The notes under the pieces were generated by a model. The model had not been told where the DNA came from. It made no database searches and saw only the letters and a list, made by a program, of their open reading frames with translations. This document shows, piece after piece, positions 1 to 55,284 of a DNA stretch of 55,284 nt (position 1 is its first letter; each line of letters opens with the position of its first letter). This DNA comes from Paracoccaceae bacterium (lineage in GTDB: Bacteria > Pseudomonadota > Alphaproteobacteria > Rhodobacterales > Rhodobacteraceae), in the NCBI GenBank assembly GCA_902534325.1, contig CACAPQ010000015.1:1-55284 (forward strand). The letters are read 5' to 3'. The position numbers were made by a program, and so were the translations under genes.

Positions 1-1
1 T

Positions 2-325
2 TTTGGACCTGTTTTATGCGTTCAGCGTTTTAAGACAGAGGATGAAGTCCTTTCTCTAGCTAATGATACGGAACATGGATTAGCCGCAGGAATATTCACC
101 CAAAATTCAGCACGTTCCTTGCGTATGGCAGGTGCTGTGAGAGCAGGCATTGTATGGGTTAATACCTATCGGGTCGTTTCGCCAATAGCAGAGTTCGGAG
201 GCGTAAAAGGGTCTGGCTATGGTCGCGAAAGTGGATTCCAAGCGATTTATGACTATACCCGTCCCAAGACCATATGGATGAATACGTCAGATGACCCAAT
301 GGCGAACCCTTTTGTGATGCGATAG
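2..325 (+). CDS. Aldehyde dehydrogenase, C-terminal 107 residues (5' truncated by window edge)
   Basis: The reading frame is open from base 2 and ends at TGATGCGATAG. The visible part is the end of an NAD(P)-dependent aldehyde dehydrogenase. It starts in the conserved FGPV segment and carries the ALDH C-terminal motif FGGVKGSGYGRESG at fragment residues 65-78. The catalytic Cys and Glu lie upstream of the window. It is followed 70 bases later by a luciferase-like monooxygenase on the same strand, in a cluster for quaternary-amine breakdown. A 4-trimethylaminobutyraldehyde dehydrogenase (making gamma-butyrobetaine), or an enzyme oxidising an aldehyde released by the monooxygenase, are both reasonable. 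The sequence seen here does not choose between them. Confidence 0.9.
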   Translation, partial: FGPVLCVQRFKTEDEVLSLANDTEHGLAAGIFTQNSARSLRMAGAVRAGIVWVNTYRVVSPIAEFGGVKGSGYGRESGFQAIYDYTRPKTIWMNTSDDPMANPFVMR

Positions 326-395
326 TTAATGATATTTAGCCTAAGTCTAAAGTTGGATTACGAGGCGGTAAGAGAACAAAAAAGAGGAAACTAAT

Positions 396-1442
396 ATGAA
401 ATTTCAACTAGCTGTAAATCTTGAACGTTTGGACGACAGTCTCGCTATGGATGACGTGGCCCGCCACACGCTCGAGATGGTACAAATGGCGGAGGATGGC
501 GGGTTCAATATAGTATGGGCTGCCGAACATCATGCGTTGGAAATGACTATTGCGCCTAATCCTTTTCAGATACTTACCTGGTGGGCTAGCGAAACAAGCA
601 AAGTGCGTCTTGGAACAGCCGTTGTTAATGCTGCCTATTGGCATCCCATAAGGCTAGCTGGAGAGGCTGCGTTCCTCGACTTGATTAGTGGTGGTCGCTT
701 GGAGTTTGGTCTTGGGTCTGGCGCTTATCAACGTGAGTTCGACCGAATGCATCCGGGTTTACTACAGACAGATGGTTATAAGTACATGCAAGAAATGTTG
801 CCAGCTGTCCTGGCTTTGTGGAAGGGTGATTATGCCCATGATGGAGAATACTGGAAGTTTCCAACTTCCACCTCAGTGCCAAAACCACTTCAGACTGAAC
901 CACGCATTTGGGTGGCAGCTAGATCACCTGTCACATACGATTACGCTGTTGCCAATAACGCTAACATAATGTGCTGGCCATTCACTCGTCCCCATGCTGA
1001 AGCTGAGCTATACAAGCGCCAGTTAGATGAAGCTATTGCAAAACATGGGGGCAGAGCAGATCCAATTTTTGCATTAATGCGTCACACCGCCGTTTATGAA
1101 AATCAAACAGATCGCGATGAAGCCATAAATGCAATTACTCGGGTTTTGGGGCAATTCGAAAATTTATACCGTAACTTGGATGATGTGAAAAATGGTTTTC
1201 CAAAAGAAATTCCATTGCATGAGCTTGAGGGGCGTGAGCAATATGAGCCATTGATGCTAGAACAGAACCTCATGTTTGGATCTCCCGAAACTGTAATCGA
1301 AAAAATTAAGATCTATGAACAACTTGGAGTTGATGAGTTCATTTACTATGCTTCGATGGGACTAAGTCACGCCGCACAGAAGCGTTCACTTAAATTATTT
1401 TGCGACGAAGTCATTCCCGAATTTCAAAGAGGAGGCCTTTAA
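396..1442 (+). CDS. LLM-class (luciferase-like) flavin-dependent monooxygenase
   Basis: A 348-residue protein with the single TIM-barrel layout of the bacterial luciferase family. The N-terminus MKFQLAVNLERLDD, the AAEHH segment near residue 42-46 and the stretch KVRLGTAVVNAAYWHPIR near 70 are typical of the family, which uses reduced FMN delivered by a separate flavin reductase. AGAGGAAA precedes the ATG. The stop overlaps the next ATG (TAATG), so it is translationally coupled to the CaiD-like gene. The substrate is unknown. Its place between an aldehyde dehydrogenase and carnitine-pathway genes suggests it attacks a trimethylammonium compound or a degradation intermediate and releases an aldehyde. 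A possible flavin partner is the flavin-reductase domain fused to a CoA-transferase at 13.8-15.5 kb. Confidence 0.85.
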   Translation: MKFQLAVNLERLDDSLAMDDVARHTLEMVQMAEDGGFNIVWAAEHHALEMTIAPNPFQILTWWASETSKVRLGTAVVNAAYWHPIRLAGEAAFLDLISGGRLEFGLGSGAYQREFDRMHPGLLQTDGYKYMQEMLPAVLALWKGDYAHDGEYWKFPTSTSVPKPLQTEPRIWVAARSPVTYDYAVANNANIMCWPFTRPHAEAELYKRQLDEAIAKHGGRADPIFALMRHTAVYENQTDRDEAINAITRVLGQFENLYRNLDDVKNGFPKEIPLHELEGREQYEPLMLEQNLMFGSPETVIEKIKIYEQLGVDEFIYYASMGLSHAAQKRSLKLFCDEVIPEFQRGGL

Positions 1443-2245
1443 TGTCGGATGGAGTAACAACCCGCCGTGATGGGCACATATTGGAGGTTACATTAGAGCG
1501 AGGTAAGGTTAACGCCATTGACGTGCCGACATCCCAGGCGTTAGCAGCAGCTTTTCAGCAACTCCACGAGGACAATGATTTACGTTGTGCAATACTCACT
1601 GGTGGTGGAGAAAAGATTTTTTCCGCTGGCTGGGACCTTAAGGCATTAAATGATGGAGAAATGCAGCTCGATAACTGGTGGGAAACTGATGAGTATGGAT
1701 TTGGCGGCTTTACCGGACTAACTGAAAATTGGGCATTGAATAAGCCCGTCATTGCAGCTGTAAATGGCCTTGCAATAGGCGGTGGGTTTGAGATGGCCAT
1801 GGGATGTGATTTAATAATTGCTGCAGATCACGTGGAATTTGGGCTTCCTGAAATGCCCTTAGGCATTGTACCTGATGCAGGAGCTCTTCAGCGCCTGCCA
1901 CGTCGTATTCCTCACAATATAGCTATGGAAATGTTTTTATTGGGGCGTCGTATGACGGCCACAGAGGCTGCGCATTATGGTTTGGTTAATAAGGTTGTTT
2001 CCAAAGAGCAGCTCATGGACGCAGCGCGCGAATGGGCAGCCTCAATCGCTTGGTCAGCGCCATTAGCAATGCAGTCTGTTAAGGAAGTGCAACGCGAAAT
2101 TGAATGTGTACCTTTAGAAAAAGCATTTCATAAAATGCGTTCTGATCCAATGCCAATATATCGAAAGATGCTCCAGTCGTCCGATGCCAAAGAAGGCGTT
2201 GCCGCATTCGTAGAAAAACGTAACCCAAATTTTAAAGGTGAGTGA
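1442..2245 (+). CDS. caiD: Enoyl-CoA hydratase/isomerase family, CaiD-like crotonobetainyl-CoA hydratase
   Basis: 267 residues of crotonase fold. The oxyanion-hole regions FSAGWDLKAL and GLAIGGGFEMAMGCDLIIAA are present, followed by LPEMPLGIVPDAGALQRLPR. That last stretch closely follows the LGIVPDSGG motif remembered from carnitinyl-CoA dehydratase CaiD, including the Glu positions used in catalysis. The predicted reaction is hydration of crotonobetainyl-CoA to L-carnitinyl-CoA (or the reverse). The start is the ATG overlapping the previous stop, preceded by AGAGGAGG. An upstream in-frame ATG at 1400 would overlap the monooxygenase by over 40 bases and is not preferred. The stop overlaps the next start (TGATG). 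The symbol is by similarity and context only. Confidence 0.8.
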   Translation: MSDGVTTRRDGHILEVTLERGKVNAIDVPTSQALAAAFQQLHEDNDLRCAILTGGGEKIFSAGWDLKALNDGEMQLDNWWETDEYGFGGFTGLTENWALNKPVIAAVNGLAIGGGFEMAMGCDLIIAADHVEFGLPEMPLGIVPDAGALQRLPRRIPHNIAMEMFLLGRRMTATEAAHYGLVNKVVSKEQLMDAAREWAASIAWSAPLAMQSVKEVQREIECVPLEKAFHKMRSDPMPIYRKMLQSSDAKEGVAAFVEKRNPNFKGE

Positions 2246-3192
2246 TGTATTCCGATCCCAATTCTGTAAAGCGTATTTCAAGTCTTGGGGCAGGTCCAAT
2301 TGGTGGAGGATGGACTGCGCATTTCCTAGCGCGCGGGTATGATGTTACTGCATATTTGCATGATAAGAGTGAAACAAGCTCGTTTATGTCTATTTTAAAA
2401 ACAGCTTGGGTTAGCCTTGCTGAATTGGGACTTGCACCCAGCGCATCGATGGACAGGTTGCGCATTGTGACTGACTTGGAAGAAGCTGTTGATGGTGCTG
2501 ATTTCGTACAGGAAAGCGGGCCAGAGAGGCTTGAGGTCAAGCAAAAATTATATTCAGAAATTGGGAAAATCTTACCTCCATCTATCATTATTGGATCTTC
2601 AACCTCTGGATTGATGATGAGTGATATTCAGTCTGATTGCTCAACTCCAGAAAGAACAGTTATTGGTCACCCCTTCAACCCGCCTTACCTTTTGCCACTG
2701 GTTGAAATTGTGGGGGGAAAGAGGACTGCGCCGGAAGCGGTTGCCTGGGCTGGAGAATTTTATAGGGCTGCAGGCAAAGCTCCATTGATGATGAAAAAAG
2801 AAATCCCAGGGTTTGTGGCTACTCGGCTGCAGGAAGCACTATGGCGTGAAGCCTTACACATGGTTGCTAACGATGAGGCTACACCAGAGGATATTGATAA
2901 TGCTCTGATGAACGGACCCGCACCGCGCATGGCCGCACAAGGACAATGCATGGCTTTTCACGTTGCATGTGGTACGGGAGGAATGGCGACAAATTTGGAT
3001 CAGTTCGGTCCAGCGCTTAAATTACCTTGGACAAGACTGGAGGCTCCTGAACTTACTAAAGTTTTGAGGAACCGTATGGTTGATGGCTGCAATGCAGTGG
3101 CAAAGGACCAAGCTTTTGAGGATATGGTCGCTCAGCGTGATCGCGAAATTGTTGGAGTTTTGAATGCATTACGTCAGGCTCGTCTGAAGTGA
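2245..3192 (+). CDS. cdhA: 3-hydroxyacyl-CoA dehydrogenase family protein, probable L-carnitine dehydrogenase
   Basis: 315 residues. The N-terminal Rossmann motif (SLGAGPIGGGW, residues ~12-22) binds NAD. The family signature GHPFNPPYLLPLVEIVGG contains the catalytic His, and a helical C-terminal domain follows. The length fits carnitine 3-dehydrogenases that lack a fused thioesterase. With a BKACE enzyme and a GlxA/CdhR-type regulator next door, oxidation of L-carnitine to 3-dehydrocarnitine is the best guess. Carnitinyl-CoA is a possible alternative substrate, because no separate thioesterase gene is seen. Start ATG overlaps the previous stop by one base. The 3' end overlaps the convergent regulator by 19 bases. 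Confidence 0.8.
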   Translation: MYSDPNSVKRISSLGAGPIGGGWTAHFLARGYDVTAYLHDKSETSSFMSILKTAWVSLAELGLAPSASMDRLRIVTDLEEAVDGADFVQESGPERLEVKQKLYSEIGKILPPSIIIGSSTSGLMMSDIQSDCSTPERTVIGHPFNPPYLLPLVEIVGGKRTAPEAVAWAGEFYRAAGKAPLMMKKEIPGFVATRLQEALWREALHMVANDEATPEDIDNALMNGPAPRMAAQGQCMAFHVACGTGGMATNLDQFGPALKLPWTRLEAPELTKVLRNRMVDGCNAVAKDQAFEDMVAQRDREIVGVLNALRQARLK

Positions 3193-4244
3193 TCTTTGGG
3201 TGGTTTGCCATTTAAGGTATCAAGGAAATCTGAAAGGGAACCTGGCCAAGTTGGTGCAGGTTCTTCTTTAGGCCAAGCTTCCCGATAATCCGAAGGCCTT
3301 CTTCCAAAAAACTTTCCAAAAGAAAAGGCGAAATGTGACATTGTATTAAACCCAGAAGCCGTAGCTATTTGCCTGATGCTCATGTCTGTGGAAATTAGCA
3401 GCAAGCGTGCGTTTTGCAAACGCTTCAACAAACCAAATTGCACTACTGTGCATCCAACATTTTTCTTGAATTGCCTCTCCAATTGGCGCTGCGAAATACC
3501 TAAAAGATTTGCAATCTGTGGTACTGTAAGAGGCTCTTCTATATTATTTTCGATTAATGTCATCGCTTCGCGCAACAGCGGGCGCATCGTTTCGGTACTC
3601 CGTCCCATTGTGCTGCGCTGAGGAGAAGTCGCAGACCGAATTGGGTGATGCAGCATCTGATCTGCAATTTCACCAGAAAAGCTACTTCCGTTGAGCTCTT
3701 CAATTAGGCGTAACATTAAATCTACCCCTGCTAATCCTCCCGAACACGTCATTACTTTACTGTCTAGTGTGAATAGGCTCTCTTCCACTTCGACACGATC
3801 AAAGTTTTCTTTAAACCCATTCAGCCATGACCAGTGTATAGTAGCCAACTTGCCGTCCAGCAACCCAGCCCGCGCTATAATGTAAGAACCCAGCTCTACT
3901 CCACAAATCCGCTCACCCGCGCGAGCACGTTTTCTGAGCCAGGCGGTTAATTTTTGATTGTGGTAATGCTCAGTGCCCCAACTTCCAAGAATAAAAACAA
4001 ATTCTGCAGGCTGTAAGTTATCATTTGCAGTCTTAATTCTCGCAGTCATGCCATTACTAGCTGTAATTTCTGAACCGTCGAACGAAGCAACTTCCCAAGA
4101 AAATGTAGAAGTAGGTGCCAAATAGTTTGCGATTCGTAGTGTTTCAATCATAGTTATTAGGGTCGTAATGTTGAACCTTGGCACTACTATGAATACCATA
4201 TGAATTTGCGCACGTTCCATTTTAGGTAGAATGTCTATTTCCAT
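3174..4244 (-). CDS. cdhR: GlxA/CdhR-type AraC-family regulator with class I glutamine amidotransferase-like domain
   Basis: 356 residues. Residues ~12-185 form a DJ-1/PfpI-like domain. The segment GVELGSYIIARAGLLDG aligns with the family elbow but has no nucleophilic Cys, as usual for these sensors. Residues ~230-325 are an AraC/XylS double helix-turn-helix (VPQIANLLGISQRQLERQF; the second half is near MSIRQIATASGFNTMSHF). In Pseudomonas the regulator of carnitine dehydrogenase, CdhR, has this architecture. The gene is divergent from the BKACE gene, with an inverted repeat between them, and overlaps the carnitine-dehydrogenase gene tail-to-tail. The inferred role is a carnitine- or dehydrocarnitine-responsive activator of this cluster. 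Confidence 0.8.
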   Translation of the reverse strand: MEIDILPKMERAQIHMVFIVVPRFNITTLITMIETLRIANYLAPTSTFSWEVASFDGSEITASNGMTARIKTANDNLQPAEFVFILGSWGTEHYHNQKLTAWLRKRARAGERICGVELGSYIIARAGLLDGKLATIHWSWLNGFKENFDRVEVEESLFTLDSKVMTCSGGLAGVDLMLRLIEELNGSSFSGEIADQMLHHPIRSATSPQRSTMGRSTETMRPLLREAMTLIENNIEEPLTVPQIANLLGISQRQLERQFKKNVGCTVVQFGLLKRLQNARLLLISTDMSIRQIATASGFNTMSHFAFSFGKFFGRRPSDYREAWPKEEPAPTWPGSLSDFLDTLNGKPPKDHFRRA

Positions 4245-4275
4245 GATTACGGTTCATCCTCCATGTCAGATTTTT

Positions 4276-4300
4276 CGCCACTTTTACTTAATCTGTGGCG
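4276..4300. promoter_or_regulatory. Inverted repeat in the cdhR-BKACE divergent intergenic region (candidate operator)
   Basis: CGCCAC and GTGGCG form perfect 6-bp arms separated by 13 bases, between the regulator start (4244) and the BKACE start (4361). An AraC-type dimer could bind such a site. This is a position-and-symmetry argument only. Confidence 0.35.
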
Positions 4301-4360
4301 TTTAATCGACAAAAATCTGCATTGCTTTCCAGCCTAGTTAACTTTGACGAGGAGATTGAC

Positions 4361-5251
4361 ATGCAAAATGACGTAATTTTGACTTGTGCCGTAACTGGGG
4401 CTGGGGACACAACTGGAAAAAGTGCCCATGTTCCAGTTACCCCAAAAGATATTGCAAAAGCTGCAATTGATGCTGCTGAAGCTGGTGCTTCAATTGCTCA
4501 CATACACGCAAGAGACCCCGAAACGGGTTTAGGGTCGCGTGATCCAAAACTTTTTAAAGAGATTGTGGATCGGGTGCGAGACAGTAATACCGATATAGTT
4601 ATAAATATTACGGCTGGCATGGGTGGTGATTGGATTTCGGATGCTTCCGATCCAGCTCAACCTGGACCCGGAACGGATATGATCGGTCCGGAAGAGCGGC
4701 TCGCTCATATCAAAGAGTGCTTGCCTGAAATCTGTTCACTTGATTGTGGGACGTTAAACTTTTCTGATACAGATATGATCTATATATCTACCCCACCTAC
4801 ATTACGAAAAATGGCTGAAATGGCCCGTGATTGGGGTGTTAAACCTGAACTGGAGGTTTTTGAGCTTGGACACATTCGATTTGCAAAGGCAATTATTTCT
4901 GAAGGTTTAATTAATGATCCACCTATGTTCCAATTGTGTTTGGGTATTCCTTGGGGAGCCGAGCAAACTGTCGAAACAATGGTTGCCATGAAATCACAAT
5001 TGCCCGCAGGAGCGAGTTGGGCCAGTTTTGGTATTGGTCGTGGCCAAATGCCAATGATGGCTGCAGCAGTTGCTCTGGGAGGGAATGTACGCGTCGGTTT
5101 AGAAGATAATATTTATCTTGAACGCGGTGTGTTGGCGACAAATGCTCAGTTAGTTTCTCGTGCTCGTGAGATTATTGAACGAATGGGAGCGCGGGTAGTA
5201 ACGCCACAGGAGGCGCGTAATAAACTTAAGTTGAGGGGTGCTGATACTTAG
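4361..5251 (+). CDS. BKACE family (beta-keto acid cleavage) enzyme, probable 3-dehydrocarnitine cleavage enzyme
   Basis: 296 residues. The start is the ATG after GAGGAGATTGAC; an earlier in-frame start at 4295 lacks such a site. The TIM-barrel BKACE family (formerly DUF849) is recognised by the N-terminal ILTCAVTGAG, the zinc-binding HIHARD (His47 and His49), NITAGMGG, the middle ELEVFELGH, and VRVGLEDNIYL near the C-terminus. Family members use acetyl-CoA to cleave a beta-keto acid. The dehydrocarnitine-cleaving subgroup yields a betainyl-CoA/glycine betaine plus acetoacetate. The neighbouring carnitine-dehydrogenase-like gene and CdhR-like regulator favour that substrate. Other beta-keto acids cannot be excluded. 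Confidence 0.85.
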   Translation: MQNDVILTCAVTGAGDTTGKSAHVPVTPKDIAKAAIDAAEAGASIAHIHARDPETGLGSRDPKLFKEIVDRVRDSNTDIVINITAGMGGDWISDASDPAQPGPGTDMIGPEERLAHIKECLPEICSLDCGTLNFSDTDMIYISTPPTLRKMAEMARDWGVKPELEVFELGHIRFAKAIISEGLINDPPMFQLCLGIPWGAEQTVETMVAMKSQLPAGASWASFGIGRGQMPMMAAAVALGGNVRVGLEDNIYLERGVLATNAQLVSRAREIIERMGARVVTPQEARNKLKLRGADT

Positions 5252-5283
5252 AGCATCATATTTTAATTAGGGACACTTGAACA

Positions 5284-6438
5284 ATGGAAGCTAGCCAAGA
5301 AATTAATCTACTTATGGATACAGTCCGCCGATTTGTAGAGACGGAAATGTTTCCCCATGAAGAAGAAATAGACCGTCTAGGCCATGTACCAGAAGAAATA
5401 GGGCGCACGATCGAGGCGAAGTCTAAGGAATTGGGCCTTTTTGCTTGTAATTTGCCTGAAGAGGTAGGTGGTGGTGGTTTAGGTTATGGGCCCATGTCTC
5501 TTATTGAGCGAGAATATGGTAAAACCAGTCACGCACTTCAAAGTTGGGCGGCTCGCCCGACGGAATTACTAATGGCATGCGAGGGCGATCAACGAGAGCA
5601 ATATCTTCTGCCGGCCGTACGTGGCGAAAAAAGAGAGTTATTTGCTTTATCTGAACCTGATGCGGGGTCAGATGTTATGGGCATGAAGTCTAATGCTCGT
5701 CGTGATGGAGATGACTGGATTTTAAATGGGTCTAAACACTTTGTTTCAGGACCATGTATGCCTAACTTTGCCATTGTATTTGCGGCAACTGGTGAAGATG
5801 AAACTCCAAGAGGGCCTCGCAAGCGTATTACGGCGTTTTTAGTTGACGTAGGAGTTGCCGGTTTTGAGTGCCGTCAGGGGACTCGATGTGTTAGTTATCG
5901 GGGTTATAATACCTATGAATTGCATTTTGATAATGTACGCTTGAGCTCACAGAAAGTTTTAGGCGATGAAGGTCATGGTCTTCAACTTGCGGGAAAATGG
6001 CTAGGTATGGGCCGTATTTGGGTTGGTGCTACGTGCTGCGGGAAAGCTGAGCGTATTTTGAATATGGCGACAGATTGGGCTGCAAATCGAAAACAATTCG
6101 GGAAACCTATTGGTTCATTTCAGGCTACAGGATTTCGTCTGGCAGATGGAGCCATAAACCTACGAGCTGCAGATTTACTGGTTAAAGATGCCGTCTTGCG
6201 GGCAGAAAAGGGCTCTATGACCGATGCTGATGCTGCCATGGTGAAGGTATTTTGTTCTGAGATGCTAAATAAAATTGCTGATGATGCAGTGCAGATTTTT
6301 GGTGGAATGGGGCTTATGGAAGAGATGCCAATACAACGCTTCTGGCGCGACAGTAGGTTGGAACGGATCTGGGATGGTACTTCTGAAATTCAACGTCACA
6401 TAATTACGCGTTCAATTCTGCGGCCCCTCGGTGCATGA
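5284..6438 (+). CDS. Acyl-CoA dehydrogenase, probable gamma-butyrobetainyl-CoA dehydrogenase / crotonobetainyl-CoA reductase type
   Basis: 384 residues, the usual length for the family. Signatures are ALSEPDAGSDV (FAD/substrate binding), the C-terminal IFGGMGLMEEMPIQRFWRD, and RLERIWDGTSEIQRHII, which holds the catalytic-loop and FAD-tail residues. The catalytic Glu is likely the one in the RLERIWDGTSE region or the adjacent helix. It lies 32 bases after the BKACE gene, and its stop overlaps the next start (ATGA). In the inferred pathway it oxidises gamma-butyrobetainyl-CoA to crotonobetainyl-CoA, the substrate of the CaiD-like hydratase. Assignment beyond acyl-CoA dehydrogenase is contextual. 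Confidence 0.85.
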   Translation: MEASQEINLLMDTVRRFVETEMFPHEEEIDRLGHVPEEIGRTIEAKSKELGLFACNLPEEVGGGGLGYGPMSLIEREYGKTSHALQSWAARPTELLMACEGDQREQYLLPAVRGEKRELFALSEPDAGSDVMGMKSNARRDGDDWILNGSKHFVSGPCMPNFAIVFAATGEDETPRGPRKRITAFLVDVGVAGFECRQGTRCVSYRGYNTYELHFDNVRLSSQKVLGDEGHGLQLAGKWLGMGRIWVGATCCGKAERILNMATDWAANRKQFGKPIGSFQATGFRLADGAINLRAADLLVKDAVLRAEKGSMTDADAAMVKVFCSEMLNKIADDAVQIFGGMGLMEEMPIQRFWRDSRLERIWDGTSEIQRHIITRSILRPLGA

Positions 6439-8528
6439 CACCTAGACGTCGAGAAAATTTTAGACGCCTTTTAAAGCCTCGCCACATTGCTTTTATTGGT
6501 GGCCGTTATGCCATTATTGCAATTAATGAGGCTCGTCGGCGAGGATTTGATGGAGAAATGTTTGCAGTAAATCCTACGCGGACTGACCTTGTAGGTGTTG
6601 CATGTGTCGCCTCCATAGAAGATTTACCAGTAGCACCTGACGCAGTTTATCTCGCCATTCCGGCCGATAATGTTGTTGACGCGTTGCGCAGCTTGGCGGT
6701 TATCGATGCTGGAGGTGTGGTGTGCTTTTCTGCTGGGTTCAAGGAAGCAGGGAATACTCAAAAAGAAAAAGACTTGGTAGATGCGACCGGAGACATGGCC
6801 TTAATTGGGCCTAACTGTTATGGCATTATAAACTATATTGATAATTCAGCACTGTGGTCGTTTGAACACGGGGGATGGTCCCCTGGTTACGGTGCTGCGA
6901 TTATTACTCAATCAGGAATGTTCTCTTCTGATATCACCATGAGCCAGCGGTCTTTACCATTAGCTTACATGGTTTCGGCGGGCAACCAGGCGGTTTTGGG
7001 ACCGGAAGACTTTCTAGAATTCTTTGCCGATGACCCGGCCGTACGAGCTATTGGACTGCACCTTGAGGGATTGCAAAATATCTCAAAGTTTGAATTAGCC
7101 GCTTTAAAAGCTCTATCCAAAGGTAAACCGGTGGTTGTACTAAAGACCGGAAGCTCCACTATTGGATCGGAGTTAACGGTGAGCCATACTGGTTCTCTTT
7201 CTGGTTCAGCTGAGCTTTATGAGGCTTTTTTTCAACGTATAGGGATTATAAGCGTAAGTAATCCCTCGCAATTACTAGAAACTTTGAAACTCCTCTGTAT
7301 AGTTGGGGCACCCAAGGGGAAGCGAGTGGCTGGCTTCACGTGTTCGGGTGGTGGTGCGACGATGCTTGCAGACCATGCAGAAAAGATTGACCTAGTTTTT
7401 CCAGTAGTAGATCCTAAACAAGAAAATGACTTGTCAGCCCTGTTGCCGGACATTGCCACAGTTTCTAATCCGCTTGACTACACAACACCAATTTGGGGGC
7501 AAGCAGAGATGACTTACCCAGTATTTGCAAAAGCAATTTCGGCGATCGAAGCAGATACTGCAGTCTTGGTACAAGATTACCCAGCAGCTGGGATAGACAA
7601 CTCTAAAGTTTTTTACAGAGCGGATGCTATTGCCTTTGCGGAGGCAACTACGGAAAAAGGTTTGCCTGCAATAATCTGTGCGACTTTACCCGAAAATATG
7701 GATTTAGAGACCCGCCAACTTCTAATTGAAAAGGGGGTAGCTCCAATGCAAGGCATTCACGAAACCTTGAATGCCATTCAGGACTCAGCCAACTGGAAGC
7801 AAGCAAGGGCTCATATTTTATCGGAAAAGCCTGAATATTTATTACGAGCAGTTCCTAGCAGTGAGAAAAGAGTGTTGCCAGAGAGTGACGGTAAGGAATG
7901 GCTTAAAAGCAATGGTTTTAATGTACCAGAGGGCAAGATTGTATCGGCCCAGCAGCTAGGCGAGGCGGCAATTGCAGTGGGATATCCAGTAGCTTTAAAA
8001 ATGATCAGTCCGCGGTTGGCACACAAAACTGAAGCCGGCGCAGTAGTACTCAACCTAAAAGATGAAAATTCATTGAATCTTGCGGCCGCGAAGATGAAAA
8101 GTGATGTAACTGCTTATGATGCAAGGGCTGTTAGTGAGTTATTTTTGATTGAGGCAATGTCACCCAAACCTTTGGCAGAGCTTATTATTAATATTCGTCA
8201 AGATCCGCAATTTGGAGCTGCTTTAGTGCTTGGTAGCGGAGGCATTTTGGTTGAGTTGCTGGCTGACTCCACGACCCTGCTTTTGCCAACGCGCCCTGTT
8301 GAAATAATCCGTGCGCTTAAGAGTCTCCGGGTTGGGCGCTTGCTTGAAGGATTTAGAGGTCGGCCAGCTGCAGATATCGCGAAGGTGGCTGCGGAAATAT
8401 ATAAACTCTCCATTACTTATCAGGAAAACATAAAAACTATAGCAGAAATTGAAATCAACCCTCTTTTTGTTTATCGAGCTGAAGTTTCGGCGATCGACGT
8501 ATTAATCCAGGTTCCAAACGAGAAGTGA
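6435..8528 (+). CDS. ADP-forming acyl-CoA ligase (acetate-CoA ligase family), probable gamma-butyrobetaine/carnitine-CoA ligase
   Basis: 697 residues with the fused alpha-beta layout of NDP-forming acyl-CoA synthetases. A CoA-binding Rossmann domain comes first (residues ~10-130, with IGPNCYGIIN). A succinyl-CoA-synthetase-like domain holds SHTGSLSGSAELYEAFF, whose His is the expected phosphohistidine. An ATP-grasp domain occupies the last ~220 residues (GYPVALKMISPRLAHKTEAG; EINPLFVY). It starts inside the stop of the acyl-CoA dehydrogenase gene, so the two are coupled. In carnitine and butyrobetaine clusters this enzyme type activates the quaternary ammonium acid with CoA. The substrate here is inferred. 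Confidence 0.85.
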   Translation: MTPRRRENFRRLLKPRHIAFIGGRYAIIAINEARRRGFDGEMFAVNPTRTDLVGVACVASIEDLPVAPDAVYLAIPADNVVDALRSLAVIDAGGVVCFSAGFKEAGNTQKEKDLVDATGDMALIGPNCYGIINYIDNSALWSFEHGGWSPGYGAAIITQSGMFSSDITMSQRSLPLAYMVSAGNQAVLGPEDFLEFFADDPAVRAIGLHLEGLQNISKFELAALKALSKGKPVVVLKTGSSTIGSELTVSHTGSLSGSAELYEAFFQRIGIISVSNPSQLLETLKLLCIVGAPKGKRVAGFTCSGGGATMLADHAEKIDLVFPVVDPKQENDLSALLPDIATVSNPLDYTTPIWGQAEMTYPVFAKAISAIEADTAVLVQDYPAAGIDNSKVFYRADAIAFAEATTEKGLPAIICATLPENMDLETRQLLIEKGVAPMQGIHETLNAIQDSANWKQARAHILSEKPEYLLRAVPSSEKRVLPESDGKEWLKSNGFNVPEGKIVSAQQLGEAAIAVGYPVALKMISPRLAHKTEAGAVVLNLKDENSLNLAAAKMKSDVTAYDARAVSELFLIEAMSPKPLAELIINIRQDPQFGAALVLGSGGILVELLADSTTLLLPTRPVEIIRALKSLRVGRLLEGFRGRPAADIAKVAAEIYKLSITYQENIKTIAEIEINPLFVYRAEVSAIDVLIQVPNEK

Positions 8529-8653
8529 CTGATTTTAATGGCATCCGCTTTTTAGCCACCTTTGAAGAAGCAAATAACAATACGGGCAAGGGTGATTTTG
8601 TGCTTAGTGGTTGGTATTCTGTGAAAAGGCTGGAAAATAAAATTTTTCGCTAG
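8525..8653 (+). pseudogene. Possible 42-codon gene remnant coupled to the ligase stop
   Basis: A GTG overlaps the TGA of the ligase gene (GTGA) and opens a 42-codon frame beginning VTDFNGIRFLATFEEA and ending at TAG. The coupling is exactly like the overlaps between the other cluster genes. The product is too short for a known pathway enzyme, so it may be the start of a decayed downstream gene. It could also be chance. Confidence 0.25.
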
Positions 8654-8794
8654 ATGACAGTCCAAGATCGTGAAACAACGGTATAAGAAGATATTCACCT
8701 GGTCGCTGGCTGTTGACCCTTCTTGTGTTGTGAATTCAGAACATTCTATTCTGCTTTTACAAAAATGGATGAAAGAAACTGTGGAGAAAAACTT

Positions 8795-9178
8795 ATGAGC
8801 ACATTTAACGAAGATTTATTTCTTAAAGGGATAGAACAACGCAAATCCACTCTTGGAGAAGGCTACGTTGAAAAAAACCTCGCTGCTGCAGATGACTTTA
8901 CTCGCCCTTTTCAGGAGGCCATGACTGCGTGGTGTTGGGGCTTTGGGTGGGGCGATGAGGTGATACCTGCAAAAACTCGCAGTATGATGAACCTCTCCAT
9001 GATTGGGGCACTAGGAAAAATGCACGAATGGGAAATCCATTGCAAAGGCGCTCTCAATAATGGCGTCTCAAAGGAAGAAATTCGCGCCATTATTCATGTA
9101 ATAGGTATTTATTGCGGTGTGCCTCAAGCACTAGAGTGTTTTAGAGTGGCTAAACGGGTCATAGATCAAAATGATTGA
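8795..9178 (+). CDS. Carboxymuconolactone decarboxylase (CMD)-like family protein
   Basis: 127 residues from the ATG following GTGGAGAAAAACTT; a longer in-frame start at 8723 has no good ribosome site. The helical CMD/AhpD-like core is visible: MMNLSMIGALGKMHEWEIHCKG, then GVSKEEIRAIIHVIGIYCGVPQALECFR. The family's EWExH element is present, but the CxxC pair of AhpD is absent, so a peroxidase role is unlikely. It stands alone about 270 bases after the ligase gene and may belong to the catabolic unit. The reaction is unknown. Confidence 0.75.
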   Translation: MSTFNEDLFLKGIEQRKSTLGEGYVEKNLAAADDFTRPFQEAMTAWCWGFGWGDEVIPAKTRSMMNLSMIGALGKMHEWEIHCKGALNNGVSKEEIRAIIHVIGIYCGVPQALECFRVAKRVIDQND

Positions 9179-9479
9179 ATACCATTAAATAAGGCAATTA
9201 GACATCATCTGTCTGGCTCTTTATCCGGCTGAAAATTAAATAAACTAACGTGATTTCATCTAAATTATTGATTTTATTTGTAATATATGCAGGACAGACC
9301 GCGGACCTATTAATTGCAAATGAGTTACAAAGTGACTTAAAAATTGTAATTAACTAACTTTAAATTATTTTTGAGCACTTTTGATTTCTTTATAAAATAT
9401 TTTATATAAGTTGTTATAACGGTTTGGGTAATTTCTCTGCAATGTGAACAGTCTCTCCTTTATCGAAATGGAGCAAATA
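9179..9479. other. Intergenic region, no gene seen
   Basis: About 300 AT-rich bases between the CMD-like gene and glxB. A short stem (AGACA/TGTCT) is near 9200, too weak to call a terminator. The region presumably holds the glx promoter. No conserved motif was recognised. Confidence 0.5.
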
Positions 9480-10376
9480 ATGTGTGGTATAGTAGGATTA
9501 TTTTTGAAGGATGCCAGCTTACAGCCGAGTCTTGGCAGACTTCTTAGCGACATGTTAGTAACTATGACTGATAGAGGACCCGATAGCGCAGGGATCGCAA
9601 TCTACGCTGATGAACATGCAGGTAGGTCAAAATTCACCATTCAATCTGAAAATGCTGAAAGAGATTTTCAAGATTTACCAAATTTTCTAAGCAAGCATCT
9701 TGATCGCATTTTGGACTTTCGAGTCAACGATACGCATGCAGTAGTCACTTTAGATCAAAATGTGGAAAATAAATTCTCCGAGGTCCTGACGGCTTTCAAT
9801 CCTGAAATAAGAATTATGAGCCATGGTTCATCACTAGAAATTTACAAAGAAGTTGGTTTGCCTGAGCAAGTTACTCAAAGGTTCCATATCACGCAAATGT
9901 CCGGACGGCATGGAATTGGCCACACTCGCATGGCAACAGAATCTGCTGTTACAACTTTGGGAGCGCATCCCTTTAACACAGGCGTAGATCAATGTCTGGT
10001 GCATAATGGATCGCTCTCCAACCATAACTCTTTACGCCGCAAACTGAGGAGAGAAGGAATTCTTATAGAGACAGAAAATGATACTGAGGTAGGAGCTGCT
10101 TATTTAACTTGGAAAATTAAAAACGGTGCAAGTTTAGGTGAAGCACTTGAAAGCTCTTTAAAGGATTTAGATGGATTTTTTACTTTTGTAGTTGGAACTG
10201 AGAATGGATTTGGGGTTGTTCGGGATCAGATCGCATGTAAACCAGCGGTTATGGCCGAAACCGATCAGTATGTTGCGTTTGGAAGTGAGTATCAGGCATT
10301 GGTAGATTTACCAAAAATCGAAAGTGCCCATGTTTGGGAGCCGGAGCCTGCAACAGTATATTTTTGGAAACACTAA
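9480..10376 (+). CDS. glxB: Class II glutamine amidotransferase domain protein, GlxB type
   Basis: 298 residues. The start is the ATG at 9480 because it gives Met-Cys-Gly-Ile-Val, exposing the nucleophilic Cys2 of class II amidotransferases after Met removal. GGAG lies just upstream. GIGHTRMATES and the glutamine-binding HNGSLSNH are present. Such stand-alone domains supply ammonia to glutamate-synthase-like complexes. It forms an operon with the GlxC and GlxD genes (1-base and 11-base gaps) and glnT. The same three-subunit arrangement occurs in N-methylglutamate synthase (MgsABC), so methylamine use is an alternative. No gmaS-type gene or mgdABCD is seen here. Confidence 0.85.
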   Translation: MCGIVGLFLKDASLQPSLGRLLSDMLVTMTDRGPDSAGIAIYADEHAGRSKFTIQSENAERDFQDLPNFLSKHLDRILDFRVNDTHAVVTLDQNVENKFSEVLTAFNPEIRIMSHGSSLEIYKEVGLPEQVTQRFHITQMSGRHGIGHTRMATESAVTTLGAHPFNTGVDQCLVHNGSLSNHNSLRRKLRREGILIETENDTEVGAAYLTWKIKNGASLGEALESSLKDLDGFFTFVVGTENGFGVVRDQIACKPAVMAETDQYVAFGSEYQALVDLPKIESAHVWEPEPATVYFWKH

Positions 10377-10377
10377 A

Positions 10378-11061
10378 ATGTTACAATTTGATTTAAAAAA
10401 ATGCGGTCTTAGAAGTCTAAATAGTGCTTTACAGGAACAGAAAGAGGAAACTAACCAAACATCATGGGAGGTCATTAATCCAAAGGGTAGCCATTCAATT
10501 GCTGTTGGAATAGATGCACCGATCGAAGTAAACATCAAGGGCTCTACGGGCTACTACTGCGGTGGAATGAACCAGCAGGCAAACATAACTGTGAAAGGTT
10601 CAGTGGGTCCTGGTGTGGCCGAAAATATGATGAGTGGCAAAGTTGTAATTGAGGGTGATGCCAGCCAATATGCTGGAGCTACTGGTCAAGGAGGTCTACT
10701 AGTCATAAAGGGAAATGCCTCTTCTCGTTGTGGAATTTCAATGAAAGGCATAAATATCGTAGTCCATGGAAATATTGGGCACATGTCTGCGTTCATGGCT
10801 CAATCAGGTAATCTTATTGTTTGCGGTGATGCTGGAGATGCTTTAGGCGATAGCCTTTACGAAGCAAAATTATTTATTCGAGGAAGTGTTAAAAGTTTGG
10901 GAACTGATTGTGAACAGAAAGAAATGCGTCCCGAACACATGGAGCTACTCAAACAATTACTCTCGGAAGCCGAATGCGATGCAAAGCCCGAAGAATTTAA
11001 AAGATATGGATCAGCAAGAAAATTGTATAATTTTAACATTGATAATTCAGATGCATACTGA
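10378..11061 (+). CDS. glxC: GXGXG-motif glutamate synthase-like subunit, GlxC type
   Basis: 227 residues starting at the ATG one base after the glxB stop. The protein resembles the C-terminal right-handed beta-helix of glutamate synthase alpha subunits. It has regularly spaced Gly-rich turns such as GPGVAENMMSGKVVIEGDAS, GATGQGGLLVIKGNASSRCG and AQSGNLIVCGDAGDALGDS. This domain has a structural role between the amidotransferase and synthase parts. An upstream start at 10324 would overlap glxB and is rejected. Confidence 0.85.
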   Translation: MLQFDLKKCGLRSLNSALQEQKEETNQTSWEVINPKGSHSIAVGIDAPIEVNIKGSTGYYCGGMNQQANITVKGSVGPGVAENMMSGKVVIEGDASQYAGATGQGGLLVIKGNASSRCGISMKGINIVVHGNIGHMSAFMAQSGNLIVCGDAGDALGDSLYEAKLFIRGSVKSLGTDCEQKEMRPEHMELLKQLLSEAECDAKPEEFKRYGSARKLYNFNIDNSDAY

Positions 11062-11072
11062 GGATAGATTTA

Positions 11073-12419
11073 ATGGATAAGAGGAAAAAGTCGATTATAC
11101 CGCTTACAACTCCAAGATACTCAGCGACATTTTCAAACGACGTCAACAGTGATATACGCCGTGCCGCAGCTACAGGAATATATGACATCAGAGGTGGTGG
11201 AGCAAAAAGAAAACTTCCAACGTTTGATGATTTATTATTTCTCGGTGCCTCTATTTCGAGATACCCATTGGAGGGATATCGAGAAAAATGCGAAACGAAT
11301 GTAAAAATTGGAACGCGTTATGCTAAAAATCCTATCGAATTAGATATCCCAATTACAATAGCTGGTATGAGTTTTGGCGCCCTTTCTGGACCTGCAAAAG
11401 AGGCTCTAGGTAGAGGAGCTTCTGCTGCAGGAACGTCAACAACGACAGGCGATGGTGGTATGACCCCCGAAGAACGAGAACACTCTACAAAACTGGTTTA
11501 TCAATATCTTCCATCGCGTTACGGAATGAACCCAGACGACCTTCGAAAGGCTGATGCTATTGAAATAGTAATTGGTCAAGGAGCAAAACCCGGCGGAGGT
11601 GGCATGCTATTAGGTCAAAAAATTTCAGATCGCGTTGCACAAATGAGAAATCTTCCGACTGGAATAGATCAACGTTCAGCTTGTAGACATCCTGATTGGA
11701 CTGGACCTGATGATCTTGAAATAAAAATACAAGAGCTCCGAGAAATTACTGCATGGAAAGTTCCAGTTTACGTTAAATTGGCTGGTGCGCGTCCTTATTA
11801 TGATACAACATTAGCTGTCAAAGCCGGGGCAGACGCTATTGTATTGGACGGAATGCAAGGTGGAACCGCCGCCACACAAGACGTTTTTATAGAGCATGTA
11901 GGACAACCAACTCTGGCAATAGTTCGCCCAGCTGTAAAAGCTCTCGAAGACTTGGGAATGCACCGGAAAGTTCAACTAATTCTGTCAGGAGGTATTCGCA
12001 ATGGTGCCGATGTAGCAAAAGCAATAGCTCTTGGTGCAGATGCAGTAGCAATTGGCTCTGCAGCCTTAGTTGCATTAGGAGATAATGATCCAATTTATGA
12101 AGAAGAGTACAATAAACTCGGAACAACGGCCGGAGCTTATGACGATTGGCATGAAGGTATGGACCCTGCAGGAATTACGACACAGGACCCTGAATTGATA
12201 AAGCGATTTGATCCAAAGGAAGGAGGCCGCCGATTGATGAATTATTTGAAGGTGATGACTTTGGAAGCTCAAACAATAGCCAGGGCCTGCGGAAAAAATC
12301 ATTTACATAATTTGGAGCCCGAGGATTTAGTCGCTCTAACAATGGAGGCTGCTGCTATGGCTCAAGTACCTCTTGCCGGAACTAGTTGGTACCCTGGTAA
12401 ACCTGGTACATCTTATTAA
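11073..12419 (+). CDS. glxD: FMN-binding glutamate synthase-like subunit, GlxD type
   Basis: 448 residues matching the central/FMN part of glutamate synthase. PITIAGMSFGALSGPAKEALGRGA, GQGAKPGGGGMLLGQKI and LDGMQGGTAATQDVFIEHVG contact the FMN and the iron-sulfur region, and LILSGGIRNGADVAKAIALGADAVAIG closes the barrel. It completes a split glutamate synthase (GlxB amidotransferase, GlxC helix, GlxD synthase). The substrate may be 2-oxoglutarate or another keto acid. An N-methylglutamate synthase role remains possible. Confidence 0.85.
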   Translation: MDKRKKSIIPLTTPRYSATFSNDVNSDIRRAAATGIYDIRGGGAKRKLPTFDDLLFLGASISRYPLEGYREKCETNVKIGTRYAKNPIELDIPITIAGMSFGALSGPAKEALGRGASAAGTSTTTGDGGMTPEEREHSTKLVYQYLPSRYGMNPDDLRKADAIEIVIGQGAKPGGGGMLLGQKISDRVAQMRNLPTGIDQRSACRHPDWTGPDDLEIKIQELREITAWKVPVYVKLAGARPYYDTTLAVKAGADAIVLDGMQGGTAATQDVFIEHVGQPTLAIVRPAVKALEDLGMHRKVQLILSGGIRNGADVAKAIALGADAVAIGSAALVALGDNDPIYEEEYNKLGTTAGAYDDWHEGMDPAGITTQDPELIKRFDPKEGGRRLMNYLKVMTLEAQTIARACGKNHLHNLEPEDLVALTMEAAAMAQVPLAGTSWYPGKPGTSY

Positions 12420-12470
12420 AGCAAACTAAATATTGTTATACCATTATATTTAAGAGATTGGGAGAGGATC

Positions 12471-13805
12471 ATGATTAAAGACTTAGCCGTATTTGCCAAA
12501 AAGACAGGTGTAAAATATTTTATGATATCGTACACTGATTTGTTCGGGGTTCAACGAGCTAAGCTGGTACCGACACAAGCCATTGCTGATATGCAAGTCG
12601 AAGGTGCTGGTTTTGCAGGTTTTGCAACCTGGCTTGATTTTACTCCTGCGCATCCCGATATGCTGGCAGTTCCAGATCCAAGCAGCGTTATGCAACTTCC
12701 TTGGAAGCCCGAAGTGGCTTGGGTAGCAGCAAATTGTGTAATGGAAGGTGAAGACGTTGCTCAGGCTCCGCGAAATTTGTTGCGCCGCCTCATTGATGAC
12801 GCCGGCGCGGAAGGTATGCATGTTAAGACAGGTATCGAAGCAGAGTTTTTCTTATTGTCGCCAGATGGATCACAAATCTCTGACGAATACGATACTGCAG
12901 CCAAGCCATGCTACGATCAGCAGGCAGTTATGCGCCGCTATGACGTAATAAAAGAAATTTGTGATTATATGCTTGAGATGGGCTGGGGTCCATATCAAAA
13001 TGACCACGAAGATGCTAACGGTCAATTTGAAATGAATTGGGAATTTGATGATGCATTAGCTACAGCAGACAAACACAGCTTTTTCAAATTTATGACAAAA
13101 TCTGTTGCCGAAAAACATGGATTTCGTGCTACATTTATGCCCAAACCGGTTGAAGGGTTAACCGGTAATGGGTGTCATGCTCATATCTCGGTATGGGATG
13201 CTCCTGGTTCTCAAGCAAAGAAAAATATGTTCGCAACTACACCCAGTTCCGAAACCCAAACTTCAGAACTTGGATTATCAGAAAAAGGACGATATTTCCT
13301 TGGCGGCTTAATGACTCACGCTCCTGCTTTAACAGCAGTTACCAACCCAACAGTTAATAGTTATAAACGACTAAATGCTCCAAGAACTTTGTCAGGAGCA
13401 ACATGGGCACCGAACACGGTCACATGGACTGGTAATAACAGAACTCATATGGTCCGAATACCAGGACCTGGTCGCTTTGAGTTAAGGTTAGCAGATGGTG
13501 CAACAAATCCCTATCTTTTGCAGGCAGTAATAATTGCTGCTGGCTTATCCGGTGTAAGGTCCAAAGCTGATCCCGGCAAACGTTATGATATAGATATGTA
13601 CGCTAAGGGACATACAGTTAGAGGAGCCACAAGATTACCATTAAATATGCTAGATGCACTTCGTGCTTATGATAAGGACAAGGTCCTTAAAGATGCTATG
13701 GGTAAAGAGTTTTCCAATGCTTACTTGAAACTTAAGATGGAAGAATGGAACTCGTTTATTTCGCATTTTTCATCCTGGGAAAAGGAAAATACCCTAGATA
13801 TCTAG
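12471..13805 (+). CDS. glnT: Type III glutamate-ammonia ligase, GlnT type
   Basis: 444 residues with glutamine-synthetase beta-Grasp and catalytic domains. Metal/substrate motifs are EAEFFLLSPDG, NDHEDANGQFEMNWEF, GNGCHAHISVW and NNRTHMVRIPGPGRFELRL. The N-terminus KKTGVKYFMISYTDLFG and the C-terminal SSWEKENTLDI match what is remembered of rhizobial/rhodobacterial GlnT better than the methylamine enzyme GmaS, which differs in both places. AGAG precedes the ATG. The glxBCD-glnT order suggests a combined ammonia-assimilation module. Confidence 0.85.
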   Translation: MIKDLAVFAKKTGVKYFMISYTDLFGVQRAKLVPTQAIADMQVEGAGFAGFATWLDFTPAHPDMLAVPDPSSVMQLPWKPEVAWVAANCVMEGEDVAQAPRNLLRRLIDDAGAEGMHVKTGIEAEFFLLSPDGSQISDEYDTAAKPCYDQQAVMRRYDVIKEICDYMLEMGWGPYQNDHEDANGQFEMNWEFDDALATADKHSFFKFMTKSVAEKHGFRATFMPKPVEGLTGNGCHAHISVWDAPGSQAKKNMFATTPSSETQTSELGLSEKGRYFLGGLMTHAPALTAVTNPTVNSYKRLNAPRTLSGATWAPNTVTWTGNNRTHMVRIPGPGRFELRLADGATNPYLLQAVIIAAGLSGVRSKADPGKRYDIDMYAKGHTVRGATRLPLNMLDALRAYDKDKVLKDAMGKEFSNAYLKLKMEEWNSFISHFSSWEKENTLDI

Positions 13806-13844
13806 TGTCGCAGAATTGTAAAAAGCACAGGAGCCTGAGAATAG

Positions 13845-15518
13845 TTGCCACAGACTAAAGGTATATTAAACGGCATTCGCGTCCTAGACCTTAGCCGCAT
13901 GCTATCTGGGCCCTATTGCACCATGATGTTGTCCGATCACGGCGCTGAAGTGATCAAAATTGAAAGCGGAACGGGCGATAGCAGCCGGCTGAATGGACCG
14001 TTTCGCAAAGATGATCCGAAACAAGACTGGGCCGGATATTTTGTCAGCCTAAACCGGTCCAAAAAAAGCGTCGAAATTAATCTAAAATCAAAAGAGGGCA
14101 AGGATGCGTTTCTATCCCTTGTCACATCTGCGGATGTTGTCGTGGAAAACTTTCGCCCCGGGGTGATGGAACGCCTTGGACTATCCTTCGAGACATTGTC
14201 CGAGTTGAACCCCCGTCTGGTTTATGCGGCCATTCGGGGCTTTGGCGATCCAAGGTCTGGCAAAAGCCCATATTCAGATTGGCCCTCTTATGACGTGGTT
14301 GCGCAGGCTATGGGGGGGGTTATGTCGCTGACCGGGCCGGATGCAGAAAACTTTACAAAAGTCGGGCCGGGCATTGGCGATATTTTTTCCGGCATGATGA
14401 TGGCATTTGGTATTATGGCAGCACTTCGGCTTGCCGAGGCCACAGGTGAGGGACAATTTGTAGATGTCGCTATGTATGATGCCGTGCTCAGCCTGTGTGA
14501 ACGTGCGGTTTACTTAAATGATTTTAATGGCACAACGCCAGGGCCCGAAGGAAACAATCACCCGTTTCTTGCGCCGTTCGGACTATTTAAGGCGAAAGAC
14601 GGCGCCGTTGCTATCGGCGTTGTAGAAGATAAGTTCTGGCAAATATTGGCCGATGCCATGGGCGGAGTTACGCTTTGCAGCAATGCAAAATTTGCAACCC
14701 GCTTGGCGCGCGCAGAGCATAAGGATGCGCTCAACTCTTTAGTTGAAACATGGACCAAAGGTCACACCAAGGCCGAGCTTTCCACCATTCTTGGTGGCAA
14801 AATTCCCTTCGGGCCGTTGAATTCAATCACAGACATTGTGGATGATCCCCACGTTTTGGAAAGAAGTATGCTTGCACAGGTGTCCAATCCTGATAGCCCA
14901 AAGGCCCCGTGGACCGTAGCATCAAACCCTTTACGGTTTTCAGCCTCTAAGTCGCCGCCGCTTAGATCACCTCCTCGGCTTGGCCAGCATAACGCGCAAT
15001 ACTTAAGCCCTGATCCTGAAAAAGCGGTGCGCAAATTTGATCCACGCAACTTGCGCAGTGCATTTGGGAAATTTGCCACCGGCGTTACCATCGTCACCAC
15101 CTGCCAGTCCGATGGAGCACCCCGAGGCATTACCGCAAATTCTTTTACCTCTGTTTCGCTCGATCCTCCGATTCTACTCATCTGCATTGCTAAGTCGGCC
15201 TTAAGCAAAAGCGTTTTTTCCGAATGTGAACATTTCGGGGTAAATATTCTGCGCAGCACCCAAAAAGATGTCTCAGCGCTTTTTGCCTCAAAATCTGCTG
15301 AAAAATTTGACAAAGCCGACTATGAAAAATCTTTGCAGGGAACGCCAGTTATCAAAGAAAGCCTTGCCAATTTCATTTGCCGAAGACAAAAAAGCGTCGA
15401 TGCCGGTGACCATCTTGTTATTTTTGGGAGGGTGATTGATTTCCGGTCAGACGACGGATCACCTTTGCTATATTTCAACGGAGATTATTGCTCGATTGAC
15501 CAAAACCGTTCGGAATAA
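13845..15518 (+). CDS. Fusion protein: class III (CaiB/BaiF) CoA-transferase + flavin reductase domain
   Basis: 557 residues in one uninterrupted frame from TTG, with AGGAG 11 bases upstream; no ATG fits. Residues 1-385 form a CaiB/BaiF CoA-transferase. GIRVLDLSRMLSGPYCTMMLSDHGAEVIKIE leads, YDAVLSLCE carries the family Asp in VDVAMYDAV, and the domain ends at PPRLGQHNAQYL. After a ~12-residue linker comes an FMN-dependent flavin reductase (residues ~398-557; FGKFATGVTIVTT, GITANSFTSVSLDPPILLICI, HFGVNIL, H-L-V-I-FGRV). The gene is visibly richer in G+C (about 50%) than its neighbours and contains a G8 run inside the transferase part. It could move CoA between quaternary-amine acids and deliver reduced flavin to the luciferase-like monooxygenase at 0.4-1.4 kb. 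Both roles are inferred. Confidence 0.85.
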   Translation: MPQTKGILNGIRVLDLSRMLSGPYCTMMLSDHGAEVIKIESGTGDSSRLNGPFRKDDPKQDWAGYFVSLNRSKKSVEINLKSKEGKDAFLSLVTSADVVVENFRPGVMERLGLSFETLSELNPRLVYAAIRGFGDPRSGKSPYSDWPSYDVVAQAMGGVMSLTGPDAENFTKVGPGIGDIFSGMMMAFGIMAALRLAEATGEGQFVDVAMYDAVLSLCERAVYLNDFNGTTPGPEGNNHPFLAPFGLFKAKDGAVAIGVVEDKFWQILADAMGGVTLCSNAKFATRLARAEHKDALNSLVETWTKGHTKAELSTILGGKIPFGPLNSITDIVDDPHVLERSMLAQVSNPDSPKAPWTVASNPLRFSASKSPPLRSPPRLGQHNAQYLSPDPEKAVRKFDPRNLRSAFGKFATGVTIVTTCQSDGAPRGITANSFTSVSLDPPILLICIAKSALSKSVFSECEHFGVNILRSTQKDVSALFASKSAEKFDKADYEKSLQGTPVIKESLANFICRRQKSVDAGDHLVIFGRVIDFRSDDGSPLLYFNGDYCSIDQNRSE

Positions 15519-15599
15519 GGGTTGTAAGACTATTCTAGTGAAAAGATATTAAAATTAATTCAAATTTGAATGAGAAAACTTGCTTTTCTGTACCTTTAA

Positions 15600-15872
15600 T
15601 TGATTAAAATCTACTTTCTACTGAAGACCGACGATCACTCAAAGGCCTACTTAGTTTATGAACTAAATGGCCTAAACTTCTTCAGCACTGAGAAATCCAG
15701 CATTATTTATCCAGAGATAATTGATCAATTTGATTATCAATTCTGGTGGGAACTCTCTTTTAAATTGTTCCGCTTCTTCCTCCGATACTCTGTATTTGCA
15801 GTGGCCTGGTTCGCTGATGATGGTAGGGACATACACTCAAGCAGTGGCACCCTAGAGTGCATAGACCAATGA
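15600..15872 (+). pseudogene. Degenerate copy of the small membrane-protein gene found at 26818-27045
   Basis: The last ~25 codons of this frame (FAVAWFADDG...LECIDQ, stop) match the end of the 75-residue protein at 26818-27045 (VFVLFIDDSDG...ADCIDQ, stop). The hydrophobic segment just before also fits. The upstream part does not match and the frame opens only with TTG. The stop overlaps the start of a second truncated copy (ATGA), the same overlap as in the intact pair. The best reading is a relic of a duplicated two-gene unit. Confidence 0.5.
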
Positions 15873-15943
15873 GTACTGAAACCGCCATAGAGCCACGCTG
15901 GCTGAAGAACCTGGAGAGTTGGGATATTATCTCCAAAACATAA
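15869..15943 (+). pseudogene. Truncated copy of the 78-residue membrane-protein gene at 26585-26821
   Basis: A 24-codon frame whose first 16 residues, MSTETAIEPRWLKNLE, align with MSSSTETEPRWLSNLE of the gene at 26585-26821. The frame then reaches a stop before the membrane helix. It begins in the stop of the preceding relic, as in the intact pair. A perfect 12-bp hairpin follows. Confidence 0.55.
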
Positions 15944-15954
15944 ACCTAAATAAT

Positions 15955-15987
15955 ATTTATGGTTGGACAGACAGCCCAACCATAAAT
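15955..15987. terminator. Perfect 12-bp stem-loop, probable bidirectional terminator
   Basis: ATTTATGGTTGG (15955-15966) pairs with CCAACCATAAAT (15976-15987) around a 9-base loop. The flanks are A/T-rich. It lies between the relic genes (+) and the ABM-like gene (-), where a shared terminator is expected. Confidence 0.6.
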
Positions 15988-16038
15988 TTCTTAATGTGGT
16001 AACTGGCAAGCACTCTAATTTGATTAAAACTTATTCGA

Positions 16039-16311
16039 TCAATCAAGCTCAACTGCTAGTTCACCGAGCATACCGCCCGTCATAGTCATACCTACCGCCT
16101 TGCTGGCAGCTGCTCTAACGTCATCCACAGCTGCTTCAAGCTGTTCTTTACTGCCCCATACAGTCATGGTTCTAATTGTGTTTTCTCCAGTAACTGTAGC
16201 ACGCATGTTGACTGCGCCGTGCTTTTTCATTTCTGGCCAGAAGCCCTTGGCATTCTCAATAGCGCCAGCAACATCGCCGTCAAATTCCCAATCGGTAAAA
16301 GATACAAACAT
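16039..16311 (-). CDS. Small ABM/dimeric alpha-beta barrel-like protein, paralogue of 29606-29875
   Basis: 90 residues starting MFVSFTDWEFDGD, with a good upstream site (TGGAGGATTAA). Its close relative at 29606-29875 shares FTDW, the FWPEMK/IWPEMK block, G-A-(V/I)-NMR, MT-(V/M)-W and the final E-(L/M)-D. Size, the predicted beta-alpha-beta pattern and the W/H positions suggest a dimeric alpha-beta barrel fold (antibiotic-monooxygenase-like). No catalytic function can be assigned. Confidence 0.75.
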   Translation of the reverse strand: MFVSFTDWEFDGDVAGAIENAKGFWPEMKKHGAVNMRATVTGENTIRTMTVWGSKEQLEAAVDDVRAAASKAVGMTMTGGMLGELAVELD

Positions 16312-16591
16312 TTAATCCTCCATTTATTTGCAATATTATACCATTTGAATTACTTTTTTTTGTCAAAGGTTACCAAACGGAAAGTAGATCCTTTCGTAGT
16401 ATTAAGTCGAAAGGGTTATTACAGTATAGCTTAACTCTCTTAGTTAAACTCCCTCTAAGTCTCACCTCTTATAAAGATAACCTAAGATATAGGGATACCC
16501 CCCTAGCGAGGGCCATGCCACCCCATATAGGTATAGATATATGTAGCTTTACACAGAAGTAGTTTTTAGGAAAGATAGCTGAGAACCCAAA
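16312..16591. other. Intergenic region, no gene seen
   Basis: 280 bases between the ABM-like gene and the end of the 109-residue gene. It contains short C-runs (CCCCCC near 16500; CCACCCC near 16520) and A/T stretches but no convincing frame or hairpin. Confidence 0.4.
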
Positions 16592-16921
16592 CTAAGACTT
16601 CGCATCAATTGGAACTGATGAAGACATTGCCTCACGCTCAAAAGAAAATACGCAAACACCGGAAAATTTTGTAAATTTGAATAAAAAAGCCTGTTTTATA
16701 TCTTCTATAAACTTTGGAATATCTTTTTCAAAAGCATTCATAGCTTTTACATCCTGAAACCTGACACTAATCGACAGATCACCATCTTTCCCAACAGTCA
16801 CGTGCAAACCATGAAAATCAAATACGGATATGCGACTTTTCAAAAGTTCACATAAACTTTGGGCAGCAATTTTGGCCTCAGAAACGTTACTAAATTTCAA
16901 CTGTAGTTGTGACGAGTACAT
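16592..16921 (-). CDS. Hypothetical protein, 109 residues
   Basis: Not recognised. The sequence begins MYSSQLQLKFSNVSEAKIAAQSLCELL, has alternating strand/helix character, no signal peptide and no membrane helix. The protein ends in a Ser-rich tail. It starts 6 bases after the stop of the GAF-domain gene, so the two are probably one operon, and a role linked to that sensor is possible. Confidence 0.6.
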   Translation of the reverse strand: MYSSQLQLKFSNVSEAKIAAQSLCELLKSRISVFDFHGLHVTVGKDGDLSISVRFQDVKAMNAFEKDIPKFIEDIKQAFLFKFTKFSGVCVFSFEREAMSSSVPIDAKS

Positions 16922-16927
16922 TCCAAA

Positions 16928-17848
16928 CTACTCCATTTTCTCAAGTAGATCTTCCAGTTGGTTACCAACGGAAGGGACATTTACTTGAGCGCCTCGATAG
17001 CCATCTTCAGCAAGTCCTAATTCCGCTTTTAGGTCTACACCATCTTGAGTTAGCATCCAGTTCCCATCAATTTGTTTAATTATTCCATCTTTCTCCAAGG
17101 CGGTAATTACCTCTGGTAGTGCAACCCCATGAGCGCAGAAATCAAGAAAGCCAATAAGCTCAGAAATCGCACCATCTGGAGCAAACCGGACAAACCGCCC
17201 AAGTAAAGCCCCAATCTCCGATGCGTATAAGTTGGCTTTTTGAGTTCGAAGAAGTATTTGGTCCGTAGTTGCCTTAGCCAGCTGGCGCATCATTCGCACC
17301 TGCTCAGGGTTTAATCGGACAGGTCGCTTATGAAATGCGCATAAGGTACCTAGAACTACACCCTCTGGCGTATTCAGAGGAAAGCCAGCATATGCGGAGG
17401 CATTCATTGGCGGCTTGGTCATCATACTTCCCGCAAATCGTTCATCATCTGAAAGGTCGGCAACGATAAATGGTTCTGGGGACGTTAAGGCATATTCGCA
17501 AATCGATATCTTTTGAGGCATTGCCATTAATGGGTCGACAGGTATACCAGAACCTCCAATTGTAAACTGGTTCTTACCGTCAAGAATATTGACCATGCTG
17601 AAATCTGCACCAGTCACTAGCTTAACCATCTCCCCAAATATTTCAAACTGGCTAGAAAGATCTTGACCGATAATACCAGTCTCTGCCACCTTAACTCGCC
17701 TTAGTGCTTCATTCTTAGGAACTACTGGCTTTGCCATCTTTCTCGAGGTCGCTGCTGCAACCCCCATCTGTACAAAATCCTTGAATCCGAAAGTTTTGAT
17801 AATACGCCGTAATGACACTTGAGACTCCGTTTTTCGAATATAGTCCAT
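16928..17848 (-). CDS. GAF-domain sensor protein
   Basis: 306 residues. A GAF-like domain spans residues ~60-205. It contains VTGADFSMVNILDGKNQF, the ICEYALTSPEPFIVADLSDD segment (a C-Y/H arrangement common in cyanobacterial-style GAFs of alphaproteobacteria) and YAGFPLNTPEGVVLGTLCAFHKRP. The C-terminal ~90 residues are helical without a recognised output domain, so it is a stand-alone sensor. A copy of the dispersed ~80-bp repeat sits immediately upstream of its start. Confidence 0.75.
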   Translation of the reverse strand: MDYIRKTESQVSLRRIIKTFGFKDFVQMGVAAATSRKMAKPVVPKNEALRRVKVAETGIIGQDLSSQFEIFGEMVKLVTGADFSMVNILDGKNQFTIGGSGIPVDPLMAMPQKISICEYALTSPEPFIVADLSDDERFAGSMMTKPPMNASAYAGFPLNTPEGVVLGTLCAFHKRPVRLNPEQVRMMRQLAKATTDQILLRTQKANLYASEIGALLGRFVRFAPDGAISELIGFLDFCAHGVALPEVITALEKDGIIKQIDGNWMLTQDGVDLKAELGLAEDGYRGAQVNVPSVGNQLEDLLEKME

Positions 17849-17860
17849 TATTTTTTAGGT

Positions 17861-17934
17861 AAAAGCAAAGTATCTTAGCAACCTAACCGCTGCTAGTTTT
17901 TGCCTCCACCCCATGATCGGGAGATAGGTGAAAG
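17861..17934 (+). repeat. Dispersed ~80-bp intergenic repeat, copy 1
   Basis: Shares the core TATCTTAGCAACCTAAC, then GCTGCTAGTTTTT, and the second half (CCACCCC.TG.TCGGGAGAT) with copies at 19564, 25101 and 28911. All four lie in the same orientation in gene-free DNA. Here the repeat is between the GAF gene and a + strand secreted-protein gene. Confidence 0.8.
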
Positions 17935-18223
17935 AAAATCTCCGTCAGCTATACAGATTCATATTTAACCATTAAGCCCACCCCTGAAGCGTCCTCAGTG
18001 GATCTATGAGTCTGGAAAACCCTCTGTAAGGCAAATCTTTTATCCACTCACCCTTAGTAGATTCCTCAACTGCTGTACCACAGCTTGATCGAGATATAAT
18101 TAGTGAACTTCAAGCAAAAGACTAGTGAACGCAGCTTTTAAATCCAAACACAGTGAGCAGGCGTATATTAACTAAATTTGAAGCCGTAGTTTTACAGTCC
18201 GTAAATATATTGAGGAAAGTCAG

Positions 18224-18691
18224 ATGAGACAACTATTTTTGATTTGCATTGTCGTGCCAAATCTCTGCTTTGCGAGCATTGACGTAAGGATGTTGTACAT
18301 TAAGGCCGTGGCGGATTTCTCAACTTGTGGCAACGCATTGATGCCTTGGGGTGGTAAAGGTTGGCAACCAGATGAAGTGGAACAACCATACGTTTTACAG
18401 GCAAAATTAAATCGCTCAAAGATGCAGTCTGAAATTGACGAGGGGTTTTATACAGAAGCTAATTTAGAAAAGCTATTTGTTGCTTTGACAAGTGATTTCT
18501 ATGAAAAAACCGCTGATATCACCGCGCGGTTAAAAAAGTTACCCGCTGAAGATCATTCTGTAATTTGGAGTAGCCTATTTGAAATTGAAAAAGATGCTCG
18601 ATTAATAAGAGAAAAGTTAGCATCTGATTTCCGTCTTCACGCAGAGATAATAAAAATGTGCGCTGATGATGTTAATAAACCCATGAATTAA
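18224..18691 (+). CDS. Small secreted protein, 155 residues, unknown function
   Basis: The N-terminus MRQLFLICIVVPNLCFA reads as a Sec signal peptide with cleavage after CFA. The mature part is mostly helical, with two Cys (FSTCGNAL and KMCADD) that could form a disulfide. GAGGAAAG precedes the ATG. No family was recognised. Confidence 0.7.
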   Translation: MRQLFLICIVVPNLCFASIDVRMLYIKAVADFSTCGNALMPWGGKGWQPDEVEQPYVLQAKLNRSKMQSEIDEGFYTEANLEKLFVALTSDFYEKTADITARLKKLPAEDHSVIWSSLFEIEKDARLIREKLASDFRLHAEIIKMCADDVNKPMN

Positions 18692-18745
18692 CTATAGTAC
18701 GCAGAGGACCTAGACTATTGCATCTTTCCATAACAGTTTAATTTA

Positions 18746-19294
18746 TTAGCGCGATTTATTTAGTGTTAGAATATCCTCAATTATGATCGCGTCACGAACT
18801 AATGGATAATAATCATCTGCACCAAATTGACGCCTTTTAAACCTTGCTCGAATAGAAAAATAAATTTTTTCGCTATCTGAGTTATAATCTTCCAAAACAG
18901 TTACAATTAAATTAACTGGCTTTGATACATTTCTGATTTTTAGGAATCCCAGTACGTTAAATTTTTCATCGCTAAATTCTACAGATTTGCTTTCAAACGT
19001 TGCTTTAGGAAATCTGTAAGCATCTAACACTTTTTTCATAGCCGTTGTCGCAAGTGGGAAACCTGCATTGCTTTCCATCAAGTCAAATTTTACAAAAAAA
19101 ACAGATTGAACGGGATTCCTAAAATTAACATCGAACTTACTTTCAGTGACTTTAAATTCCCCTTCAAATGGTAGACCCGCAATGGAATATTTAAAAGTCA
19201 CATCTGTGTTTTGGGGAAGTTGATATTCTTCAGATATTGAGGGCCCGCAAAAAGCACATAGAAAGATGAAAAAATAAAGAGCAAGTTGGGCCAT
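18746..19294 (-). CDS. YceI-like lipocalin-fold periplasmic protein
   Basis: 182 residues with a signal peptide (MAQLALYFFIFLCAFCGPSISEE). The mature beta-rich sequence follows the YceI pattern: an early TFKYSIAGLPFEGEF strand, an FPKATFESKSVEF strand, LGFLKIRNVSKPVNLIV, and a conserved R-RQFG near the end. YceI proteins bind lipid-like molecules in the periplasm. A 52-residue membrane microprotein gene lies 10 bases upstream on the same strand. Confidence 0.75.
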   Translation of the reverse strand: MAQLALYFFIFLCAFCGPSISEEYQLPQNTDVTFKYSIAGLPFEGEFKVTESKFDVNFRNPVQSVFFVKFDLMESNAGFPLATTAMKKVLDAYRFPKATFESKSVEFSDEKFNVLGFLKIRNVSKPVNLIVTVLEDYNSDSEKIYFSIRARFKRRQFGADDYYPLVRDAIIIEDILTLNKSR

Positions 19295-19304
19295 TACCTA
19301 TCCT

Positions 19305-19463
19305 TTACTTTCCCCTGTTTTTGGGATTTCTACTAAACGATTTACTGACAGGCTTTGGTGTAAATTTTCTATTAGGTCTATGCCTTTTTTTTCGCACGAG
19401 AACAGCAACAAAGACTGCAAGTGCTAGAAAAATTAACAGTTGAGACATCTGTAACAAACCCAT
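19305..19463 (-). CDS. Single-TM microprotein, 52 residues
   Basis: ATG at 19463 opens MGLLQMSQLLIFLALAVFVA, one membrane helix, followed by a very basic tail (VRKKRHRPNRK...RNPKNRGK). The stop is 10 bases before the YceI-like start, suggesting one operon. The positive tail should be cytoplasmic. The gene is too short for most gene callers. Confidence 0.55.
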   Translation of the reverse strand: MGLLQMSQLLIFLALAVFVAVLVRKKRHRPNRKFTPKPVSKSFSRNPKNRGK

Positions 19464-19563
19464 TTTCTCTTATTCAATCAATATATTTTGTATATCAACT
19501 TCTGGATTACGATTAATAGTTTATTAAACGAAGACTGTGACCAAAAACGATGAATACCTTTTT

Positions 19564-19627
19564 CAAAAAAATGTGAGAACGGTATCTTAGCAACCTAACA
19601 GCTGCTAGTTTTTGACCTCCGTGCTAT
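19564..19627 (+). repeat. Dispersed ~80-bp intergenic repeat, copy 2
   Basis: Begins with CAAAAAAATGTGAGAAC, as in copy 4, then TATCTTAGCAACCTAACAGC and TGCTAGTTTTT. The second half is degraded. It sits about 210 bases before a + strand secreted microprotein gene. Confidence 0.8.
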
Positions 19628-19839
19628 GTACACTCATTCTGTATATTGTTGAGTTAATAAAATAATGAGATCATATTATAAACCGCAAAATACGATGTAA
19701 GATGTTATTTGGTATCTTTAGAGCCAAGTATGAAATTGCTAATGGCGTGTCATTTCGACACAATTATTGATGTTACCCTTTAAAAATAAATTTACAGCAA
19801 CATCTACCAATATATTGTAATGTTTAAAAGGGCGATAAC

Positions 19840-20004
19840 ATGAAGACTGTTTCAGCAAGTATCTTTGTTTTAACCATAACAGCATCAAGTTTGTTTGCTG
19901 GTAACTGTGCTAAGCATAACAAAGCAAATCTAGAGGCTATGTCTTGTGAAGCTGGTTTTACATGGAATGAAACAAAAGCAGAGTGTGTTCAAGACACTGC
20001 TTAA
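19840..20004 (+). CDS. Secreted three-Cys microprotein, 54 residues
   Basis: A signal peptide (MKTVSASIFVLTITASSLFAG) is followed by about 34 mature residues with three Cys in the pattern N-C-AKH, MSCEAGFTWNE, ECVQ. The SC-GFTWN-ECV pattern resembles tiny secreted proteins common in Rhodobacteraceae. AAAAGGGC precedes the ATG. A strong terminator follows about 180 bases downstream. Confidence 0.65.
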   Translation: MKTVSASIFVLTITASSLFAGNCAKHNKANLEAMSCEAGFTWNETKAECVQDTA

Positions 20005-20186
20005 TTATAGAGACGGTTGGGCTCTAAGCTTATCCGTCTTCCTTAAAACCACTTCTGTGTAAGGCTACATCTGTTAAACGTATATGGGATACTTTTGGCC
20101 TGCATTTTGGTCAGTACTCCAGATAAGGCATAAAGCACGGTGTTAGGATTAAATGTTTGATTTCAGATATTTAGGTAAGATTTGTT

Positions 20187-20219
20187 AGCCCTCACTTCCC
20201 AGTGGGGGCTTTCTTTTTT
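20187..20219 (+). terminator. Rho-independent terminator
   Basis: AGCCCTCACT (20187-20196) pairs along all ten positions (one G-T) with AGTGGGGGCT (20201-20210) around a TCCC loop, followed by TTCTTTTTT. It probably ends the transcript of the secreted microprotein. Confidence 0.8.
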
Positions 20220-20280
20220 GCTAGATAATTCATTAAGCGGTTGGATCTATATAGATTTAAGCTTTAGGTAGTGGAAGGCA

Positions 20281-20382
20281 CTATAACTCCAAGGTCCAAT
20301 TCATAGATGGGCGAAGTAGTATGTAGATTACCAACACTACAGCAACTAGCAATGGTAATCCTGATGTACCTATATTGTCCAT
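20281..20382 (-). CDS. Single-TM microprotein, 33 residues
   Basis: ATG at 20382 with AGGAG six bases upstream opens MDNIGTSGLPLLVAVVLVIY, a membrane helix, then ILLRPSMNWTLEL and stop. It lies directly downstream of two small genes on the same strand, and the strong ribosome site is the main support. Confidence 0.45.
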   Translation of the reverse strand: MDNIGTSGLPLLVAVVLVIYILLRPSMNWTLEL

Positions 20383-20395
20383 GACAAACTCCTAG

Positions 20396-20716
20396 CTAGT
20401 TTCTTTTGAAGTTTTTCGCCTTAACCTTTGGTTCGAGTAAAAGACAGCTATGTGATCTATTTGAGTATCTACGATAGCCTAAATTTCTTTTCACCTTCGG
20501 CAATGACAAAACAGCAATACAACTGTACCTGTCACCCTGATATGCAAATAGAAAACGAGTGTAATCGCCAGCACTATTGCCCACGATTTCCTGACCAATA
20601 AATTGACCCTCTGTCATCACTTTGTAAGGGTCAGCGTGTCTTTCTCCTGCTTTCAAAGCAAAGACAGGAGAAGCTATACCCAATGTGAGTGATAATATGA
20701 GGAGTAGTTTTTGCAT
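20396..20716 (-). CDS. Small secreted protein, 106 residues
   Basis: A signal peptide (MQKLLLILSLTLGIASPVFA) is followed by a compact domain with two Cys (YSCIAVLSLP and HSCLLLEP) and a basic C-terminus. Not recognised. It starts 3 bases after the stop of the His/Asp-rich membrane microprotein, so the two are coupled. Confidence 0.65.
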   Translation of the reverse strand: MQKLLLILSLTLGIASPVFALKAGERHADPYKVMTEGQFIGQEIVGNSAGDYTRFLFAYQGDRYSCIAVLSLPKVKRNLGYRRYSNRSHSCLLLEPKVKAKNFKRN

Positions 20717-20719
20717 TGG

Positions 20720-20899
20720 TTAGTCTAGTCGTTCTTCGACACTTTCAAGTCTTTCAATAACATGTTCCATGTATTCAAAGTAATCATGGTCATGGTCGTC
20801 ATCATGGTCATGAATAATGACAGACCCAACTATTATCATTGTCACCACAACAACGCATACGGTTATTATTGTTAAAAGTATTTCCGTATATTTATCCAT
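20720..20899 (-). CDS. Membrane microprotein with His/Asp-rich tail, 59 residues
   Basis: MDKYTEILLT is followed by a strongly hydrophobic helix (ITVCVVVVTMIIVGSVII) and then HDHDDDHDHDYF, a likely metal-binding stretch of alternating His and Asp. A charged helix (EHVIERLESVEERLD) ends it. The product is predicted to be a single-TM protein with the acidic/His tail on one face. First gene of a three-gene unit with the secreted 106-residue protein and the 33-residue microprotein. Confidence 0.6.
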   Translation of the reverse strand: MDKYTEILLTIITVCVVVVTMIIVGSVIIHDHDDDHDHDYFEYMEHVIERLESVEERLD

Positions 20900-20921
20900 A
20901 AAAGTAATACCTCATTCGCTA

Positions 20922-21200
20922 TTAGTCTTTATCGCAAAAGGCTTCAAGAATAGTCGTGTAGTTTGCAGCCAGACCTACATACCATTGTATCTTAGCTGCG
21001 TGTTCAAGGGCATCAGGTGAACCTTCAGGGTTCTCTTCAAGATAAGCCCATTCTTTATCTGCTTCTTCAAGTAATCCCCCAATTCCAGTAAACATTTCGT
21101 GGCAGTCTTTTTTTGGAAACTCATAGTATTTAATGTAACTATTTGCACTAGCAGCCGTAGCTCCGAAGATAAGCGATATGGTAAGTAAGATGTGTTTCAT
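20922..21200 (-). CDS. Small secreted protein, 92 residues
   Basis: A signal peptide, MKHILLTISLIFGATAASA, is followed by a helical domain with Cys at KKDCHEMF and EAFCDKD. The DNA of the signal peptide is nearly repeated at 21546-21587 and 36346-36401. Overlaps the upstream SnoaL-like gene by 4 bases (ATGA-type), so it is co-translated. Function unknown. Confidence 0.65.
   Translation of the reverse strand: MKHILLTISLIFGATAASANSYIKYYEFPKKDCHEMFTGIGGLLEEADKEWAYLEENPEGSPDALEHAAKIQWYVGLAANYTTILEAFCDKD
21145..21200 (-). repeat. Signal-peptide-coding repeat, copy 1
   Basis: The 56 bases encoding the signal peptide of the 92-residue protein match 36346-36401 with only about eight differences and match 21546-21587 in part. 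Similarity stops where the mature protein begins. Confidence 0.7.
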
Positions 21201-21538
21201 GTATTGTCCTTACTTTTTTCAACAGGTGTTGATCCTGTTTCTGTGCGCCAAAGTAGGCCATCTTTAAGGAGATGTACTGTTAATACAGCTTCTGTTGTTC
21301 CATCTTGAAAGTCAGCTACAAAATGTTCAACAACGATGTCATCATTTTCATACAGACACCTTCTTTTGTTGCGTTTGGTTCCTATCAACCAACGTGACAT
21401 CACTGGTTCAAGATCATCAAGGCCTTGTTCAATACCTTTTGCATGGAAGACCCTCTTGTAGTCAGGATGGTATAATTCAAGCATTGCGCCAATATCCTGC
21501 CCATCCCAAGCTTCTTGGTATTTTTTATATAAGCTCAT
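21197..21538 (-). CDS. SnoaL/NTF2-like protein, 113 residues
   Basis: The pattern of a small NTF2-fold protein: N-terminal helix YKKYQEAWDGQDIGAMLELYHPDY, then strands including DIVVEHFVADFQDG and TEAVLTVHLLKDGLLWRTETG. Members bind or isomerise small molecules, or are orphan folds. No catalytic residues could be assigned. Overlaps the next gene by 4 bases. Confidence 0.65.
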   Translation of the reverse strand: MSLYKKYQEAWDGQDIGAMLELYHPDYKRVFHAKGIEQGLDDLEPVMSRWLIGTKRNKRRCLYENDDIVVEHFVADFQDGTTEAVLTVHLLKDGLLWRTETGSTPVEKSKDNT

Positions 21539-21539
21539 T

Positions 21540-21587
21540 ATCAGTGGCTCCCAAGATAAGCGATTTGGTGAGTATGAGGTGTTTCAT
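21540..21587 (-). pseudogene. Orphan signal-peptide relic (signal-peptide repeat copy 2)
   Basis: Minus-strand ATG at 21587 encodes MKHLILTKSLILGAT, almost the signal peptide of the 92-residue protein, then runs straight into the start of the SnoaL-like gene. A gene was apparently replaced or deleted here, leaving only its signal sequence. Confidence 0.5.
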
Positions 21588-21592
21588 TTAAT

Positions 21593-21916
21593 CTAACTTT
21601 TCCGCTCAACTTTTATTTCATCGGCTTTGGAGTTTTCAAAATAAGTAATATCACCTTCGTAGTAAAAACTATCAACAACAGTAAATTTATTTTTTAAGAT
21701 ATCCTGAAATTCTTTTCTTTTAGATAGGTTTGTTTCTGCATCCTCGTAACTAGAATATACAGCCAAATTTAAAATAGACTTTGGACCTGTTCGCACAGTA
21801 ATCACAGTCTGAGCATTACCAAACCATTCTTTTTGTATAGTTTGATAGAAGTTTTCGGACGATACTAAATCTTTCTCTGATAAAAATTCCATCATATTTA
21901 TTCTGGCTATAGACAT
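21593..21916 (-). CDS. ABM-like small protein, 107 residues
   Basis: The start is the ATG at 21916 with AAGGAGA upstream; an earlier in-frame start lacks a site. The sequence MSIARINMMEFLSEKD...TVRTGPKSILNLAVYSSYEDAETN has the strand-helix pattern and the spacing of dimeric alpha-beta barrel (antibiotic-monooxygenase-like) domains. The tail is charged. Function unknown. Confidence 0.55.
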   Translation of the reverse strand: MSIARINMMEFLSEKDLVSSENFYQTIQKEWFGNAQTVITVRTGPKSILNLAVYSSYEDAETNLSKRKEFQDILKNKFTVVDSFYYEGDITYFENSKADEIKVERKS

Positions 21917-22107
21917 TCTTTGTGTCTCCTTCTTTATAGCTATCCTCTTTGAAAACCTAATCTGTGTAAAGCAGACCATAGTTCAAATTTTACATAAGCG
22001 AACTTAATTATCCAAAGGTTCAATAATTTGTATCGATGGTCTTGTTTCTGAAAAAGACTTTCTATCTTTATGGGTATGCCAATAATTTTCTAAGTTTGGA
22101 GGAGAGT

Positions 22108-22836
22108 ATGAACAATTTTGCTGGTAAAAAAGCCCTTATCGTTGGTGCAAGTGGTGGAATGGGAAGTGCAGTAGCAACCATGCTTGCCGAAAATGGTGTG
22201 CATTGCGCTTTAGTTGGCCGTGACAAGCAGAAACTTGAAGATATTTTTTCAGTTTGTTCTTCATCTGGCAATCCATGTTTCACATTTTCCTGTGACATAT
22301 CCGATAGTTCAGAAATTAAAAAATGTTGCCAAGAAGCAATCAACAGTCTTGGTGGATTAAACTATCTAATTCACTGTGCGGGAAACTATAATAAAGCTTC
22401 AGCCGATGAATGCGACTTAGAAGTTTGGGATGATATTTTAGATGCAAATCTTCGTAGCACTTATCACTTAGCAAGGCACTTACTCCCGCAAATTAATAAG
22501 GCACCAGGTGGTGCTGTTATTCGAATAAACTCTAGAGACGCACCACATACGGGCATAGGTATTCAAACCGCTCAAAAACGGGCTATCGATGGTTACATGG
22601 AGGTTCTTTTTGAAGATGTTAGGGAATACGGTACTAAAGTTTGCACTATAAACCCTGGATTTGTTAATACATCGATGGTGAATCCTGAACGTTTAAATCC
22701 AGAACTAATGATGCAGCCAGACGATATATCGCAAGTCGTTCAGTTTATTCTAAGCACTTCCACAACAGCTTGTCCGACTGAGATAACCATACAACCTCAA
22801 CGCTCGCCCTGGAAAAAACCTGATATGCACCTTTAA
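22108..22836 (+). CDS. Short-chain dehydrogenase/reductase homologue lacking the catalytic Tyr
   Basis: 242 residues from the ATG after TTGGAGGAGAGT. The NAD(P)-binding GASGGMGSA motif, DISD and LIHCAGN (the NAG equivalent) are intact. At the active site, the usual YxxxK reads QTAQK, so the proton-donating Tyr is Gln. The catalytic Ser region reads RINSRDA, which keeps a Ser. C-terminal NPGFVNT (the PGxxxT motif) is normal. It may be a non-catalytic binder or use another residue. Confidence 0.8.
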   Translation: MNNFAGKKALIVGASGGMGSAVATMLAENGVHCALVGRDKQKLEDIFSVCSSSGNPCFTFSCDISDSSEIKKCCQEAINSLGGLNYLIHCAGNYNKASADECDLEVWDDILDANLRSTYHLARHLLPQINKAPGGAVIRINSRDAPHTGIGIQTAQKRAIDGYMEVLFEDVREYGTKVCTINPGFVNTSMVNPERLNPELMMQPDDISQVVQFILSTSTTACPTEITIQPQRSPWKKPDMHL

Positions 22837-22868
22837 ATTTCTCATATGACGGCTTAACAAAACTGAGT

Positions 22869-23120
22869 ATGAAAGGTAGATTGATTAATGAAGCAGAGAT
22901 ACTCCTCTCTTACAATGATGGTAAATATTTCGAACGTACAGATGCTGGTGCTGCGTTCGAGTCCAAAGCACCGTTAAAAGCTGAGATAATAAACTTGTTA
23001 GCAAATCAATCGCTAGGAGTAACCGATATAGCTAATTGTCTTAAACGATACAAAGGGCAGATTAGTTCACTCTGTTCATATTGTTCACACCCTTCTCTTA
23101 GAACAGTTACTATAAGTTAA
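22869..23120 (+). CDS. Hypothetical protein, 83 residues
   Basis: Not recognised. The segment AEIINLLANQSLGVTDIANCLKRYKGQISSLC has the look of a winged-helix/HTH region with a trailing Cys pair (CSYC). It follows the SDR gene by 32 bases on the same strand. Confidence 0.5.
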   Translation: MKGRLINEAEILLSYNDGKYFERTDAGAAFESKAPLKAEIINLLANQSLGVTDIANCLKRYKGQISSLCSYCSHPSLRTVTIS

Positions 23121-23168
23121 TCATAAAGTAACCAACCCCCAACTCACATTACCTACCATTCACTCACT

Positions 23169-23211
23169 AAGTTATTTATTTGAGTCACTTGGTTTGCTAC
23201 GGTTGTAGCAA
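23169..23211 (+). repeat. 43-bp hairpin repeat, copy 1
   Basis: Identical to 28002-28044 except for one base. The right end is a stem (TTGCTAC, loop GGTT, GTAGCAA). It lies between the 83-residue gene and the epimerase gene, ending 24 bases before the latter's ATG. Confidence 0.75.
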
Positions 23212-23234
23212 GTCAGAAGACTCAAGGTGTCATT

Positions 23235-24119
23235 ATGCGAATATTATTTACGGGTGGATCAGGTAAGGCTGGAAAACACAGCATCACATATCTTTTAGAA
23301 CAAGGGCATTCAATCCTTAATCTAGATAAAGTCCATCTCGACAATCCAAATGTCTTAACTCGATTTGCTGATATTACAGATGCAGGGCAAGTGTTTGACG
23401 TAATGCAAAGTTATGTAAACTATGATGAACTAAAAGAAGGAACTGGGGTTCCAAGCTTTGATGCAGTCGTTCACTTTGCGGCAATCCCAACCTTACTTAT
23501 GACAAGTGATAATGAGTGCTTCAGAATTAATACACTCGGCACATACAATGTTATTGACGCAGCAATAAAAATGGGTGTGAAAAAAATTATTTTTGCCTCA
23601 TCGGAAACAACTTACGGGATATGTTTTGCTGATGGTGAGGTAAAACCTGACTATATACCTATCGATGAAGAGCATCCAACTATCCCTGAAGATAGTTATG
23701 CAATGTCAAAAGTTGTTAATGAAGCAACCGCTAAGAGTTTTCAAAAGAGAAAAAACATAGATATTTATGGCTTGCGTATAAACAACGTAATTGAGCCACA
23801 TGAATACACCGAAAGGTTTCCAAAATTTATGGAAAATCCAGATTTAAGGAGGAGAAATATCTTCTCGTATATAGATGCCCGCGATCTAGGCCAGATGGTT
23901 GAAAAGTGTCTTCAGAAAAATGGGTTAGGTTATCAGATTTTCAATGTATCTAATAACAATCATTCAGTAAGCTTATCATCGGAGGAATTAATAAAGCGTT
24001 ATTACAAGGATGTTCCTTTGAAACATAATGTTATTCCAGATAGTTTTTACTCCAATGAAAAAGCTAAACGTCTATTGGGCTTCAAACCAATGCATGATTT
24101 TCAGACTCCATCTAACTGA
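23235..24119 (+). CDS. NAD-dependent epimerase/dehydratase family protein
   Basis: 294 residues of extended SDR type. The NAD-binding motif is FTGGSGKAGKH (residues ~5-15). VHFAAIP follows, then the catalytic Tyr-Lys in YAMSKVVNEA, and SSETTYG supplies the Ser/Thr. The substrate is unknown. Sugar-nucleotide epimerases and aldose dehydrogenases share this layout. Confidence 0.8.
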   Translation: MRILFTGGSGKAGKHSITYLLEQGHSILNLDKVHLDNPNVLTRFADITDAGQVFDVMQSYVNYDELKEGTGVPSFDAVVHFAAIPTLLMTSDNECFRINTLGTYNVIDAAIKMGVKKIIFASSETTYGICFADGEVKPDYIPIDEEHPTIPEDSYAMSKVVNEATAKSFQKRKNIDIYGLRINNVIEPHEYTERFPKFMENPDLRRRNIFSYIDARDLGQMVEKCLQKNGLGYQIFNVSNNNHSVSLSSEELIKRYYKDVPLKHNVIPDSFYSNEKAKRLLGFKPMHDFQTPSN

Positions 24120-24155
24120 TTTATCAGTAAGGAATTGAAGTTTAAATGAGGGACC

Positions 24156-25073
24156 ATGGCAAGTCAGAATTATGTCATTAAAGGGGCAAGCACGTTTTGG
24201 AACAGGCAAACTCCTGTAATGCGCGGGATAGTTTTGATGTGTCTGTCCACTGTTGCGTTTTCAATTATGCATGGACTGGTTCGTTTCGTTTCAGAAGTCC
24301 TGCCTCCCTTTCAGATAGCCTTCTTTCGTAACATCTTCGGCTTAGCTTTTCTTTTACCACTTTTGATGCGCTCTCGATTTGCAGTTCTACGCACAAGACA
24401 GATTGGCTTGCACGCGCTGCGAGGCGTCATCAACATGGCAGCAATGCTGATGTTTTTCACCGCACTATCGATTTCGCCGATTGCTAAGGTTACAGCTCTG
24501 GGTTTCACGGCACCTATTTTCATGGCCATTCTTGCTGTTATAGTGTTGGGAGAGCGTTTTCGCATCTATCGGTGGAGCGCGATTTTCTTGGGGTTCGCGG
24601 GGATGTTGATTATTCTCCGACCTGGCCTCGTTGTCATCGATACAGGTGCGCTTCTAGTCATCGGGTCGGCAGTGCTTTGGGCTGTCGCGATGCTGATTAT
24701 CAAGATCCAGTCGCGAACAGAATCGAGCCTAACTATTGTCGCTTATATGGGTATTTTCCTTGGAGTTTTCTCGATCGCTCCAGCGCTTTGGGTTTGGCAG
24801 CCATTTGAGCTTCAGACCCTGGGCTTAATGGTATTGATTGGTCTATTTGGCTCAATTGCCCAAATGGCAATTAGCGAGTCTCTCAAAGAAACCGATCCAA
24901 CAGCGCTCATGCCGTTTGACTTTCTCAAATTGATCTGGACCGCGATGATTGGCGCTTGGTTCTTCGCAGAAATCCCAGATATGTTCACTTGGATTGGGGC
25001 AACCGTGATTTTCTCGTCTGGTCTTTTCATTGCTTTCCGCGAGCGTAGCGTTCGAAGCCAGCGCATTTCCTAA
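24156..25073 (+). CDS. EamA/DMT-family membrane transporter
   Basis: 305 residues with about ten membrane helices in two EamA repeats. The motif ISPIAKVTALGFTAPIFMAILAVIVLGERF closes the first repeat, and SLKETDPTALMPFDFLKLIW with WIGATVIFSSGLFIAFRER closes the second. It likely exports or imports a small metabolite. The coding DNA is richer in G+C than the flanks, suggesting separate acquisition. Confidence 0.85.
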   Translation: MASQNYVIKGASTFWNRQTPVMRGIVLMCLSTVAFSIMHGLVRFVSEVLPPFQIAFFRNIFGLAFLLPLLMRSRFAVLRTRQIGLHALRGVINMAAMLMFFTALSISPIAKVTALGFTAPIFMAILAVIVLGERFRIYRWSAIFLGFAGMLIILRPGLVVIDTGALLVIGSAVLWAVAMLIIKIQSRTESSLTIVAYMGIFLGVFSIAPALWVWQPFELQTLGLMVLIGLFGSIAQMAISESLKETDPTALMPFDFLKLIWTAMIGAWFFAEIPDMFTWIGATVIFSSGLFIAFRERSVRSQRIS

Positions 25074-25100
25074 TTTGGGCAGATTAACAGAACCCTAAAG

Positions 25101-25181
25101 AAATAAAATGCGAGAGCAGTATCTTAGCAACCTAACCATTGCTCGTTTTTCCCCCCACCCCCTGCTCGGGAGATGGCGAAA
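25101..25181 (+). repeat. Dispersed ~80-bp intergenic repeat, copy 3 (fullest copy)
   Basis: Contains GAGCAG...TTGCTC flanking arms, the core TATCTTAGCAACCTAACC, a T5 run, and the GC-rich second half CCACCCCCTGCTCGGGAGAT. Lies about 170 bases before a + strand membrane-protein gene. Confidence 0.85.
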
Positions 25182-25348
25182 CAAATCGTAGCCCCAGAGT
25201 AGCTCCAGCCACATCAGCACATTAATTATGCGTAAAATTTGTGCGTTAGTTTGGATTTGTGTAGAGGAAATGCCGTAAGTATTTGCTCTCAATTTTGTAG
25301 AAGGTCTAAATTTAAGGAATAATCTGCATCCAGTATGGTGAGCGTCAA

Positions 25349-25921
25349 ATGAGTGAAGATGAGAGCTTTAAAAAGGACGAAAGTTATAAAAAATTTTTAG
25401 CAAGAGTAAGAGCTATCCTCTGGGTTTGGTTTTTTTCAACTCCTACCATTATTATAACATACATTAAAGATGCGACCCCGATCAGCTTATCGATTTTGGC
25501 TTTCGCGGTCATAATTTCGTTGACATTTTTGCTTACAATTCTGACGGATGATAAGGAAAACCTATCAAAAAATACAGATGTTCTGACAGGAAATGAAGAA
25601 GCAAAAGAGACTTCAAACGAGGAAGCAGAAAGTCCTTCAAATGAACAAGTAGCCAATTCAATTAATATTCCTGAAGATTATGTTCCTAAACCTGAAATTG
25701 AGCAAACCGCTAACACTATTAACCTTGGTGGAAATGATTTAGGCAAAGAAATAGGCTCCACTTCAGTATTTTTATTTATTTTTTTTCAGCATATTTTTAT
25801 TTTGTTGATCGCTTTTTTCTTTTCTATCATGCTTTCAAAATTTTGTTTGTATGTTCGCTTTTATACAGTCTGTTGGCATTATGGAGATTGCGAAAAGCAT
25901 ATTTTAAAAAAGGTTGGGTAA
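25349..25921 (+). CDS. Membrane protein with two hydrophobic blocks, 190 residues; possibly the 5' part of a split gene
   Basis: The pattern is a charged N-terminus, two close helices (residues ~22-65), an acidic linker rich in Asn/Glu/Ser (NEEAKETSNEEAESPSN), then a helix near 140-165. The C-terminal ~25 codons overlap the frame of the next gene by about 80 bases. The second frame continues into a sequence resembling a DUF3592-like protein, so a frameshift near 25.85 kb is plausible. Confidence 0.55.
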   Translation: MSEDESFKKDESYKKFLARVRAILWVWFFSTPTIIITYIKDATPISLSILAFAVIISLTFLLTILTDDKENLSKNTDVLTGNEEAKETSNEEAESPSNEQVANSINIPEDYVPKPEIEQTANTINLGGNDLGKEIGSTSVFLFIFFQHIFILLIAFFFSIMLSKFCLYVRFYTVCWHYGDCEKHILKKVG

Positions 25922-26490
25922 AGGTTTTTGCAAGACCTAACAATATAGTTGAAGAAGAAACGAGTACGGGTGGCGGGAGAATGAGAATACGCATAACTGA
26001 GGGCTGGACATTCACCGTTGATGGACAGCAATACAATGTGAGACAAGGTTCCGAAAATCACTACAAAACAGAAAAAGAAATTTATTGGAATCCTCAAAAT
26101 AATAAGCTGATCATAAACCATAACAGTTACAAAGTTCTATTTTTTCTTTATTCATTAGTAGCCTATTTTTTCTTTTTTACAGGTTTACTACTTTCCGGCC
26201 AACTTGCTCTTCACCCTGTAACCGCATATCCCGTGAATGTATTATTGTTTGCGCCAGTTTTACCAATAGGCATAATCATTTTTTGTGAAATGTATTTTAA
26301 TCAAGTGACACTTCGAACCGTCTTCTTGAATTTACGTGATTCTCTGCTGATGTTAGGTTTGATTGTGTTGTTTCTTACCGCATTTTCTTTGCTCTGTGTA
26401 TTTTTCGCAGTTCGAAACTGGTTTTTTTCCGCAACTGAATGTTCTTTTTGGATATGGCTAACCCATGATTTCACAGGTGTTAATTGTTGA
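25843..26490 (+). CDS. DUF3592-like membrane protein, 215 residues from TTG (start uncertain)
   Basis: After one short helix the frame carries WVKVFARPNNIVEEETST...GWTFTVDGQQYNVRQGS, then helices near residues 100-125, 130-155 and 170-195. The strand-rich middle with membrane flanks resembles DUF3592. The only early starts are TTG at 25843 or ATG at 25981 (with GGGAG before it). Either this is a separate gene with an 80-base overlap, or the second half of the previous one. Confidence 0.5.
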   Translation: MFVCSLLYSLLALWRLRKAYFKKGWVKVFARPNNIVEEETSTGGGRMRIRITEGWTFTVDGQQYNVRQGSENHYKTEKEIYWNPQNNKLIINHNSYKVLFFLYSLVAYFFFFTGLLLSGQLALHPVTAYPVNVLLFAPVLPIGIIIFCEMYFNQVTLRTVFLNLRDSLLMLGLIVLFLTAFSLLCVFFAVRNWFFSATECSFWIWLTHDFTGVNC

Positions 26491-26584
26491 TCCTTGACAA
26501 CTGAAGTTGTCGATGACTGATTTTGCAAGAATAAAGAAAACTTACGCGAAAACTAATCTCTTTATGGCTTTTTGGTCTGGTTAG

Positions 26585-26821
26585 TTACCACCCTGCCACA
26601 TCAGCACACTTACTGTATGTCAGCTTAGGATGATACTCTTCGCACCACTCCATATTAAGGTCAGGTCCTTTGTCAGGTAGCAAAGCCCAGCCAAACAAAA
26701 GCATCCATATTATGTAAGAGCTGAGTATAGCAACGAGAATAAACGAAAGCTTAAAAGAAAACTCGAATACTTTCTCTAGATTGCTTAGCCAGCGTGGCTC
26801 TGTCTCGGTGCTACTGCTCAT
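26585..26821 (-). CDS. Small membrane protein, 78 residues
   Basis: The start is ATG at 26821, inside the stop of the preceding gene (ATGA); MSSSTETEPRWL opens the product. One strong helix (SFILVAILSSYIIWMLLFGWALL) is followed by a C-terminal domain with two Cys (MEWCEEYH, YSKCADV). A truncated copy lies at 15869-15943. Function unknown. Confidence 0.6.
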   Translation of the reverse strand: MSSSTETEPRWLSNLEKVFEFSFKLSFILVAILSSYIIWMLLFGWALLPDKGPDLNMEWCEEYHPKLTYSKCADVAGW

Positions 26822-27045
26822 TGGTCTATACAATCTGCTGTGCCACAGCTGCCAATACCTGTCATGCCATCACTATCATCAATGAATAAAACAAAGACAA
26901 AGAGCATTAGAAGCAAGGCACCTAATGCCATGCTCGTCACTCCTAAGAAGTCTCTTAATGACTTGCCATACTTATTAAATATTGGGGTATTAAAATAAAA
27001 ATTAAAACGGCGGCGCAAAGACCGCACTACTGCTGAATTACTCAT
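26818..27045 (-). CDS. Small membrane protein, 75 residues
   Basis: A basic N-terminus (VVRSLRRRFNFYF), then one helix (VTSMALGALLLMLFVFVLF), then an acidic end with two Cys (SCGTADCIDQ). Its stop overlaps the start of the 78-residue partner. A degenerate copy of both genes lies at 15.6-15.9 kb, showing the pair moves or duplicates as a unit. Confidence 0.6.
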   Translation of the reverse strand: MSNSAVVRSLRRRFNFYFNTPIFNKYGKSLRDFLGVTSMALGALLLMLFVFVLFIDDSDGMTGIGSCGTADCIDQ

Positions 27046-27188
27046 TTTATCTGCCTCTTATTGCCAGTCTTCTGCTGGCTAGGACTAAGAGATTAACACA
27101 TGAATCGATTCTGGCAAAATATGAGTATTTCCCATTGTCAGAAGGAGTAGTGTTTGTAAGACTGTTCACAAAAAGAGGAGTTCCTTAA

Positions 27189-27461
27189 ATGCCCCATGCG
27201 CGAATTATAAATACTGAGTTTAAGTCCAAAGAAGATTTGGAACTATCAATAATCGCATGGCAGAAATGGTCTCCAGACAACATGCCATCCTCGCTTAGTA
27301 GGTACATCGTGCGAACAGGTGAAAAGTCAACAATGATGACGGCTGTTTATGAAAATGAAGAATTGCTCAATCAAGCCCAAGTAATCGCGGCGGAATGGTG
27401 GAAAATGTACGGTCATCATGTTTATGAGACTATAGTTTTTGATGGCCCAGTGATGGAATAA
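27189..27461 (+). CDS. Hypothetical small protein, ABM-like, 90 residues
   Basis: MPHARIINTEFKSKEDLELSIIAW...YIVRTGEKSTMMTAVYENEELLNQAQ shows the strand-helix-strand arrangement and the length of the dimeric alpha-beta barrel proteins found several times in this stretch. AGGAG lies about 10 bases upstream of ATG. No function assigned. Confidence 0.6.
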   Translation: MPHARIINTEFKSKEDLELSIIAWQKWSPDNMPSSLSRYIVRTGEKSTMMTAVYENEELLNQAQVIAAEWWKMYGHHVYETIVFDGPVME

Positions 27462-27486
27462 GTAACCTAAGAAGGACATTTACACT

Positions 27487-27618
27487 ATGGTTGCCGCAAA
27501 AACTTGTTCATCTTGCAAGAAACTCTTTGATGCTAAAGACATCCGTAATAATCTCTGTGAAAAGTGCTTGGCTGTTGAGGTGGTTAAGCACTGGCTGAAC
27601 AGTGACGAGGTTAGGTAA
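27487..27618 (+). CDS. Zinc-ribbon microprotein, 43 residues
   Basis: Two CxxC knuckles, CSSCKKLF and LCEKCLAVEV, separated by 13 residues, suggest a small zinc ribbon. AAGGAC precedes the ATG. It is too short for many gene callers. It sits between two ABM-like genes on the same strand. Confidence 0.55.
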   Translation: MVAAKTCSSCKKLFDAKDIRNNLCEKCLAVEVVKHWLNSDEVR

Positions 27619-27691
27619 ATGAAGCAGAGGTCGGCTGGTAAATATAAAAAAAAAAAGATAGTGATAGGCCGTTCAATTGGAGAATGTATCT

Positions 27692-27991
27692 ATGAAAATG
27701 ATGAGTGTAATAGCTGTTACCCCTAAAGAAGGAGCAGCGGATAAAATTATGGACTTAATTGTTGAGAGTAGAAAAGACGGTGTTGAGGGGCTGGACAGTT
27801 ACAATATTGTACATACACATGAAGAACAATTACTTGTTGTGAATGAGTGGGCTTCTATGGATGATTTTATGAACTATGTGAATGGTCCTCACAATATGAT
27901 TGAGCTTATAGAACATTTATGTGAGCGTTTTGATGAAGAGAACGTATGCAAAGCATACTCTGGAACAATCAGGTACCAACATAAGCAATAA
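27692..27991 (+). CDS. Antibiotic biosynthesis monooxygenase (ABM)-domain protein
   Basis: 99 residues from ATG at 27692, with GGAG upstream. MKMMSVIAVTPKEGAADKIMDLIVE is the characteristic first strand-helix of putative quinol monooxygenases. Then come YNIVHTHEEQLLVVNEWASMDDFMNYVNGPH and a final strand (YSGTIRY). Family members are cofactor-free oxygenases or simply ABM-fold binders. The exact role is unknown. Confidence 0.75.
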   Translation: MKMMSVIAVTPKEGAADKIMDLIVESRKDGVEGLDSYNIVHTHEEQLLVVNEWASMDDFMNYVNGPHNMIELIEHLCERFDEENVCKAYSGTIRYQHKQ

Positions 27992-28001
27992 CCTATGTGA
28001 G

Positions 28002-28044
28002 AAGTTATTTATTTGAGTCACTTGGTTTGCTACGCTTGTAGCAA
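28002..28044 (+). repeat. 43-bp hairpin repeat, copy 2
   Basis: 42 of 43 bases match 23169-23211. The hairpin arms TTTGCTAC/GTAGCAAA flank a GCTT loop. It begins 10 bases after the ABM gene stop, so it may act as terminator or attenuator. Confidence 0.75.
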
Positions 28045-28067
28045 AATGGTACGGATTTGCCTTTTGT

Positions 28068-28721
28068 CTAACCACAAATTGGATTTAATTTTAACTTTTC
28101 AAACATTTTAGCTGTGGTAAGATTTTTAAATGCAGACAGATTTTTTGCTCTCCTAAGTCCTTCTGCTGTACCTGATCCCCACAGTCCATCTATTGCTCCA
28201 TTATAAAGGTTTTGTCCTTTGAGGAATTGCTGAACATATCTCTTATTGCAGCTTGTTAGTTTACTAAATTCTTGTCGGAAAGGACTAGAAGTAGAGCTTT
28301 TCTTATAAGAAGACCCTCCAGTTGAAATGCATGAATAGCGTATTGGGCCTACGTTTTTATAAGCACTTTGAGGACGGATATAAACAATTCCACTGTCTGT
28401 AAAAGGATTTATGTTTATGTAATATGTTAACCTGTAAGTATGTGTGTTTACCCTAACTTGAAAGCTTTTTTCTCTATCACCACCTGAAACTTCAACTTGA
28501 GAATTTTCTAATGTCACATAACTTGCATTGATTTCAAAGGTTCTTGGTGAAAAAGTCTCGAGGAACTCTTGTTGTACCTTTCTGGAAAGGTGTGGGTTCA
28601 TTGAAGAAAATGCTGACGCATAACCATTTTCACGTATTTCACATCTGTAACCTTCAGCTGATATTAGTGATATTTGCAGAGCCAAACAGGTAAAAAAAAC
28701 AGACAATCGTAAAAAAAACAT
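28068..28721 (-). CDS. Secreted protein with C-terminal peptidoglycan-binding-like domain, 217 residues
   Basis: A signal peptide (MFFLRLSVFFTCLALQISLISA) and a strand-rich middle. The C-terminal ~60 residues follow the PG_binding_1 pattern (FLKGQNLYNGAIDGLWGSGT). The same kind of domain, DIDGLWGKGT, occurs in the 529-residue secreted protein at 32839-34428. Probably periplasmic and cell-wall associated. Confidence 0.7.
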   Translation of the reverse strand: MFFLRLSVFFTCLALQISLISAEGYRCEIRENGYASAFSSMNPHLSRKVQQEFLETFSPRTFEINASYVTLENSQVEVSGGDREKSFQVRVNTHTYRLTYYININPFTDSGIVYIRPQSAYKNVGPIRYSCISTGGSSYKKSSTSSPFRQEFSKLTSCNKRYVQQFLKGQNLYNGAIDGLWGSGTAEGLRRAKNLSAFKNLTTAKMFEKLKLNPICG

Positions 28722-28910
28722 TTTCTATCCAAATTAATTATTTTTAATAATAGAAGAAACCTCTAGTAAATAAAGTTAAAAAAAATACGATATAGTATCA
28801 TTTCGAAACCTTTATGTGTGTTTTGTTGTTACCGTAAATACGCAAAGCCCTAGCCGTAAAAATAGTCACCCATATCGAAAAAATACTCCTGAATTTTATT
28901 GTACCTTGAT

Positions 28911-28982
28911 CAAAAAAATGTGAGAGCAGTATCATAGCAACCTAACCGCTGCTCATCTTATACCTTCACGTTTCGTGGGGTA
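28911..28982 (+). repeat. Dispersed ~80-bp intergenic repeat, copy 4
   Basis: CAAAAAAATGTGAGAGC, then TATCATAGCAACCTAACC. GAGCAG and CTGCTC form perfect 6-bp arms around the core. The second half has diverged. It lies about 105 bases before the next + strand gene. Confidence 0.8.
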
Positions 28983-29086
28983 ATCTTTGACAAGTAAATA
29001 CTTTTGTATTTTGGTGGTTTCAGCCAATCCAGCGGTATAGCAAGGTGAGCAAAAAACAGGGATTCATCAATTAACAGGATTGGATT

Positions 29087-29482
29087 ATGAAACCAAAAAC
29101 TACTTTGACGATAACAGCTTTTTTCGGATTTGTTTTTTCATTGGTAATGTTCGTTGCGCCAGAATTTATAACTCGCGAGCAGTTTCCAAATTCAGAAGGC
29201 CAAGGGTTTGCAGACCTTGTTACCGTCCGCTACGCAATCGCAAGTTTAATCCTGGCTTTGGTTATAATTACTTATCATTTGCGAAATATTGAAGGTCTTG
29301 ATTTTCAGGGAAACATAATGAGAGGCTATACTTTGGCTTTCAGTGTGATTTGTATCACTACTCTTGTCTTGCAAATTTTAGGAAAAATATCAGCAGTACC
29401 TCCAATTGTGGGTACAGGTCTTGTTGCCGCTCTTTCGTTTATCTCATGGCTCAGTTTAGCGAAAAGTTCTGACAAAAATTAG
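29087..29482 (+). CDS. Small integral membrane protein, 131 residues
   Basis: Four predicted helices (LTITAFFGFVFSLVMFVAP; YAIASLILALVIITYHL; GYTLAFSVICITTLVLQIL; IVGTGLVAALSFISWLSLA). The arrangement resembles DUF4345-like proteins. Function unknown. ACAGGATTGG precedes the ATG. Confidence 0.6.
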   Translation: MKPKTTLTITAFFGFVFSLVMFVAPEFITREQFPNSEGQGFADLVTVRYAIASLILALVIITYHLRNIEGLDFQGNIMRGYTLAFSVICITTLVLQILGKISAVPPIVGTGLVAALSFISWLSLAKSSDKN

Positions 29483-29605
29483 ATCTTTAATATTTTTCTA
29501 GATATTGCATATTGGTTCACTAACGCTTCTGATAACGCAACGGTCTTTTCACTAAGCGTAATTTAAGTATTAGCCTAATTTCATTAGTAACAAAGGGAGA
29601 AAGAA

Positions 29606-29875
29606 ATGTTTGCTACTTTTACTGACTGGTCAATGGACAATCCTGAGGAGGGTGTAAAAACTGCTGAGGAGATTTGGCCTGAAATGAAAGCCGCAGGTGC
29701 AATTAATATGCGTATTGTCAAAACGGATGATACAGGAGCAAGAAGCATGACTATGTGGCCCAACGAGACTACTGCAATGAAAGCAATTGACGCAATTCGA
29801 GCAAGGGGTGCCGCTAAGTCTGGCTCTGAAGTCGTCGGCAGTGCTATGGGAACGGTTTTAGCCGAAATGGATTAA
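29606..29875 (+). CDS. Small ABM-like protein, paralogue of 16039-16311
   Basis: 89 residues. MFATFTDWSMDN, IWPEMKAAGAINMR and SMTMWPNET align position by position with the minus-strand paralogue (MFVSFTDWEFDG, FWPEMKKHGAVNMR, TMTVWGSKE). AAAGGGAGAAAGAA gives a good ribosome site. The two copies sit 13 kb apart in opposite orientation. Confidence 0.75.
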   Translation: MFATFTDWSMDNPEEGVKTAEEIWPEMKAAGAINMRIVKTDDTGARSMTMWPNETTAMKAIDAIRARGAAKSGSEVVGSAMGTVLAEMD

Positions 29876-29947
29876 CTACTGCTCGCAATTTGATCGCACC
29901 TTTAAGAGCAAAATATGGGTTTATCAGGGCTACTTATGCTAGTTTAT

Positions 29948-30424
29948 CTAATAATCTGAGAAAAAATCATTCTCTATACGTTTTTGAATTTTCGTAAGTT
30001 TGTCTGTTACGGCTATGGAAACTTCGTATTGGTCTCTAGCTAATTTTATGAGTTTTTCAATATCTTTTGCATATCGTGCGCTTTGCTCATTTGAGTCTAC
30101 AAGTCGCATTTGAACATTCCGCAGCAGCGCAGAAAGGATAGGTGAACTCTTTTGTAAATCGGTAATATATGACTTGGGAACTAATTTTGTTTTTACACCA
30201 TCATTTCCAGCGCGAGCAATGACGGAACGTTTTTTATCTAATAACAGTGATGCTTCACCAAAAACTTCAGAAGGACCAATACTATTAAGCTTGAGCCCTC
30301 GCGGGGTAAAAATATCAACTTGGCCCTCAATTATGAAATAAGCATTAAATGATGGTGTGTCATAGTCATATATCAGTGCGTTTGGCTTCCAATTTTTTAT
30401 TGATAATTTATCGTTACTTTCCAT
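29948..30424 (-). CDS. Cyclic-nucleotide-binding-domain protein, 158 residues
   Basis: A CNMP/CAP_ED fold spans residues ~10-115: FNAYFIIEGQVDIFTPRG, then FGEASLLLDKKRSVIARAG, the phosphate-binding cassette with FGEA and the Arg. The C-terminal helix is charged and has no DNA-binding domain, so it may be a stand-alone sensor. Confidence 0.75.
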   Translation of the reverse strand: MESNDKLSIKNWKPNALIYDYDTPSFNAYFIIEGQVDIFTPRGLKLNSIGPSEVFGEASLLLDKKRSVIARAGNDGVKTKLVPKSYITDLQKSSPILSALLRNVQMRLVDSNEQSARYAKDIEKLIKLARDQYEVSIAVTDKLTKIQKRIENDFFSDY

Positions 30425-30895
30425 CAAATAAGGCTCCCCAGCATATATAACCTATATTTATGAGGTTGACCTCAAAGGCAAACATCATTGTCTTTAGCCC
30501 AATTGAGGTTCAACTTCAAAAAGCTTTGCGCTCCTGTAAACTCTAACTTTTCTAATATTAGCAGTGTTTGAATTCATTAAATTTTAGAAACCCAAAGTGG
30601 CTCTTAAATGGCCATAAACTTGATAAGCATAACACTTAATAAGTAATTACATAAGCTACCGCAAGGATTGAGTGTTTCAAATACAGAATGGAAAAGAAAA
30701 AGAAAGAATTTGAAAAGTGATCCAAATAAATGTTCAGGCTGTATCAAATTATATACAAACTGACCTTTCATGTCGGTTAGCGTACCATCAGCAGTTCAAA
30801 GGCCTTACATTAGTTTGTGAGGCTTTTTATTACGGCAGGTATGTCAAGTCATTCTTAGCCAACTAGAGTAGTTGCAATTAAAATGAATGTGATTG
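30425..30895. other. 470-base gene-free region with one terminator-like hairpin
   Basis: No convincing frame. AAGGCCTTACA pairs with TGTGAGGCTT around a 6-base loop (30799-30824) followed by TTTT, a reasonable + strand terminator with no clear upstream gene on that strand. Confidence 0.4.
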
Positions 30896-31435
30896 CTACA
30901 TTTTTATTTCTCGAAGAGTGTTAATTTCGTATAAATTTGATGTTGGTTGAACTCTTTGCATCAAACGAAAGAAACGACCTGCTGGTGCTTCCTTAGATCC
31001 ATAATACCCGCGCTTTTTCCCAGTACTATAAACGCAATCTAATTCATCGGTTTCGTATTGGTCTTTGGTAAGGTCAATAATATCTCCATTATTGTTATCA
31101 ATTAACCACCAATGTCCTTCTCCTTCTATGTCTTCACCTCTTACTGGTGAAAGGATGTTGGTGTTCATGAAATACAAAAACGCAAACGTGGCAGGAACAC
31201 ATTGCCCAAACAATGTTCTGTTCCATCGTGGATGACCTGATGGGTATTTCTTCCTTACATCATTACTGATTAGGTCATCAGTGAGGTTAATACGTATCTT
31301 GTCTGATAAGAGCGATACATTTTCTGAGGTGTATTCTAATCGTTCAAAACTCAACACCTCAAAGCGTTTTCCTTTTGGGCGGAAGATACTGTGACCTTCT
31401 TCATTTTTTATAATGTACTGATGGTGTTTTGACAT
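30896..31435 (-). CDS. YunG-like protein, 179 residues
   Basis: The block FGQCVPATFAFLYF, then GEGHWWLIDNNNGDIIDLTKDQYE, supplies an ordered Cys, His and Asp like the YunG family (GQCAVTAL...GHYWN...IDLT). That triad order fits a papain-like fold. Whether it is an active protease or acyltransferase is unknown. The assignment rests on remembered motifs. Confidence 0.55.
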   Translation of the reverse strand: MSKHHQYIIKNEEGHSIFRPKGKRFEVLSFERLEYTSENVSLLSDKIRINLTDDLISNDVRKKYPSGHPRWNRTLFGQCVPATFAFLYFMNTNILSPVRGEDIEGEGHWWLIDNNNGDIIDLTKDQYETDELDCVYSTGKKRGYYGSKEAPAGRFFRLMQRVQPTSNLYEINTLREIKM

Positions 31436-31654
31436 CTTTCTACATTAATGCATTTTTTATATCTTCAGAAAGTGAAAAAGAAGGAGAAATGGCTCGAGGA
31501 AGTGTAATAAGGACTTAATTAAACAGCAAACGGGATTATTAATGCCTAAAAATTTAACAAAAACATTTTTCTTAGAATGTGGCGTAGCGTACTAGTTGAT
31601 GATTTTAGTCGGGTAAGCCTAGAATTAATCTCAGGCTATTAAATAAGGAAAAAA

Positions 31655-32473
31655 ATGACTAAAGATGATGACCATGAGTTTAAAATTATTCGTGAGTTGA
31701 AAGAGAACGCTAAAGTCGTTTGGTCTGATTTCTCTTTATTTGAGAACTTTACTGGAACTGCTGCTCCAAAGGTTGTTAAGTTTGCAGGCATAAATGCGAA
31801 TGATAGGGTTTTAGATGTAGGGTGTGGTACGGGTGTACTGGCTTTGACAGCAGCACGATTAGGAGCAAAAGTTGTTGGTCAAGATTTAACTCCAAAATTA
31901 GTTGAAAGAGCCATTGAAAATTCAAGGATCTTTGGTCTGGAAGTTGATTTTGTTGAAAGTGACGTAGAGCAGTTACCGTTTGAAAATGCGAGTTTTGATT
32001 GTGTCATCAGCCAATTTGGTCACATGTTTGCTCCAAGGCCCTCGGTTGCTTTAAGTGAAATGTTACGGGTCCTTAAACCGAAAGGCACTATTGCCTTTGC
32101 CACCTGGCCTCCAGAGTTATTTATGGGCAGGTTTCTAAAGATTAATGGAAAATATGGACCCCCGTTGCCTAAAAGCGCAGAATCTCCAGTCCTATGGGGC
32201 GATGTTAAAGTTGTTACGGAAAGGATTTCTCCATACGTAGAAAGTCTTGTTTTCGATCGTAACCGTATCAGACTTCAGGGTATGAGTGTTGGCCATATTA
32301 GGGGCATATTTGAAACGGGGCCGGGGCCTTTAAAAAATTTGATAAACAAAATTTCTAATGAGCCAGAAAAATTAGATATTTTAAGAGCTGAAATAAATAA
32401 GTCTATCTCTGACTATTTTGAAGATAATCACTTGAGACTAGATTATCTTTTAACTAGGGGCCGCAAAATATAA
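31655..32473 (+). CDS. Class I SAM-dependent methyltransferase
   Basis: 272 residues. SAM-binding motif I is VLDVGCGTGVLALTAA (residues ~48-63). Motif II is GQDLTP and motif III (post-II) is FDCVISQFGHMFA. Resembles UbiE/COQ5-like and small-molecule methyltransferases. The acceptor is unknown. AATAAGG precedes the ATG. Confidence 0.85.
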   Translation: MTKDDDHEFKIIRELKENAKVVWSDFSLFENFTGTAAPKVVKFAGINANDRVLDVGCGTGVLALTAARLGAKVVGQDLTPKLVERAIENSRIFGLEVDFVESDVEQLPFENASFDCVISQFGHMFAPRPSVALSEMLRVLKPKGTIAFATWPPELFMGRFLKINGKYGPPLPKSAESPVLWGDVKVVTERISPYVESLVFDRNRIRLQGMSVGHIRGIFETGPGPLKNLINKISNEPEKLDILRAEINKSISDYFEDNHLRLDYLLTRGRKI

Positions 32474-32518
32474 TTTTTAATTGAATTATCTTTTTGAGTT
32501 TTAAATAGTGTGGACTTT

Positions 32519-32537
32519 GGTGGCCCATGTGGTGGCC
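32519..32537. promoter_or_regulatory. Paired heptamer GGTGGCC (12-base period), possible integrase arm site
   Basis: GGTGGCC occurs twice, twelve bases apart start-to-start, 62 bases left of the 24-bp tRNA fragment at 32600. The geometry parallels GGAACCC pairs beside the element 2 att copies. Its position outside element 1 suggests it belonged to an older element on the left. Confidence 0.4.
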
Positions 32538-32599
32538 TCCCCTGGTTAAACAAACAACAAAACCGTTGTAAAACAGTGGTTTAACCTGAGATAAACTTG

Positions 32600-32623
32600 G
32601 GAAGTGGTGCCCCCACACGGACT
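32600..32623. repeat. att copy 1: 24-bp match to att copy 2, including the tRNA-Thr 3' end
   Basis: Matches 38525-38548 over 24 bases, including TGGTGCCCCCACACGGACT, the tRNA-Thr 3' terminus with CCA. Marks the left end of element 1 (or the right end of a lost older element). Confidence 0.75.
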
Positions 32624-32838
32624 GCAGAAACTTAAAGTTACACCAAATCAATTCCTGCGTGCAAGAATCCCACGGTTTATACAGCCTGTCAACTTTTGAA
32701 GAACACACAATGAATACCAATTGTGGCTAAATGTGTACCGAATGTGTGACGACAGAAAGGGGATGCATGGGCCACCCTACCCCTAGTGGATAGTTATAGT
32801 TGAGCTTTGACAGAAATTTGGAATTCAACTTTGCAGAT

Positions 32839-34428
32839 TTATCTTTTGATCCATCCATAGTCTGCCATACAGGCTTTTGCTATTGCTTGAGCAAACTCTC
32901 TTGCTGCTCCTCTGGCTTGTGAGCTTGCCAGACCTTCTGCTATTCCAGCCCACATTCCTCCACTACTCCCTTCAAAACATGAAAAACTACGGGATCCAAA
33001 AGCATGGCAATTAACACTATTCGAGCTTCTTCTCGGTTTATTAGCATTTAGATATGAACGTCCCTCTGCTTCAGCTTTAGCCTCACAGATATCTTTTGCA
33101 TCATCAAAAGGTAGTTTCGGATTTCCACTTAAGGGAACCCAACCTCTGGTATTTGAGCTACTGTTAGAACTTGTGCTTTTAGAACTAGTGCTTTTAGGCT
33201 TCTGTACTGAAGAAAAGGTAGAGGGAACGGAAACCTTTTTTAGTAATTTATTAAAAACCAACCATGGCGGATTTTCGTGTAAACCTTCAACAACGATAAA
33301 ATCTGTAATTGCTTTCAGAGTTCCCTTGCCCCATAGCCCATCTATATCGAGTGAGTAGTAGTGCAGTTCTTTCAGAGCATATTGTATTTGTTGCCTTTTA
33401 AGCTTTATATAACGGTTGAATGTTTGGCGAAATTCCAATTCTTTCTTTTTTAGTTCTTCTCTCACTTTCTTTTTTAGCTCTACTGTCACATTACAAAGTA
33501 GTCCACGCTGTCTGGCTTCCTTCAAATGAGGTGCTACCATTCTGTGGGAGCTCCAATATACGGCATTTCCTGCCGTCAAAGTAGCCATCTCACATAAATC
33601 CTCATCTGTGCACTTAGATACCTCCGCTAAAAGTTTACATCGATCTGATGCACTTGGATCTCTCTTTTGGTTTGACAGATTCTTATTTTTTTCATCTTCT
33701 ATGCCGCAATCAAGCCCTCGTCTTTTAGACTCAGCGACATAAGCAGAACGACTAAAGTCCCATTTAATTAAACCATCTTCTATAATCGTAGAATAATGAC
33801 AAAGAGTTTCAACGCCAGTGCACTTTTTAGGGTTACTTGTGCAATGCTTTTGATTTTGGGTATTAACAGAGCAAGATAGCCCTCTTTTTTTTGCCTCTAT
33901 TACGTAACCATCATGGTAGCCTTCATGCCAGTGAATACCCAAAAACATTTGGAATGTTGCTTGCGAACAAAGCTCCGTATCAGCACAGTTTGATAGATTA
34001 GAAATTGAGCAACTATCGTTGGTTATCGGTGAAGATTCTTTTTCAACGTTACAACTAAGGCCATACTCTTTAGCTAAATCTACATGTGCTTCAGCTTCAC
34101 TGTTCCAATAAACATCACTACCTTCTGTGGTTGTTGCTTTCTCACACAGTTCACTGATCTTGCATTCATTAGCATCTAGGTCACAAGGTGATTTCGGATC
34201 TGAAGCTCCACAATCTATTCCTATTTCTTTGGCAAACTTAACATGCTCATCAAAATCTAAATTACTTGTCCAAAACTTTAGACCGTTGACCATCTCGGTA
34301 GAGATATCGCAAAGCTTCTTGGGTGTGCATTGATCTGGATCATCTTTACACTCTTCAGCTATTGAAACTTGAGCAAGACAAAAAAACGATAAGAAACTCA
34401 GCAGAATAATTTTGGAAAGTGTCTTCAT
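32839..34428 (-). CDS. Secreted protein: five Cys-rich modules + coiled coil + peptidoglycan-binding-like domain
   Basis: 529 residues. Signal peptide MKTLSKIILLSFLSFFCLAQVSIA. Residues ~25-310 hold five modules of ~55-65 residues, each with a Cys, then LC..A/ST, a Trp, an A/E-K-G/R-L stretch and a final Cys (e.g. KKLCDIS...IGIDC; SELCEKAT...YGLSC; TELCSQAT...RGLSC). A lysine/glutamate-rich helix comes next (~315-345). LKELHYYSLDIDGLWGKGT is a PG_binding_1-like motif. The last ~130 residues are Ser-rich with two Cys. Predicted to be anchored to the cell wall. Confidence 0.75.
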   Translation of the reverse strand: MKTLSKIILLSFLSFFCLAQVSIAEECKDDPDQCTPKKLCDISTEMVNGLKFWTSNLDFDEHVKFAKEIGIDCGASDPKSPCDLDANECKISELCEKATTTEGSDVYWNSEAEAHVDLAKEYGLSCNVEKESSPITNDSCSISNLSNCADTELCSQATFQMFLGIHWHEGYHDGYVIEAKKRGLSCSVNTQNQKHCTSNPKKCTGVETLCHYSTIIEDGLIKWDFSRSAYVAESKRRGLDCGIEDEKNKNLSNQKRDPSASDRCKLLAEVSKCTDEDLCEMATLTAGNAVYWSSHRMVAPHLKEARQRGLLCNVTVELKKKVREELKKKELEFRQTFNRYIKLKRQQIQYALKELHYYSLDIDGLWGKGTLKAITDFIVVEGLHENPPWLVFNKLLKKVSVPSTFSSVQKPKSTSSKSTSSNSSSNTRGWVPLSGNPKLPFDDAKDICEAKAEAEGRSYLNANKPRRSSNSVNCHAFGSRSFSCFEGSSGGMWAGIAEGLASSQARGAAREFAQAIAKACMADYGWIKR

Positions 34429-34947
34429 GATATTTTTATAACAGCATAAATTTTGAATTTAAAAAAGTATTTGAATATAGACTTCTTAAAAATCCGTTCC
34501 AAATCCTAAAGTGGTTAACGACAAAGATTAAAAGTAACTCTAACTATCTTTGTTTATTGAAGAAATTATCTTTAAGTTTTTCCTAAAGTAGGAAATCTGT
34601 TAACCACTTTTAGTGGCCATTAATTTCTAAAATTAATTATTAGAGGTAGAGATATACTTTAGGTATTTCTTAGTTCACTTAAGTATTAATAATTTTAATA
34701 ATATTGATAGTTAAAAGAACCTTTAAGTGACTAAGAGTTCTTTTTTAACTTCTATTTTTAATAGTAGAACTTGCTTAAGCTATCCTTAAAGTCCCCACTC
34801 TATTTACTCTGTCGTCTCTTCTCTGTCGTCCCAACGTTATGTATTACATCATGTATTCCCTATATTTATGGGAGGACACTTTATGACCCGATTAAGTTTC
34901 CCTTTTATGACCCGATTAAGTTTCCCTTAATATATGGGAGGACACTT
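34429..34947. repeat. 520-base gene-free region with nested direct and inverted repeats
   Basis: TATGACCCGATTAAGTTTCC occurs twice in tandem (34882-34927), flanked on both sides by ATGGGAGGACACTTT (34867 and 34936). AAAGTGGTTAAC (near 34509) is mirrored by GTTAACCACTTT (near 34598). No gene is apparent; a 62-codon frame across the repeats is judged chance. Confidence 0.65.
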
Positions 34948-35475
34948 TTATTCTACTAAACCTGTTGGAGGTTCGGGTGCTTTACCATAGACCACGTCTT
35001 TGACATTAGCCTTCCAGAACCTTTTACAATATCTTGAGGCTTCCTGAGAAATAGTTCCATTAGATCTATTTTCTCTATGAAAGAGATGCTTGTCATCAAC
35101 AGGATGCGGATGAAGCAGCTTATAGTTACTTAAAATATCTCGTAGCCTTACATCTTCACCTGATCTAGCGAGATCAATTAAATTTTTCAAATATCCAAGC
35201 CGCTGCCCAGGAGGTATAGTATAATACTCCTCAGCCAGTCTTTTTGCTTTCTCAAAGAATTCTCTATTTTCTCTTCTTTTAGAAACACTCGTAAGCGAGT
35301 TTCTCTTAATTTCCTTATGTCTTTTTCTACAGTTAGAGGAACAATATATCTTATTCCTTCTACCCTGAACTAATCCAGAGCATCTTGGACAGGTTCTTAT
35401 TTTATTATTTTCGTCAGGAGTAAAATCATCAGTATCAATGATTTCAAAATCATCCCGATCAACGGACATTTCCAT
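34948..35475 (-). CDS. Zinc-finger protein, 175 residues, island-associated
   Basis: A single zinc finger, CPRCSGLVQGRRNKIYCSSNC (Cys x4), with a basic flank (RKRHKEIKR). A helical domain with YYTIPPGQRLGYLKNLIDLAR follows. This arrangement is remembered from small proteins of rhodobacterial genomic islands. DNA/RNA binding is likely. Function unknown. Confidence 0.65.
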   Translation of the reverse strand: MEMSVDRDDFEIIDTDDFTPDENNKIRTCPRCSGLVQGRRNKIYCSSNCRKRHKEIKRNSLTSVSKRRENREFFEKAKRLAEEYYTIPPGQRLGYLKNLIDLARSGEDVRLRDILSNYKLLHPHPVDDKHLFHRENRSNGTISQEASRYCKRFWKANVKDVVYGKAPEPPTGLVE

Positions 35476-35648
35476 TGCGGTTTCCTTTTAAGTGAATTGT
35501 GGGGGTGTCTGTGCTTTAGCTGACAATCACATTTATTAATTCATGAATAAATGCTTAAACGAACAGTACTATATTTTAGGGGTATTGTCAAGTAAATTAT
35601 TGTTTTTATTGATAAATAATAGAGAAGTTTTTTAATATTTTAAGCAAT

Positions 35649-36401
35649 TTATTTTATATTGAAGCTAGTAAAAAAGACTTCCTCAACACCACCGAATCCT
35701 TCAAGTATTTCTAACCTATTGTTTATGGATTTCCTGATCCTGTATGCTAAATCCCTTGGGCCATCCATGCCCCTTAGTTCTGCTGAAGGGAACTCACTTA
35801 CTACACCTAGAATTTCTGACCGGAGTGCTAATTGATGTTTCTCAACATTTTCCATTACAATTTTATCATACTGGGTAGATACTCCAATATTAAACTGTAG
35901 AAATACCTTGGAGCCTTTCAAGTTAGTGGTAAAATTATCTGGGAAAGTATAATAACTCGTTACAAAGGGATCCTCCGCATCATCTTTAATCTCAAGGTCT
36001 TCAGAAGAATTCATTGCCTGCTGAAGTTTCTTTTCGATAAGCTCCTCTACTTCTCCAAGTTCTGAGGTGTTTTCAGGCTCATTCTCATCTGTAATGCCTT
36101 CATTCAGTCTGTAACAACCAACATAGCTGTAAGCTGAGGTATGTTCTTCAGCTCTCACCCAACAGGTAAAATAGTCATGCTGATACAAAACGTGATAAAC
36201 CAAAAGGTCAACATCCGTTGTATACTGATTTAATGTCATATCAGGTTTATTGTTGAGATACTTAAAGTCACGCTTAAGATGTATCTCTTTATGAAGAACC
36301 TTACCGTTTTGGAGTATCTCACCTGCGGTAGGTAAGTGATCATCAGCACTTACAGCCGTAGCACCTAAGATAAGCAATATGGTGAGTAGGATGTTTTTCA
36401 T
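35649..36401 (-). CDS. Secreted protein, 250 residues, unknown
   Basis: Signal peptide MKNILLTILLILGATAVSA, coded by DNA almost identical to that at 21145-21200. The mature part has two Cys (YFTCWVRA, VGCYRL), acidic stretches and strands. Starts inside the stop of the MORN-protein gene (ATGA), so the two are coupled. No family recognised. Confidence 0.65.
   Translation of the reverse strand: MKNILLTILLILGATAVSADDHLPTAGEILQNGKVLHKEIHLKRDFKYLNNKPDMTLNQYTTDVDLLVYHVLYQHDYFTCWVRAEEHTSAYSYVGCYRLNEGITDENEPENTSELGEVEELIEKKLQQAMNSSEDLEIKDDAEDPFVTSYYTFPDNFTTNLKGSKVFLQFNIGVSTQYDKIVMENVEKHQLALRSEILGVVSEFPSAELRGMDGPRDLAYRIRKSINNRLEILEGFGGVEEVFFTSFNIK
36346..36401 (-). repeat. Signal-peptide-coding repeat, copy 3
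   Basis: About 48 of 56 positions match 21145-21200 in the signal-peptide region only. It lies inside integrative element 1, while the other copies lie 15 kb to the left in chromosomal/accessory DNA. Confidence 0.7.
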
Positions 36402-36772
36402 TTTGATACCGGCTGACCGTCCTCATCAAATCTTTCCCAAAGACCGACTTGTTGTCCATTTTTAAAATTTCGTCTGTACATCAATTGACCGTTGTAATGA
36501 TATTCTTCCCATAGAAATACACGTTTACCTTTGTTGTAACTTCCACTGTGGGACACTTGTCCATTGTCGTAAATGAGTTCCCAGTAACCATCTAACTTTC
36601 CTTCTTTGAAATATCCTTTTGAAAGTAACTGACCACTTTCATGATATTTCGTCCAAAGACCTACTTTTAGTCCGTCCTGATAGTGTCCTCGAGACTTCAA
36701 TTCACCATTCTCATGATATTCTTCAATCAATCCGTTCAATTTTTTGTTTTTATGATTATTCAACCCACTCAC
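36398..36772 (-). CDS. MORN-repeat (YwqK-like) protein, 124 residues
   Basis: Five ~22-residue repeats of the form EEYHENGELKSRGHYQDGLKVGLW, each with G-x-W/Y and E-Y-Y-NG-Q. This matches the MORN-variant found in YwqK-type antitoxin-like proteins. It overlaps the next secreted gene (ATGA), a possible toxin-antitoxin-like or protective pair. That role is speculative. Confidence 0.75.
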   Translation of the reverse strand: MSGLNNHKNKKLNGLIEEYHENGELKSRGHYQDGLKVGLWTKYHESGQLLSKGYFKEGKLDGYWELIYDNGQVSHSGSYNKGKRVFLWEEYHYNGQLMYRRNFKNGQQVGLWERFDEDGQPVSK

Positions 36773-36900
36773 CGTTTTTTTGTTTTTATTTTTAACAAAA
36801 GTAATATGAGAACGACATTTTTTTCACAGCCGATTTTAAGCTACAATTATTAAAGTTTCAAATGACTTGCTCTCATAACTTATTTTCGTGATATCAATAA

Positions 36901-37314
36901 ATGAGATCGGTAGAAAAGAGGGTCTCAGTAATGTGGAACATTAATATACTAAATTTAATAAAAGGATTTATTGGAAAGGGCCCTGTAAGGGAATTTTTAA
37001 CAGACCCTGATGGAAACAAATTAATGAGACATGAGATTTCTCAATATAAAGGCAAAAAACAACATGGTTGTTGTGAACTTTATTTCCCAGTGTCAGGTAA
37101 AAAGAGAAAGTTAGAGAATTACTTTCAGGTAAAACACGGAAAAAAACACGGTTTTACTGAATTTTACCATGCTACAACTGGTATGCTTGAGACTAGAACT
37201 TGTTTTATGGATGATGTCCGTCACGGTTGGAGAGAAGTCTTTGATGAAGGAGGACAACTGCTTGAAAGAGAGTTGTACCAAAATGGACAACTTATTGATT
37301 TCCCCTCAACCTGA
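36901..37314 (+). CDS. MORN-like protein, 137 residues
   Basis: KQHGCCELYFP, KHGKKHGFTEFYH, VRHGWREVFDEGGQLLERELYQNGQL are MORN-like units. The start is ATG at 36901, or ATG at 36931 (MWNINILNL) if shorter. Divergent from the YwqK-like gene; both may derive from the same ancestor. Confidence 0.6.
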   Translation: MRSVEKRVSVMWNINILNLIKGFIGKGPVREFLTDPDGNKLMRHEISQYKGKKQHGCCELYFPVSGKKRKLENYFQVKHGKKHGFTEFYHATTGMLETRTCFMDDVRHGWREVFDEGGQLLERELYQNGQLIDFPST

Positions 37315-37357
37315 TAAGTCTTCTGCTCCAAGGTCACGATTTGGGCTTCTTAGTCAT

Positions 37358-38473
37358 TCAACTTTCTAATCTTAAGTCGGCAACTGCTACTTTCTGAAAA
37401 TACTGCTCAATTTTATTTACCCCATATCCATCTCCATACCCTGTCCCTACAGTGGTTATAGACGTCCAACCGCCAATTTGATCTATCAATTCTAAAGGGC
37501 ATTCTACGGCTCTGAGGCGGTCTCTGAAGGTATGTCTGAGGCTGTGCCCTGTTAGCCCAAAGTCTTTCTTTAACCACACATTGAGAGCATTGGAGGCATG
37601 AGTAGATTGGCAGCTTCCCTTCTTTATATATCTTGGAAAAAGATAGCTACCGTCAGCAGACTTTAGGACTAATTCCATAGCTGTCCTGGCATAGCCAACT
37701 AACGGTAAAGTTCGTTTGCTATTTCTGGTCTTTAATCTTCTCACTGCGTTTGGCCTGATATGAATGAGCCCTTGCTCTAGATCAATATCCTTAAGCTCCA
37801 GTCCAACGATCTCTGCTAGTCTGCACCCAGTCTCTCCCAAGAGTGGCATCAGAAGTTTGATCTTACTACCTGACGCTATGGCATGCTCATATCCCTGCTT
37901 CAGCTGCTCGTGAGTAAAGGTACCCCGTTTAGAAGTATCATTTCCTTCATTCTGAATGATTAATCTCGAGAAGGGATTACGTTTATCCAGATCTAACTCA
38001 GCATGTGCATAGTTAAGAATAGCACTGAGGCTGTTGATACGCCTTCTGATTGTAGCTGTTTTATTTCCTTTAAGGGTGAGATGACGAACAAACAGCTTAG
38101 CATCTTCTCGAGTATACTCACTGACATCTCTATCCCCTGCTACTAATATAAAGGCTGACAGAGCTACTCTGGGGGGTGTTTGATCAATAGGTCTTAAGGC
38201 TAGGTATTCTTCTGCTATTTCTGAAAGTTTCGTTGTTTTGGGTTTATAGCTTTCAACAATAGAGCTAATATCCACTGGTCGTATCTCTGTCGTATTTCTC
38301 CAAGATCCCTCAAGTACATAACTAAGACGTTTTGCATACTCTTCTGATTCCTGAGGGCATTTCGAGAGAGCTACTCGAATGAATTTTCCATAAGCTTTAA
38401 CTGCGTGTTTAGGCACACGTCTATTGTAATAATAGCAGCCTGAACGACTGATTGTGTACGGGATGTGTGACAT
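37358..38473 (-). CDS. Tyrosine recombinase (phage-type integrase) of element 1
   Basis: 371 residues. N-terminal SAM-like core-binding region (residues ~60-155), then the catalytic domain. ETGCRLAEIVGL contains the first Arg, GHSLRHTFRDR the H-x-x-R box, IGGWTSITTVGTGYG the Trp and the nucleophilic Tyr. GGAGG lies 10 bases before the ATG. Ends ~50 bases from the right att, consistent with an integrase next to its attachment site. Confidence 0.9.
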   Translation of the reverse strand: MSHIPYTISRSGCYYYNRRVPKHAVKAYGKFIRVALSKCPQESEEYAKRLSYVLEGSWRNTTEIRPVDISSIVESYKPKTTKLSEIAEEYLALRPIDQTPPRVALSAFILVAGDRDVSEYTREDAKLFVRHLTLKGNKTATIRRRINSLSAILNYAHAELDLDKRNPFSRLIIQNEGNDTSKRGTFTHEQLKQGYEHAIASGSKIKLLMPLLGETGCRLAEIVGLELKDIDLEQGLIHIRPNAVRRLKTRNSKRTLPLVGYARTAMELVLKSADGSYLFPRYIKKGSCQSTHASNALNVWLKKDFGLTGHSLRHTFRDRLRAVECPLELIDQIGGWTSITTVGTGYGDGYGVNKIEQYFQKVAVADLRLES

Positions 38474-38529
38474 GATTTTACCTCCAAAAGTAAATCTTGA
38501 AGGAATTTCAATGGTCTAACTTTAGGAAG

Positions 38530-38575
38530 TGGTGCCCCCACACGGACTCGAACCGCGGACCTACTGATTACAAAT
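38530..38575. repeat. att copy 2: 46-bp perfect duplicate of the tRNA-Thr 3' half
   Basis: Bases 38530-38575 are identical to 48710-48755, the tRNA-Thr 3' half including CCA. Bounds element 2 on the left and abuts element 1 on the right. A single base differs just after (CAAAT-T versus CAAAT-C). Confidence 0.9.
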
Positions 38576-38707
38576 TAGCTGGTCCTAGTGTGCAGCCCAT
38601 TTTCAAAACAGTGTAAGATAAAATTTTTTATGTTTAAAAACAATACATAAATAAATTTATCCTGTGCAATAAGATTGCAAAGTAGAGCAAAGAACTGTAT
38701 GATTTTT

Positions 38708-38725
38708 GGAACCCATATGGAACCC
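38708..38725. promoter_or_regulatory. Integrase arm-type candidate, left: GGAACCCATATGGAACCC
   Basis: Two GGAACCC heptamers 11 bases apart, 133 bases inside the left att of element 2. The same 18 bases recur near the right att (48646-48663) with one base changed. Overlaps the region just upstream of the integrase start. Confidence 0.5.
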
Positions 38726-38729
38726 AAGG

Positions 38730-39902
38730 ATGCCACGCAGAACAACATCTCGATTAACAGACGCTTTTGTCAGAAGTCTTAAACCTCGCGAAAAACGGTA
38801 CGATGTTTATGACGCGCAGCTAGCTGGCTTTGGAATAAGAGTAAGCCCTTTAGGAACTAAAAGCTGGATAGTGCTTTCAAGAAACCTCCAAAGGAAAACG
38901 AGAGTAACACTGGGCCGATACCCTCAAATGTCTCTAAATACTGCCCGACAACACGCGTTAGTCATACTCAACGCTATGGCGCAAGGAGAATATAAGCGCA
39001 CCAATTCATTTGAGCTTTTTCCTGATGCACTTCAGGAATGGTATTTAAGAGATCAGTCGACTAATAAAAGTTTCGCACAAGTTGAAAAAACAATCGCACT
39101 TCATGTTGAACCCTATCTTAAGAACTTCAAGATTAGGGAGATTGAAAAAAGAGATCTTCTTAAAATCATCGACCGGGTTGGAAGAAAAGCTCCCACACAG
39201 GCCAACCGCGTTCTTTCTTTTGTAAAGAGGTTCTTTACTTGGTGCGTATCGCGAGACCTACTTGACGTATCGCCAGCAAATGGCATTGCAAAATTTAAGA
39301 CCGAACAAGGGCGAGATCGGGTTCTCTCTCCCATCGAGTTGGAACGTGTCTATCAGACCTGTGATCAATTAGAGTACCCCTTTGGTCCCCTTTACAAGGT
39401 CTTACTTCTGACTGGTCAACGCTTAAATGAAGTAGCCGGCATGAGTTGGACTGAGGTCGATTTCAAAAGTGCAATATGGACCATTCCCAGCGAGCGCGCA
39501 AAAAACAAATCAAGCCATCTTGTTCATCTAAGCAATCCAGTATTGAAAGAGCTAAATGCTCTCTATGAATTCTCATCATCAGAGTTGGTATTCACAACAA
39601 CTGGCAGCACACCTGTTAGTGGATTTTCTAAATCAAAACGAAAACTGGATCATTTATCGGGTATAACGAATTGGCGTCTCCATGATCTACGCCGCAGTTT
39701 CGCAACTGTAACAACGGAGACACTGGGCTTTGAGCCGCCTGTTGTCGATCGGATCTTGAACCATGTAAGTGGCAGTGTACAGGGAATCGCTGCCGTGTAT
39801 CAGCGCGGAGAATATCTCAAAAAGCGTAAAGAAGTACTCGAGAGATGGGCTAATTACCTCGAGGGTCTGGGACAGTATGGGACCCTTCAGATAGTCTCCT
39901 AA
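38730..39902 (+). CDS. P4-family tyrosine integrase of element 2
   Basis: 390 residues from ATG at 38730 (AAGGATG); a TTG at 38706 is less likely since it would include the arm repeat. N-terminal DUF4102 region (LTDAFVRSLKPREKRYDVYDAQLAGFGIRVSPLG), SAM-like middle, catalytic LTGQRLNEVAGM (Arg), LHDLRRSFAT (H-x-x-R) and HVSGSVQGIAAVYQRGEYL (His and Tyr). Reads into the element from its left end. Confidence 0.9.
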   Translation: MPRRTTSRLTDAFVRSLKPREKRYDVYDAQLAGFGIRVSPLGTKSWIVLSRNLQRKTRVTLGRYPQMSLNTARQHALVILNAMAQGEYKRTNSFELFPDALQEWYLRDQSTNKSFAQVEKTIALHVEPYLKNFKIREIEKRDLLKIIDRVGRKAPTQANRVLSFVKRFFTWCVSRDLLDVSPANGIAKFKTEQGRDRVLSPIELERVYQTCDQLEYPFGPLYKVLLLTGQRLNEVAGMSWTEVDFKSAIWTIPSERAKNKSSHLVHLSNPVLKELNALYEFSSSELVFTTTGSTPVSGFSKSKRKLDHLSGITNWRLHDLRRSFATVTTETLGFEPPVVDRILNHVSGSVQGIAAVYQRGEYLKKRKEVLERWANYLEGLGQYGTLQIVS

Positions 39903-40108
39903 TCATTCCCAAAAAATCCCATAAAAATGTTTAAAAACAGTACTTTATTTGTGTTTTTGATGCATTCTTCATTTACGTGCAAGCCATGTCTATGCTATGA
40001 CTAAAATCAAAGAGATCTCTTTTTATTAACCGTTGTGAGCCGCTGAAAGCGCTCTCAACACAGATTTTGTCGTCATAAATTTTGACGCCAATTTGAAAAG
40101 GAGATGAA

Positions 40109-40306
40109 ATGCCGAACTTTATTTCAAGAAAAGATATACTTGCCACTTTTGATATCAGCGTTTGGACACTCAGACGTTGGCAAAAACATCGGGGATTCCC
40201 GGAGCCAATCTCAGTGAGCGGTATCAAAAAAATGTACGTTAAACCTGAGGTAGATACCTGGGTTCTGGAGCAGGCAATGAAAAAAGCTGAAGAGAGTCTG
40301 AAATAG
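40109..40306 (+). CDS. AlpA/excisionase-like HTH protein, 65 residues
   Basis: A single winged-helix HTH: FISRKDILATFDISVWTLRRWQKHRGFPEPI, then KMYVKPEVDTWVLEQ. This is the layout of AlpA-type regulators of P4-like integrases. GGAG upstream of ATG. It runs directly into the ATPase gene with no gap. Confidence 0.8.
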   Translation: MPNFISRKDILATFDISVWTLRRWQKHRGFPEPISVSGIKKMYVKPEVDTWVLEQAMKKAEESLK

Positions 40307-41500
40307 ATGTCCGATGAAGATGAGGCTCGCTTCAATATCGAATATTACGATGACGATTATGAGAAAAAAGTCGAAGAAGTATTTAGCAAAATGCTTGACA
40401 TACAGTTTAGAAGATCTCGATCCAAACAAAGCAAAAGAATTCATATCGTTGAAGACTTTATTGAAGATAGATCTTTAAACGTAGTGTACGGCAGCAGAGG
40501 TTCCGGTAAATCTTTATTGCTCGTTGATTTGATAACACACGTCAATAATGGAGCACACTGGGCAAATAAGGCAACCACATATTGTGACAGTTGGTATATT
40601 ATTTATGAAGACCCAGAGCATATTGATCTAAGAGATGAGATTACAAGACAAGTAAAATTTCCAAATCCAAAAGAGGGCGTTTATTCTGCTATTTCTGAAA
40701 CAGAACAAGACATTTTTTCTCCTTATTTTGAAACAGCTTTAGAACGACAAAGAGCAGCAAATCACTGCGGCGACGAAAAACACTTGAGCAACAAACCACA
40801 GGTTTTGGTGATCGATACTCTTTCATATGTTGCTGCCGAAATTGGTGATGAAAATAATCACTCCACAATGGCTCCAATTATAAAAAAGCTCAGAAAGTTT
40901 ATAAGTATAGGCTGGACTGTCTTTTTAGTTACACACTCCGGCAAAAACTCATCAAAAGGAGTACGCGGACATAGCTCGATTGAAGGGGCTGCTGATAATA
41001 TATTTCATGTAACCAGTCAGATAAGCAAAAAAGGTAGCTCTGAAATTATCACACTACGACAAACAAAAGCTAGAAATAGGAGTATAAGCAAGGTTCCAAT
41101 TCTTAGATTTCAGATAAAATTCGGTGTAATAAAAGGTACAGGAGAGAATGTCCCTTATATTGAATTTCTTGATAAGGGGGAAACTCAAGTTGCAAGCGCA
41201 AAGCCATCACAAAGAGAAGTAGCCGTTTTGAATATTCTGGATGGACTAATCAAAACAGAACCTACCAATGTAAAGATTATTTTTGGTTTAGATATGGATT
41301 TTTTTGCCATACAGCTTGCTCAGCTGGAAGCCTCATTCATTGCTAAGAACATCGCTCCTCAGGCAAAGTCCAAAGCTTCCCAAGCTAAGGCTTTAAAGCG
41401 GACCCTCGAAAGTCTTGCTGAAAAAGGTCTAATAAATGAGCGCAATGGATTTTATTGGTTGCCAGAAAATGAGCAGACGAACGATGACAAGCAGACTTGA
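40307..41500 (+). CDS. RepA-like RecA-fold ATPase (AAA_25 type)
   Basis: 397 residues. Walker A GSRGSGKS at residues 62-69, Walker B VLVIDTLSYV near 165, FLVTHSGKN as the sensor region, and GVRGHSSIEGAADNIFHV as in hexameric helicase RepA of plasmids and satellites. C-terminal ~90 residues helical (winged-helix-like). Probably the replicative helicase of the element, next to a palindrome that could be part of its origin. Confidence 0.8.
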   Translation: MSDEDEARFNIEYYDDDYEKKVEEVFSKMLDIQFRRSRSKQSKRIHIVEDFIEDRSLNVVYGSRGSGKSLLLVDLITHVNNGAHWANKATTYCDSWYIIYEDPEHIDLRDEITRQVKFPNPKEGVYSAISETEQDIFSPYFETALERQRAANHCGDEKHLSNKPQVLVIDTLSYVAAEIGDENNHSTMAPIIKKLRKFISIGWTVFLVTHSGKNSSKGVRGHSSIEGAADNIFHVTSQISKKGSSEIITLRQTKARNRSISKVPILRFQIKFGVIKGTGENVPYIEFLDKGETQVASAKPSQREVAVLNILDGLIKTEPTNVKIIFGLDMDFFAIQLAQLEASFIAKNIAPQAKSKASQAKALKRTLESLAEKGLINERNGFYWLPENEQTNDDKQT

Positions 41501-41528
41501 TCTTGCCAAAACGGAACCAAGACAGTGT

Positions 41529-41553
41529 GACACCCCCCATATAGGGGGGTGTC
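41529..41553. repeat. Perfect palindrome with 10-bp arms downstream of the ATPase gene
   Basis: Arms GACACCCCCC and GGGGGGTGTC enclose ATATA. It lies 29 bases after the ATPase stop. Candidate replication origin element or transcription terminator. The C/G runs are unusual for this AT-rich element. Confidence 0.7.
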
Positions 41554-41669
41554 CACTATTGTCCATTGGCGCGCGTCTTGTCTCCAATTGAAATTCAGAC
41601 TTCACAAAACAAAGTTTCGCGATAAGCTGGGTTATACACTCGCACCACTATTGGAGAAGAAATACACCA

Positions 41670-42431
41670 ATGAATGTAATTGCTGGATTACTTCAAATAG
41701 TCGGCTTTATAATGCTTTTTACCCCATTATTTATAATAGGAATAATCTGCATTGTAATTGGTGGCTTCATATTCTTTACAACAGATAAAGTCGATGATGC
41801 CATATCCAAAAGAGATACAAAAAAACACAAAGAGCACGCCAGTAAAACAAATAAAGAATTCAAAAAGAATTTCAGTATGGATCCGCTATCAGAAGATACT
41901 GAGACAGCGTTTAATAAACTTTCCTACAGTGATAAACTGAATAAGAGTTTTTCCAATCACACTTTAGAAGATAAGTTTCGAGATACTACTTATAGAGAGC
42001 GCGTAGAGATAGCTTTAGATAGGTTTGAAAAATCTTATATCGCTAAGGGCGAAGAGTCTCTCAGAGATAAGTTGGAGATGGACGAAAACCTACTTGGATC
42101 AACTGAAAAATACAGACAAACATGTCAGTATCTTAATAGAAAACCAATTCCTGAATTAGTTGAAGATTTTGTTGAAAGAGAACGATATGAAAAATGGAAA
42201 GAAAACCGCGAGCAAGAGCAACTTGATGAACGAGTGTTGTTTATAAAAAACGGTATTCAAAAATTAACATCTGAAAACAAATCACGTAAATACATTCAGG
42301 GCGCTGTTCAGTCCGATTATAGACAAAAATTTGAAGAGGAAGTTGAACTTCGGAGCATAAATGGAAGCTGGACAGCTAAAAAAATACTTTACAGCAGGGA
42401 ACCAATAGAACTTGGCGTTTTTACCGAGTGA
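41670..42431 (+). CDS. Membrane-anchored charged protein, 253 residues
   Basis: N-terminal two close helices (VIAGLLQIVGFIMLFTPLFIIGIICIVIGGFIFF), then a long, highly charged coil rich in K/E/R without recognised domain (e.g. REQEQLDERVLFIKNGIQKL). Function unknown; likely membrane-anchored cytoplasmic. Confidence 0.6.
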   Translation: MNVIAGLLQIVGFIMLFTPLFIIGIICIVIGGFIFFTTDKVDDAISKRDTKKHKEHASKTNKEFKKNFSMDPLSEDTETAFNKLSYSDKLNKSFSNHTLEDKFRDTTYRERVEIALDRFEKSYIAKGEESLRDKLEMDENLLGSTEKYRQTCQYLNRKPIPELVEDFVERERYEKWKENREQEQLDERVLFIKNGIQKLTSENKSRKYIQGAVQSDYRQKFEEEVELRSINGSWTAKKILYSREPIELGVFTE

Positions 42432-42647
42432 CTTTTTAGGTACCCTAGACTCTCCAATCCAAAATCCATTGGATTTACAAAACGACCGCACTCCCCTTTT
42501 ATAAAGATAAATAATTTTATGCCTTTACTCTGTGATCAGCTCAAACGGTTATACTATTTCCACTTAGCTGCACCGCTTACAGAGAGAGCGAAAAAATTCC
42601 ATTAAAAGATACCCTATAACAGGTGAAAAATTTGATAGTAGCATGTG

Positions 42648-43137
42648 TTAGCGGCTACCGCAGAACGCTCTCATCATAACCACTTTTGGTGTCCCGCCAT
42701 TACGAGTTTGGGTCCATACAACCTCGGAAATACTTGGATATTTGCTGCTGCCCGAATTTTTTTGCCCATCCAAACGGAATAAGTATGTTTCAGTGAAGCT
42801 CTCAACAGAGGCATCTACAAAGAATAAGTAAGTGCTATTAGAAGGATTATAGCTTAACAGGTAGGTTGGATGTGTAATAAATTTACCACCTGAACCATCA
42901 TCGTAACCTATTCGATACTCCTTTTTGCCAGCATTGGTCTCAAATTTAAGGAACAACGTCATATTTGAAAACCCATCGTCAACGAAGGGCTTAAATTCTT
43001 TATTGGGACTTTTGGCCAAGTAGTGAGCCACCCCCCTTTGATACACCGCAAATAGCTAAAAAATCAGCTGATGCCGTTAAAGGAAATATCGTAAAGATAG
43101 ATAAAAAAAACGCCGTTATCTTCAGTCTTTCAAACAT
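42648..43137 (-). pseudogene. Secreted-protein gene broken by a frameshift at a G6 run
   Basis: A signal-peptide frame (MFERLKITAFFLSIFTIFPLTASADFLAICGVSKGG) ends early, while a second frame starts MYQRGVAHYLAKSPNKEF. Removing one G from the G6 run near 43033-43038 joins them as CGVSKGVAHYLAKSP. The repaired product would have the signal peptide and ~160 residues, ending RAFCGSR with matching Cys. Either a recent mutation, a sequencing error, or phase variation. Confidence 0.65.
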
Positions 43138-43225
43138 GAAATTTATACTCCCACAAATAATCTCGTTTAACTGTATTATCAGTTTCCAGATTCTCAAAAT
43201 TTAAATTCTATGCTAATTTTATATT

Positions 43226-43555
43226 ATGAAGAACTTCCAGCATGTCTCTGAACTTGGGAAAGCCACGCGCTTCGGGCCTAATTGGCCGGGTAAGCGATGC
43301 TTGGCCAAAACACGTAAAGGAACCCCATGCCAACGCCCGGCTTTCAAACACAATGGCAGGTGCAGTCTGCATGGTGGGCTGTCAACAGGCGCTAAAACGG
43401 CTGATGGTTTGACGAGAATTTCAGACGCAAACCTTAAACACGGAAAGTATACTAAAGATAAGCTCGAAGCCCAGCGCTATGCTGCTAAGATTGGAAGAAG
43501 AGTTTTGGCCAAGTTAAAGCAGCTAGAGATCCTGCTGGCCACATCTTCCAGATAG
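43226..43555 (+). CDS. HGGXSTG-domain protein, 109 residues
   Basis: CLAKTRKGTPCQRPAF, then CSLHGGLSTGAKTADGL match the HGGXSTG family of small phage/island proteins (with Cys residues likely binding zinc). Charged C-terminus. Function unknown. Confidence 0.75.
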   Translation: MKNFQHVSELGKATRFGPNWPGKRCLAKTRKGTPCQRPAFKHNGRCSLHGGLSTGAKTADGLTRISDANLKHGKYTKDKLEAQRYAAKIGRRVLAKLKQLEILLATSSR

Positions 43556-43612
43556 CAGAATCATTGATTTAAACAATTTGGAAGATAGCAAAAAAAATTA
43601 ATAAACGAGAAA

Positions 43613-43694
43613 TTGTCTATCTTTTTGTCTATTTTTCTTCACATATATTGTAAATAATATCTATTTTTATTATTTTTGTCTATTGTTTGCTATT
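43613..43694. promoter_or_regulatory. TTGTCTAT direct repeats upstream of the XRE gene (candidate operators)
   Basis: TTGTCTAT occurs at 43613, 43625 and 43676, with a near copy (TTTGCTAT) at 43687, all in the 180-base gap before the XRE regulator start. The repeats fall in AT-rich promoter-like DNA. Likely bound by the regulator. Confidence 0.55.
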
Positions 43695-43740
43695 TTTTTA
43701 TCTACTACCTTTGTAGGTATCGAAGGATAAGGTCACAAAC

Positions 43741-44760
43741 ATGAAGTTTACAACTACTGATATAAAAAAGCGAATGCAGGCTGAAAATATTTCTCAAAGA
43801 GATCTAGCCAGAAAACTTGGTGTTACTGACCGAACAGTTAGTAGATGGATTAGCAGTAACCAAAAGATACCTTCAAAATATTTCGAAAAGATAAAAGATA
43901 TTTTGTCTTTGGGGATGGAAGAAGACTTTGAGGAAAGTGACTACGGTTTTTTAAATCCACCAAAATCGGGAAAAAAATTATTAAGCTATCTAAGTTTTAA
44001 AACGCTGAACGAATATGAATACGTTGCCAATGAATTTGGAATTAGCTCAAATGAATTAGTTAGAATTGCACCAAGCTTACTAATCGCAATGAGCAAGTTA
44101 GCCTTAGAAGACACAGAAAAAAAAGTAGAGCAATTAGAAAAATTAAGCGCACAACTCCCGCCAAGGTGGGGGCCTCAAGATGATTTGGCGAAAAAAATTT
44201 TTCGGCTGCAAAAAGAGGCCGTGGAAAGTCAAGATGCATTTAAAATATACGGTAGCTTTGACATATTTTTGGGCAATGTATTGAAAAGAGTAAATCCTAC
44301 TGCTGTGTATGGACCCATGCAGTCTTTTCATGAACCATATCGAAAACTGACTGATATCTTCGATGAAAAAACAAATAGTTCAATCCATTACGCAATATCT
44401 CTTGGTATTATTGATTTATCAGAAATAAATTGGAACCTGTGGACTCATGAAAACCGTAAAGAGCTTCTCAGCAAAATAATCTTTGCAATCGAAAAAAGAT
44501 CTGAATTTTTCAAAAAATATGTACCTAAGCACGAAGACTATATTGAAACAGTCTTAAATATAAAAGCAATGCTTTTTGCGTTTTTAAAAATCATATCAGA
44601 AGTATCTGACCTAACGAGTGAAGACAGAAAAAAATCAACTAAGTTACTAGAGAAAATGGAGTTAGAGAACGACGAAAAGCTTTTTGTCGAACAAACACTT
44701 TTCTGGAGCACTCAACTCACCAGAAACAGATTTCAACTGGGTACAGACAATTTTGAATGA
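43741..44760 (+). CDS. XRE-family regulator with long helical C-terminal domain, 339 residues
   Basis: Residues ~8-55 form an HTH_3: MQAENISQRDLARKLGVTDRTVSRWISSNQ. The remaining 280 residues are predicted helical with no recognised motif (no ImmA/peptidase). Its stop overlaps a downstream start. Presumably the main regulator of the element's cargo. Confidence 0.7.
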   Translation: MKFTTTDIKKRMQAENISQRDLARKLGVTDRTVSRWISSNQKIPSKYFEKIKDILSLGMEEDFEESDYGFLNPPKSGKKLLSYLSFKTLNEYEYVANEFGISSNELVRIAPSLLIAMSKLALEDTEKKVEQLEKLSAQLPPRWGPQDDLAKKIFRLQKEAVESQDAFKIYGSFDIFLGNVLKRVNPTAVYGPMQSFHEPYRKLTDIFDEKTNSSIHYAISLGIIDLSEINWNLWTHENRKELLSKIIFAIEKRSEFFKKYVPKHEDYIETVLNIKAMLFAFLKIISEVSDLTSEDRKKSTKLLEKMELENDEKLFVEQTLFWSTQLTRNRFQLGTDNFE

Positions 44761-44786
44761 GCCCAAAAATCATTAAAAAGGAGATT

Positions 44787-45038
44787 ATGATGATAACGGA
44801 AATGACACCAAGGGCCTCTTTAACAGAGGAGGCAAAAATTGAGATAGACATAGTAACTGAGTCAGGAAGCGCTTTTGGTTTATGCGATAATGGTGACCAA
44901 GTCTTTTTAAATTCGAGGATTGTAGATCGCATGGAGCTACAAGAGGGTGATATTTGCCGAGCCTTATTGCTTGAAAACTTTGAAGACAAAAGAGCTATAA
45001 CACCATGGCGAGCGGTAAGAGTTTCGCTAACAAATTGA
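44787..45038 (+). CDS. Small OB/cold-shock-like protein, ~83 residues
   Basis: Start ATGATG preceded by AAAAAGGAG; the ATG at 44757 is an alternative that overlaps the XRE stop. SGSAFGLCDNGDQVFLNSRIVDRMELQEGD...TPWRAVRV has the strand pattern of a cold-shock-like OB fold. RNA/DNA binding suspected. Confidence 0.55.
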   Translation: MMITEMTPRASLTEEAKIEIDIVTESGSAFGLCDNGDQVFLNSRIVDRMELQEGDICRALLLENFEDKRAITPWRAVRVSLTN

Positions 45039-45109
45039 GCCCTGATTAACAGAGCCAAAATTTAATTAATCAATAAAATTTTATAACGATGTGAAAGGTG
45101 GCAATTGCT

Positions 45110-45319
45110 ATGACCGACCGAATAAATACTGCAGAAATTATAGAAGATATCGTCCACGGCTATAAGAAAGGCCAAACAAACATAGATGAAGCTTCATTAG
45201 CTATCTCTCAGTGTACGAATTTACAGGAGGAGATAGTCAAGTGTTTCTTAAAAGTTATGAAACGATCAAATATTATCGAACACTCGTTTGCTGGAGAGAA
45301 AAATGATACCTCCATTTAA
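45110..45319 (+). CDS. Hypothetical protein, 69 residues
   Basis: ATG at 45110 with AAAGGTGG upstream. MTDRINTAEIIEDIVHGYKKGQTNIDEASLAI and further sequence is helical, with two Cys (SQCTNLQEE, VKCFLK). No recognised family. Its 3' end overlaps the next start by 17 bases. Confidence 0.5.
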   Translation: MTDRINTAEIIEDIVHGYKKGQTNIDEASLAISQCTNLQEEIVKCFLKVMKRSNIIEHSFAGEKNDTSI

Positions 45320-45527
45320 ATCGATATCTCTAAAAGAAATGCATCCACTACAAATTGAGGCACTCACAGAAGTCCTCCACCTAACATTAGATTTGGCCTC
45401 GAACTCACGTGATGAAGAGGCCCTAATTTTAGCGGAGGCCGCTTGTGATGAACTAATGCGTTTATTTGGAGGCCTTGGCGTTCAAGTCATATTCGCAGAG
45501 GGAGAGGAAGCTTCAGATGAAGTATAG
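45303..45527 (+). CDS. Hypothetical helical protein, 74 residues
   Basis: ATG at 45303 with GGAGAG upstream, overlapping the preceding stop region. Acidic, helical (IEALTEVLHLTLDLASNSRDEEALILAEAACDELM). Overlaps the GIY-YIG gene by 11 bases. Function unknown. Confidence 0.5.
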   Translation: MIPPFKSISLKEMHPLQIEALTEVLHLTLDLASNSRDEEALILAEAACDELMRLFGGLGVQVIFAEGEEASDEV

Positions 45528-46398
45528 TAGTCACACAAAATTCGCTGAAACATCTGGTCATGATGGTAAGATTTATATCTTAAAGAGAAATCATGGTGAT
45601 GTGGTCAAAATTGGAGAAACCAGCAAAACTGCAACAGGTAGGCTCAAGGATTATTCAAAAAAGCATGGACTTGTAGGTTTCCGAGTTCACAAGGTGTATA
45701 AAGTCCCCATGGAGGCTCGTAAAGAAATAGAGCGGCTAGCTTTCAAGAGATTAAAAAAATACCAAATTCAGGATTTAGCCGGTGCCAAAGAGGTGTTCGA
45801 CTGTGGAGTTTTTAGAGCTGAACAGGCAATAGAAAGTGCAATTAAAGAGAGTAAAATTGCTATTTATGCCAAGAAAAAAGCAGATGCTCAGGCTAAATAC
45901 CAGGCCGCACTAGAAGAACGAAAACAGGCCGCTAAAGAAGAGTTCCAAAACTCCAATTGGTTAAAAACAAAAACTCGGCATTTTGAAAACTTTGTGAATA
46001 ACACGGTATTTGAAAAAAAAGGTGAGCGGAAAACTAATGAGGTTATTGATGATTGCTTCCTTGCTATTTGCTGTTGGGCATGTAGTGCTACTTTGCTCTG
46101 GGCATTTGCGAGCACTCAACATTATTTAGTAATTATATTTGCTATATTAGTTGGGTTCGCAGGTTTCAATTGCTTAAAAGAGACATTTCAGAAACCCTCT
46201 CCCATTCCTGACCAAGAAGCACTGGATAAGAAGAAGCAAATAGAGGATGAAATTGCCACTGCTGAAAATAGCGCCGTGCAAGAAGCAGAAGCAGAGTTTC
46301 GAAAAAAGTATAAGTTGGAAGATTTTTTTTACCCAGAACCACCTTATCGAAGTAGGGTAAATCACAACGTCATTGTACCTACTCAGCATGCCGGCTAG
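45517..46398 (+). CDS. GIY-YIG (T5orf172/MUG113-like) nuclease-domain protein with membrane segment, 293 residues
   Basis: ATG at 45517 overlaps the stop of the previous gene. Residues ~15-105 follow the T5orf172-type GIY-YIG core: GKIYILKRNHGDVVKIGETSKTATGRLKDY, then RKEIERLAFKRLKKYQ. A charged coiled coil, two membrane helices (~residues 185-225) and a charged tail follow. A nuclease fused to membrane anchors suggests action at the envelope, perhaps against incoming DNA. That role is inferred. Confidence 0.65.
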   Translation: MKYSSHTKFAETSGHDGKIYILKRNHGDVVKIGETSKTATGRLKDYSKKHGLVGFRVHKVYKVPMEARKEIERLAFKRLKKYQIQDLAGAKEVFDCGVFRAEQAIESAIKESKIAIYAKKKADAQAKYQAALEERKQAAKEEFQNSNWLKTKTRHFENFVNNTVFEKKGERKTNEVIDDCFLAICCWACSATLLWAFASTQHYLVIIFAILVGFAGFNCLKETFQKPSPIPDQEALDKKKQIEDEIATAENSAVQEAEAEFRKKYKLEDFFYPEPPYRSRVNHNVIVPTQHAG

Positions 46399-46421
46399 TT
46401 CAAATTAAAGGGAAAAAATTG

Positions 46422-46586
46422 ATGGATACATTTGAGCAGTCAGTAAGAAAACGAACCCTTATCGCACTTGGTATAATCATCGGTTTAACGCTTGTCTTGG
46501 GTTTTTTCTGGGTAAATCAAAACAACTGTGATTTGGTAGGCAATGTGGAAAGACATGATTGCGATTTAAGTAAACTGAAAGATTAA
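46422..46586 (+). CDS. Single-TM microprotein, 54 residues
   Basis: MDTFEQSVRKRTLIALGIIIGLTLVLGFFW is one helix; the tail holds two Cys (NNCDLVGN, HDCDLSK). AAAGGGAAA precedes the ATG. It links the GIY-YIG and 410-residue genes with small gaps. Confidence 0.5.
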   Translation: MDTFEQSVRKRTLIALGIIIGLTLVLGFFWVNQNNCDLVGNVERHDCDLSKLKD

Positions 46587-46590
46587 CTCA

Positions 46591-47823
46591 ATGGCTGCCT
46601 ATAATCTTGATAGTGTAAATAAATATAAAAAGCTTATTAAAGCTGAAGATGATTACTGGGAAGAAGAACTTTCTACAGAATTTTGTATTGCTCGAAGAAC
46701 TAGAGATATACTGATAGGCAGACAAATTGTTAATGGTTTTGAGCAAAGTAAAAGAACTGCTGCAAAAAAATTTGTTTTAGATTTTCAACAAGAAACTGTT
46801 TGGCAAGAATACTTCAGAACTTATGTTAAAACTGAGGCTACGATTGGAGATTTTTACGCGATTTTCATAAGCCCCACCGAGCAATTCGCAGAAGAATACT
46901 CAAAACACGATGAAGTTTTTTTTCCCAAAGTTTTGGACGCAAAAGAAAGTGAACAAATTTCTGAAGAATTAAAATCAAGTTTTCGTGATTTGCTAAAACT
47001 TTTTAAGAAGCATCGGAACACAGAATTCTGGGAAAATGAAAAAGAATGGGAGTGGTTTTTCTTTCAATACTTAAAATTTTTAGTCCATAATTTTTCTGAA
47101 GAAGCTTGCAGAGATGGCCTTGGGATTTTTATTAGTGTTATTATCAAAATGCACCAAATTGTTGAGAAATCAGGTTGGGAAATTGACTACGGGCTTTACG
47201 ATAACCCAGTTAGTGTTTGGGGAGGGCAGAGCCTTATTTCAAAATTCCAAGCTCGCAGAAAAGCGAAAGACTTGGCAAAGCGACTTACAACTAGATTAGG
47301 CTTATCTAAAAAAAGTACTGGGCTTCGATTTTCAAATAGACTGAGAGACCATGTATTTTCCTATTTTTTAGGTATTTTTATGACTATTTGTTTTACTTTG
47401 GCAGTCTACCTGTTTGCTGATTTAATAATTTCAACAGTATTTTTTATAATTTATGGATATTGGACTTCAGTCTTTCAAAACGCACTTACTTTGTTTTACC
47501 AAAAAATGTATGTTTTTGGTCCTGAGATTTGGAGGATTAATACTAGCCTTCTTGGCCTAAATTATCTGATAAATGAGTTTGTCGCCTTGCAATTCACCGT
47601 TGCTGGAAGATGGCTTATGTTTGGTATTTCACTCTTTGTAACAATAGTATTACTAATTATTGGAGTAATATTTGATATTGAATTAAAGGACAAAAGTTCC
47701 AATCCAAATACTCCCGAAGATGTTTCCCTCGTATGGATGTTAGGTATCCTCTCCTATATACTTATACTTGCTCCAATTGTTTTTGGTGTGCCTTTTGGAA
47801 TTTTTATTTACTTTTTTATTTAG
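46591..47823 (+). CDS. Integral membrane protein, 410 residues, unknown
   Basis: Residues ~1-240 are soluble and aromatic/charged. The C-terminal part has about four helices (FLGIFMTICFTLAVYLFADLI; IISTVFFIIYGYW; RWLMFGISLFVTIVLLIIGVIF; WMLGILSYILILAPIVFG). Not recognised. It starts 4 bases after the microprotein stop, so it is part of the same operon. Confidence 0.6.
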   Translation: MAAYNLDSVNKYKKLIKAEDDYWEEELSTEFCIARRTRDILIGRQIVNGFEQSKRTAAKKFVLDFQQETVWQEYFRTYVKTEATIGDFYAIFISPTEQFAEEYSKHDEVFFPKVLDAKESEQISEELKSSFRDLLKLFKKHRNTEFWENEKEWEWFFFQYLKFLVHNFSEEACRDGLGIFISVIIKMHQIVEKSGWEIDYGLYDNPVSVWGGQSLISKFQARRKAKDLAKRLTTRLGLSKKSTGLRFSNRLRDHVFSYFLGIFMTICFTLAVYLFADLIISTVFFIIYGYWTSVFQNALTLFYQKMYVFGPEIWRINTSLLGLNYLINEFVALQFTVAGRWLMFGISLFVTIVLLIIGVIFDIELKDKSSNPNTPEDVSLVWMLGILSYILILAPIVFGVPFGIFIYFFI

Positions 47824-47830
47824 TTAAAAT

Positions 47831-48514
47831 TTAAAAAGGCACATCACATTGCTCTCGATATCTATCTAAATAGTTTCCTAATCCGTATTTTTTCTTCACG
47901 TGATCATGCAGGTAAGGATCAAAGTAGGATTTGAGCCCCTCTCTCCACACAGGATCAGATTTAACTAGCTTTACGTATTCATCTAAGTGAAGAGATCTAT
48001 GCGATATTATTTTTGCAACCCAAAGGGCCTGATTATATCCACTCCTAAAACGTATTTTTTCAGTAAGCTCAGGTTTTTTGATTTTATCTAAATTATCCGT
48101 GAGTGATGGGGACATACCTTGAACTGAAAACTCTTTTTCAAGTTGGTATTCAGTTCTGAACTCCAGATCAAAAATGTGAATGTTGTTACCTGCCCTGTAA
48201 TCATCTTCAATAACAGACCTTAAATAAGATGAGACTTGAAGGTCTAATATTGGGCGGTCTGATTTTGCACAGTAAGTGAACATTGCAGCATCTTTTAGGT
48301 TTTTTGCTCGTAATGAAGGATGTGGACCTCTATTCAGAACTATAGGATTCTGTACCTTTGTTTCTTGGTTAAAGGTTTCAAATACTAATTCTGGTTTTTC
48401 TGGGACTATTTTTTTTTCGGAATATTTTAGAAAATCTCCAAAGAGCCAACGGTCAACCTTACCCCACATGGAAAAGGTGCTAACCCTTAACTTACAATGA
48501 TCCATTTCGCCCAT
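47831..48514 (-). CDS. Hypothetical protein, 227 residues
   Basis: Last gene of the element before the tRNA, convergent with the 410-residue gene. No membrane helix. Sequence includes MFTYCAKSDRPILDLQVSSYLRSVIEDDYRAGN and DNLDKIKKPELTEKIRFRSG. It does not match a family known to me. Start ATG at 48514 or 48505 (MDHCKL). Confidence 0.5.
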   Translation of the reverse strand: MGEMDHCKLRVSTFSMWGKVDRWLFGDFLKYSEKKIVPEKPELVFETFNQETKVQNPIVLNRGPHPSLRAKNLKDAAMFTYCAKSDRPILDLQVSSYLRSVIEDDYRAGNNIHIFDLEFRTEYQLEKEFSVQGMSPSLTDNLDKIKKPELTEKIRFRSGYNQALWVAKIISHRSLHLDEYVKLVKSDPVWREGLKSYFDPYLHDHVKKKYGLGNYLDRYREQCDVPF

Positions 48515-48645
48515 ATGATCTTGCTCTAAATGCTGATATTTTCGCTATTTCTTTGGCGTGGAGTACATCATTAGCACCATTTAAGATTATCGCAAAATAA
48601 AAAGAGTTCTTTTTTGCATTGCTAGGGCTACACATCGAATATTTT

Positions 48646-48663
48646 GGAACCCATTTGGAACCC
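48646..48663. promoter_or_regulatory. Integrase arm-type candidate, right: GGAACCCATTTGGAACCC
   Basis: 17 of 18 bases match 38708-38725. The pair of heptamers lies 47 bases left of the tRNA att core, inside element 2. Confidence 0.5.
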
Positions 48664-48671
48664 AAAAAACA

Positions 48672-48706
48672 AAAGGCCCAGCGTGATTTTCGCTAAGCCT
48701 TTGATT
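48672..48706. terminator. Stem-loop between element 2 and the tRNA
   Basis: AAAGGC..AGCG pairs with CGCT..GCCTTT around TGATTTT; T-rich flank on + side. Probable terminator downstream of the tRNA (minus strand). Confidence 0.5.
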
Positions 48707-48709
48707 TTA

Positions 48710-48785
48710 TGGTGCCCCCACACGGACTCGAACCGCGGACCTACTGATTACAAATCAGTTGCTCTACCAGCTGAGCTATAGGGGC
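48710..48785 (-). tRNA. tRNA-Thr (UGU), with encoded CCA
   Basis: 76-nt cloverleaf on the minus strand. 7-bp acceptor (one G-T), D-loop with GGT, anticodon loop TTTGTAA giving anticodon TGT, T-loop TTCGAGT, discriminator A and CCA. The 3' half (46 bases) is duplicated at 38530-38575, so insertion restored the tRNA. Confidence 0.95.
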
Positions 48786-48838
48786 ACTGAAATGGTCATT
48801 AAATAAACACTTTCAATCTTGCAATAGACAAAATCAAT

Positions 48839-50521
48839 TTAATGAGAGATTTGCTTGCTCACTCTCGCTAACAAGAAAACAGCACAAAGACCTATCAAAA
48901 CAATTAAAATCGCACCGGGCGCAGCATTTGGTAAATCTTCTAAACTTGCTTGCACATGCACTCGGGTAGCAAGGGTTTCAAAATTGAATGGCCTCAATAG
49001 CATAGTTGCAGGTAATTCTTTTACGCAATCCACAAATACAAGTAATAATGCAGTAGCTGTCGAAGTACTTATTAAGGGTCGATAAATTTCCCATAAAACT
49101 TGAAGCTTATTCCGACCCAGTGATCTCGCAGCACTTGGCAAACTGGGTGAAACTCTACCAAGCGCTCCATCTACGGTTTGCTGTGCAATAGAAAAAAAAC
49201 GAACACAATAAGCCAAAATGATTGCAAAAGCTGTTCCTGTAAAAATCAATCCTGGATCATATCCCGTCAAGTCAAACACTCGATCTGCCAACCAATTATC
49301 CAGAAACGCTAGGGGTATTAGAATACCTATCCCAAGAACTGCTCCTGGTGCTGCATATCCTATGGTGGTTAAAGGTAAAATCAAAACTGGTAATCTTTTA
49401 CCCGATAGCTGGATACCATAAATCATCAATAATGCCAGCGTGACTGTGACAAAAGCAGCCAGCCCGGACACTATTAAAGTATTTTTTATAGCAGAAAGTA
49501 GACTAGCATTGATCCAAAGATCTAAATTTCCATACCCTAAATTTAGGAGAACGAGGAAGGGTAAGATAAACCCAAAGAAAATTGGAAGAAAACAAACACA
49601 AAAAGCAATCAAACTATTAATACGATTTAGACTAGTCTTTTCTATATTTTTGTGACGATAAGACAGATTATAAAAACGTAATTTTCGTTGGTTAAATTTT
49701 TCGAGGGAAACCAAAATAACAATTAGAATTAACACAGTAGAGGCAATTTGAGCAGCGCCTCCTGCATTATTACTTTCCAGCCAAACACTAAATATTCCAG
49801 TTGTTAAAGTTTGTACGGCAAAGAAATCGACAGCTCCAAAATCGCTGGCTGTCTCCATCATTACTAGAGCTACACCTGCAAAAACAGCCGGACGCGCTAA
49901 TGGCAGCCCTAACTTAAAAAAACGTCCCACAACTGAAATGCCTAACGACTTTGCAACCTCTTCACCGGAATCTGATTGTTCTAAAAATGCGGAGCGCGCC
50001 ATCAAATAAACATAAGGATAAAGAGCGAGTGACAAAACAAATATTGCCGAACTTAAACTGCGAACTTCGGGAAACCAGTAATCCTGAGATGTCTGCCAAT
50101 TAAACAAACTACGTAACAAAGATTGGATGGGACCAGCATATTCCAACAGGTCTACTAAAGCATAGGAAGCTACATAGGCAGGCAGGGCAAGAGGCAGAAA
50201 CAGAGCCCATTGCAACCAGTTAGATCCTAAAAATCGGTAGCGCGCAATTAACCAAGCGGTAGAAGTTCCTATTACACCAGAAAATATCCCCACAAAAAAC
50301 ATAAGAAAGAGTGAATTAGAAGCATATCGGGGCAAAGTAGTTGATAACAAATGTGGCCAAATATTTTCTGTTGGAGTTAACGCAATTATGAAAACGGATA
50401 GTATAGGAGAGATTACTAGTGCAGCAATCAAGACCGCATTAATGGACCAAATATCCATATTTTTCAAAAAAAGAATTCTATTTTTTTGTATTTTAGCCTC
50501 TATCAAGATGTACCTGCTCAA
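48839..50521 (-). CDS. FbpB-type iron(III) ABC-transporter permease
   Basis: Two fused permease halves, about 12 helices. The two cytoplasmic EAA-like loops are GEEVAKSLGISVVGRFFKLGLPLARP and PSAARSLGRNKLQVLWEIYRPL, typical for FbpB/AfuB iron permeases. The TTG at 50521 and ATG at 50458 are both possible starts; the latter avoids a TTG. No binding protein or ATPase gene is adjacent. Confidence 0.85.
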   Translation of the reverse strand: MSRYILIEAKIQKNRILFLKNMDIWSINAVLIAALVISPILSVFIIALTPTENIWPHLLSTTLPRYASNSLFLMFFVGIFSGVIGTSTAWLIARYRFLGSNWLQWALFLPLALPAYVASYALVDLLEYAGPIQSLLRSLFNWQTSQDYWFPEVRSLSSAIFVLSLALYPYVYLMARSAFLEQSDSGEEVAKSLGISVVGRFFKLGLPLARPAVFAGVALVMMETASDFGAVDFFAVQTLTTGIFSVWLESNNAGGAAQIASTVLILIVILVSLEKFNQRKLRFYNLSYRHKNIEKTSLNRINSLIAFCVCFLPIFFGFILPFLVLLNLGYGNLDLWINASLLSAIKNTLIVSGLAAFVTVTLALLMIYGIQLSGKRLPVLILPLTTIGYAAPGAVLGIGILIPLAFLDNWLADRVFDLTGYDPGLIFTGTAFAIILAYCVRFFSIAQQTVDGALGRVSPSLPSAARSLGRNKLQVLWEIYRPLISTSTATALLLVFVDCVKELPATMLLRPFNFETLATRVHVQASLEDLPNAAPGAILIVLIGLCAVFLLARVSKQISH

Positions 50522-50572
50522 ACCAAATTTATTTCAACAAAATATAGCAGATGATCGAATAATAACCAAAAC

Positions 50573-50830
50573 CTAATTCATACCCAGCGCTGTTTTGTAC
50601 ATACTTAGAATAGCCTCTTCTTCAGCGACATCTTCCAAATCACGTTTTCGTAAAGACACAATTTTTCGCATTATTCTCGTATCATATCCACGTGACTTTG
50701 CCTCAGCCATAACTTCTTTTTGTTGATCAGAAATATCTTTTTTTTCAATTTCCAAACGCTCAAATCTTTCAACGAATTGCCTCAACTCTTCTCCAGCTAC
50801 TCTGTAACTGTCAGGCACGGTATCAACCAT
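50573..50830 (-). CDS. gapR: GapR (DUF2312) nucleoid-associated protein
   Basis: 85 residues, helical: AGEELRQFVERFERLEIEKKDISDQQKEVMAEAKSRGYDTRIMRKIVSLRK. GapR binds overtwisted DNA ahead of replication forks and RNA polymerase in alphaproteobacteria. TAGGAGGGAATA precedes the ATG. This marks the return to conserved core genes. Confidence 0.85.
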   Translation of the reverse strand: MVDTVPDSYRVAGEELRQFVERFERLEIEKKDISDQQKEVMAEAKSRGYDTRIMRKIVSLRKRDLEDVAEEEAILSMYKTALGMN

Positions 50831-50937
50831 TATTCCCTCCTACCAAAAATGGATAAACTTTATCTAAATTTTTAAATCATTAGAGAACTTGCGATATTGA
50901 ATAAACTAGCTTAACTCAAGGCCAAAACGGTGTAGAA

Positions 50938-51150
50938 ATGGAATTACTTATTTGGATAGGTTCAATTTTATCTATACTTGGCCTTGTTGGCCTCTTTTGG
51001 TGCGTTAAAAACGTTTTAAAGGCAAAAAAGTCTGCAGTATCAGATGAAGAATTGCGTAGCAGCTTACAAAAAGTAGTTCCTTTAAATATGGCCTCACTTT
51101 TCTTATCTGCTACCGGTTTAATGCTAGTTATTCTTGGAATAATGCTCTGA
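50938..51150 (+). CDS. Small membrane protein, 70 residues
   Basis: Two helices (LIWIGSILSILGLVGLFWCV; MASLFLSATGLMLVILGIML) around a basic loop. Found divergent from gapR. No function known. Confidence 0.6.
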   Translation: MELLIWIGSILSILGLVGLFWCVKNVLKAKKSAVSDEELRSSLQKVVPLNMASLFLSATGLMLVILGIML

Positions 51151-51219
51151 GAAATCACTTTACGTTAGGCTTGATTTACTTCCTGTTTTTCATGTACCTT
51201 TTGCTTATCGGAGGTGTAT

Positions 51220-52083
51220 ATGAAACCAAACGTCGCATCATTTTTTGATAATGCTACAAACACCATATCATATGTAGTTTCAGACCCTAACGGGAACTCA
51301 TGTGCCATTATAGATAGTGTTTTAGATTTTGATTTTTCTTCAGGCAGGACAAATACTGCATTTGCTGAAGAAATTATAGCTTTTGTAAATGAAAAAGGCT
51401 TAACAGTGGAATGGCTGTTGGAGTCTCACGTACACGCTGATCACTTATCAGCAGCTCCATATCTACAGGAAAAAATTGGCGGAAAAATCGCCATTGGGGA
51501 GAATATCAAACTAGTCCAGGATACTTTCGGGAAAATATTCAATGAAGGCACAGAGTTTCAGCGCGATGGCTCGCAGTTTGATAGACTTTTTAAAGATGGT
51601 GACAGTTTTCATATAGGGCAAATGCGAGGTGATGTCATTCACACACCAGGGCATACACCCGCATGTCTCACGTATGTAATTGGTGATGCAGCTTTTGTTG
51701 GCGATACACTTTTTATGCCTGATTTTGGAACTGCGCGATGTGATTTTCCAGGTGGGTCATCAACCACGATGTTTCATTCTATACAAAAGATTTTAAGTCT
51801 ATCGGATGATACGAGGATATTTGTAGGACATGACTACAAGTCTCCGGAAAGAGATGAGTTTGCCTGGGAGACAACTGTCCGAGAGCAAAAAGAAAAAAAT
51901 ATCCATATTAAAGTAGGGAATTCTAAAGAAGATTTCGTAAAGATGAGGGACGAGCGCGATAAGAAATTGAATATGCCAAAGTTAATAATTCCATCTCTGC
52001 AGGTGAATATGAGAGCTGGGAATATGCCCGACCCGGATGAACAGGGTAATACATACATAAAAGTCCCTGTAAATAAACTTTGA
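51220..52083 (+). CDS. Metallo-beta-lactamase-fold protein, Blh/ETHE1-like (persulfide dioxygenase type)
   Basis: 287 residues from ATG at 51220 after TCGGAGGTGTAT. Metal motif ESHVHADHLSAAPYL (HxHxDH), then HTPGHTPACLTYVIGDAAFVGDTLF and FVGHDYKS. Such proteins oxidise glutathione persulfide in sulfide detoxification. A DUF442 gene follows, as in the Blh/BigR sulfur modules. Confidence 0.8.
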   Translation: MKPNVASFFDNATNTISYVVSDPNGNSCAIIDSVLDFDFSSGRTNTAFAEEIIAFVNEKGLTVEWLLESHVHADHLSAAPYLQEKIGGKIAIGENIKLVQDTFGKIFNEGTEFQRDGSQFDRLFKDGDSFHIGQMRGDVIHTPGHTPACLTYVIGDAAFVGDTLFMPDFGTARCDFPGGSSTTMFHSIQKILSLSDDTRIFVGHDYKSPERDEFAWETTVREQKEKNIHIKVGNSKEDFVKMRDERDKKLNMPKLIIPSLQVNMRAGNMPDPDEQGNTYIKVPVNKL

Positions 52084-52106
52084 GTTAGCCAGACATCTAG
52101 GAAAAA

Positions 52107-52505
52107 ATGCAAATCGTTAATATATCTGGACTATACCATGTTTCTCCTCAAATATCCTTAACAGATGTGGAGTTTCTTTCAGAAAAGGGCTTTGAAAAAA
52201 TTATTTGCAATCGCCCTGATTTTGAAGTCCCCCCAAATATCCAATCTTATATAATCGAAAAAGTTGCAACGGAAATAGGCCTATTATTTGAATATCACCC
52301 TCTGACATTCGATAATATGAATGCTGAGAATATTGAAAAGCAGATGGCTTTTATAAATGGAAGTGAGCGCCCGGTTTTGGCCTACTGTACTAGCGGAACT
52401 AGATGTGCTGCTATTTGGGCGTTAGGTCAAATTGGAAAGATGTCTAAAGATGAAATTTTAAAAACAACGCTAGAAAGTGGGTATAATCTCGAAGGTTTGC
52501 TATAA
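52107..52505 (+). CDS. DUF442/TIGR01244-type sulfurtransferase-like protein
   Basis: 132 residues. N-terminal half with QISLTDVEFLSEKGFEKIICNRPD and catalytic loop YCTSGTRCAAIWAL, like the tyrosine-phosphatase-fold sulfurtransferase domain fused to the dioxygenase in Blh. Here it is a separate gene 24 bases after the dioxygenase. Confidence 0.8.
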   Translation: MQIVNISGLYHVSPQISLTDVEFLSEKGFEKIICNRPDFEVPPNIQSYIIEKVATEIGLLFEYHPLTFDNMNAENIEKQMAFINGSERPVLAYCTSGTRCAAIWALGQIGKMSKDEILKTTLESGYNLEGLL

Positions 52506-52657
52506 TTGCTAGCTGGCCATTAACATTTGACGAAACATCTTAAAGAAGTTTTACATATTTAGAGTTGCGAGCTTGCGATTTAGCTTTATAAATTTGGTCT
52601 TGCTACAAACTAGGTAAATAAAGCCGAATAACGATCTTATTATCTATGGGAGACCAC

Positions 52658-54601
52658 ATGTCTAATAATATTTTTCCTCCAAGCGACAAATTTAAAGCCA
52701 ACGCTATTATTGACAAACAGCGCTATGAAGAAATGTATTCTGAATCTATAAATGATCCAGATGCGTTTTGGTCAAAGCATGGTTTGCGAATAGACTGGAT
52801 AAAACCCTTCACTAAAATCAAAAACGTGTCGTACGAACACCCAAATGTTTCAATAAAGTGGTTTGAGGACGGTGAGCTGAATATTTCGGCTAATTGTATC
52901 GACCGACACCTTGAAAGTCGTGGTGAGCAAACAGCTATCATATGGGAAGGCGACAACCCTTCAGAGAGTAAGCATGTAACTTATAGCGAGCTGCATCAAC
53001 AAGTGAGCAAGCTTGCAAATGTTTATAAAAATTTAGGTTTGTCTAAGGGTGACCGCGTAGTGCTTTATATGCCAATGATACCTGAGGCAGCATATGCAAT
53101 GCTCGCATGTGCAAGGATTGGAGCGATTCACTCCATTGTTTTTGCAGGATTTTCACCTGAAGCGTTAGCCGCTCGAGTTGAAGGCTGTAAAGCCTCACTT
53201 ATAGTAACAGCCGATGAAGCGCCTAGGGGTGGAAAAAATACATCATTGAAGGCAAACGTAGATAAAGCATTAGAGATATGCGGTGATGTGCAAACTCTGG
53301 TAGTTGAAAGAACCGGAGGTAATGTCCCGATGACGGAAGGTCGCGACATATCTTATAATTCTGCAATGAAGGATGCATCTGAAAAATGTGAGCCAACTGC
53401 CATGAATGCAGAAGATCCATTATTTATACTTTATACATCAGGCTCAACTGGCGCGCCTAAAGGTGTTCAACACTGTTCAGGTGGATATTTGGTTTGGGCT
53501 TCAATGACACATGAATACGTATTTGATTATCACCAAGATGATATTTTCTGGTGTACTGCGGACGTAGGATGGGTAACTGGCCATAGCTATATTGTTTATG
53601 GTCCCCTTGCAAACGGAGCAACAACCTTAATGTTTGAGGGAATTCCAACCTACCCTGATGCATCCCGATTTTGGCAAGTTTGTGAAAAACATAAGGTAAA
53701 CCAGTTTTATACTGCTCCAACAGCCATTCGTGCCTTAATGGGCCAAGGTAATGAATATGTTGAAAAATGTAATTTATCGTCCCTAAAAGTTCTGGGAACA
53801 GTCGGCGAGCCCATAAACCCAGAGGCATGGAATTGGTACAATGAGGTCGTTGGAAAAGGGAATTGCCCAATTGTTGACACATGGTGGCAAACTGAAACTG
53901 GCGGGCACCTGCTAACACCAATTCCTGGAGCGACGGATACAAAACCTGGGTCGGCAACAAATCCATTTTTTGGAATTAAACCAGCTATTTTAGATCCACA
54001 GACAGGCCAAGAAATAGACGATACTGAAGCAGAGGGTGTTTTATGTATCAAAGATAGTTGGCCAGGGCAAATGCGTACTGTTTATGGAGATCATGATCGC
54101 TTTGTAAAAACATACTTCAGTGATTACAAAGGGTATTATTTTACTGGGGATGGTTGCCGTCGCGATAGTGACGGATATTACTGGATTACGGGTCGGGTAG
54201 ATGATGTTATAAATGTGTCAGGTCATAGAATGGGGACTGCAGAGGTTGAGAGTGCCCTTGTTGCTCACCCTAAAGTTTCGGAAGCCGCAGTGGTTGGTTT
54301 TCCACATGATATCAAGGGACAGGGTATTTACTGCTATGTGACACTAATGTCTGGTGAAACACCTACTGAAGAACTTCGTTTGGAACTAAGGAATTGGGTT
54401 CGCACCGAAATCGGACCGATTGCTTCTCCAGATCTCATTCAATGGGCACCTGGTTTACCAAAAACGCGTTCTGGAAAAATCATGCGGAGAATATTAAGAA
54501 AAATCGCTGAAAACGACTACGGTTCTTTAGGAGATACATCTACATTAGCAGAACCTGCTGTTGTAGACGACCTTATTATAAATAGAATGAACGATGCTTA
54601 A
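52658..54601 (+). CDS. acsA: Acetyl-CoA synthetase (AMP-forming)
   Basis: 647 residues from ATG at 52658 (GGGAGACC upstream); ATG at 52646 is a weaker alternative. P-loop-like [32 protein letters not shown], hinge [20 protein letters not shown], and [15 protein letters not shown] with the catalytic Lys that is acetylated in regulation. Full length for the family. Converts acetate to acetyl-CoA; may feed on acetate from the carnitine pathway but is not next to it. Confidence 0.95.
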
Positions 54602-54637
54602 TTAATTTAACCAAAATTAAAGATCAAGACCATTAGT

Positions 54638-55284
54638 TCAGCTTTGGATATTTTGCTTTAAGTTTTCTCGTAAGGTAGTTTTAAGGACTTTTCCATAATT
54701 ATTTTTCGGCAATTCAGTGATATTGATATAGTATTTCGGTCTCTTAAAGCGAGCAATGTGTTTAAGGCAGTGTTGATCAAGAGTTTCAGGCAAAAATTTA
54801 TGTCCTTTTTCTATCACAATAAAAGCAACAACTTCCTCTCCCCAGTCATCATTTTCTCTGCCAACTACTGAAGCTTCGCTTACAGATTTATGCAAAAGTA
54901 GAATTTCTTCGACTTCTCTTGGATATATATTTGATCCGCCAGAAATAATCATATCTTTTGAACGATCATGCATAGTTATATAACCATCCTTGTCCATCGA
55001 CCCTACATCTCCAGTCAATAACCAGCCGTCAATAATTGTTTTTGAAGTAGCTTCTTTATTATCCCAATAACCTGGCATGACGATATCACCTCGCACCATA
55101 ATTTCGCCTGTTTCTTCAGGTTTGCATATACCGCCAGTTTTATTACCTATTTTGACTTCAACCGCAGATTGAGCCCAGCCAACAGACTGCAAGCGCTCTT
55201 TCCATTTTTTTGATTTTCGATCTGCAACCTCATATCTTGGAAGAACTGTTATACCCATTGGGCACTCACCTTGACCATAAACTT
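54638..55284 (-). CDS. AMP-forming acyl-CoA ligase, C-terminal part (5' end beyond window)
   Basis: The minus-strand frame is open to the window edge (no start inside; the Met at 55258 lies within the conserved YGQGECPMGIT). Visible motifs: YGQGECP, WLLTGDVGSMDKDGYI, HDRSKDMIISGGSNIYPREVEEIL and NNYGKVLKTTLRE with the catalytic Lys. Fatty-acid or aryl-acid activating family; substrate unknown. Convergent with acsA. Confidence 0.85.
   Translation of the reverse strand, partial: VYGQGECPMGITVLPRYEVADRKSKKWKERLQSVGWAQSAVEVKIGNKTGGICKPEETGEIMVRGDIVMPGYWDNKEATSKTIIDGWLLTGDVGSMDKDGYITMHDRSKDMIISGGSNIYPREVEEILLLHKSVSEASVVGRENDDWGEEVVAFIVIEKGHKFLPETLDQHCLKHIARFKRPKYYINITELPKNNYGKVLKTTLRENLKQNIQS

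What the first reader, a model, noticed from the sequence alone, without database searches (positions are those of the whole stretch)
32600..48785. Tandem integrative elements at one tRNA-Thr gene
Three copies of the tRNA 3' end (24 bp at 32600, 46 bp at 38530, complete tRNA at 48710) divide the region into two elements with their own integrases. Element 2 inserted most recently between element 1 and the tRNA. This gives exact borders for cargo and a hotspot to compare across strains.
Basis: seen in the sequence. Interest (0 to 1): 0.7.

Follow-up and report, generated by a model that had tools for sequence, protein, structure and literature searches.

The report
Stacked mobile elements at one tRNA
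In a marine bacterium, several pieces of mobile DNA have landed one behind another at the end of the same transfer-RNA gene, each leaving a copy of the gene's end as a border; this is a known kind of arrangement, here unusually easy to read.

Summary
Confirmed, with corrections. Intact tRNA-Thr(TGT) at 48710-48785 (-); copies of its 3' end at 38530 (46 bp exact) and 32605 (19 bp exact). The intervals 32605-38529 (E1) and 38530-48709 (E2) each carry a tyrosine integrase and a private arm-type repeat near both ends, the expected anatomy of two integrated elements. A relative carries E1's left end next to different DNA, fixing that border.

Corrections. (1) The array is longer: left of 32605 lies an arm-bearing stretch that looks like the right end of another element, and a decayed fourth tRNA copy sits at 9298-9326. 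(2) E2 being newest is not shown: E1 entering the 38530 copy gives the same structure. (3) The locus is a hotspot: a sister genome with 96-98% identical flanks has 2.4 kb where the window has 32 kb.

Wider context. In this genus the same arm sites stand at a fixed distance from several tRNA genes, at least once beside a unit without an integrase.

Kind: tRNA-targeted integrative elements in tandem accretion, as known from Dehalococcoides ssrA islands. New member of a known kind; the sharing of arm sites across tRNA targets is the most interesting lead.

The parts
48710..48785 (-). intact tRNA-Thr(TGT), the integration target
   Evidence: ARAGORN; Rfam tRNA 71.7 bits
38530..48709 (.). Element 2 (E2), 10,180 bp, from the 46-bp tRNA copy to the tRNA 3' end
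   Evidence: repeat borders; arm repeats inside both ends
38530..38575 (-). 46-bp exact copy of the tRNA-Thr 3' end (junction E1/E2)
38704..38727 (+). E2 arm-type repeat TTTTGGAACCCATATGGAACCCAA, two bases upstream of the likely int start
   Evidence: 2 hits in window, shuffles 0
38730..39902 (+). E2 tyrosine integrase (P4 type), at the tRNA-distal end; catalytic R,K,H,R,H,Y kept
   Evidence: Pfam; alignment with three relatives; start codon is my choice
40109..40306 (+). small AlpA/Xis-like DNA-binding protein, candidate excision factor
   Evidence: PHROG 4745 and 66; NCBIfam Xis_Gifsy_1 E 4.6e-4, far below its cut-off
40307..41500 (+). AAA_25 (RepA-like) ATPase
   Evidence: Pfam E 5e-20; primase/helicase PHROGs
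43226..43555 (+). HGGxSTG-domain protein (partial terminase-small-subunit match)
   Evidence: NCBIfam NF041373 E 1e-17; phrog_9231 E 1.3e-5
43741..44760 (+). HTH regulator
   Evidence: Pfam HTH_3; PHROG repressors
45466..46398 (+). T5orf172-domain protein
   Evidence: Pfam E 3.2e-6
47831..48514 (-). 227-aa E2 protein at the tRNA-proximal end; 61% homologue beside tRNA-Lys in G008
   Evidence: no Pfam match
48642..48665 (+). second E2 arm-type repeat, right end
48672..48702 (-). intrinsic-terminator-like site for the tRNA, carried in E2's right end
   Evidence: 1 found, 0.3 in shuffles; -20 kcal/mol, z -3.68; near copy beside a different arm pair in G014
32605..38529 (.). Element 1 (E1), 5,925 bp
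   Evidence: borders; arm repeats; left end shared with L118
32605..32623 (-). 19-bp copy of the tRNA-Thr 3' end, left border of E1
32732..32750 (+). E1 arm-type repeat, left end
   Evidence: 2 hits, 0.02 expected
38453..38471 (+). E1 arm-type repeat, right end, inside the first codons of int
37358..38473 (-). E1 tyrosine integrase (DUF6538-like N-terminus), at the tRNA-proximal end
   Evidence: Pfam; a 32% relative lies directly downstream of tRNA-Thr in G084
32839..37314 (.). E1 cargo: secreted-looking Cys-rich protein with a PG-binding match below cut-off, 175-aa protein with paired cysteines, FliL-domain 250 aa, MORN_2 protein and a 137-aa protein without a family
32518..32604 (+). likely right end of a further element (E0): arm-like pair TGGTGGCCCATGTGGTGGCC before the core
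   Evidence: by resemblance to other right ends, no second copy of this arm in the window
9189..9326 (.). decayed older junction: right-end module (from 9189) and fourth tRNA-Thr copy (9298-9326)
16420..48709 (.). region that holds other DNA (2.4 kb) in the sister genome G014

Best explanation
The region is a head-to-tail stack of site-specific integrative elements at the 3' end of tRNA-Thr(TGT) in an uncultured marine Rhodobacteraceae genus. Each element enters by tyrosine-recombinase crossover between its own copy of the tRNA 3' end and the resident one. The element's copy rebuilds the tRNA and the displaced copy is left behind as its distal border. E2 (10.2 kb) uses a P4-type integrase and a core of up to 46 bp; E1 (5.9 kb) uses a DUF6538-type integrase of another group and a core of 19 bp. 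Shown: the borders, both integrases, a matching arm-type repeat near both ends of each element, a terminator-like hairpin for the tRNA in E2's end, an older tRNA copy to the left, and different content of the whole region in a sister genome. Inferred: that the arm repeats bind the integrase, that the 65-aa AlpA-like protein directs excision, that the E2 integrase represses itself through the arm site at its start, that a further element ends at 32604, and that the elements can still excise.
For: tRNA copies beyond chance and their exact lengths. Integrases with conserved catalytic residues for E2. The E1 arm pattern matches only at 32732 and 38453 in the window and the E2 arm pattern only at 38704 and 48642; both patterns were written from these sites, so the point is that no other place matches. 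In the whole 2.09-Mb assembly the E2 arm pattern with up to 3 mismatches has one further place. E1's left 225 bp recur at 90% in G003 with another outer flank. Sister G014: flanks 96-98% identical, 2.4 kb instead of 32 kb. A 32% relative of the E1 integrase sits directly downstream of tRNA-Thr in G084. G028 has a match to the whole tRNA-Thr and a 48-bp copy 48 kb away with integrases of the E2 profile beside both.
Against: No read or PCR evidence of circles. E1 and E2 are placed in one assembly of 74 contigs at 78% completeness, and I found no relative with the same E1+E2 pair in the loci read. No empty tRNA-Thr site with the E1-E2 flanks was seen: in G014 the site is occupied by other DNA. 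No relatives in viral contigs for the E2 integrase or ATPase by a search for close relatives only, so the mode of transfer between cells is unknown.
Confidence: 0.9

Rival explanations
1. Same two elements, opposite order: E2 came first at the tRNA, and E1 later entered the 19-bp core inside the 38530 copy.
For: E1's core is only 19 bp and is fully contained in the 38530 copy. Partial tRNA-Thr copies of 11-20 exact bases are frequent in the genus: 8 such copies in 5 other genomes among the stretches read.
Against: Nothing specific. The most decayed copy is farthest from the tRNA (9.3 kb), which fits entry at the tRNA end in general but says nothing about E1 against E2.
Confidence: 0.35
2. One composite element, 32605-48709, with two integrases facing away from an internal tRNA copy, moving as one unit.
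For: The arrangement int(-)/copy/int(+) around a tRNA copy also appears in G028 (4200790 -, copy at 4202129, 4202373 +). Stacked units can also leave together.
Against: Each half has its own pair of arm repeats near its own two ends. E1's left end (G003) and relatives of E2 genes (G008) occur apart from each other. In G009, G001 and G003 the integrase of the E2 profile has no second integrase on the other side of the copy.
Confidence: 0.07
3. Integron-like cassette array: the ~48-bp repeats of the left half are recombination sites of an integron integrase.
For: 53 repeat matches in 13 of 16 genomes of the genus, shared stretches in different arrangement. The repeat contains GTTAGGT, which fits the integron core-site consensus GTTRRRY as recalled. 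As single-stranded DNA the window copy at 19540-19640 folds somewhat better than shuffles (z -1.8 on both strands).
Against: The second copy tested does not fold as DNA (z -0.01 and -0.55), and the set does not fold as RNA (-0.67 kcal/mol, 0 of 4 pairs compensatory; z 0.28 and -0.42). The PF00589 search of 16 genomes gave 26 hits; I saw only their frame lengths and scores, no integron-specific model was run on them, and genomes are 53-96% complete.
Confidence: 0.06
4. Assembly chimera of a fragmented genome.
For: Named relatives look like single-cell assemblies by their name style (recalled), which can be chimeric. Assemblies do break at this repeat: G005 contig C30 starts exactly at the tRNA 3' end.
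Against: Arms and borders agree with integration. The E1 left end, relatives of E2 genes and the same tRNA flank recur in other genomes.
Confidence: 0.04

Closest known systems
Dehalococcoides ssrA genomic islands (PMC3146451; passages read)
   Same: tandem islands at one RNA gene, bordered by 20-bp copies of its 3' end, some with an integration module and 15 without; the authors suggest cis-mobilizable elements moved by accretion
   Different: target is tmRNA and the recombinase is a serine type; here tyrosine integrases of two groups at tRNA-Thr
Additive flexible island fGI-2 of Ca. Methylopumilus (PMC10872708; passages read)
   Same: recurring 20-bp copies of a tRNA-Lys end in front of islands of variable size in a streamlined aquatic bacterium
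   Different: integrases and arm sites not described in the passages I read
Tycheposons of Prochlorococcus (original paper not held; known to me through PMC10872708 passages and recall)
   Same: tRNA-bordered cargo elements with a tyrosine recombinase in aquatic bacteria
   Different: not tested for membership
P4-type tRNA islands (recalled) and the KplE1 prophage (PMC2951348; abstract and outline read)
   Same: integrase next to an att site that overlaps its promoter region, negatively autoregulated in KplE1; tRNA-associated
   Different: E2's integrase sits at the tRNA-distal border, unlike the layout I recall as usual for P4-type islands; no phage structural gene was recognised in the proteins scanned

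Membership tests
tRNA-targeted integrative element (genomic island) | direct repeat of the tRNA 3' end at both borders, tRNA intact | tested here: met
tRNA-targeted integrative element (genomic island) | site-specific integrase with conserved catalytic residues | tested here: met
   Pfam for both; catalytic residues invariant in the alignment for E2; E1 read by eye only
tRNA-targeted integrative element (genomic island) | arm-type repeats near both ends of the same element | tested here: met
   binding not tested
tRNA-targeted integrative element (genomic island) | excision as a circle | not testable with these tools
   no reads or PCR
Tandem accretion with cis-mobilizable members | several att-bordered units in series at one site | tested here: met
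Tandem accretion with cis-mobilizable members | units without an integrase but with both ends | tested here: inconclusive
   not seen in the window itself; a single (not tandem) unit of 10,851 bp at tRNA-Lys in G230 has both ends and no integrase; a 1.2-kb unit in G014 at tRNA-Thr has one degenerate core
Tandem accretion with cis-mobilizable members | mobilisation by a neighbour's integrase | not testable with these tools
   needs an excision assay
Tycheposon | features defined in the original Prochlorococcus paper | not tested
   paper not held
Integron | IntI integrase | tested here: inconclusive
   26 PF00589 hits in 16 genomes not typed with an integron model; the E1 integrase scores 26.7 bits against a cut-off of 265 for TIGR02249
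Integron | attC sites that fold as single-stranded DNA | tested here: inconclusive
   two copies tested: z about -1.8 for one, about 0 for the other
Prophage or phage satellite (E2) | structural or packaging genes | tested here: inconclusive
   10 of 17 E1/E2 proteins scanned with PHROGs: a partial terminase-small-subunit match E 1.3e-5 (43226-43555) and one at E 2.9e-4 in the HTH regulator; no close relative of two E2 proteins in IMG/VR

The most novel reading that the evidence does not exclude
In this genus the arm site, not the tRNA, defines the mobility family. Elements with and without an integrase at five or more tRNA genes carry the same arm pair at a fixed 64-66 bp from the tRNA end, so that one element's integrase could serve cargo-only elements parked at other tRNAs: a shared, trans-acting mobility network.
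Probability: 0.2. Interest if true: 0.7.

Novelty: new member of a known kind. Interest (0 to 1): 0.42.

Why it matters
It gives base-exact borders for cargo in an uncultured marine lineage and a relative time series: an older unit shared with a sister genome, then 32 kb that differ between genomes whose flanks are 96-98% identical. The shared arm sites at several tRNA genes make a clear question testable: can one integrase move integrase-less cargo at other tRNA targets?

Tried and rejected
My notes call the repeat a hairpin or terminator; folding did not support that. Arm and target as exchangeable protein modules: 33 integrases, trees of the N-terminal part, C-terminal part and whole. The four integrases with a long tRNA-Thr(TGT) copy beside them do not group in any of the three trees; the targets of most others were not determined because my tRNA library held 12 kinds; inconclusive. 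Viral contigs: 0 exact matches for the repeat; 21 and 3 stretches matched a peptide pattern of the E2 integrase and ATPase but none encodes a relative. PADLOC on 10 of 17 E1/E2 proteins gave only matches of E 1.5e-6 or weaker. PDB: 0 matches for the E2 ATPase. Outside the genus the GTTTCCCC arm pattern is weak: 11 of 198 genomes, own included, 13 sites against 5 hits of the reversed control; of the 13 loci, 3 (own, G226, G230) lie beside an intact tRNA-Lys and 1 (G084) beside a partial tRNA-Thr copy. The left part of the window is collinear with G014 only; G002 and G005 match 3174-8528, and in the stretches fetched beyond that G005 has just a 350-bp match to 8795-9144 about 7 kb away. Literature: searches without a hit; listings seen but papers not opened, apart from the three papers named.
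Full report
Observation. The window holds one tRNA gene, tRNA-Thr(TGT), 48710-48785 on the minus strand. Its 3' end recurs at 38530 (46 bases exact) and 32605 (19 bases exact); 100 shuffles give none. The window is contig C15 of an assembly of 2,094,639 bases in 74 contigs, 78% complete. A scan of named genomes with the ~48-bp repeat gave 7 stretches: 6 from Rhodobacteraceae isolates such as AG-359-N23 and AG-390-A18, 1 from a contig labelled Flavobacteriaceae. That the AG names are single-cell genomes of an ocean survey is recalled.

Two elements. E2 spans 38530-48709 and has a P4-type integrase whose likely start is the ATG at 38730, a small AlpA/Xis-like protein, an AAA_25 ATPase, an HGGxSTG protein, an HTH regulator, a T5orf172 protein and proteins without a family. 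E1 spans 32605-38529 and has an integrase of another group at its tRNA-proximal end, plus a secreted-looking Cys-rich protein, a FliL-domain protein, a MORN_2 protein and others. Each element has one arm-type direct repeat near each end: E1 at 32732 and 38453 (0.02 hits expected), E2 at 38704 and 48642 (0 expected). These are pairs of about 8 bases with a period of 11, as I would expect of integrase arm sites; binding is inferred. In E2 the left arm ends two bases before the start codon; in E1 the right arm lies inside the first codons. Such overlap suggests self-repression, as reported for KplE1 and proposed for most tRNA-associated integrases (PMC2951348, abstract read). E2's right end carries an intrinsic-terminator-like hairpin for the tRNA (z -3.68), and G014 carries a near copy next to a different arm pair.

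Borders tested with relatives. The first 225 bases of E1 (32602-32826) recur at 90% in G003 (locus L118, 2086-2309) behind a different outer flank, so 32605 is a real border. In G008 a 61% homologue of the 227-aa E2 protein lies beside tRNA-Lys, with the E2 arm 66 bases from that tRNA's end; homologues of the 109-aa and 93-aa E2 proteins (78% and 82%) lie 16-18 kb further on. A 32% relative of the E1 integrase lies directly downstream of tRNA-Thr in another genus, G084. G028, G018 and G026 show a match to the whole tRNA plus a second match of 46-49 bases (98-100% identical) 48, 13.4 and 4.6 kb away (positions), and G028 has integrases of the E2 profile beside both. The tRNA is thus a recurrent target in the family.

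The array is longer than two. Left of 32605 lies an arm-like pair at 32518 followed by sequence that resembles element right ends, so 32605 is probably a junction between elements. A fourth copy of the tRNA 3' half, decayed, lies at 9298-9326 behind a right-end module homologous to the one at tRNA-Thr in G001: alignment score 93, against 38 for the best place in the window that is not a known copy (minus strand) and 29 on the plus strand. In G014 the copy is closer to the tRNA. Between it and 32605 lie a cluster that looks like N-methylglutamate synthase subunits (my reading) plus a type III glutamine synthetase and many small genes with four interspersed ~48-bp repeats.

Turnover. G014 matches the window at 96-97% over 1-16420 (about 360 bases near 15.5-15.9 kb excepted) and 98% over 48661-52189, but has 2.4 kb where the window has 32.3 kb. 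Cargo is exchanged: 22097-22858 is 93% identical in both G014 and G008, and 21544-22858 is 97.6% in G004, while G008's flanks match at 82-89% and G014's at 96-98%.

Order. If E1 came first and E2 then used the tRNA, the result is what we see. If E2 came first and E1 then used the 19 bases at the left of E2's left copy, the result is the same. The order stays open.

Wider pattern. Searches of 16 genomes of the genus found the GTTTCCCC arm pattern at 22 sites in 10 genomes, the E2 arm at 10 sites in 7, and a GTAGCCCC arm at 5 sites in 4, with 0 hits of each reversed control. Of the 32 sites of the first two kinds, 17 lie beside a tRNA that ARAGORN accepts: 15 at 64-66 bases from the tRNA 3' end (Thr-TGT, Thr-CGT, Lys, Arg-ACG, Arg-TCG) and 2 at 149-150 (Ser). 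Two of the Lys calls (L148, L159) have a diverged 5' part and may be partial copies. The other 15 sites have no intact tRNA in the fetched stretch; some border partial copies or an integrase start, and the rest were not classified. Integrases of the E2 profile in the genus for which I identified arm and core are few: the window (arm GGAACCC, Thr-TGT), G001 and G003 (arm GTAGCCCC, Lys) and G009 (arm GTTTCCCC, Thr-CGT), all beside a partial tRNA copy rather than an intact tRNA. Genomes are 53-96% complete and contigs break at these repeats, so an excess of ends over integrases is suggestive only. In the genus the clearest unit without an integrase is 1.2 kb at tRNA-Thr in G014, with one degenerate core. 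The cleanest case is outside the genus: G230 C1, tRNA-Lys, 10,851 bp with a 46-bp core copy at the far end and an arm inside each end. I scanned 10 of the 14 listed ORFs and none is an integrase, and none of the genome's 10 PF00589 hits lies inside. It may be a decayed element that lost its integrase.

Known or new. Tandem islands at one RNA gene, some without integration modules, are described in Dehalococcoides (PMC3146451, passages), and repeated tRNA ends before variable islands in Methylopumilus (PMC10872708, passages). E1 and E2 are new members of this kind. Searches that gave no paper under their words; these do not show that nothing is in print.

Noticed in passing
window 17869-17912, 19566-19620, 25105-25161, 28913-28953: A ~48-bp interspersed repeat (core CTTAGCAACCTAACCGCTGCTAGTTTTT), 53 matches in 13 of 16 genomes of the genus. 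It does not fold as RNA; as DNA one of two copies folds slightly better than shuffles. Of 41 distinct copies with full flanks, 11 have an arm-like pair within 90 bp downstream and 0 upstream. Function unknown.
   Followed up: partly
window 9189-9326: Decayed tRNA-Thr end copy and right-end module, showing an older border of the array.
   Followed up: yes
window 9444-13805: Cluster resembling N-methylglutamate synthase subunits (my reading) with a type III glutamine synthetase (TIGR03105), lying inside the old part of the array.
   Followed up: no
window 30714-30831: 118 bp found inverted at 90% in G003 (locus L111 5528-5643), there behind a 48-bp repeat; may be an att end for a target other than a tRNA.
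   Followed up: no
window 34847-34948: Tandem and dispersed 24-27-bp repeats beside the E1 gene 34948-35475.
   Followed up: no
L184 (G230 C1) 2497-13347: 10,851-bp element at tRNA-Lys without a recognised integrase; cargo with beta-lactamase-family, cyclase, SOUL and fatty-acid desaturase domains.
   Followed up: partly
L109 (VMCW01000180.1): The repeat of this Rhodobacteraceae genus occurs in a contig labelled Flavobacteriaceae MAG; possibly misbinned.
   Followed up: no
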